A DNA stretch of 64,000 nt from Haliotis asinina (Eukaryota; Mollusca; Gastropoda; Lepetellida; Haliotidae). Shown piece by piece: positions 1 to 64,000 of this stretch. Every line of letters begins with the position of its first letter. Positions within the stretch are counted from its first letter, which is position 1. The stretch spans positions 40,779,501 to 40,843,500 of the forward strand of contig NC_090291.1 of assembly GCF_037392515.1 (NCBI RefSeq), in the 5' to 3' direction. The position numbers and the translations under genes were made by a program. The notes beneath the pieces were generated by a model, which ran no database searches, was not told where the DNA came from, and saw only the letters and a program-made list of their open reading frames with translations.

Positions 1-148
1 TTACTAACACAGGCAGGTACGGAACTCCAACGTTTTATCGACCGACAGATTATGCCATCTTGACCGTCAAGAAATAGTCATTCATAAACTTTACCTATAT
101 CTATAGACACCTTTTCATGTACGAGATGTTCGGACAACCGCACGGTCT

Positions 149-346
149 TTGGACAAAGTCCCAGAAAGAACTAATTACCTTTTTACAAAACAGATGAACG
201 TGTCTCGGAATGTTACTTTTTACTGTGACTGTATTATACACAATGGCTGCTCTGACATAAATCATGTCAAGAGAACATGTAATGCTACGTTTGTTGATAC
301 CGTAACTGCGTTAGGTCCAGACAATCCAGTGACTGGTGGGTGTTGA
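149..346 (+). CDS. Possible small exon, cysteine-rich, unidentified
   Basis: An open stretch preceded by a pyrimidine-rich segment ending in 'acaaaacag' just before the codons MNVSRNVTFYCDC. The peptide has a C-x-C pair, further cysteines and the phrase DNPVTGG before a stop, with two N-glycosylation sequons (NVS, NVT). The C-x-C spacing and the closing NPVT faintly recall the cysteine-rich tail of neurexin/contactin-associated-type proteins, but that is a weak visual match. It does not belong to the PAN-galectin family next door. It could equally be a chance open frame. Confidence 0.2.
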   Translation: MDKVPERTNYLFTKQMNVSRNVTFYCDCIIHNGCSDINHVKRTCNATFVDTVTALGPDNPVTGGC

Positions 347-800
347 ATGAAATCGAACAATGCGCTCATAAAATATCACAAGACGCAAGCATATGCTTAT
401 ACATGTATAGCAAACAATTAGAGAGTGAGGTTACACCGTCCTCAGGTATATCCGAGCACCCACGTGAGCTGACAAATGTGGCCACAAACGAGAATACAAA
501 CTATGACAGCTAAACTGGATTGACGTATACTTAAGGTGTAATTCATCGAGAATCTATCATGTGCTTTAAGACATGCGTGTTAAGCTTTCAGGTATCGGCC
601 GCCACCAACTCACGTAAACAAGATGAATGATGTCGTTTGTTTCTTTGATGCCGAATATGGCACAAAAATACGCCCGCCTTTACAGAACCATTCATTTTGA
701 AAAAATGAACGGGTTTCTCATCTGGGTTCTGATCCACAAAGCGCTGTGACGTTACGATCTGGCTGGCTTTTCTCGAAACGTGCCGTTTAAGATCAGGGAT
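347..800. other. No recognisable feature
   Basis: Non-repetitive AT-rich DNA. A 76-codon open frame on the minus strand (588-818) has no motif I recognise and runs into the neighbouring SINE. Confidence 0.4.
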
Positions 801-1036
801 AGAATAGCTCGTCATCAACCCACGCTTGCCCAGGCTAGACTGATGCGACTAATGGGATCGGATAGTCAGGTTAGCTTAATTGGTTGGCACATGTCATCGG
901 TTCCCAACTGCACAGTTTAATGCTCATGCTGTTGATCACTGGATTGTCTGGTCCAGACTCGAATATTTAAAGACTGCCGCCATATAGCTGGAATATTGCT
1001 GAGTGTGGAACAAAACTAAACCCAATCATTCACTCG
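801..1036 (+). repeat. SINE family 1 copy, nearly full length
   Basis: Carries the family's landmarks in order: 'aacccacgcttgcc', 'cgactaatgggatcgg', 'gatcactggattgtctggtc', then 'ccgccatatagctgg' and 'aatattgctgagtg', with a CA-rich tail. Strand is given so that the CTCA-type tail is the 3' end. The copy occupies the place where the first exon of a further gene copy would be expected from the duplicated flank that follows. Confidence 0.75.
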
Positions 1037-1054
1037 TGCCATAGGAGTGTCATT

Positions 1055-1145
1055 GCGCTTATAGTAAAATTAGATTTAAGAAATACACTTCGTTCTACCA
1101 CCATGTATAGTGTATTAAAGCACACTTTCGCCCTGAACTATTATA
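1055..1145. repeat. Interspersed repeat also present at 32240-32335
   Basis: Both sites share 'cacactttcgccctgaacta' preceded by 'ctaccaccatg' and 'aagaaatacac'. The element type is unknown; the shared end point after 'ctgaactatta' may be a true repeat border. Confidence 0.5.
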
Positions 1146-1164
1146 TCGTTAAAGCACTCGGACA

Positions 1165-2540
1165 CACGCAAGCCAGTCCCACCACCTGTTACTTGCTTCG
1201 TGAGGTTTCACTCAAGTTTCTCGTGTAAACTTCGATGGGGACACCAAAACAAGTTTAAAACATCAACTCTCAGTATGTTCTCAAGTGTGTTCGGTTGAAA
1301 GCAATGCAAATGGCGGGCTTCTAACTAATCAATCCCTAAGAGAGATCATTCATTTATTATTGAACTTTGATTCACTTTCAACAAACAAACCTGACTGAGT
1401 AATCAATGTAAACAGGCTCTACACTGGTAGGCGCATGCATAAAAGGACTCCTGTCTGATGAATACTTCTAAAAATGGACAAGAAAACAACGTGGACCATT
1501 TTTTTCAAATTCAAGACTAATGTTGATTTAGTGTTCTTTATAATCAAAATAAGGCGACAATAAGGTAAAATATGTTGACATTTATAATGCAGTAAGTAGA
1601 CAATGCCCTTTGATCCAAATATTTATTGCTTGCTTTGATATCTATTTCACTTATTCACATTGTCTAGATCAAAGTTGTTTCACGCATTTAACACATTTGT
1701 AGGATTAAGTTATAGTTGTATGTAAAGGTAACATATTCTACATGATGAATCTCAACTCGTTGAGTGTTTTCTATTCACTTGTATCTGTGATTTTATGTTA
1801 TCTACAGGTCGAGATGTGTCTGAAATACTTCCGATGTGACATTTTAGGAACATTAACACATTTATTTTTCTGTAAACTTTGAGATGTGACCGAAAATTGT
1901 CTACTCTGAGCATTGAAATCGAAATTTAACATGTTTTTCACGATTTCGAAACAGTAAGACATTTTAAGGTCTCTTCTTCCAATGATAAACAGAGACCCCA
2001 CTAAGTAACAGGAGTTGTATGTTTACTGGAATGACAACAGAAGGAAACACTGAGGACAACGCTTTCTGTTTATTACGATCATGGTAGTTACTTCACAGAA
2101 GACAATACAACAAATATACATTGAAAGTACGCGTGGCAAGTAAAACAAGTCATATACTAGTAGTTAAATACAGTAATGGTTTATACAACTAAAATATCCA
2201 TCAAACACAGCCGTTACTAAAGCAATGAACCAGTTACGTTCCATTTTGGTTTACTGAAGCTTAGACATTTAAAGTTGGTTTGTCATGTTCCTTAACCACT
2301 AAATATATCTGGTTTCCATATATGGCGTTTTGTCGTCGCGATATGGCTGAAATATCTGACGAACTGACGTAAAATGTTAACTCACTCACTCTATCTCCAA
2401 AGATGCCTGGTGAAGATAGATTACAGACACTGTCGTTACACAAGCAATGAACCATTTACATTTCGTTTTGGTTAACTGAAGCTTGCACTTTTAAAGGTTG
2501 GTTTGGCATGTTTCTTAAACCAGCCATATAAATTTACTTT
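1165..2540. repeat. Segmental duplicate of copy A's upstream flank (partner 10470-11710)
   Basis: Collinear similarity with 10470-11710 is visible throughout. Shared phrases include 'agtcccacc', 'aacaagtttaaaa', 'gtaaacaggctctacactgg', 'tgatgaatactt', 'caacgtggacca', 'tatgtttactggaatgacaa' and 'acaaatatacatt'. Within it, two direct copies of a roughly 95-base unit ('gccgttact', 'aagcaatgaacca', 'aagttggtttg'; about 2212-2300 and 2425-2520) flank a short SINE-like segment at 2300-2400 ('atatggctgaaatat' ... 'aactcactcactc'). The same arrangement occurs at 11402-11710. In copy A this flank lies directly upstream of exon 1, so a truncated extra gene copy probably once lay to the left. Confidence 0.75.
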
Positions 2541-3480
2541 ATCTTTGCTAAAGGCCTATTCTACCGCGAACCTTCATTGGCGTTATGCAACAACTTATGC
2601 TCATTGTACATATGCTAAATGAGCTGAACATACAACAAAGAGCCTAAACACAAATGCACAAATATGCATGTCAGTAAATCCACAGGGAGATGCTCGTTCG
2701 TTTTCATGATCAATTACAAGAGGTGGTATTTCAGTCTAGATTTTCATACTTATCAAGAAAACTTCCCTAGAGTTATTTATAAAGGTAAAACCTTTCACGA
2801 AATATCAGTTGTGAGGTACTTTTCTGTAACCAACATATATAAAAAATCTTCCGGATTACAAACCAATAACTCTATTTTCCAAGCAAAAGCAACCACATTA
2901 ATAATAGCTCTTCATTTCATCAATACACAGCAAAAATAAAAGAAGACGTATGTAATCTTTTCAGACTCACTTAAAGCCCCTTTTTTGAGATTAAAAATAC
3001 GACTTATATAATACCAATGTAACCCACTCACAACACAGCCTTAGGCACTTCATAATCTGATGAAAATACGTAACAAGCTATTATCTGGATCTAAGTTTTT
3101 AACTTGAAATATGTTACCCAAGACTTTTTGCGTGTTCATTTAAAACCATATTAAAGGTTGTGACATGATTTCAATTGAATGACGAAATAAAGGAATCCAA
3201 TACAACACAAAGTGATCCATGGTGACTGCTCAACGTGAATAAAGACGGAAAGAGTGTGTACATTATTTTGACATGATGCCATTTAGTAAAGTCAGCAGAT
3301 GGTTGTTGCTGATGGTTGCTCACACTGATGGCTGCTCTACTGCTCTTTCCACAAAGCGGCAATGACATCGCAGGTCACTAAGGTAACCTTAGAGCAATGT
3401 TAAAGAATGAGAGTTAAGGGTAACCTTTGGTTGTTTCGTGAAAGGAGTCCCTGCTATTCCTGTAGCTGTAGAAGTGGCCA
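2541..3480. other. Intergenic, nothing recognised
   Basis: AT-rich DNA with short open frames that carry no motif. No repeat family that I could place. Confidence 0.4.
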
Positions 3481-3496
3481 TGGTGAGTCTATATCG

Positions 3497-3590
3497 GAGT
3501 AAGTGAGTGTGTTTTGTTTTACACCACTTTACGCAATATTCCAGCAATATCATGGGTAGGGACATATGAAATGTGCTTCAAACACTGTGC
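3497..3590 (-). repeat. SINE family 2 fragment
   Basis: Shows the family tail read backwards: 'gtgagtgtgttttg', then 'acgcaatattccagcaatat' and a degenerate 'gacatatgaaatgtgcttca' segment. The tRNA-like head is missing. Confidence 0.55.
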
Positions 3591-3637
3591 ATATACTGCT
3601 ACCTCAGTGTCATCAATTTATACTCTCCATATTTAGT

Positions 3638-3643
3638 TTTATT
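3638..3643 (-). promoter_or_regulatory. Probable polyadenylation signal of copy A
   Basis: AATAAA on the minus strand, about 145 bases past the copy A stop codon. The surrounding 3' region (3600-3787) is clearly similar to the matching region after copy B (about 12310-12495), which fits a shared 3' untranslated region. The hexamer itself is not preserved in copy B. Confidence 0.45.
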
Positions 3644-3787
3644 TGTACTTGAAATGTTGGCTGGCGTAATGGGAGCTGTCCTTTTCTGTGAAAGATGCCG
3701 TGAACCTTAGACAGACAAAGAAGATATGAGAGAGGTGAACATTCCCATTGAACTAGATCCTGATAGTCTGGGTCTGGGGTTGGCTGG

Positions 3788-6700
3788 TTAGAACATAAAC
3801 TCAATCATGCCAATAGTGAAGTCGTGGAAGAAGGACACGGCATCGGGTTCTGCCCCAGGGACTCTCTCGGTGAAGTTGATAATGCTGGCACCATCGACTA
3901 CAAGCTGGAACAAACAGTCCACTACATTATTTAAACATTTCCCCTTTTCTCCACATTCTACGTTGATACACATGAACAGTGGCGTCGTTTCCTTGCTTGA
4001 TATAAGACGCTACATTTTGAAAATAACAAGTTGATCGTGTATGAAGATTTAACATCTCGAAGCACTTTCACTTATGTGTCTAAACATTTACCTCGTGACA
4101 CCAAAACGCAATTTGATTTGCTGCCCCACATCAGACTTGAACAAACTCTACACACTATCGACACAATTGACGCGGGCCAATTTGTACTATTTGCTGAATT
4201 TGATTATTACTTAGATGATACGACCTGATCGAATTCGGCATACCGGTCCGAAGGGCCTACCCATGAGTTCGCCTTAAACAAATCAGCTAAGTAATCAACG
4301 AACCAGAAATCCTTTACTACTAGTGTGTATAGAGTCTGCGTATTATAAGTCCATACATTTGACTTGCCGAATAACTAGAACAGACTCTACACACTATCGA
4401 CACAATTGACGCGGGCCAATTTGTACTATTTGCTGAATTTGATTATTACTCAGATGATACGACTTGATCGAATTCGGCATATCGGTCCGAAGGGCCTACC
4501 CATGAGTTCGGCTTAAACAAATAAGATAAGCAATCAACGAACCAGAAATCCTTTACTATTAGTGTGTATAGAGTCTGTGTATTATAACGCCATGCATTTC
4601 CATACATTCATACATACGCTGTATACACCACTTTGACCGCCCCACATTAGACTTGCCAAATAACCAGGACCGACTCTACACATTCGCGACACAATCGACG
4701 CAAGTTTGTTGAATTTTATTGAGTCCGCTTTGAACCAGATTCCCGTTTGATTACTGAAGATGAATGTCTCCGAAACAGATTTCTCTGCTTGCCATACATA
4801 CCCTGTATACACCATTTTGAAGGGTTATTCCAACATCGTAATTTTGTCCAACAGCCATTGCTAGGGCGGCATGAACCTCCGAGCCCCATGTGTCATCTTT
4901 TTTCGTGTTGACAACGATCCTTCCACGGAACCCCAAAAAGTACAGACGAAATTCTGAGTAGAACAGAGAATCTGCTTGTTTCTGTACCGCAATACCAAAT
5001 CTTTGATAAAAGATAGAAAGAAATGAATGAGTTGATATTTTTGCAAGTAGAATAGGCCTTCAGCAACTCATGCTTGCCATAAAACGCGACTAGGCTTGTC
5101 GTAAGAGGCGATTAACGCAAGCGGGACACTGGATTGTCAGGTACAGACTCGATTATTTACAGACCTCCGCCATACAGCAGGAATATTGCTGAACTCACAA
5201 ACTCACTAAATGGTGGAACTACAAAACAATGTTTAAAATGTGAAAATGTGCTCATGCACAGGAATGAAAAAGGATAACATCATCAGTTGGTAAGGAATTC
5301 ATGCATCCGGATATTTATTCCACTGGGCAAAACGTTAGTAACCCAAGACTAAGTGTCAGGACAAGTGAGGCTGCATCAGAAACTTCCCACCATATGTTTT
5401 CAGAAAGAGTGCCACTGTACCGTATCTTTCCTATATATGTAGTCAACAGAATACAGTATCTTCAAAGGCAACCAGTTCTCCAATAGTGACATTCAAAATA
5501 CACTAAAATAGGAATAACAACTAATATCAAAGAAGCAGTTAAACATTTTGAAAGCATGTTCAAAGAAAAGATCAAATTTCAAAATATCCCTATTAAGCTG
5601 AATTTGTACAAGTTCATCAAATAACTACAAATGTACAAAAGTTAATGGCAAAATAAAGAAACATTTCCAACCTGATGTCAAGATTTTTCAGAAACGATTA
5701 GTATAGATCACCTTGTGTTGTTAGTAGGTGTGATGCTGACCTTCAGCTGGAACCTGCTTGAAGGATCGCACGGAAATGAATACCAGTCATTTATCTGCAA
5801 GAAACATACAGACAGATTTCTGTTAGTAGATACATAATTACAGATGTGATTTTGATGTGTAATACGGTTTGTGATTGTTTGAATCTGATTTAATTTCATG
5901 TTCAGACGATCAGAATCATTCGAGTGAAATGATATGGTTTATGTTTGTGAAAGCAGGGTCACATCTTAACATGGTATGGATCTGGAAGCTGTGTTCATGC
6001 ATGCCACAACAGATTAAACAATGAGACCAAACTATATCTTACAGGATTGTTCCACCTGAACTGTCCACAAAGACCTGCTAAACTCTCCCACGCTCCCGAT
6101 GACTGACAGGTGCTGGTGACAGTGTCGTAGCAGGCTCTGTAGTCAGGGTCACATGAGTAGGTCGCCACAGCTCCTTGGTAGTGACCATCATAGGTGGTGT
6201 TGGAGTTTTTCACACCCGGCGGATGACCACAACCCTGGAACTCTTCAGAAAGTGTATCACATTGCACCAATTAGAATACACCCAATAGGGATAAGTGTGT
6301 TTTTGTACTTTCGATCTCTCAATTTGTATGTCATGTGACTAGTTATCAACTGTTATCAAAATACCAATATCATGTAGATGTCTTCATTTCCTTCTACTCA
6401 ACATAGTATAAATTACTTATATCAATTAAAGTACAGGAAAGTCGAAGCCAACGAATTCACAGTATCGCTGACTTTAACAGATTAATGCATTAATCCTGTC
6501 ATCTATACCAAATCTCATGTCTGCCACAGGTAGATGAGACTTGGGGGGAAATAGTGGTTACCTGGAACACATCTTGCAAGACCCTGTCGAGTTACTTCAC
6601 ATCGGTCATTGTTGGGACATATCCTTTGTGCGCATTGTCCAGAGAGAGACTAGAAAGAAAACATGCCGTTCCAAATGTATAGATACACCTGTTAGTTCAA

Positions 6701-9700
6701 ACATAGGAAAATGGTCTATTTTTCGTTTAACAAGTATTTTAGTCCAAACAGTATTATTTTTTCATTCTACGCCGAAGCATCCAGTGATTTACATCATGAT
6801 GGACGCGATGAATGTATCAAAGAAGGTATGATACTGACTGATCGATCGTATACCATAGGGTAATGGGGTTACTAGTATTGACAAATCAAAGTTCTTTACG
6901 TCTTTCAGTTCCAAATCCACAAAGATGATATTCTGCGATTGCAAAGTACTACATCAGTCCAAATGTATTATGTTGAAATGGGTGTGTGAGTGAGTATGGT
7001 TTCACGCCGTTTTATTCCTGCAATTTTCACTCCTGGGGACACGAGAAGTGGGCTTCACACATTGTATCTACATAGGCAATCGAATCCTTTAACCATTAAA
7101 CTACCCCCACAGCTGCGGTTGAAATGATATAAATACTATTTCCTGTGGCTTCAGTCATCACACTTGGAGGTAAATATTGTTAGCAGCCTTGTTCTCAGTT
7201 ATATACGACAACAATAAGGTTACAACAAAAACATAACTGCATTATCTGTGCTGTTTCCTTAATTACTGTTGACAAGATAATGTCGAGATCTGTAAGATCT
7301 GACACATGGTATCATCAAACGCCCTCGAGGAGATGTAGTCTCAAAAGTCAGTTCACAAATTCAGTATCGTGTGTGCCCACCATTGGTATTTATGCAACCT
7401 TGACAATGACGACGTATAGTTAAAACTAAGCGATTGTCTGATGGTTGAGAGCACTGGTTCCGCATATACATCAACATGGATCCTAAAACCCCTTTGAAGA
7501 ACAAAGGTCACCTGAAACTGCTCAACGCACCTCCGATAGTTGAGACATCTCAGCCTGGAGAGAACTGGCAGAAAATCCTAGTGATAGAATCTCCAGATGA
7601 AAAAAATTAATTAAACTCAACCCGTTTGCTGTTTGTTTCTAAAACAATGTGTGCAGTATAGCTGGAGGCATAAAAAATATCAAGCGAGTAAGGTCTGGGT
7701 CGTTACTCATAGAATGTTGCAAACGACAACTTGCATCTAACTTGCTGCATACATTGACTGGGTTTCAGGTTTCAGAGGCAGTCCATCGGACCCTCAATGC
7801 TAGTAAAGGCATAGTCACAGACAGAGATCACGTTTTAAAAGGACATGGCAGAACATGGCAGAACTTGGCATTAAAGACGCGTGAAGGTCCCGGGGTAGAA
7901 TAGGCCTTCAGCAACCCATGCTTGCCACAAAAGGCGACTATGCTTGTAAGAGGCGACTAACGGGATCGGGTGGTCAGGCTCGCTGACTCGGTTGACACGT
8001 CATCGGTTCCCAAATTGCGCAGATCGATGCTCATGTTGTTGATCACTGAATTGTCTGGTCCAGACTCCATTATTTACAGATTGCCGCCATATAGCTGGAT
8101 TATTGCTGAGTGTGGCGTAAAACTAAACTCACTCACTCACTCGCTTGACATTAAGCTTGACGACCAAGGTGTTACATACGTGAAACGATTTCCGAGGCAT
8201 CAGAATTCATACGTGGTTCCAACCGACCCGTACCTGTTCTTATTTGTATCTCCATCGACACCAAAATCAGTAAAAGCAGGATATTGTAACCTTCAAGTTG
8301 AATTGTATATTCCCAATCTGTTGATGTGTTTTCTATGCCGAAAATGTGGTCATGGGGAAACTTCATGGTCAAACTCGGTAACTTGTGCTAACTGTGAAAA
8401 GAATGTATGCTCTCATTTGTAATCGCCAAAGTTGCTCATCGTCAAAAGATTGCCCGGTTTAGAAACGGGAAACGGAAGTAAATAAAATAAAACTTAGTCC
8501 AAAGGTTGTGCAAATTGTGCCATTAGTTTTAACTTCACATGCTAGTTTTAAATTTGAACTGTGACAGTCTAGTGTTTTACTGTCCTGACGTCCCGTGGTT
8601 CTTTAATATATACCTATTCTTTATAATCGCCAAATTTGTTCTCCAATTATCGGTATGATCAGGTGCACGTTTAACCTTTCCCCTTATCTGAAGTAAAATT
8701 ATTAGGTTTCTTTTCTTGCTGTTTTGGATACTTTTGGAATCGAGGTACATAATTCGTTCCAGGAATAGTGTTCCTTTGGCCAATCGACTGGTAATGGTAA
8801 TGAAAAGTCCTGTGCAGCAGTTTGGATTTCCACCATTTCGAAGTTGATTTCCACTAATTGGAAGAATTGTTTAATTTTAGGGGTCTCGGTTGGAGAAAAG
8901 GGTGTTTCTTACTTTTTGACTGACTTATTATATATTATTGATTAAAATTAATATCCACTTCCCTGACACGTTCATTACTGTGGCTACAAAAACTATCCCC
9001 AAGACTCAAATCACTTTAGTCCAGTGTTTAACCGTTCATTAAATATTCCCCCCAGGATAACTTGCCCAAACCAGGCAGGGAAAACGCATATCTTACTAAC
9101 TGCTCCAACTTGTGGCTGCAAGACCATGGAACGTTTTATAAATCTGATCACCTTAATACAGGTATCCAGTGTACGTTCAGACAACATTAGAGTACCATGG
9201 GTCATACAGTCAGAACAGAAATATTTATTATTAGTTTATTACCAACAGTTGTGATTGCAACTTTACTTAGCAAATTGTACTGTTTGGAAATATGGCATTT
9301 CTACATTTGATGGACCTCCGTAATCGCATGGCTGATTTTACTATTTTGTTTAGAAATTGCAAGTTGTTTACATTTATGATCGGAAAATGGGAGTTCCACA
9401 AGGACGTATTTTACCTGATACTCTTTTAACTATTAAAATCCATATTTTCATAAAATTGTAAAAACTAATGATGGGTTCCTTATCGCATATTATTCATATA
9501 TATCGTTGCTCCAGCACGAATAGCATTGAAAGACAGTTGCAACTTTCTCTAAACATGGTACATAAACGGTCACTGAGAAACTTGTAATTTGTCCAATGCC
9601 AAACCATCTAGTATCCATTTTTGCGCCAAACGTAAAATACCACTTGTGGTATTATTATCAAAATATGCCTAAGCTTCATTCAAGTGAATCTGACCCAGCT

Positions 9701-10404
9701 TTCAAACGCTTTTACATGCTGGTTTTAAATTTGAACTGTGATAGTCTAGTTGGTTTACTGTCCTTTGATGACAGGTCTTATAATATACATATTTCAGCTT
9801 TCAAATGTTTATAATTCCCGAATTATCAGCAAAGTGGAAAACGCTTTCGTTTGTGACATGTATTGAAAACATTCAGCAGCAACTTGAGCGGTAGGGGTAG
9901 TTAGTGGTTTAAGCATTCGCTTATCACACTGAGGACCAGTGTTCGATTCCCCCACATGGGTGTCCCTCGTCGTTGTGTTACTGGACCATCGTAACTCACT
10001 CACTCGGAAGCAACTAACAAAACGTCAAGTCGTATGGCAAAAATACTCCTCTGAACTTGAGCCTGTAATCAGAGAGAAAAACGGTGAGCACTAACCTGGG
10101 GCCAATGTTGAATATCACTGAAGAGAAATCCTCTTCTGGCAACAACGTCAGCAGTATCACTACTGTTACTGTTGAGTAGGCAGGTGCGTGTTTTCACGTC
10201 AAATCCAAAGGACAGACATGCTGGGGACATCATACATCCTGATGCACAATGGTAGAGAGACTGACTTGTGAACTTTCTGAACACATGTTGTTCCATGTAT
10301 ATGTCTCTTTGAACCAAAGAGTCCAAGTTCAAACAGTTATTACTGTTGACTACGTTTTTGATTCCTAAAATTAAGAGAACGAAGTGACTATGGTAAGACC
10401 ACAT
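3788..10404 (-). CDS. Copy A: secreted PAN-EGF-CCP-galectin-like protein, 6 coding exons, 331 aa
   Basis: Joined exons: 10404-10096, 6649-6562, 6242-6043, 5794-5712, 5000-4802, 3904-3788; total 996 bases ending in TAA. All donors begin GT and all acceptors end AG; intron phases are 0,1,0,2,0. Residues 1-20 are a signal peptide (core FVLLILGI). Residues 24-100 form a PAN/apple domain (C24, C53, C57, C63, C75). Residues 104-132 are a short EGF-like module (C109, C114, C120, C130). Residues 133-199 are a CCP/sushi domain with C137, C163, C178, W184, C191 and an extra C170. Residues 200-331 look like a galectin fold, with IVVNT and WGSE (W265, E268), but the sugar-binding H-x-NPR box is not conserved. 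Sequons include NSS, NTT, NNT and NFT. It is probably extracellular; ligand unknown. Start chosen at MWSYHSHF, matching the MWS start of copies B and D. The exon model is inferred from four aligned copies. Confidence 0.85.
4142..4617. repeat. Tandem duplication, about 239-base period, in copy A intron 5
   Basis: Two consecutive units share 'cacactatcgacacaattga', 'gaattcggcata', 'ccgaagggcctacccatgag' and 'atcctttacta'. A third, partial and more diverged unit follows at 4630-4720 ('ccccacattagacttgcc', 'attcgcgacacaatcgacgc'). That partial form also occurs in copy B's intron 5 at about 12790-12960, so the seed predates the A/B duplication and the expansion is private to copy A. Confidence 0.8.
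5060..5215 (+). repeat. SINE family 1, internally deleted
   Basis: Begins 'aggccttcagcaactcatgc', keeps 'gtcgtaagaggcgattaacg', jumps to 'cactggattgtcagg' and ends 'ctgaactcacaaactcact'. The central part around 'cgctgacttggttgacac' is missing. Lies in copy A intron 4, about 60 bases upstream of exon 5. Confidence 0.7.
6985..7110 (-). repeat. SINE family 2 (tRNA-derived)
   Basis: Reads 'gtgagtgagtatggtttcac', 'ggggacacgagaagtgggct', 'tcacacattgta', 'aatcgaatccttt' and 'aaccattaaactaccc'. On the minus strand the last part is a tRNA-like head with A-box-like 'tagtttaatggtta' and B-box-like 'ggattcgatt'. Lies in copy A intron 1. Confidence 0.65.
7475..9800 (+). mobile_element. Decayed Jockey-like LINE (ORF1 and RT fragments)
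   Basis: Non-LTR retrotransposon remnant in copy A intron 1. ORF1 begins near 7476 (MDPKTPLKNKG) and continues in pieces (ILVIESPDEKN; IKNIKRVRSGSLLIECC; AVHRTLNASKGIVTDRD). After a nested SINE it resumes (GVTYVKRF, KSVKAGYCN, VELYIPN) into a CCHC knuckle, CFLCRKCGHG, whose final cysteine is replaced. Reverse-transcriptase pieces follow: CKTMERFIN near 9120, MGVPQGRILPDTL near 9388, and NSIERQLQLSLN near 9520. Several frameshifts and stops separate these pieces and much of ORF2 is missing. The family is recognised from recall of ORF1/ORF2 motifs common in molluscan LINEs. Confidence 0.7.
7874..8146 (+). repeat. SINE family 1 copy nested in LINE ORF1
   Basis: Complete family 1 copy from 'gtgaaggtcccggggtagaa' to 'ctaaactcactcactcactc'. 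Imperfect target-site duplication: 'cttggcattaa' on the left and 'cttgacattaa' on the right. It interrupts LINE ORF1 between the VTDRD segment and the GVTYVKRF segment, so it arrived after the LINE. Confidence 0.8.
9893..10005 (+). repeat. SINE family 2 (tRNA-derived), plus strand
   Basis: tRNA-like head 'agttagtggtttaagcattc' (A-box-like), then 'gtgttcgattcccccacatg' (B-box-like), ending 'gtaactcactcactcgg'. The copy is shortened between head and tail. It is not a functional tRNA gene: there is no closed acceptor stem. Confidence 0.7.
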
Positions 10405-10469
10405 TTCCCGACATAGACGCTTAACTGTAAAGTTGCTATCAACACTCCTTATTTTAATTGTGCTTTTGA

Positions 10470-11710
10470 AGCACTGGCAGTCCCACCCCCTGTTATTGGA
10501 TGAATTCAAGTTTCACGTGTAAGCATCAGTGGAGGCATGAAAACAAGTTTAAAAGATCAGTTCGTTCTCGAGTGTTCGAAATGCAAATCCAGGGCTTCCA
10601 AAAACATCAATCCACTAGAGAGATCGCGCATTTATTATTAAACTTTAATCACATTCAACAAACAAAACTAAGTGAGAATTCAATGTAAACAGGTTCTACA
10701 CTGGTAGGTACAGGCGTAAATGGACTACTGCCTGATGAATACTTTTGAAAATGGACAAGCAAAACAACGTGGACCATTCATTTTCTTTCGTGTCGCACGT
10801 GATCCCAAAAGACGGGTCTCTATTTAACCTATAGTGACTAGCAGGATACAACGTTTGCTACGTGAGAACGTTAGAGACATCTACTTCAGAAACACATTTA
10901 GAGTTTTCTCTTTATCAATAAAGATGACTTGTATGTACAGGTCGAGATGTACAGGTATGTACATTATGTACAGGTCGAGATGAGCTGAAATACTGCAGAT
11001 GCTTGTGAACATATACACATTCATTCTTCGCTAATCGTTGAAATGTGACTGGCCGGTTCCTACTCTGGCATCGTAAGATAACATGTTTTCATGTTTTCGT
11101 AACGGTAGAAAATTATAAGGTCTCTTTTTTAAAAGGTAAGTGGAGACCTCATGAAGTAATAAAAGTTATATGTTTACTGGAATGACAACAAGGAAACATT
11201 GAGGACAGCGTTTATTGTTCGAGCGTTATTGTTATTGTTATTGTTAGAGCTGGTGATCTTGATAATTACAAAATCAATACAAAGTTGCATCATGTACAGA
11301 AAACAATACCACAAATATACATTAGAGTTCTAGGGCACGTTATACAAGTGATATAGTTAATTACAGTAATGTTTTACTGAACTTAAATAGTCGTCAAACA
11401 CGGCCGTTACTGAAGCAACGAACCATTCACATTCCAATTTAATTTACTTAAGTTTGCACAATAAAAAGTTGGTTTGTCATGTTTTTTAACAACTAAAATA
11501 TCTACTTTCAGTGTATGACTTTTTATCGTTATAATATGGCTGAAATATTGCCGAACGTACGGACACTTTTAACTCACTCACTCACCCTTTCAACAAAGAT
11601 GCCCGGTGAATAAACATAAAACACACAGCCGTTGCTGAAGCAATGAACCATTCACATCCCAATTTGGATTATAGAAGCTTGAACATTTTAAAATAACTCC
11701 AGTGAATGTC
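10470..11710. repeat. Segmental duplicate (partner 1165-2540), upstream of copy A
   Basis: The left part (from about 10470) is the 5' flank of copy A and matches 1165 onward. The right part (11402-11710) holds the same pair of about 95-base direct repeats around a short SINE-like insert (11490-11590) seen at 2212-2520. The promoter of copy A should lie in its left part, but I could not single out a convincing TATA box. Confidence 0.75.
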
Positions 11711-11790
11711 CGTGTCGTAATACGGCAACCATTACGTTTATAGCCATAACCTAATGACGTACATATAGCCATAACGTAACTATTTATATA

Positions 11791-11793
11791 CAT

Positions 11794-11825
<32 letters not shown>

Positions 11826-11956
11826 GTGTATGTATGTGTGTGTATATGTATGTGTGTGTGTGTGTACGTATGTACGTATGTATGTATGTATGTATGTATG
11901 TATGTATGTATGTATGTATGTATGTATGTATGTGTGTGTATGTATATATATATGTA

Positions 11957-12013
<57 letters not shown>
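11791..12013. repeat. Compound microsatellite (GT)n-(GTAT)n-(GT)n
   Basis: About 220 bases of TG dinucleotides flanking a block of 14 or more TATG tetramers at about 11865-11930, with a second pure (TG) tract at 11960-12011. The long open frames across it are artefacts of repeat periodicity. Confidence 0.97.
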
Positions 12014-12014
<1 letters not shown>

Positions 12015-12125
12015 GAACTCTTGGGCGCTACCATCGTCCCTATCACATCGATCAACAATTAGAAATCAGATATTTGTGTAGCGACTCAGGTGTCTCTAAT
12101 TGAAAAGGTAGTCTGACTCCTATAG

Positions 12126-12295
12126 TCGGTTGTGCTGTAGCCTCGTGGTTAGAGCAATAATTCTGAAGACACGGTTTGGACTGAGTACACAACACGAGTA
12201 CAGTATGTGTAGCTCATGTCTAGTGCCACAAGCTCTGATATTGCTTCAATGTTTCCACAAGCGACGTAAAACAAATCTCACTTACTTACTCACAT
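12126..12295 (+). repeat. SINE family 2 copy
   Basis: Head 'gctgtagcctcgtggttaga' (A-box-like) followed by 'acacggtttggactgagtac', a body 'agtgccacaagctctgatat' and tail 'acaaatctcacttacttact'. Lies just past the 3' end of copy B. Confidence 0.6.
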
Positions 12296-12495
12296 TGTGA
12301 CTGCTGTGTCTATGTAAGCAATATATACTCTCCATATTTACAGTTTCATTTGTGGAGATGTTTGCTGGCACTATAAGAACTGTCCTTTTCTGTGAAAGAT
12401 GCCCTTGACCCTTTGACAGACAAAGAAGATATGAGGGACGTCAACATCCCCACTGGACTAGGTCATGATGGTTATGAAGATCTGGTGTGGGCTGG

Positions 12496-15400
12496 TCAGG
12501 ACATAAACCAGATCATGCCAATAGAGAAGTCGTAGAGGAAAAAAAGCTCATCAGGTTCTGCACCCGAGGCTCTCTCCGGGAAGTTGATAATGCTGGCACC
12601 ATCGACCACAAGCTGGAACAAACAGTTGCATTACTTGAACATTTTCTTTTCGATACTTGAAAGCAACGGAAACTCAACAGTCTACAGTGATGCATATTAT
12701 CATTGAAAAATTGAGGGATGGTAAGGAGCTACTGCGAAAATGTATGACGTTGATCATCCATGAAGAGTTGTTATCTCGAAGTAGCTTCGCGTTTCTGTGT
12801 AAACCACGTGATACCAAAACGCAATTTGATAGACAGCCCCACATCATACTTGCCAAATAACCAGGACCGACTCTACGCCCCACATTAGACTTGCCAAAGA
12901 ACCAGGACCGACTCTACACATTCGCGACACAATCGACGCAAGTTTGTTGAATTTTATTGAACCAGATTCCCCGTCTGATTACTGAAGATAAATGTCTCCG
13001 AAACAGATTTCTCTGCTTGCCATACATACCCTGTATACACCATTTTGAAGGGTTATTTCAACATCGTAATTTTGTCCAACAGCCATTCCTAGGTTAGCAT
13101 GCACCTCCGAGCCCCAGTTTGCATCTATTCTCGTGTTGACAACGATCTTTCCACGGAACCCCAAATAGTACAGGCGAAATTCTGAGTAGAATAGCATATC
13201 TGCTTGTTTCTGTAGCGCAATACCAAATCTTTAATAGAAGAATAAATAAATGAGTTTTACAGTGGTGGAACTGCATAACAATTTCAAAGATTTGAAAAAG
13301 TGCTCATTTGCAGATATGAAAAAAGGATAACATCAGCTGGCATGGAATTCATGTATCCAGATATTTGTTTCACTGGGCAATACTTGAGTAATCCAAGTGT
13401 CCTGATAAGTGAGGCTGTATCAGAAATTCCAGTTTTATGTTTTCAGAAAAAGTGCCACTGTACCGTATCTGTCCTGTGTAGTCCACAGAATACAGTATTT
13501 GCAAAGACAACCAGTTCTCCAATAATAATCTTCAAATATTGTCACTAAAATACGAATACAAACTAATTTCGAAAGAAGCAGTTAAACATTTTGAAAACAT
13601 AGTCAAGGGAAAAGATCAAAATTTATAATATCCGGATAATGCTGAATTTGTACAAGTTCAACAAATAAACACAGATTTACAAAAATTAATTGTAAATCAA
13701 AACCTACTTTTCGATCCTCATCTAGATTAATATTGATCACCTTGTATATTTAGTAGGCGTCAAGCTGACCTTCAACTTGAACTTGCTTGAAGAACCACAC
13801 GGGAATGAAAAAATGTCATTTATCTGCAAGGAAAATAAAGACAAAATTCTGTTAGTAGATACATAATTACAGATATGATTTTGATGTGTAATATGGTTTG
13901 TGTTTGATTGAATCTGATTTAAATACATGTCCAAACGATCAGGATCACTTGAGTGGGAGAAACAGAATTCACTGAATTGATGCGTTTTATGGTTGTGAAA
14001 GCAGGGTGTCATCTTACTCAGTATCAGGACACGGTATGGAGATATTAGTAGGTGTTTTCATGTAGGCCACAAAAGATTAAAAACTGAGGCCAAACTATAT
14101 CTTACAGGATTGTTCCATCTGAACTGTCCACAAAGACCTGCTAAACTCTCCCACGCTCCAGATGACTGACAGGTGCTGGTGACAGTGTCGTAGCAGGCTC
14201 TGTAGTCAGGGTCACAGGTGTAACTGGAGTAGGTAGCTACAGCTCCTTGGTAGTGACCGTCATACATGGCATGGGCGTCTCTTACATTCGGTGGATGACC
14301 ACATCCCTGGAACTCTTCAGAGTGAGTGAGTGAGTGAGTTTAGTTTGCGCGGCACTTAGCAATATTCCAGCTATATGGCGGCGGTCTGTAAACAATCGAG
14401 TCTGAACCAACCAATCCCGTGATCAACAGCATGAGCATCGATCTGTGCCATTGGGAAACGATGACATGTGCCAACCAAGTTGGCGAGCCTGACCACCCGA
14501 TCCAGTTAGTCGCTTCTTACGACAAGCAGATTCCCCTGACTCTTCAGAAATATAACATAGCCTTGAATTGCAATCCAAGCCATTAAGTATTTTTGAGCAT
14601 TCGCACTGTCATTGTTTATGCAGAGAATTCAATCTGATTTCAGCCATGTTTTATTTTCTAAATATTATCTTCGCCTTCGGTCCGCCGATATCAAATGCCC
14701 TTTTTTAAAACAAAAGGAGTTCAATTTTTTTTTACCCCAGCAGTTATTAGCATTTTAAATGAATGTTTATTTTGTCTGCCTATTACGTTGTTTCGTGTTT
14801 TCTTAACCTTCGTGTAATTTTTAATAATTACTTATGTGTACACTTTCAAATACGAAAATGATTACCCTTGGGGTAATAAAGTATTGTCATTGTTATTGGT
14901 ATAATCATTGTCATTCCAAGTCTTACGTCAGCATTGGTACAACGTCTCAAGGGAATGATTATTTTTTCATACCATTCTGACACTTCATTTCTTTCTATTG
15001 CACATAATGTAAATAACGTAGATCAGTTTACAAGAATTTACACTATCTATCTCTAACTGGACGTTTGAATAAACATGCTCTTTTGGGCATGTGCCAAAGG
15101 TGCTTGACTCTTTGGATATAACATTGGTTACCTGAAACACATCTTGCGAGACCCACTCGAGTAACTTCACATCGGTCGTTGTTGGGACATTTATTTTGCG
15201 CGCATCGTCCAGAGAGAGACTATGAAGAAAACATGCTGTTTAAAGAAGTCATTCAGAAACCAGATGTATGACACATCTGTAAGTTCAGAAATCAGACAAT
15301 TGGCACAATCGTGCAATAAAGTACACCTCTTTATTCAGCGACATTTCGTCATTACACCTGGAAATAGTATGTTCTGCACTACTCATTCAGAGATGGACAT

Positions 15401-18400
15401 AATTTCATGACCATGTTGCAACCCTTAATTTCATGAATTCATATATGGTAAAACGCCTCCAAACCTTTAGTCATGCTGAATTTGTCATTCATTTCTTTCT
15501 ATTTAATGTTACGAGTGTGTATTTTCTGTATATTTTGTTAGTAATTCAGTAGTAATTATTATTGGGTCACAATGTTTAGTGTTTTGAATAATAATTATGA
15601 TGGGTCACATTTCGTTTTAATAGCTGGTCAACACTTTTAGGATTCTGGTTTTCCGGAACTTATCTGCTCCTAGTTTTCTATGTGTTTACTTCCGGGAGAC
15701 TTATTCGAGGGCATTCTACAGTGTTGACGATGTTAGTTTGTGCCCAAACTTTCGGGAAATGACTTAGTATATATAAAAAGGCTGGTTCCCGTGTTGAGGG
15801 CGACACTCATTCATATTAACTGGAGGATATATTACCGCCAACGCTTTATCATTAAAACCTGTCAACGCCTGACCTACATTATCCGCTGTCAGACAGATCA
15901 CTGTGACATTCTGCATAGTTGATTACCTTTCGTACTGAGACTTTGGTGAGTTTGATATATTATGTTTTTGTGACCCATTGTCTCTCTTGAATTGTATTTG
16001 TAATCAGCATTGTGAAACTGACTTGCAACTTTGTATACTTTGCTCTCGCTGCATAATAATACATAATTTGAACGTTTATGACTTGTCTTTGTTCTGTTTT
16101 GCTGGTTCACAAGAGGATTTCTTACATAGTTTATGTATATTTGTGTACGCTTGGATTATTCAAAACTTCCAGCCAATGATGTTTAATCTCTTTATATGCT
16201 GGCAGCTGCAATGAACAGAACCGTAGCAATTAAGAGCCACCAAATCATCTGGGTAATCCAAAATTATTGTCCCGTTTTACTCCGTAGTTAATGCGGATAT
16301 CGATATTTAAAAACACACCATCATAAGGGAAAGCTAGGGAGATGAGAATACCATATTTGCGATCCGAGTGCTGATCTCTAATAGAAGCAAGTCTGTATTA
16401 GACGAATTAGTGGTTATCGCGATGCTCTTGAATTCTGCTTCACTTGCCAAATCATCTCACGTCCATCTCACTAAATTTCTTAATTTCCTCAGGTGCCTCC
16501 AACGAACGATGCCTTTTAAAATGCTTCTCCTCTCAGTCGGATATGTTTACTTCTTCTACTTTTGAATTACATCTTTCGGTGAATTGGCGCACTCTATTAC
16601 TCTGATATTATGAGTCTACATCGGAACAGGGCGGTGGGACAGCCCAGTTTGCTTGTCACGCAGATTTGATTTCACACATTGGAAACCAGATTGTATATTT
16701 GTGATTAGGTGTTGAATTGAGCCCAATATACGGTCAAGTCTTTGAAGGGCATTTAGAAGTGAAATGCATAAGTATAAAGATTTTATGGATATCAACTTCT
16801 TTATATGAGAACACGTTTCGGAGTTAATGCTTACTGGTAAAACAATAACAAAGTAACAAGAGGAATGACTTAACGAAAGCTGGAAGCCAGTATAAACAAG
16901 CGCTGATTGGAAACCGACAGTTATGATAACAATGATAGAAGCCAATGGTAATACATTACAGATGATGGGATATGTTTACATAACACAGGTAGGGGGTAAG
17001 GACGATGTACATGATAAGGGAAAAGGATGGAAGCCAATGGTGGATGATGTTTACATAACACATGATTGGAGATTAAGGATGATGTACATGACTGCATGAG
17101 GGTTGATGGGCATGTTTACATGGGGGTTGATGATGTACAAACACAAGTAGATAAGGACGTACACGGGTAGATTGGCTATGCATGAATTACACAGATAGAA
17201 TGTACACAGATAGATGAGATTAATTTATCAATAAGTCCCAGGCACTTGGTAGGTACACTCCTTGGTCACGGTTGATTGCTGGTTTCTCTCTCCGGATCTC
17301 GATGGCTTCTAGCAGTTTCCTTTGGCGCCAGTTGTTGTTGTTGGTAGATAGTATCCTAGTGTCCTCTCATCGGATTGAATGTCCAGGGTTCTTGAGAATG
17401 TGTTCAGAGATGGCCGATTTCTTGTCGAGTTTGCTGACAGAGGTCTGGTGTTCCTTCATTCTGGTGTTGATTGGTCTCAGCGTTTCTCCAATGTATAGGT
17501 CGCCACAGTTGCAAGGGATCTGGTAGATGCATCCTCTCGGGTTAGGGTGTTCACAGCTGGGTCCTATACCGTTGGCTTTTAGGTAGGTCTTGATGGTCTT
17601 GCCACTGGAGAAGGTGACAGCATTAACTCCGAAACGTTGTGTTCTCATATAAAGAAGTTGATATCCATAAAATCTTCATTCTCAATAGACGGCCAGTTAT
17701 TTTAGTCATGCTTCTGGGTGACATAATTACACACCTGCGTCACCCCATGATGCAAATTTATAGACTATTGTGGACCCCCATGTCCCCATAATGAAGGAGA
17801 CCCCTGACGACGATGATGCAGAACATTCTGAAACCTATGACTCATGACCCAGGTGTGTTACCTGGTACAGTCATGTAGAAAGTTCTTGAAGGTATGATGT
17901 CATTTGGGAGGTAAGCCATATGAGGCCCCGAAAACAGTTTGTGGCATGCTGATCTCAGTCGCCAAACAAAACGTACATTATCGAGAAAACACAAACCTCC
18001 TTTGACCTTGTCAGTGAACTGTTGTTCATCTTACCAAGGCGGGGACCAGAAGCTTACACCTTTTGTGAAGCTTTGGAGGAATGTGGAGAGACAGAAGCCA
18101 TGACATTGTTGAGTTTTGACATTCCTACTGACAAGACAGGGCTACAGAATCCTCATTGTCATCTGGACTTGGGAGCTGATGCATGCAGATACCATGACAT
18201 GTGTATGAACAATACCCCTCCTCAAACGAGATTCCAAAAACGGTTGAATTTCTTTCAGTTTTGGCCTGTGCACATGAAATGGTGTCCCAAGCCAAATGGT
18301 CCAGGCAGGATTTGCGAACTTAATTAGAGGGGATGCTTACAAGTGTTTTCAATGTGGTCTCGTTCTCAGAAACTGAAGACAAGACCTGGATCGAACATGA

Positions 18401-21400
18401 AAAGTGGTCTCCAGACTATCTGTATTTGGGACTGGTGAGTGTACTTAGAAAAGGTGGCCTGCTGAGGTCTTGTCATGTAAATGTGTAACCGTGGCTTTGA
18501 TGTAAAATGTAAAATTACATAAATAAATTAATGTAGGAGTATATATATACATTATATATCTGTGACTTTTGTCTATATATGACTAGATATCTACTCGAAT
18601 ACTAATCTCAAACAAACAAGAGCTCGTTTTCTAGAATGATGCCTAGATTCGTGTTGAAACATTACGATTTTTAATTTGAAGAGGTGATCAACTGTCTTAT
18701 TCATTCATAGTTGGAGAACAGTATTTCCTCTGCATGACTCAGATTCTTGTTACTCCGAACAAAACATTAACACCTTGGATTGGTGTATGTACTTTCCCAG
18801 TGGATGTGTTATTACGTGCTAGTATGATTCATGATACATTCCAATGCACATTTTAAGGTAAGTACAACTTCATGTTCATGTCATACAAGATGTTCAATAT
18901 AGGTTATCACGCGAGTGTGTATTGGGATAGTTAATATCCTGCACTAGGAATAATAATACATAGTTTTTATTCTTAATGCAGGATATTAACCTTCCCAAAA
19001 CACACGAGTGTGATAACCTCTTTATCATACAAGATCATTCTTACTTTAAAATTAAAACAAATGTGATTTCATTTACCACAGATCATGAAACTGAACTTCC
19101 AGAGATGCGCCCGCATATCGATGACGTCACAAATGTGTGCGTAGTAATACGTGACGTCACAAGCTCGGTGACGCAGTTTTCTACTGATCACTCATTTGAC
19201 TGCGTGACGTCATGTAGTTCCCAGTCAGCTTTTATGTTAAAGAGGGTATTGTTGTCAACAAATATTATCTTAGTTTGACAGGATGACAGAAAAAACCCCA
19301 CGAATTTGGGAACATTTCAGTTAAACTTTTGATCAACAAATATAATGTTCGCGAGGCATTTTGCAAGCGCACTTGTCAACTGACAAAGTGTCAAACAGTT
19401 CATTCGAGATTTTACTGGCTGCTGTCCGAGTCAATGATTGCAAGACGCCTGCGTTTCGGTACTGGTGAAGTCGTAATCAGTCCCATCTATCATTACGAGA
19501 CAAAACTTTTCTCTTATCAAGGATCTAACAGTACCGTAACCACGGCCGTCAATCTGGGCACGATCGCCGATAGATAGGCGTGGCGCTATGTTTGTTTACA
19601 GTGTGAAAGTAGTCCCTCATATTTCCATATGACCACACTTATTTGCATCGGTATCCGTATATGACTCCAACGGATACCGAAAATATCTGTTGGCTTTATC
19701 CTGCCGAAAACACTACCCAATGTATGATAAAAAGCGTTATTCCCTAGGTATGTAAACACTCGTTCAACCATTTGGTATATAATCCCAGACACCAGTTCAA
19801 CCACTTGGTACATTATATGTTATATCCAAGAATGTCAGCATGCATCGTTTCAAGGGGTGCAGCCACTAGGCTATTCAGTTCAGTTACCCGACACATGGTT
19901 TAAAGTGGTTTTACAGTCACAAATCGTTGCTAGCTATGGCGGTTCATTCATCCATGAAGCGGTTGAACAGACTTAGGCATACACCGTGAACGCCCTGGAG
20001 AATGAATACAATTGTATACAATAAGCTAAAATGTAAAACAACTCACCCCTATACGTTGGATTTCCAGTGAAACTGTACTTTGAAGCACAGTATTTGACAC
20101 AATCTAAACCGAATCGTATTGTCAGGTTATGCAGTGTGAATTTGGTAACGTCAGATGGCGTTGTGATGGAGTTGAAGCATCGTTTTAAGTCTTGTGTAAA
20201 ACCAGATTAAACCAAATAATACCTTTCAGGATATTCTGCGTAATGAAGGTGTGTAACCTGAGATCCTATATTCCAGATGATTCTGTACAATGAGGTCAAC
20301 TACTTGAGTGATACCTACTAGAACTTTCTCTATCACCGTGATGAGGTCACACACATGGGTCATGAGTCATAGGTTCCAGACCGTTCTACATCATCGTGAT
20401 CAGGGGCTGTCCTTTGTTATATATGGGATCTATGATTCTGCATAATGAGGTGACACTGATGTTTAATTAGGTCACCTAGGTGCATGATGTAGAAAAACAA
20501 AATGGCAGTCTTTTTGGCTCAATATCCCGTTGTACAGCATTCCTGTAAATGGTTTCGAGATGCATTATTCATCAACTATATACTTATCGATCCACGGTTC
20601 TACAGTCACAGAACGTGGTCTGTTTTAAGAATCACAGTTCCGACAAGAATTATTATTATGCCGGGAATGTAGAAAATTCATATTTTATCAAATGTATCTA
20701 GTAGTGTTTCTAGACATGATTACGTTAAATGAAGATGTTGCATATAATCAGTCAATATTGTGGTATCAAGAGCTTGCTTTCGGGCGGTACAAAGCTCATG
20801 CAGTGAAAATACTTTACATCATTAATATTATTTTCTTCTTCTTCTTTTGATTCTGATATTTTTAACCACGACATAGAACACTGGGCGAGAGTTCCACCAA
20901 GTTTACTGACCTTGTCAGCCTTGCCAGATAATAAACTGTCTCCAGATTGTGAACCGTAGATTTTATATTTTTAACTTTCATCCTTTATCCTTTTTATCCT
21001 GTTCCACAATTTTTTACAACTGTGTACAGGAATTTATTTGGGAAACAAAGTTTCTCAAAGGCTGACACATATTCTGTATAAATGAGTATTGGCGTTTGAA
21101 CTTTAAACTTTATCTAAAGTTTTCCCTCATGGAGAACTCTCTTATTCTTGATAAACTCATACGTGCAGCATATATCTCTCCTAGGTTTTATTCAAAATGA
21201 TATGAGAGAAATGAAAGCTAATGTTACCAAACATGAGTGAATGAGTGAGTTTTACTTCGCACTCATTCCAACTATATGGCGGCGATCTGCAAATAAACGA
21301 GTCTGGACCAGAAATTCTCGTGATCAACAGCATGAACATCGATCTGTGCAGTTGTGAACCGATGACATGTGTCAACCAAGTCAGCGAGCCTGACCACTCA

Positions 21401-23824
21401 ATCCCGTTAGTCGCCTCTTAATACAACCATGCCTTGGGTTACCGAACGTAAATATTCTAATCCGGACTTGAACTTAAGATAGTTCGCAAATTGAGGTCAG
21501 GTCCTTAGAAAGGTGATTTAAGTACATTAGCGATACATTCCAAAAGTGGAAAAGTGATCGATCAGACATTGCTTTTGTAAAGGAAAAGAAGTGGCACTTA
21601 AGACGAGATTAAACGGGTTCAGACTGGTTCACAGGACGGGTGCAGACGTGTAGGGTATATCTAAGTATTTTTCTGATGATGTACATGTATTTTAATTGTT
21701 CGAACAGTCAGTGTTACGTTCCGTAATCACTTACTGACAATGTTATGCCACTCGGGGACATTAACGCCAGGACATCAAACATGAATAACTTTGTATGTTC
21801 GTTACATATGAGTGAGAGAGTGAGTGAGTTAATACTTAACGTCACATCGGCAATATTTCAGTCATGTCGTGACGAGAACCATTATTATTATTATTATTCA
21901 TAACAGTTAATGCCAATTCTGTCAACGAAGGACAGTACAACAACTTGGTTATCACCGAAAGATATTTAAAACTAGTAAACTAAATCTAAATCAGTTTAAG
22001 TATAAAGGGCGATACAATATAAAAACGGGCTGCAAACCGCAAACAACTGAAGTTAGATCACCACACCAGGGCCCATGGTGTTACAGATGAATTTAGGTTG
22101 GATGAACTGAAGAAAGGACCTGAATGTAGTGAATGACGGAAGTAGGGTAAATGAGGTTAGACGATGACGTAGTGACGTGCCACGTGAGGTTGCAGGCAAA
22201 ATTTCGCAAGTGGCAATTCACACCCGGAAGACGCGTAACGCTCAAAGTCCTAGTGAGCCCTGGTTCAACAAAGACGTGAAGACTCTCTCGTAAAGCAAAC
22301 CGGCGTTATAGGACAGGCAGGACCCATATTAATACTTCTCGTTATTGTCATCATGGAACTTTGTATATCACATGTATATTAAACATTTTAAAAGATACCA
22401 AGATAACTAACATTGTGTTATTAATGAGAAATCAATGTGGTCATTCTCCCAAGCAACTCCCTAACAGAAACTAAAGCGATGAAAGCAAGTTTCATAGTCC
22501 AGGTTTGAGAGAATTCCATGACTTTTTCAAAAATATTAACGAGAAGTGCCACGAGGATGCAATTGATATTGATAGTGATGTTTTTTACGCTACCGCACGG
22601 CAGTTCAATATTGAATAAAAAATATTACCGCGAAGGAAATGGCGTGAGCAATAAATAGACCAAAACGTAACAAAGGTGTAGACCAGAATGAAAATGACTA
22701 TTTGATTCTATGTGACTTTTATGTTTCCTCTTTTAATTTGCTTCTTTTTATCGAGCATTATACCGGAAGTCTGGCCATTTGGCATCACTTGGCCGATTTA
22801 AAAGATCCCTTCAGATCCGAACTCGTACAGGACAATTTCCATTCTTAGTTGTTTAGTAGCAATATGAACGCTGGACTCTGCAGTTATCAGGAAATGAACA
22901 TTTTTAATGAATTATTTTACGTGCTGCTCAAACAGTTTCCAGAAAGAAAATATCAACTCGAAATTTCACTTTGCTTGATATTATGTTAACTCATTTTCAA
23001 AGACATCGTAAAGAAAATTGTATTGTGGATTTTTTAATTTCACTAAGCTTTTGATAACGTTTGGAAAACAGGTCTTTGAAAAAAAATGTTAACGTATAAT
23101 GTATATGGATTTGTAAGAACAAAATAGTTAAAATACATACAGTAATATCAAATCATGTGTTGGTTAGCTACTTCTTTTTCAGTTTTTCTGAGGTTCCACG
23201 AAAGAAACCTAATGCTATCACTGTTTTTCCTTGTGTATGAGAATGTATACTTTTTGAATACGTTACTTGTGCAGATGATGAAAATGTTCAATTTATTGAA
23301 AGATGATGATGCGATCCTTGCAGAACACAGTGTAAAATGCCAAACTCATTTGATGATTTTACAGATTATTGTGATTGTTGGATACTTACGGTAAATATGG
23401 TAAAACCTTAACAAGAAAAGGATTCAGTGGCAACTGAGGTAACATAAGGTTTGCTGTATGGAAGCAACACAGGGCCCTTGAGGACGATGACCTGTAATTA
23501 AAGAATCAAAGCACCAACCTTTGGCCAGTGTTGAATATCACTGAAGAGAAATCCTGTTCTGTCAACAACGTCAGCACTATCACTACTGTTACTGTTGAGT
23601 ACGCAGGTGCGCGTTTTCTTCTCAAATCCAAAGGACAGACATGTCGAGGACATGATGCATGCTGAGGCACAGGTGTAGAGAGACTGACTTCTGATCTTTC
23701 TAAACACATGCTGTTCCATGTATTTATCGTTCTGAACAAAATCCACGTCCAAACAGTTTTCACCATTGGCTAACTTTGTGACTCCTAAAGCAAGAAAAAA
23801 TAATTCGCTATAACGAGACCACAT
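12496..23824 (-). CDS. Copy B: secreted PAN-EGF-CCP-galectin-like protein, 6 coding exons, 333 aa
   Basis: Joined exons: 23824-23519, 15219-15132, 14314-14106, 13823-13741, 13228-13030, 12612-12496; total 1002 bases ending in TGA, in frame throughout. Same domains as copy A. Signal peptide core is LFFLALGV. The PAN cysteines are kept (TCASAC ... TCLSFGF ... TCVL). The EGF-like module reads CAQNKCPNNDRCEV. The CCP exon is 9 bases longer than in A (SYT inserted before CDPDYRAC). The galectin-like part keeps IVVNT and NWGSE. Closest to copy A: exon 5 peptides differ at only about a dozen of 66 positions and the 3' flanks also match. Intron 1 is 8.3 kb, against 1.4-3.4 kb in the other copies. A SINE sits on the exon 3 acceptor (14322-14538), so splicing efficiency is uncertain. 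Assigning the distant exon 1 to this gene is an inference from order and strand. Confidence 0.78.
14322..14538 (-). repeat. SINE family 1 inserted at the exon 3 acceptor of copy B
   Basis: Reads 'gtgagtgagtgagtttagtt', 'agcaatattccagctatatg', 'gtgatcaacagcatgagcat', 'acaagcaga' on the plus strand. It has an exact 10-base target-site duplication 'actcttcaga' at 14312-14321 and 14539-14548. In the gene direction the duplicated site contains the splice acceptor itself (tctgaag|AG), and the SINE tail (CTCA repeats) now lies directly upstream of it. Confidence 0.9.
14560..15110. other. Copy B intron 2: no gene; possible LINE/SINE 3' tail
   Basis: AT-rich. The phrase 'cttggggtaataaagtattg' near 14870 resembles the 3' tail of some molluscan retroposons, but I cannot place it in a family. 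Confidence 0.3.
15508..16125 (+). mobile_element. LTR-like interspersed repeat (fossil), related copy at 31590-31830
   Basis: The segment has a TATA-like 'tatatataaaaagg' near 15770, begins with TG and ends near 'gctggttcaca'. Two stretches recur at 31590-31830 ('aataataattatgatgggtc' and 'ttgtctttgttctgttttgc'). It may be a solo LTR of an LTR retrotransposon. No internal region and no clear target duplication were seen. It looks old. An alternative is an unclassified repeat. Confidence 0.35.
16789..17676 (-). mobile_element. Penelope-like retroelement fragment with GIY-YIG domain and inverted terminal arms
   Basis: A minus-strand frame at 17648-17221 encodes the C-terminal GIY-YIG endonuclease typical of Penelope-like elements: CIYQIPC-x-CGDLYIGET, then RMKEHQ, and the tail EAIEIRREKPAINRD. 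The reverse transcriptase is absent, so the copy is truncated, and the frame is interrupted about once. A segment containing 'ggatatcaacttctttatat' and 'tttcggagttaatgct' lies at 16789-16834 and its reverse complement at 17627-17676. This matches the inverted pseudo-LTR arrangement known for the family. It sits in copy B intron 1. Confidence 0.75.
17812..17864. repeat. Left arm of a long-range inverted repeat (partner 20341-20395)
   Basis: Contains 'aacctatgactcatgaccca', with 'gatgatgcagaa' before and 'gtgtgttacc' after. The reverse complement, with few differences, is at 20341-20395. Together they bracket the CARD-BIR relic and a hairpin. Confidence 0.6.
17950..18440 (+). pseudogene. CARD-BIR (IAP-like) gene relic
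   Basis: Plus strand, inside copy B intron 1. From about 17960 a frame reads into FILPRRGPEAYTFCEALEE, the C-terminal helices of a caspase-recruitment (CARD) domain. It continues through an 85-residue linker to RLNFFQFWPVHM, the first strand of a BIR domain. A frameshift of one base near 18290 moves the BIR on to MVQAGFANLIRGDAYKCFQC (AGF and C-x2-C of the zinc site). A second shift near 18355 leads to EDKTWIEHEKWSPDYLYL, which supplies the histidine; the last zinc cysteine is replaced by D. IAP proteins bind caspases and signalling adaptors in apoptosis and innate immunity. This copy cannot make an intact BIR. CARD and BIR are in one frame with no intron between them. Origin could be a retrocopy, a lost exon of a real gene, or capture by an element. 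Confidence 0.65.
18899..19021. repeat. Long hairpin (about 56-base arms)
   Basis: The left arm has 'ggttatcacgcgagtgtgta', 'gttaatatcctgca' and 'aataataata'. The right arm is its near reverse complement ('tgcaggatattaac', 'aacacacgagtgtgataacc'). The loop is only a few bases. Such a structure suits a foldback or MITE-like element, or a recent inverted duplication. Confidence 0.75.
19119..19215. promoter_or_regulatory. Cluster of three CRE-like TGACGTCA/TGACGTCAC sites
   Basis: Three TGACGTCA palindromes lie within about 90 bases ('cgatgacgtcac', 'cgtgacgtcaca', 'cgtgacgtcatg'). TGACGTCA is the classic CREB/ATF binding site. A further one lies at about 41487 in similar surrounding DNA, so the cluster may belong to a dispersed element rather than a host promoter. 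Confidence 0.4.
20341..20395. repeat. Right arm of the long-range inverted repeat (partner 17812-17864)
   Basis: Contains 'gggtcatgagtcataggttc' and 'cgttctacatcat'. Nearby degenerate repeats ('attctgcataatgaggtgac', 'attctgtacaatgaggtcaa') suggest a subterminal repeat structure at about 20230-20490. Confidence 0.6.
20500..21220. other. Copy B intron 1: nothing recognised
   Basis: AT-rich, no coding motif or known repeat seen. Confidence 0.4.
21228..21445 (-). repeat. SINE family 1 copy
   Basis: Reads 'atgagtgagttttacttcgc', 'aactatatggcggcgatctg', 'cgtgatcaacagcatgaaca', 'ccgttagtcgcctctta' on the plus strand. In copy B intron 1. Confidence 0.8.
21812..22110 (-). repeat. Interspersed repeat family 3
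   Basis: Begins with a GAGT run and 'taacgtcacatcggcaatat', then 'ttcagtcatgtcgtgacgag', 'ctgtcaacgaaggacagta', 'gggcgatacaatataaaaac' and 'caactgaagttagatcacca'. Pieces of the same consensus recur in at least ten places in the window, making it a major non-coding family. The element class is unknown; it could be the 3' part of a LINE or a non-autonomous retroposon. Confidence 0.65.
22120..23150. other. Copy B intron 1: nothing recognised
   Basis: No recognisable coding motif; short AT-rich repeats only. Confidence 0.35.
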
Positions 23825-24109
23825 TTTCACCACCTGGAACCTCAACCTTCAAGCCGCTACTGACATTCCCTACTATTAATGATCTATTTAACATTAGCAA
23901 TGACACCACCTCCTTAAAGACATACATTCAAAATTAATGTTTTGAAATGTTACGCGATGACTTATTGGGTGTGTTGACAGCAAACGGTATGTTTCGAGGC
24001 GTATCAAATGAATACAGTGCAAATCCCAGGGCTCTAAAAATCAATTCATTTATCTATTAATGTTGTGATCCTCCCTGGCGACTGAAGGGGTGGTGAAAAG
24101 GTAAAAGTA

Positions 24110-24164
24110 AGTGAGTTTAGTTCTACACGCACTCAGCAATATTCCAGCTATATGGCGGCTGTGA
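24110..24164 (-). repeat. SINE family 1, end fragment
   Basis: Reads 'gtgagtttagttctacacgc', 'actcagcaatattccagcta', 'tatggcggct' and then breaks off abruptly. A piece from the other end of the same consensus is at 25762-25850. Confidence 0.65.
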
Positions 24165-24449
24165 TAAGGTTAACGTGTTTTATTGTATGTTTAAACATAT
24201 ACTCATGCAAAAATGGTTCATGGCGTTTTCGTTTATAATTATTTGACAGGATATTATCGTATGATTTGACATTTGAGCAACAAGATCTCAAATGCTACTT
24301 TTCTAGTAGCATTTGCTCCTATTATACAGCCACATAGGAATACAAATGCTACGAGAAAAGTGACGAGATCATGGGAAAGATTTTGCTGAAACGTTACGCC
24401 TGTGTCCTTGAATGAACGACTGCACATGAGACCGAATGATCTCATTCCT

Positions 24450-24945
24450 GTATCGCACGCTTACTACTTAGTATCTCCTACGTTGGACTTAGTATATCCT
24501 ACATAGGACTTACTATCTCCTACGTGGGACTTAGTATCTCCTACGTAGTACTTAATGTATCAAATTCTCAAGTGTGCACGAAAAGCGCCTGGGCCCCGTT
24601 TCGCAAAGCTCTCGTAAGCGTAAGATAACAAATGCTACTTTTACGTAGGACTTACAACTTCGTGTCTCCTACGTAGGACTTATTATCAACTACGCAGGAC
24701 TTAGTATCCCCTACGTAGGACATACTATCACCTAGTGCCACCTAGGACATACTATCACCTGCGTTAGTGTCATAGATATGCATTGACGTGCATTTCTATT
24801 ATCTAACATCCTGCATAACCAAACATTTCTCAGTTTAATGACCACACTTCATAATCAGAACCTTTAAAGGATATTATATTAAGTACTACGTGGCAGATAC
24901 TAAGCCCTACGTAGGAGATACTAAGCCCTACGTAGGAGATAATGA
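24450..24945. repeat. Minisatellite of about 20-base 'ctcctacgtaggacttagta' units, with inverted units at the right end
   Basis: At least nine plus-orientation units lie at 24450-24770, and three reverse-complement units ('agatactaagccctacgtag') at 24890-24945. In the middle is 'gggccccgtttcgcaaagct' followed by 'ctcgtaagcgtaag', which resembles the end of a widespread molluscan DNA-transposon-like repeat. Each unit holds the palindrome TACGTA. Confidence 0.8.
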
Positions 24946-25084
24946 CACCAAAAACATTTCTTTTTGCCCTAATACGCAAGTTATATAACTGATAATGACA
25001 TATTTTTGAAATCTGTTTGCTAGAATATCACAGTTGCAAATTTAACACTAGCATGTGACTTAAATGTACATACTATTTAGGACG

Positions 25085-25230
25085 CTACAAAATAGAATTA
25101 GGCTTTAGATCACCAGCACCTGGTAAGAGCAATACACTTGGGACCGTGGGAACAGTGCTTTTGCTACCTGCATTGAAGCAAACTGGATTTACACGATCCT
25201 TTCAGCAGTTGGAGACTGTAGTGAAGATTA
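25085..25230 (-). repeat. Family 3 repeat fragment
   Basis: Matches the family core: 'tagatcaccagcacctgg', 'gggaccgtggga', 'acagtgcttttgctacctgc', 'ctggatttacacgatccttt'. Confidence 0.55.
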
Positions 25231-25761
25231 ATACATTATTTAAAACAACAAATATTAAAACGATTAACACTTTCCAGATGGAATTGACATTTAAAGTTTT
25301 GATACTTACCCTCTCGGGACGACAATAATTTCACTTTACTTCAACACCTTAGAGGATACAGCACCCAGTCTCCTTACCTACTCTATCCATATCAAAAGCA
25401 ACTATCAACACGATTCTTTCTCTTAACAATCCAGAGATTAAACTGGGAGCAACATGATTAAAATGATCCCTTGTAGACAATACTGTGAAATATTTATCCT
25501 CAGTAATAGAACAAGTAACTTTGTCCGTTCGTATATTTGAGATCAATGTTAGATGGTGTTTAGACGTGAGATGAAAAGAACGTTTGTGATTGCTTATCAG
25601 CTTGGCAGAAAGACATAAATACTTAACACTATATAAAATATTCAACTTATGATACACGTCTCATAATATGTTTCACAGACAGTGTCTAACATATATTACA
25701 GATAATCAAGTGATAAGTATCACGGGTATCGACCTACGTAATTAGGATAATTAGGAGTCCA

Positions 25762-25850
25762 CCACTTCAGCCAGTCTAACCACCCGATACCGTTAGTCGC
25801 CTCCTATGACAAGATGATATGCTGAAAACTAATTCTAACCCTGATCTCAG
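25762..25850 (-). repeat. SINE family 1, head fragment
   Basis: Contains 'ctaaccacccgataccgtta' and 'gtcgcctcctatgacaagat'. It could be the other half of the piece at 24110-24164 if about 1.6 kb was inserted, but about 100 consensus bases are missing between them. Confidence 0.5.
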
Positions 25851-28190
25851 TGGTTTCAATCAGTATGTTGTGAGACGTATCAAATAACTGCGGTTGAATC
25901 TGGTTCATGTTGCAGTTCGAATCTTACAAACTGAGTGCATTATTATTAAATTTTAAAAGAACAATTAACCCACCTATACGTAGCTACATTCAATGTTATA
26001 ATGGAATGTAACTTTTTATTGTCTTGGAGGTATATTAGCGTTACTTCCATGAACATGTTCATGAACCATGTTAACTGGTTCTACTGGTTCTCTAAGTTTG
26101 ACTCAAAAGTGAACCAATGAATTGCATACTAACTCAAAGACTAATAAACATATAAGGCTCAAAAATGAAACGCTGATTAAATTCAAAACTTCAGACCAAC
26201 TCTGTGAGGTGTTTGCAGTATTTAAGCCATGAAAGTAAAACACACTATCATTTAAACACATACTGACCCAGTTTAGTAGGGAGTTTACGAGGGAGGAGGG
26301 CAAAGAAATTTAAAGGTACAGAACACTCCCTACCGAGAGCAGTAGTCGTTAACAATGTAGCAGGATTCAGTTCATGTCATCATACTTCCTAACGAGATAC
26401 TGTTCCAGCTACAAGACAAAGGGCATCTTTGATTCAGTCGTCAACAGTTCTATTATTACAAGTTTATACTCATAACTCATATCCAGAAAAAGAGACGTGT
26501 GATATCAACGCAAGAGATACATATAACTATAATTATACGGCATAAATGGCACCAAAGTCTCCTAATTGATAACATTTACAAGCGTGGCTGCTGATGTGAC
26601 ATCCCATCACGGTTTACTACAAGTTGCAATCATTGGTATGCCTTGGTACCTAACTGTGCCTATCAGCTAGTCTATTTCTTGTATGTTAACGCAGTCGTGA
26701 GCTGAAGTACCGTATAATGATTACTCCCTGACAGGGTACATTAGTCCCATTTCATTCAATGTGTTATGATACCCACCATGATTTTTATAGTAAAGTATTT
26801 GTTCTATTTAATTTGTTCGACTAAATTCTCAATAACCGCCAAGACCTGAAGTGAAGGTGTAAATCCAGCTTGGGTCCATGCAGGTAGCAAACGTACTGCA
26901 AGCCTCAATGGTCTTGGTATGGTGACCTACCTTCAGATACTGGCTATCGTGTATTGTCCTATAATTATACTATTTCAACTTTACAAGTTTTAATCCTAAC
27001 TGTACGTTTAAAAAGACAGTAAAATCCAAGGGTATTCAGAGTATGATTATTATTGTGAAGCCTTCTGCCACAGAATGACTCCCAGTTCCACAGATGTCCG
27101 ATGATGTTTCCTGACATCGTTGAAAGACCTCCGTATTGATTGCAAATGAGAATTGATCCCATGCAGCCTATACTAAATTGTCTTGTCATGGCTAGTTTGC
27201 CAGCCCGATGGATTATATTTAGGTGGTATTGCTTGCTTGCTCAACCTTTTAATGAGTCTTAAGTGTTATCGTTGACTTTTGATGATTTCAAACAATATTT
27301 TGGAATAATACGGAGAAGTTAAAGTAGTCTACCATTATATCCTGAGGGAATGATCATTTGGTTAAACTGTGACTTCCTTTTTATGCAAATATGTTTTGGC
27401 ATTGTTCAACGCGTATTTACTGCATTGATAAAAAACATACATCGAGTATTTGTTGTTTTGTTCTTAATTAAGTAATAAACAAATGAAAAATAAACAAAGA
27501 AGGTGATTGTAAATATTTGCATTTCAGTTATGATTCACATATTATCATAACTGTTACAAGAAACCTCTCGATGGAGGTAACAATCATCACTGAAAGCGAG
27601 ACGCCATTTCAAAAAAAACAAAACAAAACAAAAAAAACGCCAAACCCCCCCCCCCAAAAAAACGCCCCCCAAAACCCCGTTACCATCATATCTTTAAGAA
27701 TTACTTTAAAACTATCAAAGACAAGATAGACGGTGCTTGTTTACAAGAAAGCTGAACAATACAGCTTTCTGTAAATCACAAAGAAAGGAAATTCCCAAAT
27801 GCGTTTATTATTAGGTGAAATGCATCGTTTTCAGAAGAGTTAAATTGTCCTATTTTCGATCATGCCTAACTATACCAATAACATCGAATTAGATGTCCAT
27901 TTATATGTTTGAAAACAGTCAATCGTGGTAGAGTGTATAAAAGAACCATCCTATTACTTCAAAAATATTGTCTGCTGGTTTGCATTAGTGGCAACAATTA
28001 CAACGTGTTTTGATATTGTGAAAAAGTGTTTACAAATATCAAAATATAAAAGGACATTTTTTCTAGCAAAATGACATTATTCCATTTTTTGTGTATTCAC
28101 AGCAATATCATTTATCAAACCGGAGCAATATGCAATCAGTATTTGCATACATTTCACGTGTAGAATGATTCTATGGGGTATAAAGAGAGA
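25851..28190. other. Intergenic; one family 3 fragment and low-complexity DNA
   Basis: A minus-direction family 3 fragment lies at about 26880-26965 ('ggtatggtgacctaccttca'). An A- and C-rich low-complexity tract is at 27608-27680. The remainder is AT-rich without recognisable genes. Confidence 0.45.
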
Positions 28191-28457
28191 CTAGAATGCA
28201 TGATGTATTACCTTCTAAAAAGTACGAGAAATGTGCCACGATTAACATCTCAAGAGAGGGAAAGAGCCATTGGTATGGTGCAGATGGGGTCGACATACAA
28301 TGCTGTTGCCAACGCCCTCGGATGTCACTATATGACGGTTATAAAACTTATTCAGCGCTACATACAGACTGGGTTCACCGCAGGCAGACCAAGAAGTGAA
28401 CGTCCGGGCATCACAACGCCAGCTGAAGATAGAAAAACGTATTTGGACAAGAATTAG
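28173..28457 (+). mobile_element. Tc1-like transposase N-terminal fragment
   Basis: A frame reads PRLTSQERERAIGMVQMG, then a helix-turn-helix (YNAVANALGCHYMTVIKLIQ), followed by TGFTAGRPRSERPGITTPAE. This is the DNA-binding half of a Tc1-family transposase, with the GRPR-type hook between the two helix-turn-helix motifs. The catalytic half is missing and no terminal inverted repeats were found. Dead copy. Confidence 0.8.
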
Positions 28458-28499
28458 AAGAAAAGTATTTTGAGTAAAAAATAGTTCAAGGCTGGGCTT

Positions 28500-31400
28500 G
28501 CCTATCATAATGGTAGCTACGCACCTGTTTGCAGCCCGTTATTATTATCGCTAAGGGTATTTTTGTTTCTGATCATGACTCGATAACAATCCTCCTCAGC
28601 AACCTTCAAGAGAAGGGAGACTTGATAACCTTTCGATCTCCTCATAGTCTTTGGCTCATACGATTGTTAGTCATCGTATTTTGATATCGTAGAGGCATTG
28701 ACGCTCTTGGAGCCATTATCATCTGGAACTCCCACCTTACAAACTGAAGGCACATGGATTATTCGGAACTGTTGTAGCGATGCTCTGGAGTGACCTCTTA
28801 GAAATGAGGGGAATTAATTCGTTTGACAAGTTACTTACAGCTAGAAACTTACCTCTTCACCATCTACTATGACTGAAACCCAGTCGGTACAAAACTCACT
28901 AAGGCTTTTACCTCTAATATTTAAAAGTTTATTATGCATATTATTCTGTATCGTGTTGCGCTTTTGAGCATATGTTTTTTTTATGAAATCTTCATTACAA
29001 GGGATACACTTTCATCATGAAGGGTGATTACATATTTGCTGTGGCCAGTGCGGCGTGTTATTAAGATGACCTCTTCACATCGGGACCTACAACCCATGCT
29101 GGTGTAATTTAGTCATATTTTGGTGTGGCTTCGGGTGTCTAATTTGAATGGAAAATAATTCCATAACAAAGGCTGCGTGTGCTGTAATGGAAATATGGGG
29201 CTAAATGACTAACGATATCCACCGTATTGTATGTTTTTGAAGAAGGTGAAACAATTCCAACACAAAGTGATCCCATTTGTTACCATGTCCACAGTAACAT
29301 CGGTTGAGATCCCTGGTTATTCTACACGAAAATGGCAATGTTTGGGACTTTCTAGTAAACTTTCTGGTCACACACTGATGATATCTTCTCAGGAATACTG
29401 TGGTACAATCGGTCCATCATTACTTATTAAAACTAATCAATACTTAATTAAGAAATACAATACACGTTTTCGTGTCTTGAAGACATTGAATATAAAAATG
29501 GATTTTCTGTATTTACTTGCATTGAAAAACATTTTATTAAAGATTCTCTGAAGATATGTTTGACACGATTTGCTGCTTTAGAAGTGACTCAGTTGACTTT
29601 TGATAATGAATATACGTCTGTGAAGGCGTTACAGAACAGTATTACTTATTAATGGTTCCAATCAACAGTGAATATCGGTTTTTAGATTAATGTTATTCAG
29701 GTGCCTGTAGTACTAATGACATTCTAAACTTCAATTAGTTCTCGACAATGAATACAAATTTCAGATAGAAAAGGTTCGATTTTACAATATCTATATTGCT
29801 TTAATTCTGAAGATTTGACAATTTGTGTTAATCTATTTCAGTTTTTTACAGACATGGGGGATATATGGGATTGAATCAATGTTGATACAATAATATAGGA
29901 TGTTTTGAGAATGCATCACCACATGGATTTCATTTAAAGCAAAGCTAGTCGTTCAGCTATCGCCCTTGTTAGGTGACTGGAGTATGACATGAAAATTTCA
30001 GATTTAAGTTTTCAGCCAGTAGTGTGTGATTTTACCCTGAAAATCATGACAATGCATACATGCAAGAAAATTATCGGAAAAAATGGTCTACCGTGATTTA
30101 TAGACCTGCCTGAAAAACATCAGGATTCATAATGACACCCTATGCACGTGTAGGAGGCTCCCATGTTGTGCACGTGCTTCCCATGCATTGTGTTTGGGTG
30201 TGATAGTAAATGATGCTGCACACACAAGACCAATGTCATTGTAACGTTCCTCGGTGGGTTTCCTTTCTAGCAGACTTCAAAGTTCAGGTTCCCCTACTTC
30301 CCCCTGTGAATAGTATGTAAAAATGTATGTCGGACATTAAAATGGTGTAAAAAACGGGTAATGATCGCCAGCAACTGACGATAGATCACCAAAACAGGAA
30401 CAGGAACATGAGGAATTACAGTGCTTTCGCTTACTGCATTACCCTAGCTGGATTGTGCCATCACTTCAGCCGCTGGCGATTATACTCCAATTTAGCCAAA
30501 CAATAAAAGAACATGCAGTGGAAGCTGTCATAACCGGCATCAGTCCATGCCAGTAAGCTGTCAACACCGGCATAAAATCTCATTCCCATTTGTGGCCTTA
30601 ACATTTTTCATCAGTTCTCCAATACGGCATGTTGTCTTAAATGGACTATTTCTTCATACCCGATGGGTGCCGGTTTAGACAGCGACCGCTATATATTCTG
30701 CCAATAAAACGATGTAGTATGACAAAATGCATAAATGAGATGGGACTTAGATACCCTCTCAGGAGAACAATATATTTTTCTTTATAGATGGTGAACAGTA
30801 GATGTGAAACCTTTGGCCTTTATACTGTGTATCACGTTCCACAACTTTGGTATCGCGGTACTGAAATTTAAGCCTATTCAATATAAACACGCATCGAGCA
30901 TTTGCCTTTGAACTTTATCCAAATTATGGACTGTCTGCATTTATAATTAAACTATGATTAAACTTACGATTGTATGGAGTTGCAGATGACTGTGCAACCG
31001 TTATGTCGCTAACTCTTGAGGTTTATCTGAAAACGACAGTAGAGGTCTTCACTGTTCCTGAAAACGTACGCGTGGTACCCCGTGAAGAGTCACCTCCATG
31101 TGGTGGTGCTGGGTAACGCTTTAGAGCTCTTCTACCGCCCGTATGGATCCGGGGCATATTTGGTCCACAGCACCCAACTGCCTACCTTAGGCCGAAGTGG
31201 GCAGCTTGTTTGCCATAGTTTGGGCCCCTGTGTCGGTGAAGGACAGGAGTCAAGATTAAGACAGTTTATTGTACATAAGGCCTCTGACCCGTTTACATAG
31301 TGTTATAATGACAGACAGCATATTGGCATTGCAAAGCGTGAAAAGCATCACAGCATTGTGAAATTAGTTAGCAGGCGAGATGAGACTCTTCCTTAACGAC

Positions 31401-33780
31401 AATGAATGTATTAGAAACAGAACTAATTTAACATGGACAGATTCGTCTTTTGATGATAGAATTCTTATAAGTGATTCCCTTGTATCGTGACGCAGGTAAA
31501 TTTGTGGAATGTACTCTTTTCTTAACTCGGTATAAGCGTCATATATAAATAACAGCTGATATTCACCCTCGATATCAGACCAGACAAAATAATAATAAAG
31601 TAATAATTATTACTGAGTCACAACGTTTAGAGGTTTGAATAATAATTATGATGGGTCACATTTCGTGTAATAGGTGATCCGCATTTTTAGATTACTTGAA
31701 ATCGATATTGTGGAATTGACTTGTGTATTTGTATAACTTCCTCTCTCATTGCCTAAATACAATATCTGACTATTTTAAACTTGTCTTTGTTCTGTTTTGC
31801 TGGTTCACAGGGGATTTCTTACATTGTTTGTTACGTTAAAGTCTTAACCGTAACACTATATACATCAAATCTAGAACTTAAATTAAGGGTATTCATCCAG
31901 TTCTGGCGACACATGCCCACGGCTCTTTGACGGAATTCGTTCATGCACAGCCGCTCATTACTGACCCCTTGGAACATGGAGTCTTGTGGTTGAAGGCACT
32001 GCAGCTGGTTCCAGGAACAGTGTTCCTTTGCCCAACACCCCACTTCGCACCTTATTTCCCCTAGACAGGTGGTAGAATGGACTGTATTCTATCGAATGTT
32101 ATTGACATACATTCAGTTTTCATGTTTAAGCTGTAAACACCAATATAAGAAACTGCCTGTGTGGAATGTTTTCCTGGACAACAGTCGAAATGTTATGAAG
32201 CGTGTCAAATGTTTTCGGTTCATGTTCAAACTTAGGTGCACTCATAAAATCAATGCATTAGTGCTTAAGAAATACAGTTGCACTACCACCATGGACAGTG
32301 TAATAGGACACACTTTCGCCCTGAACTATTAAAGTTAAATCACGAAAATGCAAGAAACAAACAGACAAACAGAAAAACCCCCGGAAAATTTAATTAACAA
32401 TCCTTGTTCAGGGCTATCTGACCAGTTTTTCCGGTGACGTGTCTGCACCCCTACTTTAAGACGCACGTTGCCCTGAAAACAAAAGATAAACAGTTTCAAG
32501 ACAGTTTACGCACGGGATAAATGTCTTCTCTATATTATCTTAGTTACGTCTGTGACTAAAGTAAACCGTATGGGTAACGCAGTAAGAGTTAAATGAAACT
32601 AAAAATAAGACTAAATCTTTGAGATCAATTGAAGTAATTACGTTTTCGAGGCCATGGAATAATTATGTTTGAACTTATTTCAATGCCGTGTGCAAGGACC
32701 CCATTTAGAAATACATACACTCTACATTTTCATTCAAAGCAATAACTTAAAAGAACTCCTTCGTCTCCCTAATAAATATCGGGGAAATGCATTAATTTTT
32801 TACCCGAATGATTTATACGTGCTCTTACATTCGTTTGTTTCACTGTCATGATTTCTTCATCAGTTATTGAAGTCTCCTTCCTTGAGAATCATATACAGGT
32901 TATGTAATGTGGTAAATGTCCGTACGTTCCCTGTAGTGAAGCTGATATGAGTTATGAGTTCATTATTTCCTGGTCACAGCCTTCCATTTGTCACATTAAT
33001 ACTGATTTGTAGCATCGGAACACCTAGCATTGGAATTAAGGATGAGTAGTCAAATGCGGTACATACCTCAACAAAGCTTATTCATACGTCGACTTCTGCC
33101 TTGCCTTGCATTGGCTGCCTTTCTGCAAATTCCTCAAGAGTCTCAAAGGGTTCTCATAACAAACTCCAACTTTTCCGTAAGTTTGCAAATTTAGAAGACA
33201 TGGTTGAGTCCTTAAATATTCACACCAGGGCACATAGTATGTCGACCTTAAGAAAGGCAAAGGGTAGATCCTCAATAAACCCCCCGAAAAAGCTTTCTTT
33301 GCACATTAACCAATGGAATTGAAGAGACCTGAAGACTAAATGAACTACATGTTTTAGTCAAGGATTTTAAACCGAAGCCACTGGATACTGCTGACACTCG
33401 GTGGTGGTACTAATACGGGAATTTTATTCAAATAATGAATAAAATGTATTCATAAAATGTATGCATATATAAACTGATGCAAACACATGTTTACATCATT
33501 ATACAGCTCTGGTTTTATTTATCACTTACAGGTGCTTAAGGAATTTAATTTCAATAAAAAAAATAAGAAAAAGAAATTACAAGAAATTATTTTCTGTTCA
33601 TGAGCTCCATATTGATCTTGAACAGGCACACGATACTGATACCTGAGTTGATTAACATCCATTATCAACTCCAGAAGCACTGCCAAGATTCATGTTAAAA
33701 GAAAGATTCTCTCATATATACATAAAATTTGGACATCTGGAACTTATCCTTCTTCATGATATGATCCTGTAAACGTCATT
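28500..33780. other. Intergenic region without recognisable host genes
   Basis: Holds a family 3 fragment at about 30340-30490 ('gatcgccagcaactgacgat') and the LTR-like fragment at 31590-31830. The repeat shared with 1055-1145 is at 32240-32335. A 106-codon plus-strand frame (29231-29551), a plus frame at 31082-31300 ending in GPCVGEGQESRL, and a minus frame at 31831-32043 (KEHCSWNQLQCLQPQDSMFQ) show no domain I know. The last shares 'ccaggaacagtgttcctttg' with about 8760, so it is probably repeat-derived. Confidence 0.35.
31590..31830 (+). mobile_element. LTR-like repeat fragment (fossil), related to 15508-16125
   Basis: Shares both ends of the 15508-16125 segment ('aataataattatgatgggtc' near the left, 'ctttgttctgttttgctggt' at the right) but is much shorter, so the middle has been lost. 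Old and broken. Confidence 0.35.
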
Positions 33781-34240
33781 TTACCTGGATATGATTATAC
33801 TTATGATTCAAATTCCCCATCGATTTGTTGACCAACAGCAGTATAAAGAATTAAGACACACTTATGATAATCACAAATCTGTCTTCACACATGGATCCAG
33901 AGATGATGGCACAGTTGATAGTTTCAAGTGCCACTGCCACTGGATCGAGGATCAAGATTTCCAAATGACACCTCCATATTTAAACCAGAGCTTAATGCCG
34001 TATTAACACTTTTAAATAAATAAATAACCAGTCTAAATATATAAAGTGTGTGAAATGTTCAGATTCTCTCTCGCGTCCTCAGACTATAACAATCATATCT
34101 TCTAATTACTTTTGATTTAAATTATTGAAGTATGTGACGTTCTTGCCACTGGCCAATACAACACCATATTTTGATGGTTTCCCACCCATGCTGGTAGTTC
34201 GAGTAGTAGGGTGGGTGATATAGCTAAGCTGCTCTCAACA
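33620..34240 (+). mobile_element. Jockey-like LINE 3' fragment (RNase H region)
   Basis: The frame VFTHGSRDDGTV (33880-33915) matches the first catalytic block of a LINE RNase H domain (usually TDGSKD). After a frame change, FPNDTSIFKPELNAVLTLLN (about 33958-34017) matches the second block with its catalytic E. A 3' untranslated tail follows to about 34240. At least one frameshift; not functional. Confidence 0.65.
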
Positions 34241-34384
34241 AATCTGCAAAAGAAGTGGGGCACATAAGTAGATACAAATAACTGACATAAACATTATGCC
34301 AGTTATTGGTTCTTCAAACTTGGGCTTTTCAGTCCAGATTTGGAGAGGACATTCTCCGACGATGTTTTGATTATGCAAGATATA

Positions 34385-35630
34385 CGAGGGGATGTCAATA
34401 AGTTTTGAGCCTTGAGCATTTTGAGGTGTCACAGCCTATGGTGCGACATTGAACCTTGGGGTGTAGCTGATGTGATATATAAGTTTTGGTATCCTACTCT
34501 CAGAAGTTATTGAACAGCTCACATTGACAGAAAGAGACCCTCCTCACGGCAGGGAAAATGAATAAAATTGAGTATAGAGCAGTTATTAAGTTTTTAGTTC
34601 TTGAAGGAAACTCGGCGAAGAACATTGAAGAAAGGCTTTCAGCAGTTTATTGGAAGTCTTCCCCTTCCCAGAGAGAGTCTTGAAGATGACCCCCGTCCAG
34701 GTCGCCCAACAACAAGCACTAGTCAGGAAAATATTGACAGAGTGCATAGACTTGTGTTGGACAATCGTCGAATCACACTCCACGAGTTAGAGGAGACCAC
34801 AGGCATTTCACACGGGTCCATCGAGACAATTCTCCATGAACGTCTCGTCATGTCTAAGGTGTGAGCAAGATGGGTGCCAAGAATGCTTACAGATGAAATG
34901 AAGCAAACAAGGGTCACCATAAGCAACTCCATGCTAACCATATACAACAAGAATCCAGCAGATTTTTACTTTAGGCTAGTAACCTGTGATGAAACCTGGA
35001 TCCACCATTATGATCCTGAGAGCAATCAAGAATCCATGGAATGGAAACATGTCACTTCTCCCAGGACCAAAAAGTTCAAAGCCTCCAGATCAGTGCAGAA
35101 GGTTATGGCGACAGTCTTCTGGGATAGCAAAGGCGCCATCTACATAGATTACTTACCAAAAGGTAGAACAATGAATGGGGAATATTACGCTAACTTGTTG
35201 AGGCAAGTGCGACAGTCAATCAAGGAGAAGCGCCTGGGCAAGATCAGACGTGGTATTCTTCCACATCAAGACAATGCTCCAGTACACACCCCTCGCGTTG
35301 GAGCCGCTGCTGTCCAGGAATGCGGGTACGAAATCTTGCCGCATCTCCCCTACTCTCCAGACCTGGCACCAAGTGATTACCATCTGTTCCCAAATCTCAA
35401 AAACACTTGCGTGGTCGTAGATTTCAGGTTGATAATGAGCTTATTGCTGCTACTGAGGCTTGGTTTGAGGACCAAAATGGCGCCTTCTACAGAGATGGCA
35501 TCAGCGACTGGCAGAAAAGATGGAACAAGTGTCTTGACTAACAAGGGGACTATGTTGAAAAATAAATGTGGTTCATACCAATATTTTGTGTTTTTCTATG
35601 CAAGGCTCAAAACTTATTGACATCCCCTCG
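34385..35630 (+). mobile_element. mariner element with perfect 30-base inverted ends, inactive transposase
   Basis: Bases 34385-34414 and 35601-35630 are exact reverse complements and the element is flanked by TA on both sides (34383-34384, 35631-35632), the mariner target duplication. The transposase (start near 34558) has the first catalytic D in TCDETWIHHYD, the second in HQDNAPVH, and the third in YSPDLAPSDYHLF, exactly 34 residues after the second (D,D34D). It is broken by a deletion with a frame change near 34.66 kb that removes part of the helix-turn-helix, a TGA at 34862-34864, and a one-base loss near 35.40 kb. Length 1246 bases is normal for mariner. Perfect ends mean it could still be moved by a transposase supplied from elsewhere. 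Confidence 0.95.
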
Positions 35631-35639
35631 TACAAATGA

Positions 35640-36740
35640 ATATTTACAGAACGGTAATGATCCTCGTTTTACGTTAATGATCCTCGTTTTGTATCCCTTC
35701 GATCACCCTTGACTGTGTTGATTTTTCTATTACAGGGGATAAATCTTTCATTATAAAGCACTTAAGACCCTTTTTATTAATGTCAATATGACTGTCAATT
35801 ATTTACTGTTTTTTTTTTTTAAAATAAATAGAATTACAATACAACGTATAGATCAGATGTCATCAAACATTAATCATTGAAGCGTTTTCCAGCTTCCCTT
35901 CTCTTTGAGCCTTGCTATTTACATAAAACATATTTGGGAAACGTGCAATTTCCCTGCTTCCTGACACGATGTTTTTATCATTCATATTACCCAACCATGT
36001 ACGGATCACACGACCATCGACCAACAGCGTGAACTGGTTGTTAACTGTGTAAAACTATGGATCGGATAATCAATCGGCGCCTTGTCTGATCTCTGAAATC
36101 AATTAACTTGAGGACGGAAATTCAGTTTTGCCTTACACATCTGAGGAGCACTACTGATCATTTTGACCTAATTTGTTTTTTAAAAAAGACAAACATGTTG
36201 TTTCCATATTCTTTGACTTGGAGAAAGCCCGTGTTACCACATAAAACATGGTATTGTCGAGGTAATTCAATGCCGTATAACTCACTGTCTGGTTTTGGTT
36301 TGAAATGTACAGTGGAATTAGAATCTGTCTGTGGATAAAATTCAAGCATTTTTGTTGACTTCCAAGTCACGGTTGAATTATGGGAAATTCTAGGGCAGAT
36401 TCCGCAGCTAAATCTATTCCTATTAAGTGTGTGTTAGTCAGTTTTCTATACACTGACAATCAAGCGCACATTTGGCAATATCTCAAATACATCTTGTAGC
36501 AAAGATGGAACATACATATATAACGCTTCATGCCACACAACCCTTGGTAGGAAAAGAGTTCCTAGCTGGTCTTAATTGTCAATATAGAGTGGTGATAGGC
36601 CAAGAATCCAAAGAGTGCCGGCGATGGGACTCAAAACTTCGATCGAGGTAAAAACACTCAGAATCTTTGCAACAAAATGTGGGCTAGAGGCATGTGGAGG
36701 ACACACTGGCGAGCGATGTCAGATGCATGTCCCTGTTTTC
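35640..36740. other. Intergenic, nothing recognised
   Basis: AT-rich; short open frames around 36.1-36.37 kb overlap on both strands without motifs. Confidence 0.4.
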
Positions 36741-36744
36741 ACTT

Positions 36745-36960
36745 AACCGCCTCCTTAATGTAGTGGTTAGAACGTCCGCCCGGAGAACGGAAGGCCGTGG
36801 TCCGGCCGCGTCACACTAAAATGGCCTTAAGATATGGTCCCTGTCTGGTGCTTGGCATTAATGGGGTACAAAAAGGACTGGACGGCTTGGAATCAGTACA
36901 TTGTGTCCGAGTGGGGTGCTACATTCTCTTCAGTGTTAGCATTCAAGAAACAATACAATA
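36745..36960 (+). repeat. tRNA-derived SINE, a third SINE family
   Basis: tRNA-like head: 'gtagtggttagaacgtccgc' (A box) and 'gtggtccggccgcgtcacac' (degenerate B box). Body: 'ggtgcttggcattaatgggg', 'aaggactggacggcttggaa', 'tccgagtggggtgctacatt'. This head-body combination is a SINE type I recall from molluscs. Confidence 0.65.
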
Positions 36961-37149
36961 TATCTCGATGTAATTGTGCATCACTTTTTTGCTACATTAA
37001 TACACTGAAATTATCCCACCCTCTTTCTATTGAGAAAAGTTTGAAAACATTTTCTGCAGATAAGCGTGGGGTTTGTTGTATGGTAAAATCATTTTGCCCT
37101 TGAACCAGATGGCATGTAATTGAAGCAAGGAATCAACTGTCAGCACCAA

Positions 37150-37440
37150 CAAATTTGACCTACGTTGAATTTAACTAAAGAGGAATCCCGACCTGTCTAC
37201 AACATTAGCAGAATCACTACTGTTACTGTTGAGAATCCAGGTGTGCGTTTTATGTGAAATCCAAAGGACAGACATGCTGAGGATCATGTGTCATTCTGAT
37301 GCACAAGTGTAGAGAGACTGACTCCAGAACTTTCTGAACACCTGATGTTCTCATCCTGAACTACAGACTACTACTGACCAACTTCAACTAGTAAAACAAC
37401 TTCTACATTATCACCACCCGGACCTTCAAATGTCAAGTTG
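37150..37440 (-). pseudogene. Orphan, decayed PAN exon (fifth copy of exon 1)
   Basis: Clear similarity to exon 1 of copies A-D: 'atcactactgttactgttga', 'aaatccaaaggacagacatg', 'gtgtagagagactgactcca', 'gaactttctgaacacctgat'. The frame is lost by small insertions and deletions and by a gap at the signal-peptide end, and the donor site is degenerate. Upstream sequence ('taagctgggaacatcaac') still matches the flanks of copies C and D. No exons 2-6 were found for it between 24 and 37 kb. Confidence 0.85.
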
Positions 37441-37559
37441 CTGATTTCACTCTCTTTTCTTCTGAGGCATGTTAACACTGTCAATGAACTTGTGAATTAA
37501 ATCGTGAAAGTTTCATGTTTAAGCTGGGAACATCAACACATCATCAGCAATCATATGTG

Positions 37560-38440
37560 CCGAATGTTTGCATCGATAGTTCATATAAAGTATAATCGTG
37601 TGCTCTTTATTGAACCTCCGGGATCTCACAAAAACAATCCACAAAGCAAATAATTCATTCTTTGCTTATTTAACAAGACAATTACTTTAAACAAAGTAGT
37701 ATGTGAATAAACAATCGGCAGATGCGTGGCTGCCTGCAGCGGTTGTAGTGCACGAGACAGATGTCTTGGGGGCAAAAGAAAATTATGGTTGAAAGACTGC
37801 CCATCTGATTCACAATTTAAATCGCTCATTCATTCTTCACCAATGTTTTCGATGCACCTAACATTTCCCAATTTTGAGCATTGAAATCTTAAGTGGGCTA
37901 GATGTTTTTCACGACGGTCGGAACTTCTTTCAGCAAGTTAAGATCTCACGATGTAACGGGAGTTGCATGTTTGTGGAGATTACGAGAAAACAAGAAAACA
38001 TTGAGGACAGTATTTTCTGTTTATTAATTGAGCTCTAGGGATCTTAATAAATACGAAATCAGAGCAATTTATGTGTACTATATGGAAAGGAATAGAACAA
38101 ATATACGTAAATCCGTGGTAAGTCATACATCCAAAAACGATATGATTTTAAGCTTACAACAATATTGAAGTGATTAAAGTGTTTTATTATGAGAGTATAT
38201 ACCCACATACAGGCAACCCAGTTTGATGTCAACTCATTAACAACCTGTAATCTTCGTGCCGGACCCCCACATGTTGGGCCTATTCGGACACAGGTAAACC
38301 ACAGTGAATGTCTAGGCTGCATACAACTGCACCTGCTGTTGGCTACGATTCCTGCGATATGTTCATCGATTTCGTGTAGGTAACGCAATGGTTTCGCAAG
38401 CTTTCTGCGGAAATGAGCACTCGCGTCTTTTTATGGCCAT
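37560..38440. other. Intergenic; faint third copy of the flank duplication
   Basis: About 37880-38120 resembles parts of 1910-2160 and 11050-11360 ('aacattgaggacag', 'tctgtttatta', 'aacaaatatacgt'), consistent with a decayed upstream flank belonging to the orphan PAN exon. Confidence 0.45.
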
Positions 38441-38449
38441 TAGGTTCTT

Positions 38450-38570
38450 GTGCCGGAGCTGATGCCGTTCGTGGTCCATTTCCTACATGACAATGCGACA
38501 CCAATAGATTGGTCATCGATATCACCTGACCTCAATCCCACTGAAAACGTATGGGGTACTCTTGTAAGTA
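38450..38570 (+). mobile_element. Tc1-like transposase C-terminal fragment
   Basis: The frame VHFLHDNATP, then DWSSISPDLNPTENVWGTL, matches the second and third catalytic blocks of Tc1 transposases (HDNA; SPDLNPTEN). The region between the two blocks is deleted. Dead fragment. Confidence 0.75.
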
Positions 38571-39047
38571 GTCTCTATGTCTTGAATCAATCCCAGGTTG
38601 TTTAGGAGCTGAGCTCTTTGTTGGTACAGAAATGGCGGAGGTTGCCTAATTCTCTGTTCACAGATCAACAAGTAAACGCTGCGTTGCTGTTGTGAATGTG
38701 AGAGGGGATATACGCTGCACTGAACAAGGTCCAATATCGTGCTACTGTTGACTGTGAATCTAAGGTTCTTCTAACAGAGTTGAACATATCTGTAATCCGT
38801 TAATGGACCTGTTTAAAATATTTTGAAATAACTTGAAATTAGTTTCTAATTCTGTGTGTACACCTCGTAATCTTAATTGTTTTAGTTATTAATTGAACAC
38901 ATTTAAAGGTATCACGATCAATGACATCCTCAACCGATATCATATCTCCATGTCCCTTTGCCAGACGAAGAAGATCCGTTACTTCTCAGATCAAGTCATC
39001 AAATGAACACCTCCGGTTGTCGATCTCATCAAAATTGCTGGTGTTGC

Positions 39048-42000
39048 TCACGAGTTGTTTAATACCAACTCCATGAAACTAACTGAAACGTCCTGGACGA
39101 ATTTGAAGTTGTCAGCTTCTGCCCCAGGAACTGCCTCAGTGAAGTTGTAAATGCTGGCTCCATCGACGGCAAGCTGGAACAAATCGTCCATTGCACGTTT
39201 TTATACATACATACACGTTTTTATACATACGTTTTTCTTTACACATAAGAAGAGTTATTTTGTATCTCAGAACGTCTGCGGTAGTAGTATTTGAAACTTG
39301 CAGTTTTCTATTACTATTATAGCAGTTTTATCTTTTGACACTAAATGGAATCTGTTTGTGAAGATAGTTGTGTCTAGGTGCATGTTTACAATAAACTCTG
39401 CTTCTGCTGGAATCCCCGAATTTCTAAAGCACAATAACAAAAGAATTCTTTGGTTCAAGATATTAACTGACATCACAATAAAACAAAATGTCGAGAATAG
39501 TATACATGTTTGAACTTCTCCGCCTAAGTGTCAAAAAGAAAACAACGAATAACTGACAATATGTTCCAGGTCTGTTTTATCCAATGTATATTTTTTCGTG
39601 TGACACAGGTTATCGTTACCTATACAGGTATATGTTCCAGGGATAACACGTAACTATCGTCCAAACCACTACACCTCTTCTTGCCGGTGTATATTCAGTG
39701 ATCTAAATATATAATACCATTAATATACGAATATTCGTACACCTACTTACAGCTGATAAATACCACCAAGTATTCTTTACTCTCTGACACTGAAATTCCA
39801 TCAGTTCTGTTATTAACATCACCCGTGAAGATCCAGGTTACAACTGATCTTCAGCAAACCATTGCCGTACGAGGCGACTAACGGGATCGGGTTGTCAGGC
39901 TCGCTGACTGGGTTGACACATGTCATCGTATTCCAATTGCGTAGATTGATGCTCATGCTGTTGATGCCTGGATTTTCTGGTCCAGACGCGATTACTTATA
40001 GACTGCAGTCATATACCTGGAATATTGCTGAGTGCGGTGTTAATGACACATACCCCATATACTCCATCTTGAAGGCTTACATCAACCTCGTAGTTTTGTC
40101 CAACTACCATTGTTAGGTTGGTATGCACCCTCAAACCCGAGCGTCTGTCTTTTCCCACGATGACAAGGACCTTTTCACTCTGTCTGTCAAAGTTAAAGCG
40201 GAACTCTGAGTGGAATCGCTTATCTGCTTGTTTCATTATCACGATAGTCCATCTGCAAAAGAATGTTAAAAGAAATAAGTGAATTGATCATTTGCACTGG
40301 GTTAATGTAAATTGATGGAGAAAGATAGATTGTAAAATAACTCAACATAATAGGAATAGTGTATAAAATGTCAATAGTATTATAGCCTTTGAATACGCTG
40401 CACCTAACCATATCTGATGTGTATTGCTATGTATATAAAGCGTTATCTGTTTTATGTTGATATCGTTATCGGAAGGGGCACAACTCTTTGAAGAACAGTT
40501 TTAACTCGCACGTGCTACTAAACGGCATATGGAAAGACAAAATGATAGGGATGACCTCATCAACATTTTCAGTTGCAATCCGACTCAAGGCCCTCGTTCT
40601 CAGAATTGCCTCTGATGGTCACAGCTGGAAGTGAGACAATTGCATAATTTGATGTAATTGTCAACTACACACACCAGGTTAGGTTTCTTAGGATTGATGA
40701 TGTTTGTAGAGTTGGGAGTTTGTAGGTGAAAGGTCGTATCCATCCGTATGGCCGTTTCACCATATGTTCCTTAAGGCTTGTCGACGTCGGAGCTGCCTAA
40801 ATCCGACGCTCTATGGTAATTAGGGATCTGCTAGCAAAACAAGGACCAGTGTATTTTTCACCCATTCCAGAAATACTTTCCCGTCCACTTTTATGTGGTA
40901 GTCCTGTTACATGGCTTCAGGCCCTATCTAGCAGAGCCAACGTGGAAAACACCAAGTCTTACATCTTTTCCCGTTAGTAGCGTTCTCCCAGACACCATTC
41001 TACCCTTTACTGTTAGCCGTGGGAGAGGTATTTACCCTCCATGTATGTATCTTCACATTTTTGTTTAATGTGGCGAAGATAATGACTTCAGATTTTAGCC
41101 CAAGTTTCACCTCTTATCTTTTGGCATCTATATCCAAATGTAAGCAAAACTTTGCTGCAGCTTGTATTTTGTAACCTAAATTTTGTTCGAGGTACTTTTG
41201 CAAGAGTCTTAGTTATAGAGGATATTATATGAGTGCCCATGTCATAAATTATTATGTTTACCACACGAGTGTCTAAATGTTGGTATTTCCCGAGCGAGAA
41301 CGAGAGCGAGAGACATACCGATATTTAGGTACGAGTATCGTAAATGTAGTATGTAATAGGCACGAAAATAATATTCTGTTTATTACCGAAGTCGTTAAAT
41401 TGAGGAAAATTAACCCACATCTACTTTCAAACATGGGTTGGCTACCCGCCGTCGCCGCATGTAGAACGCAACGTCACAGAAGGGCCGTGACGTCATGGTA
41501 TTGTTCATGACTTCATGTCACCATGACGAAGTGATATTTCTCCCTAGGGTCTCGTATGAAGAATATGAACCTCGATATGCCCCCGTAGGTCTTGTTGTTT
41601 GGAGGCTTATCAAAAGCTGCAGGAGCTAGTCTCATATATTACTGGCATAAATGGTTTCAACTTTCTGCCTCTCAGTAAACGATATTTTTAGCACCTTTAG
41701 AGTTAAATGTTTGTGATGAGTAGCACAATCAACAACGAGGCGCACTATGCACCGTTACCTTGTATCGTTAGTCGGTGCAGCAATCACCTTCAGCCGAAAC
41801 CCGTTGGAAGGACCACAAGGAACGGAATACCCGTCTTTACTCTGCAACAAACATACACACTGTCAGACAATTCTCACTCAGCAGTTTCAAAACAATTATA
41901 TATGTAGTTTCTGTTGGGTGAGTGAGTGAATTAACATGTGTTCGAGTTTCGGCCCTAAACCGTAATTTAGCCTTCATTACTTGGTGATCAGTGAACTTTC

Positions 42001-45000
42001 ATTACGTAACTGGATAGTCAATCGTTTGAAAAAGATCCTTCACAGTTTCTTAACCGCTGACCAACTACCTCTGATGAAGAACACATAGGGTCCCTTGTGA
42101 TTATGCAAAATAATCCATTAAACGCGGCTTTATGTGCAAGTTATATTTTTGAAAGTATTGTATTTGCAGAAGGTAGTCGATCAAGATGATGGCAATTGCA
42201 AGGACGCCACAAAGAACTTCGGTGCGAGGTGATCAATATCATCAACAGACACCGTCCAATGCGTTTAGCGTCTCTTCGCTTGTTCGTTGTATCTTAAACA
42301 TTCACTTGATAAAGATTAAAAATCCACGAGGACCTGAAATAGTCGTATTTTGTTAAACATGCTCCTGGCTATCCTTTAGCGTTTAGTTATCATCCCTAAG
42401 CAACTAGATAGTAATTGTTTCAGAGGGTGTTTTGGTTTAAATATTATGACAGCGAAACTGTATTGACGATAGGTGGTGACTGGCATGACATCGTGATAGC
42501 GTAACCAAACTTAGACTGTATGTGAACCATGACCTGTTTGATGTACCCTTTGGATATTCGACGTAGATATGGGTTCTTTTATTGCGGTTTCCATTGAAAT
42601 ACGACTAAGGTTGTGACTGTGAGGATGTCATCTTGTCCGGAGCAGATCTCCTTAACTACACATGCCAGATTCATCAAACTTGCTACACATATCAGTCATG
42701 ATCCCCAGATGAGATTAGACTCAGATATGATATTTTGCGGTTTCCAAGGAAACATGGCTTTGAGGCTGTCATCTTGTCCTGAGCAGATCTCTCAAACTTT
42801 AGCTTTATCAAACTTGGTGCACATGTTCACCATGATTCTTTTGGGGGTTACACCAGTGTGTGAATTTTATATTTTATTGTTTCCAGGACAACAAATATGA
42901 CAATGACTGAAACTGGTGCATGTGCTCTTTTTCGTAGAAGAAATTTAGTGGATAGGTCTGGTGGCATATTGGTGACGTTGGGTACGTTTGGATGCTGAAT
43001 AAAATATATTTTTTGCGTTTTCACGGTAACAACATCAACCTCGACTGAATTTGGTGGTAGTGCTTTTTTCCGGAGCTGTACTGTAAAACCTTACAATACT
43101 CTCCCTCCACTTGTTTAGAGTAAGTTTAGATTTACACTCACATTGTCCACACACCACACACGTTATTAATTCATGATAAATACGAGTTAAATTATATAGA
43201 AGGAACTGTCAACGAAGGACAGTTAGAACTACTAGAAAGAAGAAAAGAACTGAAAACTAGCATATCTCTCTTAAAACTGATTATTATTTTGAACAATACA
43301 ACATATACAAGAACTATACATTGCCAACATTTGATGGTAGATCGGCATACTTGGGACCATGAGGATTTACACTGCTTTTGTCCCCCGCAAGAGCACTAGC
43401 TGGCTGGACACCATACCATACGGCACTGGCGTTTGTATTCAGATTAAGCAATCACTTAAAAAGAAACAACTGCACTTTGAGTATATACAAAAATACCTTA
43501 AGCGACAAGGGCTAAGTCGTATATTCTCTCTCAGGGGGACATTTTACTCTACTTCAAAGCCCGTCACCATGAACAATTTCAGGTAATTAGTCATATCCAG
43601 ATGATTTTTAAAATTGATTTAGATTAGATGTTTTTTCAGCATTAAGGCCCAAGACCCAGAGTACATACTTTATTTTGTTAATATATGCTGCGCCTACCGG
43701 TAATATAGATGCGGATGTACTTAAGCAAGAGAGAGTGGTACATGTTTCAAATGCTGCAAAGAAAAGAACATTATGTCTGAATGAACTATAAATATCAGTC
43801 ATTGATGAGTGCGGAATACATGCTTGATTTTGTTAACATATGTGGCAGATACAAGCAGATGCAAAAACATGCAAGAAGTGTGGCACATGTTTCAAATACT
43901 GCTAAGACGAAAACATCACGTTTGAAAGAAATATTGATATGTAAGTATGTTCATCCAAATTTGTCAATTCAATTTCTTTCCAAAGCGAATGTTTAAACGA
44001 TAACTAATACCATCAAAATATTCTTCATAGAAGACTAAATAGTTGTCCTTTGTCACAAATGAACACAGATAAGCACGACGTGTCTGATCGTAATTCTTCT
44101 TCACAAGTAATAAAAACTGAGAAACTTTAATTTGTACTTTACTAAGAAAGTGAAATCCCAAATATGACATATGTTGCATTTGACCACTTTCTAAATGACA
44201 TCGTGTAATCATAGCTTTCGGCCGTGCCAATTTACATTCATCAGAGGGGTACACAAAGTACGCAGTCTAGACTACCAGTTGTCCGACTTTCATTTTGTGG
44301 AAGTAGCGGTGGCTGCGTGGACTAGACGGTTGACTTTGTGTGCTGGCGATTGTGTGCTGCTGCTATACTAGAATTTGTACTTCACTAAGAAAGTGAAATC
44401 CCAAATATGACATATGTTGCAGTTCGTGCTGAGTTACGCTGAACACGAAAGGCCATGCGATTCCACGATGCCACGCCATGATGCCAAGGCATTTAGCTTT
44501 ACCACCGATGTTCAGCAGGTACCTGGAAGAGTGAATGTGGAGGGGCCGATTCCTGTGTACACAACACCACAAAATCCTAAATACTGAGACAACAATAACA
44601 ACTTACCGGATCGTGCCACCTGAACTGTCCACAAAGACCTGCCAGACTCTCCCACAATCCAGATGACAGACAGGTGCTGCTGATGTTGTTGTGGCAAGTT
44701 CTGAAGTCTGGGTCACAGGAGTAAGTAGCCAAAGCCTCCTGGTATTGACCGTCATACTTGACACTGGCGCCTCTTACATCCGGGGGATGACCGCAGCCCT
44801 GGAACTCTTCAGAAAGTAACATAACTTTGAATGAAATCAGTGTGTCAATAGTTGTGAATTTGAAAGTTCAATCTTACAGAATCCATCAATGAAAGAAGCA
44901 AAACGCAGAGGCCTGGTAGGTTGGTTGTTCAACTCTGCAATATTCGGCTATATATGCTGGTGCTGGTCTATGCAAAACAATCCAGCGATCAACCGCGTGA

Positions 45001-48000
45001 GCATAACGGTGCCGACCAGGTCAGCAGCCCTCAAGTTTAGGTCGCTGGAGACCTATTCTAACCTGGAACTTCATGCTTTGTTATAGGGGAGTAATTGTAT
45101 ATTTAGTAATACTAATATCATTCTGAAGTATTCATTTCTCTAAGAATAGCACAAGAGGGTGTTCAGGTACACCATTTTGAATGGTGTCAACTTTGTGACC
45201 TAACCTTTCTACTAAACGAAGTACCTACTGCATCTATGCATTTCATACAGTAATATATTGGTTACCTGGAGCACACCTTCCAGGGCCAAGTCGAGTTACT
45301 TCACATCGCGAGTTGTTTGTACATACCCTCTGACTACAAGGTCCGGAAAGAGCCTAGAAGGAACATTTATACATTTAAACATTTATGACACAGTAACAGT
45401 ACTGTGGAATGCATTGATGGAAATCCTAACCCTTCAATAGAAATGGATGGGTACGATGTGAATGCCCAATGCATACCTTCATATCAGAACGTGATCACGA
45501 CTAAGAGCACAGTTATATGGCATGAAGCATGCTTGTTCCATTTTTGCTGCCACGTGTATTTGGCGTGTTACCAAATAATAGGTTTTAGGTCAGTTTACTG
45601 ACATGTACTGCGTGATTCAGACTTACAAGTGAGGATTTAGCTGCAGAAATATTCCGTAATACCAACATGAAAAGGTGGAGGGCTAATAGCATATCCTAAT
45701 ATCCAGCTCATTTGAGCTGTTCAAAGGTGTTTCTTTTCTCCCTCGACCACTGGATGTCAAACTCCAACTGCACATCGTATGAACAATCTTAACTCGCTAG
45801 GGAACATATAGTTAATGTGACTTTCCCATCCGGAACTTATGACTAGTCGTTACTAGTCGTCATCATTAATAACTGTGGACGCTTTGTCTACACTCTTTGA
45901 CGCTTTGTCTCCAGTCTTGATACAGGCGCTAACTTAGATTGAGAGTATGATATCCTTATGGACTCATCAAAGCAAGCAGTGACGTACTTTTACGCCACTT
46001 TTAACAATCAGAAATGATCTTCACACAACCAGGGTCTTCGGCAAGGCTAACAAACGCCTTAACCACAAGGCTAACTTACCGACCCATCGTAGTAAGTAAA
46101 GAAAAGTAAGTATTCATTAATTCAGCTTCATGTCAAATATGAACAAGGATCCGTCGAAATTCTCATAAAAGATTCATGACTGTTGATGTTTAATGGTAAA
46201 AATCATTTGTTGGTGATCTATAGCCTGTTTATATAGCATTGTTATGTTTAGAAATCAACTTCTAGAGATATATGCTAGTTTTTTTTTAAAATGGGTATGT
46301 TTGACATTCTAATTGTTTTAATGTTGTTTGAAAACTGGTATGAATAAATGACCTTTCTCTTTCATAAATTCATGATTTTTTCACTCACTTATGCTAAAAG
46401 GTACGACTGATAAAATATTGCCTTGAGGGCTCCAATTTTCCTGGCTATGAATTTCGGATCATGTGGAACCCGTTGAACATGTCATTCTAACATTCGTGTT
46501 GCAAAATCAACCATACGGACACATATTCCCGCATCGTGAAGGTCATTCAACACGAAACAGCTATTTGATGTACCATGCCTTTTCTCCAAATTCAGAATGA
46601 CCCATGCAACTTGAAAGGTCTCCAAACTGATCAGATAATCGACGGTACTCCTTTCGTTTACAATCCTTCTCTGAATGTCTTTGATCAGATCATTTGATTT
46701 TCGAAACTGAACACGACATCTGGTTTGTTCTAGTCTATTCATGAGTCTTATTAATTTTTGTGTATATTTTCCACTAACTTATTTGCAAATCTATTTTGAT
46801 ATCAAGATGCCATTGTTTGATTGTAGATGCTGAAAACTGCATGTAGAATTCTTTTTTATTCAATCTCGCCATATGATCGTAAGACGTTTAAGGCTATATA
46901 CTTTGGAAACAACCTTTTTCCAGCTTGTATGTGTATTTTGCTCAATCTGTTATTGTTCTTTGAGCTTGGATGAGTCTGGTTGTTTGACGTGTGATGTTTA
47001 GTAAACATTTTTCTTTGTTACTTAGCACGTCTACGTTACCAAATCGTCATTATGCCAAATGGTTCTTACGTGTGATTTTGTCGTTAGCTTTTACATGAGA
47101 CTTGCTTTCGCTCTTCAAATACGTTGTGAAACAACTCGCCATTGACTCTCGTTTAGTAATCTTTATATACATAGATACCACGCCCAAACACGTTATATGT
47201 CCATAGAAAAACATCGATCAGATCATGCTTCATGGTAATAACATCCATGATGATCTGGGGTAAAATCGATCTTAAGTAACCATGAAAGTACCCATGGTCC
47301 CTAGTATGGTGATCTACCTTCAGTTGTTGGCGATCTATAGCCTGTTTTATGTTGTATCGTCCGCTAAAGTTAAAGTATTTTAGATTTCATTGCTAGTTTT
47401 AATTACATATCTGTGATATTATTTTACTGTCCTTTGTCGACAGATATTTTAAATTGATACCCTTCTTTTCATCGCTATATGGCTGTAATATTGCATATGC
47501 GATGTAGACGTTTAGCTCACTCACTCTTTAGCAACCAGTGCTTATGGTAAGAGGCGACTAACGAGATCGGGTGGTTAGACACGCTTACTTGGTTGACACA
47601 TGTCATCGTATCCCAGATGCGTAGATCCGTGTTCATGCTGTTGATAACTGGATCGTCTGGCTCAGAGTCTGTTATTTACGGAACACCGTAGAAATATAAA
47701 CTCACTCACTCAATCATATTAGTAAGAGTGATTGACGTGTCATTCTTTATTTCGTGTATTATGTAAGACAGGTCACTTTTCAAAACTACCAATAACAAAA
47801 TGTAAGATTTAGACCAGGTCATAATAGCCAATCAAAGATTGAATGGTACTTTTATAGTTTTATGAAGACACTAATGCGAAACCAAAACATCTTGTTTAAT
47901 TTGCAACAAGACGAGTCGGGTTCTCACGCCAGGTTTTTAATGTTTTAAGATCATTCTTAAGTCTGGAGAAATTTGAAACAGTTGACATTTCTAAAATGTT

Positions 48001-48441
48001 TCTTTCAAAGAATGGCTTTCAGTTCCTTTGCCTTTATAAACTGGAAAGATCTATTGAGAAACTTTTGAAAACGTTTCCTAGCAACAGAGGTAAGTATGAT
48101 TAGTCATAACAACTGTCAGTACCAACCTGTGGCCAGTGTTTAATATCACTGAAGAGGAATCCCGTTCTGTCAACAACGTCAGCACTATCACTACTGTTAA
48201 TGTTGAGTAGGCAGGTGCGCGTTTTCTTCTCAAATCCAAAGGACAGACATGCTGAGGACATGAGGCATTCTGATGCACAGGTGTAGAGAGACTGACTCCA
48301 GAACTTTCTGAACACCTGATGTTGCATGTACTTGTCACCCTGAACTGCAGAATCGACGTCCAAACAGATGTCACCACAGACCAACTTCATGACTCCTAAA
48401 ATAAGTAAGACCACTTCTCTACTGTAAAACCATATTTTCAT
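39048..48441 (-). CDS. Copy C: secreted PAN-EGF-CCP-galectin-like protein, 6 coding exons, 336 aa
   Basis: Joined exons: 48441-48127, 45353-45266, 44806-44607, 41841-41759, 40252-40054, 39173-39048; total 1011 bases, in frame, ending TGA. The start differs from other copies: the usual ATG-TGG is ATA-TGG, so an upstream ATG (MKIWFYSREV) is used. Signal peptide core VVLLILGV. The PAN domain is well kept (YTCASECLMSSACLSFGFE). EGF-like: CSQRVCTNNSRCEV. CCP: CGHPPDV ... YSC ... STC ... GLWESLAGLC. The C-terminus is three residues longer (LVLNNS). The galectin-like exon 5 is the most diverged: where A and B have NWGSE, it has RRSGL, so the WGxE motif is gone, although the DGASIYNFTE strand pair remains. 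Ligand binding, if any, is likely altered. SINEs lie about 10 bases past the exon 5 donor and in the flanks. Confidence 0.85.
39845..40045 (+). repeat. SINE family 1 abutting the exon 5 donor of copy C
   Basis: Reads 'gtacgaggcgactaacggga', 'gctcgctgactgggttgaca', 'gctcatgctgttgatgcctg', 'aatattgctgagtgcggtgt' on the plus strand. In the gene direction the SINE tail end begins about 10 bases after the GT of the donor at 40053. Confidence 0.8.
42560..43090 (+). repeat. Degenerate tandem repeat, about 140-base unit
   Basis: Units share 'tttccaaggaaacatg', 'tgtcatcttgtcc', 'gagcagatctc' and 'atcaaacttg'. Two well-matched units (about 42585-42730 and 42745-42880) are followed by two poor ones. 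In copy C intron 3. Confidence 0.7.
43195..43400 (-). repeat. Family 3 repeat fragment
   Basis: Contains 'aactgtcaacgaaggacagt', 'gatggtagatcggcatactt', 'gggaccatgaggatttacac' and 'tgcttttgtc'. Confidence 0.55.
44126..44440. repeat. Direct repeat pair, about 60 bases, 240 bases apart
   Basis: 'ctaagaaagtgaaatcccaa' and 'atatgacatatgttgca' occur at about 44130-44180 and again at 44376-44425. Between them, 'gtggctgcgtggactagacg' looks like a tRNA-type A-box region, so a further SINE head may be present. Confidence 0.55.
45610..47245. other. Copy C intron 1: no gene recognised
   Basis: A family 3 scrap lies at about 46190-46235 ('tttgttggtgatctatagcc'). A minus-strand frame at 46482-46742 (IQRRIVNERSTVDYLISLET) is of unknown type and may be repeat-derived. 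Confidence 0.35.
47250..47525 (+). repeat. Family 3 repeat, opposite orientation
   Basis: Reads 'tggtccctagtatggtgatc', 'taccttcagttgttggcgat', 'ctatagcctgttttatgttg', 'tactgtcctttgtcgacaga', 'atatggctgtaatattgcat' and ends 'gctcactcactc', i.e. the reverse of 21812-22110. It gives the best view of the family's CTCA tail. Confidence 0.7.
47528..47715 (+). repeat. SINE family 1 copy
   Basis: 'gtaagaggcgactaacgaga', 'cttggttgacacatgtcatc', 'gttcatgctgttgataactg', ending 'ataaactcactcactcaatc'. Directly follows the family 3 repeat in copy C intron 1. Confidence 0.8.
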
Positions 48442-48744
48442 CTCTGGATATTCAACTAACACCGCCTTAAACTAAATTAATGCCACATTGCCAATATACT
48501 ACTATCTAATGGCATCAAGATGGGAACATCAATAAAAGTAACGATCCGTATAGAAACACGCACTTTTGATTACATACAGAATCGCTCACTGGTAACTGAC
48601 TCTCTTTGCTTCAACTGTTTGTCTTAAGAAATCGAAAATGATATTTGCAGGACTTTGCGAAATCAATCAAATGATAGGGCGCAGTACGATTAATTATAAG
48701 GATCCATTCTTCTTAATAGAGAAGACAGAATGTTATGTATGATC

Positions 48745-48900
48745 AATTTCAGTATTTTCACAATAGGGACATTTTGGTATAGCTTCTTGTATGATATAGG
48801 TATGCTTGAAAACGGTATAAAAAGCTATACCGAGGCGTCGCTATTGTCAAAATAAAGAAGTTGATCATCCACAAAGTTTTGTCATCTCCATCCCACCAAC
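48745..48900. mobile_element. Penelope-like terminal hairpin fragment (hammerhead-like)
   Basis: The left arm 'attttcacaatagggacatt' plus 'ttggtatagcttc' is an imperfect reverse complement of 'gctataccgaggcgtcgcta' plus 'ttgtcaaaataaag' to the right. 'cgtcgctattgtcaaaataa' then 'agaagttgatcatcca' is the kind of end I associate with Penelope-like elements. The helix 'ggtata...tataccgaggc' resembles stem II plus the GAAA box of their hammerhead motif, but degenerate. No protein-coding part remains. Confidence 0.45.
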
Positions 48901-49546
48901 TTTTGGAATGCCACTCAAACAAACCATTCTTCACAATATCTCACGGAATCGCCGAAGGAATATGCAAAGAAGGAAAGTAGGTTTATATTGTGCAATTACT
49001 GAAGTCTGTGCTCGATATCATACAGCTTATATAGAATATAGAAATGAGACATCATTGCAGGAAAATATGCATTATTTTATGCGTCATACATTCAGCCTTG
49101 TTCAGTAGTGATGCCTCTTGTCATGACTAAGCCATCAAACCACGTCGATCTCGCATGGTTCATATTACCGTCATCAAGGTAGCTAAATGATTAAAGTGAT
49201 CTTTCCTTATGCATTGTGTGAGTCAATCAGCGCATAATTGCTTCTTAAAGCTGCATCGGCAATTTTGCAGCTATTCGCGACGAGAAAAACAAATATTTTC
49301 CCACAGAAAAGAATATCGAAGAAAAGTGATGATTCAGTCCATATCAATATAATAAGTAGAACCTGACATTCAGAATGTATAATCTTCAACTTATTTACAT
49401 AGTTTCATTATTTTCAAATAAAATAGTTAAGACAGTATCAAACCTTTGAAGAAAAGGCGCAAAATCACAACATGTTCCAAGTGATGGTGTTTTTTTAGAC
49501 AAGGACACTGAATATATTGAGGGGGATCCTGTACCTTCATGATATG

Positions 49547-49606
49547 TGGGTGAGTGAGTATGGTTTTATGCTGCTTTTAGCAACGTTCCAGTACTATGAC
49601 GGCGAA
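49547..49606 (-). repeat. SINE family 2 tail fragment
   Basis: 'gtgagtgagtatggttttat', 'gctgcttttagcaacgttcc', 'actatgacggcg'. Confidence 0.55.
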
Positions 49607-49679
49607 TGTTTCAACTAGTTTGCTACACCACGACCTCTTCCTTCAACATAGGTAAATTAGTATAACGGGGATGTCCAGT

Positions 49680-49870
49680 ACGACACCTTCGAATCAACAC
49701 ATAATCTTGGTGATCAGGCTAGCCCATCATTTCCAGGGCACGTTTAGCTACAGAATCTACTTTAGAATTTTTTCTGATGCCAACATGTCTTGGTACCCAA
49801 GAAATCAGGATGCCCATGTAAGCTGCAGATGAATTCAGATGATCTTTGCAAAACTTTACCTTGAAGAGAT
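49680..49870 (-). mobile_element. Jockey-like LINE RNase H fragment
   Basis: On the minus strand: ISWVPRHVGIRKNSKVDSVA followed by KRALEMM. This is the WVPSHxGIxGNExAD block that closes LINE RNase H domains; the usual GNE is changed to KNS. Only this piece was recognised. Confidence 0.7.
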
Positions 49871-50149
49871 GGTCGGTTCTACGATTTTACTGCTCACGAG
49901 TACCACAAAATGTCTGACAGTATCACGAATCTGCTTTCGTAGGAACTTTAATAAGTTATAAAGTTGACAGGATAACTTTTGCCGCCACCATACGAATGGA
50001 ACGAAGTCGTTAAAGCCATATTGGGGGTACGAAAGGGTTGTATTAACAGAAACGAACTATAGCAAACATGTATATATGACACTGATATAACTTTAATATC
50101 ACAGATTTACACATAAAAGCAGCACATAATCACACAACGATATATTTTA

Positions 50150-50300
50150 TAAGCGACACATCATGAAATCGGTGTCTGCAAACTGAAGGCAAATCTGCAT
50201 GCTAAGGACCATGAGGACTAACAGGACGCTACATCTGCCTGAATGGACCTAGCTGGATTTACATGCTCTCTTTAGATGCTAGTACCAGTGAAGATCCAAG
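50150..50300 (-). repeat. Family 3 repeat fragment
   Basis: 'aaactgaaggcaaatctgca', 'aaggaccatgaggac', 'agctggatttacatgctctc'. Confidence 0.5.
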
Positions 50301-50319
50301 TTAGTATAGGTATTCACTA

Positions 50320-50535
50320 ACCCATGCGACTGATATATAAATGGATCGGGTGGTCAGGGTCGCTGACTAGGTTGGCAGATATCATCGTGACCCACTTGCG
50401 TAGAACAATGCTCATGATGAGGACCACTTTATTATCTGATCCAGACTCTATTTATTCACAGGCCGGCGTTATGACAAATTATCACAAATATATATAAAAT
50501 TACAGACCGGCGCCATATAAACTATGATTTAGTTA
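50320..50535 (+). repeat. SINE family 1 copy, diverged
   Basis: 'ggatcgggtggtcagggtcg', 'ctgactaggttggcag', 'gtagaacaatgctcatgatg', 'agaccggcgccatataaact'. An inner segment is duplicated ('caggccggcgttat' and 'cagaccggcgccat'). Confidence 0.65.
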
Positions 50536-50544
50536 TTGAATACA

Positions 50545-51155
50545 CACACACACCAAGGGCAAGGTTGCACAGCAGTCAGTATCTTGTGTGGCCACTATTA
50601 ACATCATTGGCCGCTTGGCATCGGCGTCCCATAGACTGGGCCAGACTCCGGATGAAGTGCCTGAGAATGAGTTGGTACTCTTCCCTCAAGGCCACAAACA
50701 GAGCAGGTAACGTCTGTGGCTGAGGGTCACGCTGACGCTGTCGCACCCGACGATCCAATTCGTCCCACAAGTGTTCAGTAGGGTTAAGATCCGGTGATCG
50801 TGAGGACCAGTCAAGAACCTGATCGTTGTTCTGGGTAAGGATATCCTTGTTTATTCTTGCTGTATGCGACCGAGCGTTATTATGCTGAAAAATGACGTTC
50901 TGGCGGTTCATGAAAGGAAGGACATAAGGCCATGATGATTTTATCACGGTAACGTCGAACTGTCAAGTTGCCCTGGACCTGAATGAGATCTGTCCTGTCA
51001 CTGTATGAGGTGCTAGCCTAAACCATGACACTATCACCACCAAATCTGTCCACTTCCTGTGCACAGTTCGCAAAGTAGCGTTCGTTACAACGCCGATTTA
51101 CACGCGCTCCTCCGCTGGGATGTCGCAGCATGGAACGTGACTTATCACTGACTCA
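50545..51155 (-). mobile_element. Tc1-like transposase, C-terminal two thirds
   Basis: Minus-strand pieces in order: SMLRHPSGGARVNRRCNERY, VQGNLTVRRYRDKI, VIFQHNNARSHTARI, VLDWSSRSPDLNPTEHLWDE, and a C-terminus MGRRCQAANDVNSGHTRY. These are the central and last catalytic blocks of the Tc1 family. In the QHDNA block D is N, and an in-frame stop falls in the MVWAG segment, so it is inactive. The 5' part is missing where the LINE begins. Confidence 0.9.
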
Positions 51156-51159
51156 AGCA

Positions 51160-52095
51160 CTATTCGGAGCCTGTGAGTGCAATATGCTGGCAACACGACC
51201 TTCCAATACCATGTTTATGCAGATGACAAGCATGCGTACAGCTATCCACTGATTGGATTTCTGTCACCCAAACCCTGGAAACATGCACCAACTGGACCAA
51301 CTCCAGTACGCTGAAGATGAGCAAGGAAAAGACTGAAATGATGGTTTTAAACCAAAGAGTCAATCATAGGCCACCCACAACACTGAGCCGAAGTTGGAAC
51401 CAGCACAATGCAAGCTGAAGACTCTGTAAAAAATCTTGGAGTCCACTTCGCGAGCACTCTCTCAATGGAAAAGCAGGTAAATGCCATTACAAAATCCTGC
51501 TTCAACCGAATCAGGAACACTGGAGTCATCAGACCATTCATAACAGAGTACTGCTGTAAGCCAATGCCATGGGTGCAAGCCAATGTAACATCTCGTCTGG
51601 ACTACGGAAACGCCTTCTTGTGTGGACTACCCCAGTCTCTCATACGCCGTCTTCACTGAGTGTAGAACAGCACGTCTGATAACAAGGTCCCGGAAGCGAG
51701 ACCACATTACTTGGATTCTGATGAACTTATATTGGTTGCCTGTGCACAAATCAGCACAAGGTGCTCATGTATGCACACAAGGCGCTGCATGGCACAGCTC
51801 CGTGTTACATCCAGGAGCTGATAACCCCAAAGACCAACACGATCCATGCGGTCCAAACAGCTTCACTCATCACTGTACCAAACAAGAGCTGTCCAAAAAT
51901 AGTGACAGATCCTTCAGCAAGCTAGCAGCAGCTCTCTGGATCAATCCACCAACCACAATCAGAGATTCTGATTCACAGAACTGTTTCAGAAAGGACGTCA
52001 AAGCCCGCCCCAAATGCTTATACCCATCGGTAATAAACTCTCACCCTTGAACACTGCTAAGTCATATTGGGCGCAATACAAATTTTGCAATATCA
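51160..52095 (+). mobile_element. CR1/L2-like LINE, 3' end of ORF2
   Basis: A reverse-transcriptase remnant with the catalytic YADD box (HVYADDKHAYS, about 51217). It continues as MSKEKTEMMVLNQR, then VKNLGVHFASTLSMEKQVNA, SRLDYGNAFLCGLPQSLIRR, and the usual C-terminal thumb/connection (DRSFSKLAAALWINPP, NCFRKDVK). About four frameshifts. It ends near 52095 in 'ttgcaatatcattatcata', like L2/CR1 3' ends. 5'-truncated, as usual for LINE copies. Confidence 0.88.
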
Positions 52096-52099
52096 TTAT

Positions 52100-53085
52100 C
52101 ATATGCAGTTGCCTCCCCTTCTGGGTTCACTTAGACCTTTGTCACCTCTGGGGACTTGGCACTTCCTGAACAGAAATTGGTATAACGAGGTCACATACTG
52201 TTACGGTTAAGGAACTGATGTGACACAATGTATAAGAAATCCTCTATGAAACAGCAAAATATAACACTGACAAGTCTAAAATATTCAATGTAATGTATTA
52301 AACAGACAAGAGCCAGGTACAATGATTCATAATAGAGGTTATTCTAGTACAATTCAGCTTGGTCAAATCTTAAGTAATAGGTCACAAATATAACATGAAG
52401 TCCTGGTTTTCAGTGTGAAACAGTGATAAAACCCTTACACACCGAGCGGTCAGGCACAGACGTGTCGATCTTGAATGTAGGGCGGTAGGCAGAATCTTGT
52501 AGATTTTGTAGTCGAGGGCGGTTGGCAGAATCTTGTACAGAACCACATGTTATTTCAAGTATAAGTCCATGTGTGTGTGTCGATTACACATGTTACAGAA
52601 AACACACTCTGTGTAAGCACGAATTAAACTGCATATACTCCTATTAAACTCCACATGCATATCAAGACAACAGGTTTACCCATAAAATGACACGAAAGGT
52701 CGAAAAAGCGTGAAATTCACTTCACTGTGCAACCAAATATACATCACAAACTACGAAGACAATATCAATTTACTCTTTAACCTACACAGTCCTCAATACT
52801 CATACACAAACTATAGCCCAGCCCATATGCATTCAAAGTTTGATCACTCAGAACACTACTCAGAACATCAACACTTAGGTGTGGGTACGGTCTTGTATTC
52901 CCTGTTTATCAATTCGGCAAAAACATGCGTAATCTGGAGCAGTATCTTAACAGTTGATCGATTCCTAATATACAAGTCAAACAAATTCAAATTCGACGTG
53001 GTGTTTAAATTTGAAACACATTCAACCTTGGAGTTAGTAATACAATGTCGTATAATGCAGAAGACCTCGTGTTGGTCTGTAGTAG
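52100..53085. other. Between LINE and copy D: no gene
   Basis: Contains a short direct repeat near 52470 and 52518 ('ggcggt', 'ggcagaatcttgta'). A plus-strand open frame (52710-53252) runs antisense through copy D exon 6 and shows no domain. Confidence 0.5.
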
Positions 53086-54727
53086 GTCAGTTAGGCCATG
53101 AACTCCATCATACGAACAGTGACAGCACCACCAAAGTATATGTGGGTAGGCATTGCCCCCGGGTCTCTCTCGGTGAAGTTGTGAGTGCTCGCACCATCGA
53201 TTTCAAACTGGAACAAGCGTCACAAGAGATGACAAATCTAACACATATTTGATAATTTGATACACGTACATATAATCATCAAGTATTACAAAAGTCAAAA
53301 TCAGTGAAGTTATAGCCAACAACTACATTTCTGTTAAATTCCAGATTAGGAAGTGGTATTTTGAAGAAAAACTGATTTTTCGGGGAGCTAAGCCATAATC
53401 GTCAACTGATTCAAAGTCAGACTTGTTGCCATGATAACACGAAAAATGAGAAGATAAAATTGTGTCCAGGGACACGGATGCCCCTGCTGTTGTACGAACA
53501 AAAATAAATAGAAAAACAAGAAAAAACCCAAAAGCAAAACAAAACCCAAAAAAAATTAGAGATCCACCCAATTAGAGTCAAAAGGAAAGAAAACTGAATT
53601 CCACAGAATTTTTTTGTGGAAAAATGGGTGGTGCAAATTTCCTTTTTCGTACAGACAGACATGGAGGCTATCCTTATATGTCCCCTGCCATATATGGCGA
53701 TGGCATAAACATTCTCAAAAGAAACCAGCTGACAACTTGATTGTCTGTTAAGTTTTATGAAGTCAAAGGATCATACGGATCGTATTGAAATCCTATCAAA
53801 CAGACATTGGTTGCTTAATTAAGTTCTCCCCATATATGTTCTTAATATTGACTTCCCCAGTATGTAGTGTTCCTTATGACAAAGACAGTCATTTCAAATA
53901 CACAACACACGGGTTCCACTATGCTAATCTCCAGTTACCCCACACTGAAATAGAAATATTTTCTATATCCTCTGTATACCTTCACCAATGTGCATGGCCT
54001 TATACACTGGTCTGCAGTTTCCATTCTATGTATAGATCCGTTATTGTCTACAGTTTACGCGCAACTGCTAATTTAACTATGTATCATCATCAGTGCTTGT
54101 CGTTTACATTCCATACATACCCTGTATTCTCCATCCTGTAAGGTTATTTGAATGTTCATTGTTTTTCCAACAGCCATCGCTACATCGAAACGCTCTTCTG
54201 TCCCCCAAACATAATTTAACACAGTGTTCATGACGACCACGTTCCTTTCCCCAGCATAATCTAAGCGAAACTCACAGTAGAAAAGTGTGTCAGCCTGTTT
54301 CATAATCATGAGAGTCCATCTGTAAATGAATAATAGAAGAAATGAATCAGTACATACTTATACACTACTTCAACTATATAATGTAACAAATTTCGTTAAA
54401 TGTGCTTGTCGAAATCTTGCCTTCATGACACTGAATGCACTCGTTACATCCGTGCACATGCCTGTATAACATATGACAGGTTAGTTATGAAACGTTTAGC
54501 TATTTGGTGCTTGTAGTTATCCATTGCCAAATATATTCTAACGTGGCCCATCCGTTGACTACTCATTGTTTTTTGCGGCCATCTTTTGAATTAATATCAA
54601 TTTCTGAAACGATTTCTGTTCTGTCACTTATCTACAGACGCGGGTTGAAATAAAGAATTAAATGTGCAAAATATTATACAACATGACGAATTTAAGTCTT
54701 ATCAGCATTAAGAAGTTAATGTAGATG

Positions 54728-54890
54728 ACCAAGACATTTTATGGATGAAGCTTCTTTATTCTTTCCGCACAACATTTCGGAATCATTACAGACCCCTTCA
54801 TCAGATGAAGTCAGATGATGAAGAGATCTGTAATGATCCCGAAACGTTGTGTGGAAAGAACAAAGAAGCTTAATCTAAAAACATCTTGGT
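54728..54890. mobile_element. 163-base near-perfect hairpin with two opposed hammerhead-like motifs (Penelope-related)
   Basis: Arms of about 80 bases run from 'accaagacattttatggatg' inward to 'cttcatcagatgaag' and back out to 'aaaacatcttggt'. The minus strand of the left arm has CTGATGA, a G-rich/CC spacer and GAAA (54773-54804), the core boxes of a hammerhead ribozyme. The right arm has a degenerate form on the plus strand ending 'cccgaaacgttgtgtgg'. Hammerhead motifs are known in Penelope-like element ends. Lies in copy D intron 4, about 50 bases downstream of exon 4 in the gene direction. Confidence 0.65.
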
Positions 54891-55678
54891 CATGACGAAT
54901 TCAGCAAATCCATGCATTATACACAGCCAGCATTCTTTACTTTGTAGCTTCTGTCGCCTCTGCATGGAGTATCAGCAAGAAATTGCTTGGTGGACCACAC
55001 GGAAATGAATATATGGCTACACCCTGCAACAGACATACCATCACAATTCATAATTCTCTGTTTCTTTAGTACAGAAGTATCTTGATGTGCATGATTGCTT
55101 GTGTAGGGTTAATGATGATTTAATTTCACAAATGGCAATTGGTAAAATGATGGGAATCACTGGAAAAGTAGAATTCAGACTGATAGCTAAATTTGAATGT
55201 TGCGCTATTTGACAAGCCACGTTAAGCTAAGCCGTGTCAAGGAAACAAGCTTGACAATCAGTTAAGCTGGGTACGAGCCTCACTTAAAATACGCACTTGT
55301 AGTCTGTGTTCATATATACCATAACAGTGCAAGAGCCTGAAATATTTAGACGAAATTTATTTCTCACCGGATTCTGCCACCTGTACCGTCCACAAAGACC
55401 GGTTAAACTCTCCCACACTCCAGGTACTGGTGACATTGCTATGGCAGGCTCTGAAGTCAGGGTCACAGGAGTAGGACGCCACAGCCCCTTGGTAGTGACC
55501 ATCGTACATGATGCTGGCACCACGAACACCCGGGGGATGACCACACCCTTGGAACTCTTCAAAAAATACATCACATACCTTAAAAAGTTAGAATGCCTGT
55601 CAATATGTCATCAATTGTGGTTTGGAAACACATTCTCTCATCATGTACGTATTCCACCTGGTATCAACTTTGACAGGA

Positions 55679-55955
55679 GTGAGTGAGTGAGTGAGTGAGT
55701 TTAGTTTTACGCCGCACTCAGCAATATTCCAGCTATATGGCGGCGGTCTGTAAATAATCGAGTCTGGACCAGACAATCCAGAGATCAGCAACATGAGCAT
55801 CGATCTGTGCAATTGGGAACTGATGACATGTGCCAACCAAGTCAGCGAGCCTGACCACCCGATCCCGTTAGTCGCCTCTTACGACAAGCACAATCGCCTT
55901 TTATGGCAAGCATGGGTTGCTGAAGGCCTATTCTACCCCGGGACCTTCACGGGGT
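55679..55955 (-). repeat. SINE family 1, full-length reference copy
   Basis: The best-preserved copy, from the (GAGT)n run through 'cgccgcactcagcaatattc', 'tatatggcggcggtctgtaa', 'gatcccgttagtcgcctctt', to 'tctaccccgggaccttcacg'. Exact 12-base target duplication 'actttgacagga' at 55667-55678 and 55956-55967. In copy D intron 2; one of the younger insertions. Confidence 0.95.
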
Positions 55956-56330
55956 ACTTTGACAGGAAATCAAAGTGGCAAAAGGCCTCATGGGAATGAT
56001 TTTCAAATAGCATTTTCATCTCTCCAGGAATGATAATATGTGCAGAACGGCACAAGGAGGTGTTCACTCTCAACTGCTGATTCTAAGAAACATTGCGGTC
56101 TTACCATTTTACCCATACTTAGCATCTTTACACTGCATCCGCGTGTGATATCAGCAGTCTCTGGGAATGTTATTCTATTGCAGAAAAGTAATTATTTCTT
56201 TGTCAGTATACAAATCGGCAACGCGGTAGAGCAACTAGTCCAAGTCATGCACAGTACCTCCAACTGGGACCATGCAAACATATCTCCCTGAATGCATCTG
56301 CCAAAGGTAGCTGAGGAACTGAAATAGGGA

Positions 56331-56541
56331 GTGAGTTTAGTTTTACGCCGCACGCAGCAATATTCCAGTCTGTAAATAATCGAGTCTGGGCCAGACAGTC
56401 CAGTGATCAACAGCATGAAGATCGATCTGCCCGATTGGAAACCGATGACATGTGTCAACGAGGTCAATGAGCCTGACCACCCAATCCCGTTAGTCGCCTC
56501 ATACGACAAGCCAGCATGGGTCGCTGAAGACCTATTCGGAA
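56331..56541 (-). repeat. SINE family 1 copy next to the exon 2 donor of copy D
   Basis: 'gagtgagtttagttttacgc', 'gcagcaatattccagtctgt' (with the ATATGGCGG segment deleted), 'gtgatcaacagcatgaagat', 'cgtcgctgaagacctattcg'-type end. It ends only about 20 bases from the donor at 56560. Confidence 0.85.
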
Positions 56542-56759
56542 CTGGAATAACATTGATTACCTGGAAAACACCTTGCAAGACCCAGTCGAGTTACTTCACA
56601 GTGGGTGTTGTTCTGACATGTCATTTGAGCGCATCGTCCAGAGAGAGACTGGAAAGAACAGAGTTCATACACCAAACAGATAGATTCTTTCAAAAACATT
56701 TTTTGTATTGTCGTTGTGTACTGTAACATAAATCCAACGACGAATGGACTCATGTCAAC

Positions 56760-57570
56760 CTTCAGAAAAATGGTTTTATGTTATTTTGCCTTTGACAGCA
56801 ATGTTTGAAGTACACAATCGCATCATGACCTACTATAAAATGTAGTTACCATGTCCTTAAAAACTGACCAATCGATTCAGAAAGATACCCCTTAGAGGGG
56901 TAGTGGAGGAAGCCTGTTACAGATCAGTTCGATCCCGCAACTCTCTATCCAGGTAAAACATAATTCTATGGCTGAACGCATGGCAAGCATGCTGGCATTA
57001 TTAAAGGAGACATACCTCTTATCGTTGTTTTAACAAAGCAGACCTATTTCCACTTAACAACAAAATAATTTATGATTTTTCTTATTTGAAGAGCACCAAA
57101 CATCTGCACTAATGCACTTTAGTGTCTGGCATTCCTTGATGACCACTTTTTCAAACAAGGTAACTGTTGGTTTAAAGTCATGTAACATTCACAGAAACGT
57201 AAGTTTTCTCACACATCCCACATTATTTATAATTTCAATCAAATATATACGCGGAAATGCATCTATGTCTACAACGAAAGCAACAAAACCCTATCCACAT
57301 CCACTTGTAATATCTGATGAAAGGAGAGTCGAGTGTACATTCCTGACTATCATAAGCAGGTGCCGATGAATCGCTATTAGTGATGATATCAGGTGTTCAC
57401 AAAAAAGGTGAACATATTCTATCCCATCACTGACACATGGGTTAGATGCTCACCTGAAAACATTCGGAAACACATGGTTAACGCGACAATAGGGAATTGT
57501 ATCCGATATAAAAGTTTTCACCGATGCATCAAATTTTAATGTCCGTCACATATCTACCATATACCGTTTT
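56760..57570. other. Copy D intron 1: nothing recognised
   Basis: No recognised repeats or coding motifs; overlapping open frames are short and motif-free. Confidence 0.4.
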
Positions 57571-58799
57571 GAAAGATTTACTGAGGCCTTGTTGTAACAG
57601 AGGTCCTTGAATATATACCAGTGATCGAACAACTACTGAGGAAAAGTCGTTTGACGCTCTTTGAATTCTTAATAAAGATATCATGCTCGATTGTTTTTCG
57701 AATGCTGTGAATGAAAATACCCAATTTGGAATATATCGGAAATAGAAGGAACGTTGACTGTTGGAAAGTAGAAATCATTCTTCTTTTTTTGATATTGCCT
57801 TGTGGATATATTATTTGGTACATTTGATGTTCTGTAAGTGTATTTAAACGCGAAATACATGAATAAGTGAGTAAAGATTTAGAGTCACATCGGCAGTGAC
57901 GGATAAATATTAGATAATGTGTTTTACAACTTTCAGGAACTGGACAGCACTTTCTTCTGCGATAAATATTGACGACATTAAGGACACGATGACCTGTAGT
58001 TAATGAAATGTCAGCAACTCCAACCTTTGGCCAGTGTTTAACATTACTGAAGAGGAATCCTGTTCTGTTAACAACGATGACAGTATCGCTACTGTTACTG
58101 TTGAGTAAGCAGGTGCGCGTTTTCTTCTCAAATCCAAAGGACAGACATGATGAAGACATGAGGCATTCTGATGCGCAGGTGTAGAGAGACTGACTCCACA
58201 ACTGCCTGAACACCTGATGTTCCATGAACTTGTCGCTGTGAACTACAAAATCCACCTCCGAACAGTTGTCACCACTGAGTAACTTCGTGATTCCTAAAAT
58301 TAGCAGTACAAGTTTGCAATAGAAAGACCACATTTTCCCAGCCTGGATCTTCAACAGTCAAGCTGCTACTGGCACCCCTTACGTGCATTAACACTGCCAA
58401 CAGCAACGACTGTTAATGGCGTATATGAAGTGAGTATGTGTTTTAGCTGGGAACATCAGTAAAATAAACAACCTCTCTGTAATCTTTACCTCCACGGCAA
58501 TCAATATACCGCAAGGCATATCTTGTGAATCGGTTTGCATTTGTGAGAACATACCCAAACATCCACAAGCAGGATAAAAGAATCTTTAAGCTCAAAGTAC
58601 TTCTTTAACAGAAATCGAAAATGATTTCTTTGCAGCACATTTGATATCAATCCACGTTATAGATAATGCATCAATATAGATTTTCAAGACAGAGACGAAA
58701 GATACCCAAGATCGATGTTCTAAAAAATAATCATCTTTCGGCATGTAGACCCTTTGATTAGCTTGGTTAGTAGAAACAGGGAGACCATTCAGTATGTAC

Positions 58800-60635
58800 A
58801 TATTAGGACATAGCTTATTTCTTGTTAGAATCCAACCGATCCCCAGTCGGCGTTTAAATGTTTACTATATCTGTATTTTTAATCTGCCAAGTGTAGTGTC
58901 AGGTGGCATCAGTCTAGAGAACCAGGAGTACCGGTTCTAGGCAACAACCAGTTTGGTGTCGTAACTTATAGGCCTCGCTGACTGTAATCCGGTTCACATG
59001 AGTTGACTGGAGTACTTATATAATGTGATCACAAAGAACACGTGTGGCTTCTGTGACACAGAGAGGGCTTTTTGATTCAATCGCTGTCATTCTGTCAGCA
59101 AGTGGGTAGCTGATTTCGTTGGTTTCATCCCTCACAAAGAGCTTCCAATTTTTATGTGTTTTGTTGGTATCAGTGACAGTAATTGTCTGAAATGGACAAC
59201 CGAGTCGGCCCTACTACAGTATTGCAGATATGAAAATAAATTTAGCATGTAAAACTAAAACATTGTAATCAAAGACGGTACAATATAAATCACGAGCTAT
59301 GGACCCCCAACAACTGAAGGTAGAACATCATTCGAGGAGGCATGTGGACTTAGATTATTATTGCTACCTGCAGGAACCCTTACCTGGATTTACACCATCC
59401 CTTCAGTAGCTCGGGATGGTAGGGGCATGATGAAGTACTAGGATTAGATACATATCAAAATTGTTCATGGTAGTCAGCAATCGAAAACCATGATCCCGAG
59501 CCGGTACGTCGGTAGATTTTAAAATTAAAAATTTGTAAAACCTATTGAACAATTGTTTTCAGAGCTTCATATCACTGAGGTGATTGATTTTGAGGTTTTT
59601 GAGGAATACATAGAGATGTATTTATTTACGGAAAGGACCTATTTCTTCAGACCTCCAAAGTGCCAGACGGACCTTTGAGTCCCAAGAAATCATTATACCG
59701 GTTAATGAACCCGTAGTTTTCACCAATTTAGATGTTGTAATGGACTACGTTATATATTTGGTGATTTGATCAGTTAATAAATTTAATTTAACATGTTCCA
59801 ATGAATAATTCTGTACTGTTTCCTTTGATACTGTTGGTCTAAAAACATACACTTGGAGACTTGGTGTCTTGAATACAAGATATATTCTTTTGTTAACCAA
59901 CACATGTTAGACAAACCCGTCATATGATAAGAAATTTTGACACATTTGAGTCATCTAAAATAAACAAAATATGAATTGAAATGAACCCAGTCCAGTAAGT
60001 ATTACCTTTTTACTGCATGGATCCAGGTTTGCCAAACCCGTCTCATGTCATACCTTGTCCGCAATACATTGATGATAAAGGAAGTAAGAATACAATAACA
60101 CACGATGGTTTTGAGAGACAGACAGATGTTTATTTGTATAAGTGGTACCAATGCCAAAAGTACATGTGTAAAATTTGAACAGTGAATTTATACGCATTTT
60201 GCAAATTATAGGGACATTCATAAATCAATAAATGCCCACCAATAATCTTCTGTTTTGCCTAAATATGTGGTACAACACAAGGGATAGCATTTTCTGTGCG
60301 AAAAAGCGTACAGAATTTATATCTTGACGGTTGGTCATAGGTAAAAAACAATAATAAGCAGATACTTATATGTTACGTGACTTTTATGTTACAAGTAATA
60401 CATAGTACTCAGCGTCATAGCTTCAAGAATGGACATTTGCTATAGATTACAATTACAGTTTTGGTAAATCGTGCCGCTTGTACTTTAGCGTACGATTTAG
60501 TTGTGATTAAACTTCTGTATTAATACAGTAATTATTTATATACTGAATAGATCTTGACCCAAGCTGATGACGTTTCATTATACCCTTCTTGCTGATAAAT
60601 GTCTTTGTCCAAAGCAGTGATTCAAAGGAATAGTT
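58800..60635. other. Intergenic, copy D to P450; one family 3 fragment
   Basis: Family 3 fragment at about 59270-59420 ('gtacaatataaatcacgagc', 'caacaactgaaggtagaaca', 'acctggatttacaccatccc'). Otherwise AT-rich without recognisable genes. The immediate flank of copy D (58380-58640) is similar to the flank of copy C at 48480-48660 ('acagaaatcgaaaatgat'). Confidence 0.45.
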
Positions 60636-60639
60636 CTGA

Positions 60640-60831
60640 TGAGTGAGTGAGTGAGTGAGTGAGTGAGTTTAGTTTTAAACCACACTCAGCAATATTCCAG
60701 TTATATGGCACCGGTATGTAATAATCGTCTGGACCAGATTATCAAGTGATCACCAGCATGAGCATCGATCTTCGCCTCTTGCGACATGCATGGGTTACTG
60801 AAGGTCAATATTCTTACCCGGACCATCACGG
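60640..60831 (-). repeat. SINE family 1 copy
   Basis: A run of seven GAGT units, 'gagtttagttttaaaccaca', 'ctcagcaatattccagttat', 'tcaccagcatgagcatcgat', ending 'cccggaccatcacggg'. An internal block (the 'gcgagcctgaccacccg' region) is deleted. Confidence 0.8.
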
Positions 60832-61651
60832 GTAAATAGTTCCATTGAGTATCACCAGTAGCATGTCATGTTTTGCGTGTCATTACTACTTACTGAATAT
60901 CGTGAAAATGGCTGTGTCATCAAGCTTAGCTAGCATGAAGTATCCAGACAACGGGCATTAATGAATAGTGGGAAAATGTTCAAATTCAGATGAAATGAAG
61001 TTGTTCTGTATCCACCACCGCTGTCTATAACTCGGAAAAAAACAGAAATTCATAAAAGGAAGCAATATTCAAATAATTCTTTAAACACATCAACTGGGCG
61101 GCATTCCTGCCTGGGTGATTATCCACATTTCATACTTGCTGCACATACAGTCTAGTTATCAGTTATACGATTCAAGGCATTCATCAGAGGTAATAAAATG
61201 CTCACAGTCACTGAAGTAGTGATTGCGTACAAAGTCATGAAATTATTCCCCAAATGGATTATCAATGTTATTCGTGTCTACTGCGAGGTGGTGGTGGTTA
61301 TTTAAACCATTCCTTAAATTATATGTTTTCATATACTTTCCCAACAAAAACAATATTGGAGCTTTCCAGAAATGACGACTGTAACTTTCCTTTGTTGCAG
61401 CAACAGTTTCATCTAAAATATTGTTTTCATTTCAGATTGTTTTATGTCACAAAGTGTTTTAAAATCCTTATATACCGTTTGGATAATGTTAAAATGCAGT
61501 GTGCTGTTTCTGTTTTTCTGAATCTATTTTGTAACGCATACTTGTGTAGTTAAGTCTGTTCGTATTCACGAACCATCTGGGCCGTTCACGAGTGTGTTGT
61601 GGACAAGAGCGTGAGTGTGAAAGAGTGGGTCGGCCTCAGCAAATGGAATGA

Positions 61652-63498
61652 TTAGGCTCTGTCCCGGAGTTCAATCCTCAGCTTGATTGCCTGTTTTGGT
61701 ACAATTCGTCCAATGGTTGGGTACTCCAACTCCAGCAAGTCCTGTAAGGAAACATTTCACACACCTTTTTAAATGTCTTTTTTAATGCAAACATTTTCAT
61801 CCCCAAAAGACCAGGGTAGCTGGTCAGAAATGTCGAGAAAGGCATCAGCGTGGGGATATGCTGGACGTCCTGGTAGGTAACACCAGTGTGGAAATTGTGG
61901 AAACACGAAGTTAGGGGAATTGATTGATACACGATAAGCATCCAGTTAGGTCAATAATGTTGTATCAATAACTGTGGCAAACCCAGACCTTTGCTTGAGT
62001 CTACAATATGGTTAATCTTTGTGTGAATTTTATGGAGTTCTTCCCGACCAACGAAATATGTGAGGGAGTGAGTTAGGATTGAAGGTCACATTGCCATAAT
62101 TTCAGCCATAACGTGACTAAAAATAGTTCTAGGTTCATAATACATACATATAACCTATCAAACCATGTCTGCGAAGGACTGTAAATTCACCAGATTATCA
62201 CGGAATGAAACCATCCGTCCTCCTCCTCCCCCCCCCCCCCCCCCCCCCCGTCGCAAATTATCAAATAAGAGTTCGAAAGTAAAGTGAAAGTGGGAGGCTT
62301 ATTGTGCCAACAACACGAATGTCATTGTGAAAATATGCAAAAATATAGACACTGCTTATAAAAAAAACATTCAAGGAAAGTCTTGGAAGTCAGTGAGGAG
62401 AATCCAGTGAACCGTTCAAAAAATAACTGTGCCTTGCACCCTTCCTAGATAGATGTTGGCGTCAAGTATGAAGAAAGTCAAGTGAAGGGTTCTTGAGGTA
62501 TCTCGCTCACAAGCTTAACATGCAGGTTAACATGCCTAAATCTTCAAAGTGTCGCCATGACCTTCAAAACAAGTGAAGGTCCCCAAAATCAACTAGGTGA
62601 ACGATTAATATGCTAAAGTGTCGCCATGTCTTTGCACATTAAGTGAAGCGCTACAGAAGCATAAAGCTTCGCTTCAACGATGAAGAGAATCCAGTAACTA
62701 GCTCTTGAGGTATCTCACTGACAACCTTTACATGCAGGTTAACATGCCGAAATGTTCAAAGTGTCTCCATGACGTTCAAAATCAAGTGAGGTTCCCCAAA
62801 TCAACGGAGTGAGCGGTTCTTGAGATACCGACAAGGGTATAACGCTAAAGGCCAGAAGGAAACCGTGAAATGAAGGCCAAGTCTGGTTGGGACCTTTCTT
62901 ATACAGTGATGAACCCAGGTACCAATTATGAAAAGAATCTAGTTAACGATTCTTAAGATATAACAATTCGTACGTGCGTATGGACAGGCGGACGGAATGA
63001 GTCTACAAACGTAATAATATATCCCCTGCTTCGCGCTAACCGCTAGCTAGCATATATTTTTAAAAGCAGAAGTCTATTTTTTAACACTACAATGTAAAAA
63101 TGGGCTGTTGGTAGCCAAAGACTGAAAGTATATAACCATACTAGGTACGAGCTAATGATAATGTAATATTTCGTAATGACCTGAATGATATGTGTTAAGA
63201 CTGCCAATTAAGGAGCATAAATGAAGCAATATGCACTATATCTGTATGTGTATCTTTAATAATATATGTACATCAAAGACACGGATGAAACGTTTTAGAT
63301 CTTCTTAGATCCATATAAGAAACATAAATGAAGCAAAAGACACTTACAGGCGTACCAGGCAGTGTGACAAATTTAACTTTTCGGAGGACATGGATGATGG
63401 CAATCTTCATCGTAAGCATAGCTAGTCTGACTGCAAGACATTGACGCTGACCGTAACCGAATGGAAGCCAAGCAAGTGGGTTGATGTTGCCTTTCCAT
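61652..63498 (-). CDS. Cytochrome P450, last two coding exons (partial gene)
   Basis: Exon 63498-63348 (151 bases, acceptor cttcag, donor GTAAGT) encodes WKGNINPLAWLPFGYGQRQC, with the heme-ligand cysteine, then LAVRLAMLTMKIAIIHVLRK and VKFVTLPGTP. This is the P450 heme-binding loop FGxGxRxC plus the following L helix, with alanine where glycine is usual after Cys-x. Exon 61741-61652 encodes DLLELEYPTIGRIVPKQAIK and LRIELRDRA before TAA, the usual C-terminal beta-sheet end. The junction is phase 0 and reads naturally. P450s are membrane-anchored heme monooxygenases of the endoplasmic reticulum or mitochondrion. Upstream exons lie past 64000. The PFG...LAxRLA style suggests clan 3, but the subfamily cannot be set from 80 residues. 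Confidence 0.9.
62058..62110 (-). repeat. Family 3 end fragment
   Basis: 'gtgagggagtgagttaggat', 'ggtcacattgccataatttc', 'agccataacgtgac'. In the last P450 intron. Confidence 0.5.
62226..62249. repeat. Poly-C tract
   Basis: An uninterrupted run of about 22 cytosines after 'tcctcctcctc'. Length is likely to vary between individuals and to be error-prone in assembly. Confidence 0.95.
62440..62960. repeat. Tandem repeat, about 212-base period, in the P450 intron
   Basis: 'tcttgaggtatctc', 'acatgcaggttaacatgcc' and 'ttcaaagtgtc' recur about 212 bases apart (62491 and 62703). A third partial unit begins near 62930 ('gaaaagaatctagttaacga'). Confidence 0.75.
63090..63160 (-). repeat. Family 3 scrap
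   Basis: 'tacaatgtaaaaatgggctg', 'ttggtagccaaagactgaaa' fits the family core between the 'gggcgatacaatataaa' and 'aactgaaggtag' parts. Confidence 0.4.
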
Positions 63499-63619
63499 CT
63501 GAAGACGAATGAGGGTGACCGATGCAGTAGTCTGATAGTAATACGACAGTATATAAATCAAATATACGGGTCAACTGATATATAGTACGTGTAAAGAACC
63601 GGACTTACAATCCATAGCA

Positions 63620-64000
63620 CTATGAGTGTCATTATAACGTTTAATGTATTGACAAACGTGACACATCGGGACATACAGACAAAATATCGAACTGCACGTC
63701 GCCTACAGCGGAGTCCGTCTGCGCTGAAACTTCGACGAATGGTGCTGCTGAATATCCTTGCATTGTTAACATGGAAGTGTTCTGCCTGAAGATCTGCTGC
63801 TTTAAGGAATCTGCTACGTAACGAAGTGTTAATTATGTGATGTCGTATCGGATTGTTGTGACCCTGGACAGCCTGGTCCAAAGACCCATTTGCTTGAAAT
63901 CTCTGCCACCGTCTACCAATAACACCCTGACTCCAATTAAAGAAGAGAGCGAGCTATCTGCTGCGACTGACGGAATTCCAAAAGGCTTACAGCCTGACCC
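63620..64000 (-). mobile_element. Tc1-like transposase N-terminal half, running off the window
   Basis: Minus-strand pieces SLLEFRQSQQIARSLL and NTSLRSRFLKAADLQAEHFH, then VNNARIFSSTIRRSFSADGL. This is the second helix-turn-helix region of a Tc1 transposase (NNARISxxTVRRRL). Several frame changes are present. It lies upstream of the P450 exon, presumably in a P450 intron. Confidence 0.8.

Follow-up and report, generated by a model that had tools for sequence, protein, structure and literature searches.

Gene array in the window

The window, i.e. the whole 64 000-nucleotide stretch of Haliotis asinina DNA analyzed here (C12:40779501-40843500), was searched together with the genome that contains it (1.14 Gb in 159 contigs). 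Repeat analysis and blastn comparison between segments located four gene copies in a single orientation on the minus strand between positions 3788 and 58333. The gene models and the features discussed below are as follows.

Copy D: 3788-10404, minus strand; exons 10404-10096, 6649-6562, 6242-6043, 5794-5712, 5000-4802 and 3904-3788; 331 amino acids, open
Copy C: 12496-23824, minus strand; exons 23824-23519, 15219-15132, 14314-14106, 13823-13741, 13228-13030 and 12612-12496; 333 amino acids, open
Copy B: 39048-48441, minus strand; exons 48441-48127, 45353-45266, 44806-44607, 41841-41759, 40252-40054 and 39173-39048; 336 amino acids, open
Copy A: 53091-58333, minus strand; exons 58333-58025, 56648-56561, 55556-55368, 55023-54941, 54319-54121 and 53207-53091; frame broken
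Copy D exon 1: 10096-10404, minus strand; hydrophobic leader and PAN domain
Copy D exon 3: 6043-6242, minus strand; CCP/Sushi domain
Copy D exon 5: 4802-5000, minus strand; middle exon of the galectin domain (VVNT..WGSE)
PAN-exon relic with stops: 37134-37350 (approximate), minus strand; genome match C12:40816662-40816853 with two TGA and one TAA

The four six-exon copies proposed in a preliminary description of this DNA were confirmed by these models, as were their consistent intron phases (0-1-0-2-0 in all four), and GT..AG borders are present in all 20 introns of the splicing predicted from sequence. The exon lengths reported there hold: exons 2 (88 nt), 4 (83 nt) and 5 (199 nt) are of one length in every copy, exon 3 measures 189/200/209/200 nt in A/B/C/D and exon 6 117/126/117/117 nt. 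The frames of B, C and D are open with the sole stop at the end. The broken frame of copy A had been overlooked: compared with B and D, 11 nt are missing from its exon 3, which disrupts the frame and brings stops into exon 5. Copy A is therefore a probable pseudogene, although its galectin exon, read in a frame of its own, is open. Beside the PAN relic, no blastn match to exons 2-6 was found in 24500-37400. Going by the models and the stops, three copies of the array are thus coding and the fourth is a probable pseudogene, with the relic in addition. In the 1500 nt that follow the stop, no poly-A-type hexamer occurs in A, and the first lies at 860, 1053 and 145 nt in B, C and D, respectively; these hexamers are little informative.

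The whole-gene dN/dS values are 0.42-0.50 in all six copy pairs (exon 3 of copy A left out). For the genes as predicted, these values, the three six-exon open frames and an exon order that recurs on other chromosomes confirm a gene family beyond chance.

Other elements were also observed in the window. By eye, the ORFs at 34865-35617 (plus strand), 50579-50962 (minus) and 63561-63953 (minus) resemble pieces of mariner/Tc1-type transposases; the first two sit between gene copies and the third beyond the array. An ORF in the first intron of copy C (17370-17675, minus) contains a YIG-like stretch, perhaps a piece of a retroelement endonuclease, again by eye. A long simple-repeat array with several open frames lies between copies C and D (11736-12051).

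Putative leader, PAN, linker and CCP

Pfam profiles were scanned against the proteins of B, C and D, and hits were reported at E values up to 10. The PAN domain claimed in the preliminary description was recovered in all three proteins, with PAN_1 (PF00024) scoring 26.6 bits (5.4e-6) in B, 33.1 (5.1e-8) in C and 30.1 (4.2e-7) in D against a cut-off of 21.4. The claimed CCP domain was likewise found, with Sushi (PF00084; cut-off 20.7) above the cut-off in B (20.8 bits, 5.2e-4) and D (22.5, 1.5e-4) and just under it in C (18.0, 0.004). The EGF-like domain was not borne out: exon 2 has four cysteines rather than six, and no EGF model matched in the full proteins at E up to 10 or in exon 2 alone up to 1. 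The cysteine pattern of exon 2 may instead be described as half-EGF-like, resembling how an EGF module begins. The N-termini of the translations, judged by eye, are hydrophobic, as for a leader peptide. No weight was placed on the structures predicted for the PAN exon and for exon 5 alone, each from the four window sequences, as their mean pLDDT values were poor (40.1 and 49.3, respectively).

The CCP exons 6043-6242, 14106-14314 and 44607-44806 encode five cysteines versus the four usual for CCP. Exon 4 of the same genes also bears a cysteine (FPC/VPC), and an inter-domain disulfide is possible.

Identity and origin of the galectin end

Gal-bind_lectin (PF00337; cut-off 22.1) was above the cut-off in C (37.2 bits, 2.4e-9) and D (37.8, 1.5e-9) and just below it in B (20.0, 5.1e-4). 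A search of PDB sequences with copy D (E up to 1; 119 sequences) also matched galectins. The top match was a two-domain galectin-9 (3wv6; 2.8e-7, summed over stretches of 0.0018 and 1.9); the next two galectins reached about 1e-5 on one stretch, and the best single stretch was that of 7xxu. The best 60 of the 119 matches were inspected and were galectins, some galectin-10 chains standing under older names, except for a putative fiber protein (4.2e-5) and a Seizure 6-like chain matched on the CCP part. The PAN, CCP and galectin calls thus all hold by profile search, so that the lack of significant domain matches that would have refuted the preliminary description was not observed.

Ordinary galectins form two clusters in this genome, at C8:48539608-48547338 and C8:57740584-57793227 (L009-L017, L033, L034). 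The borders of their middle CRD exon are an acceptor that leaves a single base ahead of F-x-I/V-N and, following the same strand, a donor in phase 0; they were found in six of the seven ordinary C8 exons (all but L009) and in all four window copies. Among 18 dispersed galectin exons, both borders were present in eight and the acceptor in 13; the borders of the ordinary and dispersed exons are candidates, and in the ordinary L011 and L016, where another AG had a richer pyrimidine tract, the choice was made by position. Because the galectin end shares its exon borders with ordinary galectins, the domain most likely came in with the exons that encode it.

Changes in the binding face

The galectin search of the genome gave 31 matches, and residues were counted in the seven ordinary, 18 dispersed and four window exons. 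L012 (a near copy of L011), L035 (which is copy A), L017, L033, L034 and one further match (last-exon type) were left out. Residues are numbered as in human galectin-1. In the alignment, the HxNxR motif is intact in six of the seven ordinary exons versus none of the 22 dispersed and window exons. Asn46 is replaced in 21 of these 22, by Glu in all four window copies, and is retained in a single dispersed exon (L038), near which no CCP was found. However, Trp68 is retained in 20 of the 22 (17/18 dispersed and 3/4 window) and Asn61 in 18 (15/18 and 3/4), arguing for a preserved binding face, whereas in copy B Asn61, Trp68 and Glu71 are all replaced. Given the loss of Asn46 and of an intact HxNxR motif, plain lactose-type sugars are probably not bound in the standard way, and altered glycans or proteins may be bound instead. 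The galectin resemblance proposed earlier holds as a domain identity, although the changed sugar-binding motif had been overlooked.

Dispersed relatives in the genome

The protein of copy D has at least 122 matches in the genome (121 of 408 candidates scored). The locus map was drawn from 105 of these 122, the galectin matches and 21 of 148 PAN matches. Left out were 16 matches that run from PAN to CCP in a long frame and a weak one to exon 4; stops occur in some of the mapped matches, and the broken match at C1:44787016, which spans PAN and CCP, was scored as CCP. As read from this map, PAN, CCP and galectin exons stand in order on one strand at at least 15 loci, including the four in the window. 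Galectin exons were also found in the 5 kb downstream of three of five further PAN-CCP pairs and not in that of the other two, and there was no strong hit at nine additional loci, whose flanks were short. In total, at least 18 ordered same-strand loci lie on C1, C2, C5, C6 and C12, 14 of them outside the window, and some are not intact. The expansion claimed in the preliminary description is thus seen within this genome, in tandem copies and in dispersed loci.

A same-strand CCP exon lies within 12 kb upstream of 22 of the 27 non-C8 galectin exons (18 of the 23 outside the window), copy D exon 4, labelled CCP in the map, being excluded from this test. The mean under random placement was 0.007 and the maximum one in 2000 trials, with the contigs taken as 16 equal ones and the 12-kb limit fixed after the map had been inspected. 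A CCP downstream within 12 kb was found for six of the 27, as tandem neighbours, and an opposite-strand CCP within that distance for none; no CCP was found within 12 kb upstream of any of eight ordinary C8 galectin exons. The five galectin exons without a CCP found nearby are all among the 18 dispersed ones.

Relatives ending in GON

Several genome matches of copy D run from PAN into CCP in one long uninterrupted frame. The long ORFs of L070, L071, L072, L076 and L077, as well as L085, were scanned with Pfam profiles; L074, L075, L078 and L086 were left out.

L070, C1:96198201-96200000: PAN_1 (1.6e-7) and GON (9.9e-32), no Sushi
L071: PAN_1 and four Sushi; the stretch is cut at one end, and GON was found at this locus only by the genome-wide GON search (1.3e-11)
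L072, C1:63001701-63003500: PAN_1, two Sushi and GON (7.5e-16)
L076, C10:1158801-1160300: PAN_1 and GON (1.8e-20), no Sushi
L077, C8:22019401-22020900: Sushi and GON (5e-14); PAN_1 just below the cut-off (20.0 bits)
L085, examined without its front: Sushi and GON

In the Pfam scan of the first five, PAN_1, Sushi and GON were above the cut-off in four, three and four ORFs, respectively. In one GON-ended relative, EGF_CA also scored, below the cut-off (0.0017; 19.0 bits versus 27). GON is otherwise the end domain of ADAMTS9/20 and GON-1, and GON proteins without a protease part would be of interest. A search of the genome for the domain, with all 131 of 131 candidates scored, gave 86 matches, which do not equal genes. 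The long-ORF genes align with copy D from PAN into CCP, but GON replaces the galectin end and the coding stretch is one ORF. Since front and GON are joined in single frames, this genome does use the PAN-to-CCP front with an end other than galectin. The single architecture given for the family earlier, PAN to CCP and galectin, stands for the window, but the GON-ended relatives had been overlooked.

Divergence among the copies

In exon 5, dN/dS is 1.04 for B-C, 0.81 for B-D and 0.76 for C-D; in pairs with copy A it is 0.19-0.34, at dS values of 1.58-2.48, near saturation. Exon trees were built from 12 rows. In the galectin tree, an A+B clade was rejected (p-AU 6.5e-5) and a B+C+D clade was supported (86/100). 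The PAN tree grouped A with B (support 59/19) and did not reject B+C+D (p-AU 0.385). Exchange of exons is not shown by these trees, as the PAN tree is too weakly supported and B+C+D is compatible with the PAN data. Synonymous divergence differs between exons 1 and 5 in A-B (3.6e-5), A-C (5.0e-5) and A-D (0.0013; Fisher p on rounded counts) and is alike in B-C (p = 0.66) and B-D (p = 0.54), while C-D leans in the opposite direction (p = 0.095). This uneven divergence along the gene suggests that its history is mosaic or that the galectin exon of copy A is older.

Comparison with known proteins

Galectins are usually described as leaderless. Compared with ordinary galectins, including those on C8, with which they have the PF00337 match and the borders of the middle CRD exon in common, the window copies have PAN and CCP behind a hydrophobic, leader-like N-terminus, a single CRD and a HxNxR motif that is not intact. 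Lophotrochozoan galectins are generally tandem-repeat and those of rotifers are without a signal peptide (PMC8878817), while slug galectins are without a leader (PMC4795696).

Among known gastropod proteins, GREPs, which consist of a leader, IgSF and galectin, are secreted, as the window copies probably are, and similarly modular with a C-terminal galectin; one is described in Biomphalaria glabrata, where such proteins are variable immunoglobulin lectins, and none was found in B. pfeifferi (PMC10075465; PMC9334734). They are given as confined to Heterobranchia (PMC8878817). A GREP has one or two IgSF domains, whereas no Ig family was among the Pfam matches of B, C and D at E up to 10; a survey of Aplysia immune genes cautions that programs have difficulty in detecting domains of this kind (PMC9334734). 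B. pfeifferi has one leader-bearing galectin, BP09483, and C-type lectins with an Apple-like domain (PMC10075465); compared by description, the former is without PAN or CCP and the latter end in a C-type lectin, unlike the window copies. In H. laevigata, shell-matrix proteins (idb_982 and the CLC_3878 group) are secreted, as is probable here, and bear Sushi and galectin annotations in one protein, but have several chitin-binding domains, FA58C or fucolectin, and PAN is unlisted in the part of the source available (PMC6003135). Neither a secreted combination of Sushi and galectin nor an Apple-like domain in a lectin is therefore new in itself. The sea-anemone work has no such domain combination in its available part (PMC12549020). 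The literature searched contained no description of a PAN-CCP-galectin protein and nothing relevant on GON; neither the order PAN, half-EGF, CCP and galectin nor a front common to GON ends was found in it.

Discussion

The modules, their order and exon borders, the changed motif and the expansion are read directly from the DNA. We consider it likely, with a probability of about 0.6, that they represent a secreted recognition family in which a PAN-linker-CCP scaffold carries an altered galectin end and which has grown by duplication, its function being judged from sequence. If spliced and expressed as predicted, each intact copy would consist of a leader, PAN, a four-cysteine half-EGF-like linker, CCP and a single galectin-type domain, and would probably be secreted. 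The PAN-linker-CCP part would most likely serve as a scaffold for protein binding or oligomer formation. The galectin end would provide the ligand-binding face, for modified glycans or proteins rather than plain lactose-type sugars. Growth of the family would have involved tandem and dispersed duplication, loss of copies and perhaps patchy gene conversion. The function would most likely be soluble extracellular recognition or agglutination, as in defence within haemolymph or mucus; alternatively, the proteins might act in shell or gametes.

Some observations run counter to this reading. The eroded site of copy B and its exon-5 dN/dS (1.04 versus C and 0.81 versus D) fit decay equally as well as new binding. 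Furthermore, copy A is frame-broken, two of the five PAN-CCP pairs have no galectin exon in the 5 kb downstream, and for five of the 27 galectin exons no CCP was found nearby.

The strongest alternative, which we regard as rather unlikely, is that these proteins have a structural role in the matrix of the shell, of mucus or of the egg coat, with a galectin end that is non-binding or matrix-binding and variation that reflects drift. The absence of an intact HxNxR motif from all 22 exons, the loss of the core site in copy B and the secreted Sushi and galectin proteins with chitin-binding domains in the H. laevigata shell-proteome table, in its available part (PMC6003135), are in keeping with such a role; however, no chitin-binding family was among the Pfam matches of B, C and D, and the frequent retention of Trp68 and Asn61 speaks for a binding face that is preserved. 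Gamete or self-recognition proteins diversified by selection would account for the tandem copies and for the exon-5 dN/dS of 0.76-1.04 among B, C and D, but whole-gene values of at most 0.50 in every pair and loci spread over several chromosomes make this improbable. It is scarcely credible that separate interleaved PAN-linker-CCP and free-standing galectin genes were wrongly joined by the models: the exon joins are predicted only, introns between the parts reach several kb and for five galectin exons no CCP was found nearby, but the same order and strand recur at 14 or more loci outside the window, no opposite-strand CCP lies within 12 kb of any of the 27 galectin exons, B, C and D stay in phase as far as exon 6 with a stop at the end only, and the long-ORF relatives join the same front to another end in one frame.

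A broader proposal accompanies the reading as a secreted recognition family. The PAN-halfEGF-CCP front might be a common scaffold for at least two ends, galectin-like and GON, in a large secreted recognition set paralleling FREP/CREP/GREP without immunoglobulin; we advance this only tentatively, judging it somewhat less probable than its opposite. If real, a large secreted galectin branch with a rewired face, on a scaffold that GON ends share, would provide a non-immunoglobulin modular lectin set for snail immunity or extracellular biology, and its changed galectin sites would offer a natural series for testing shifts in specificity.
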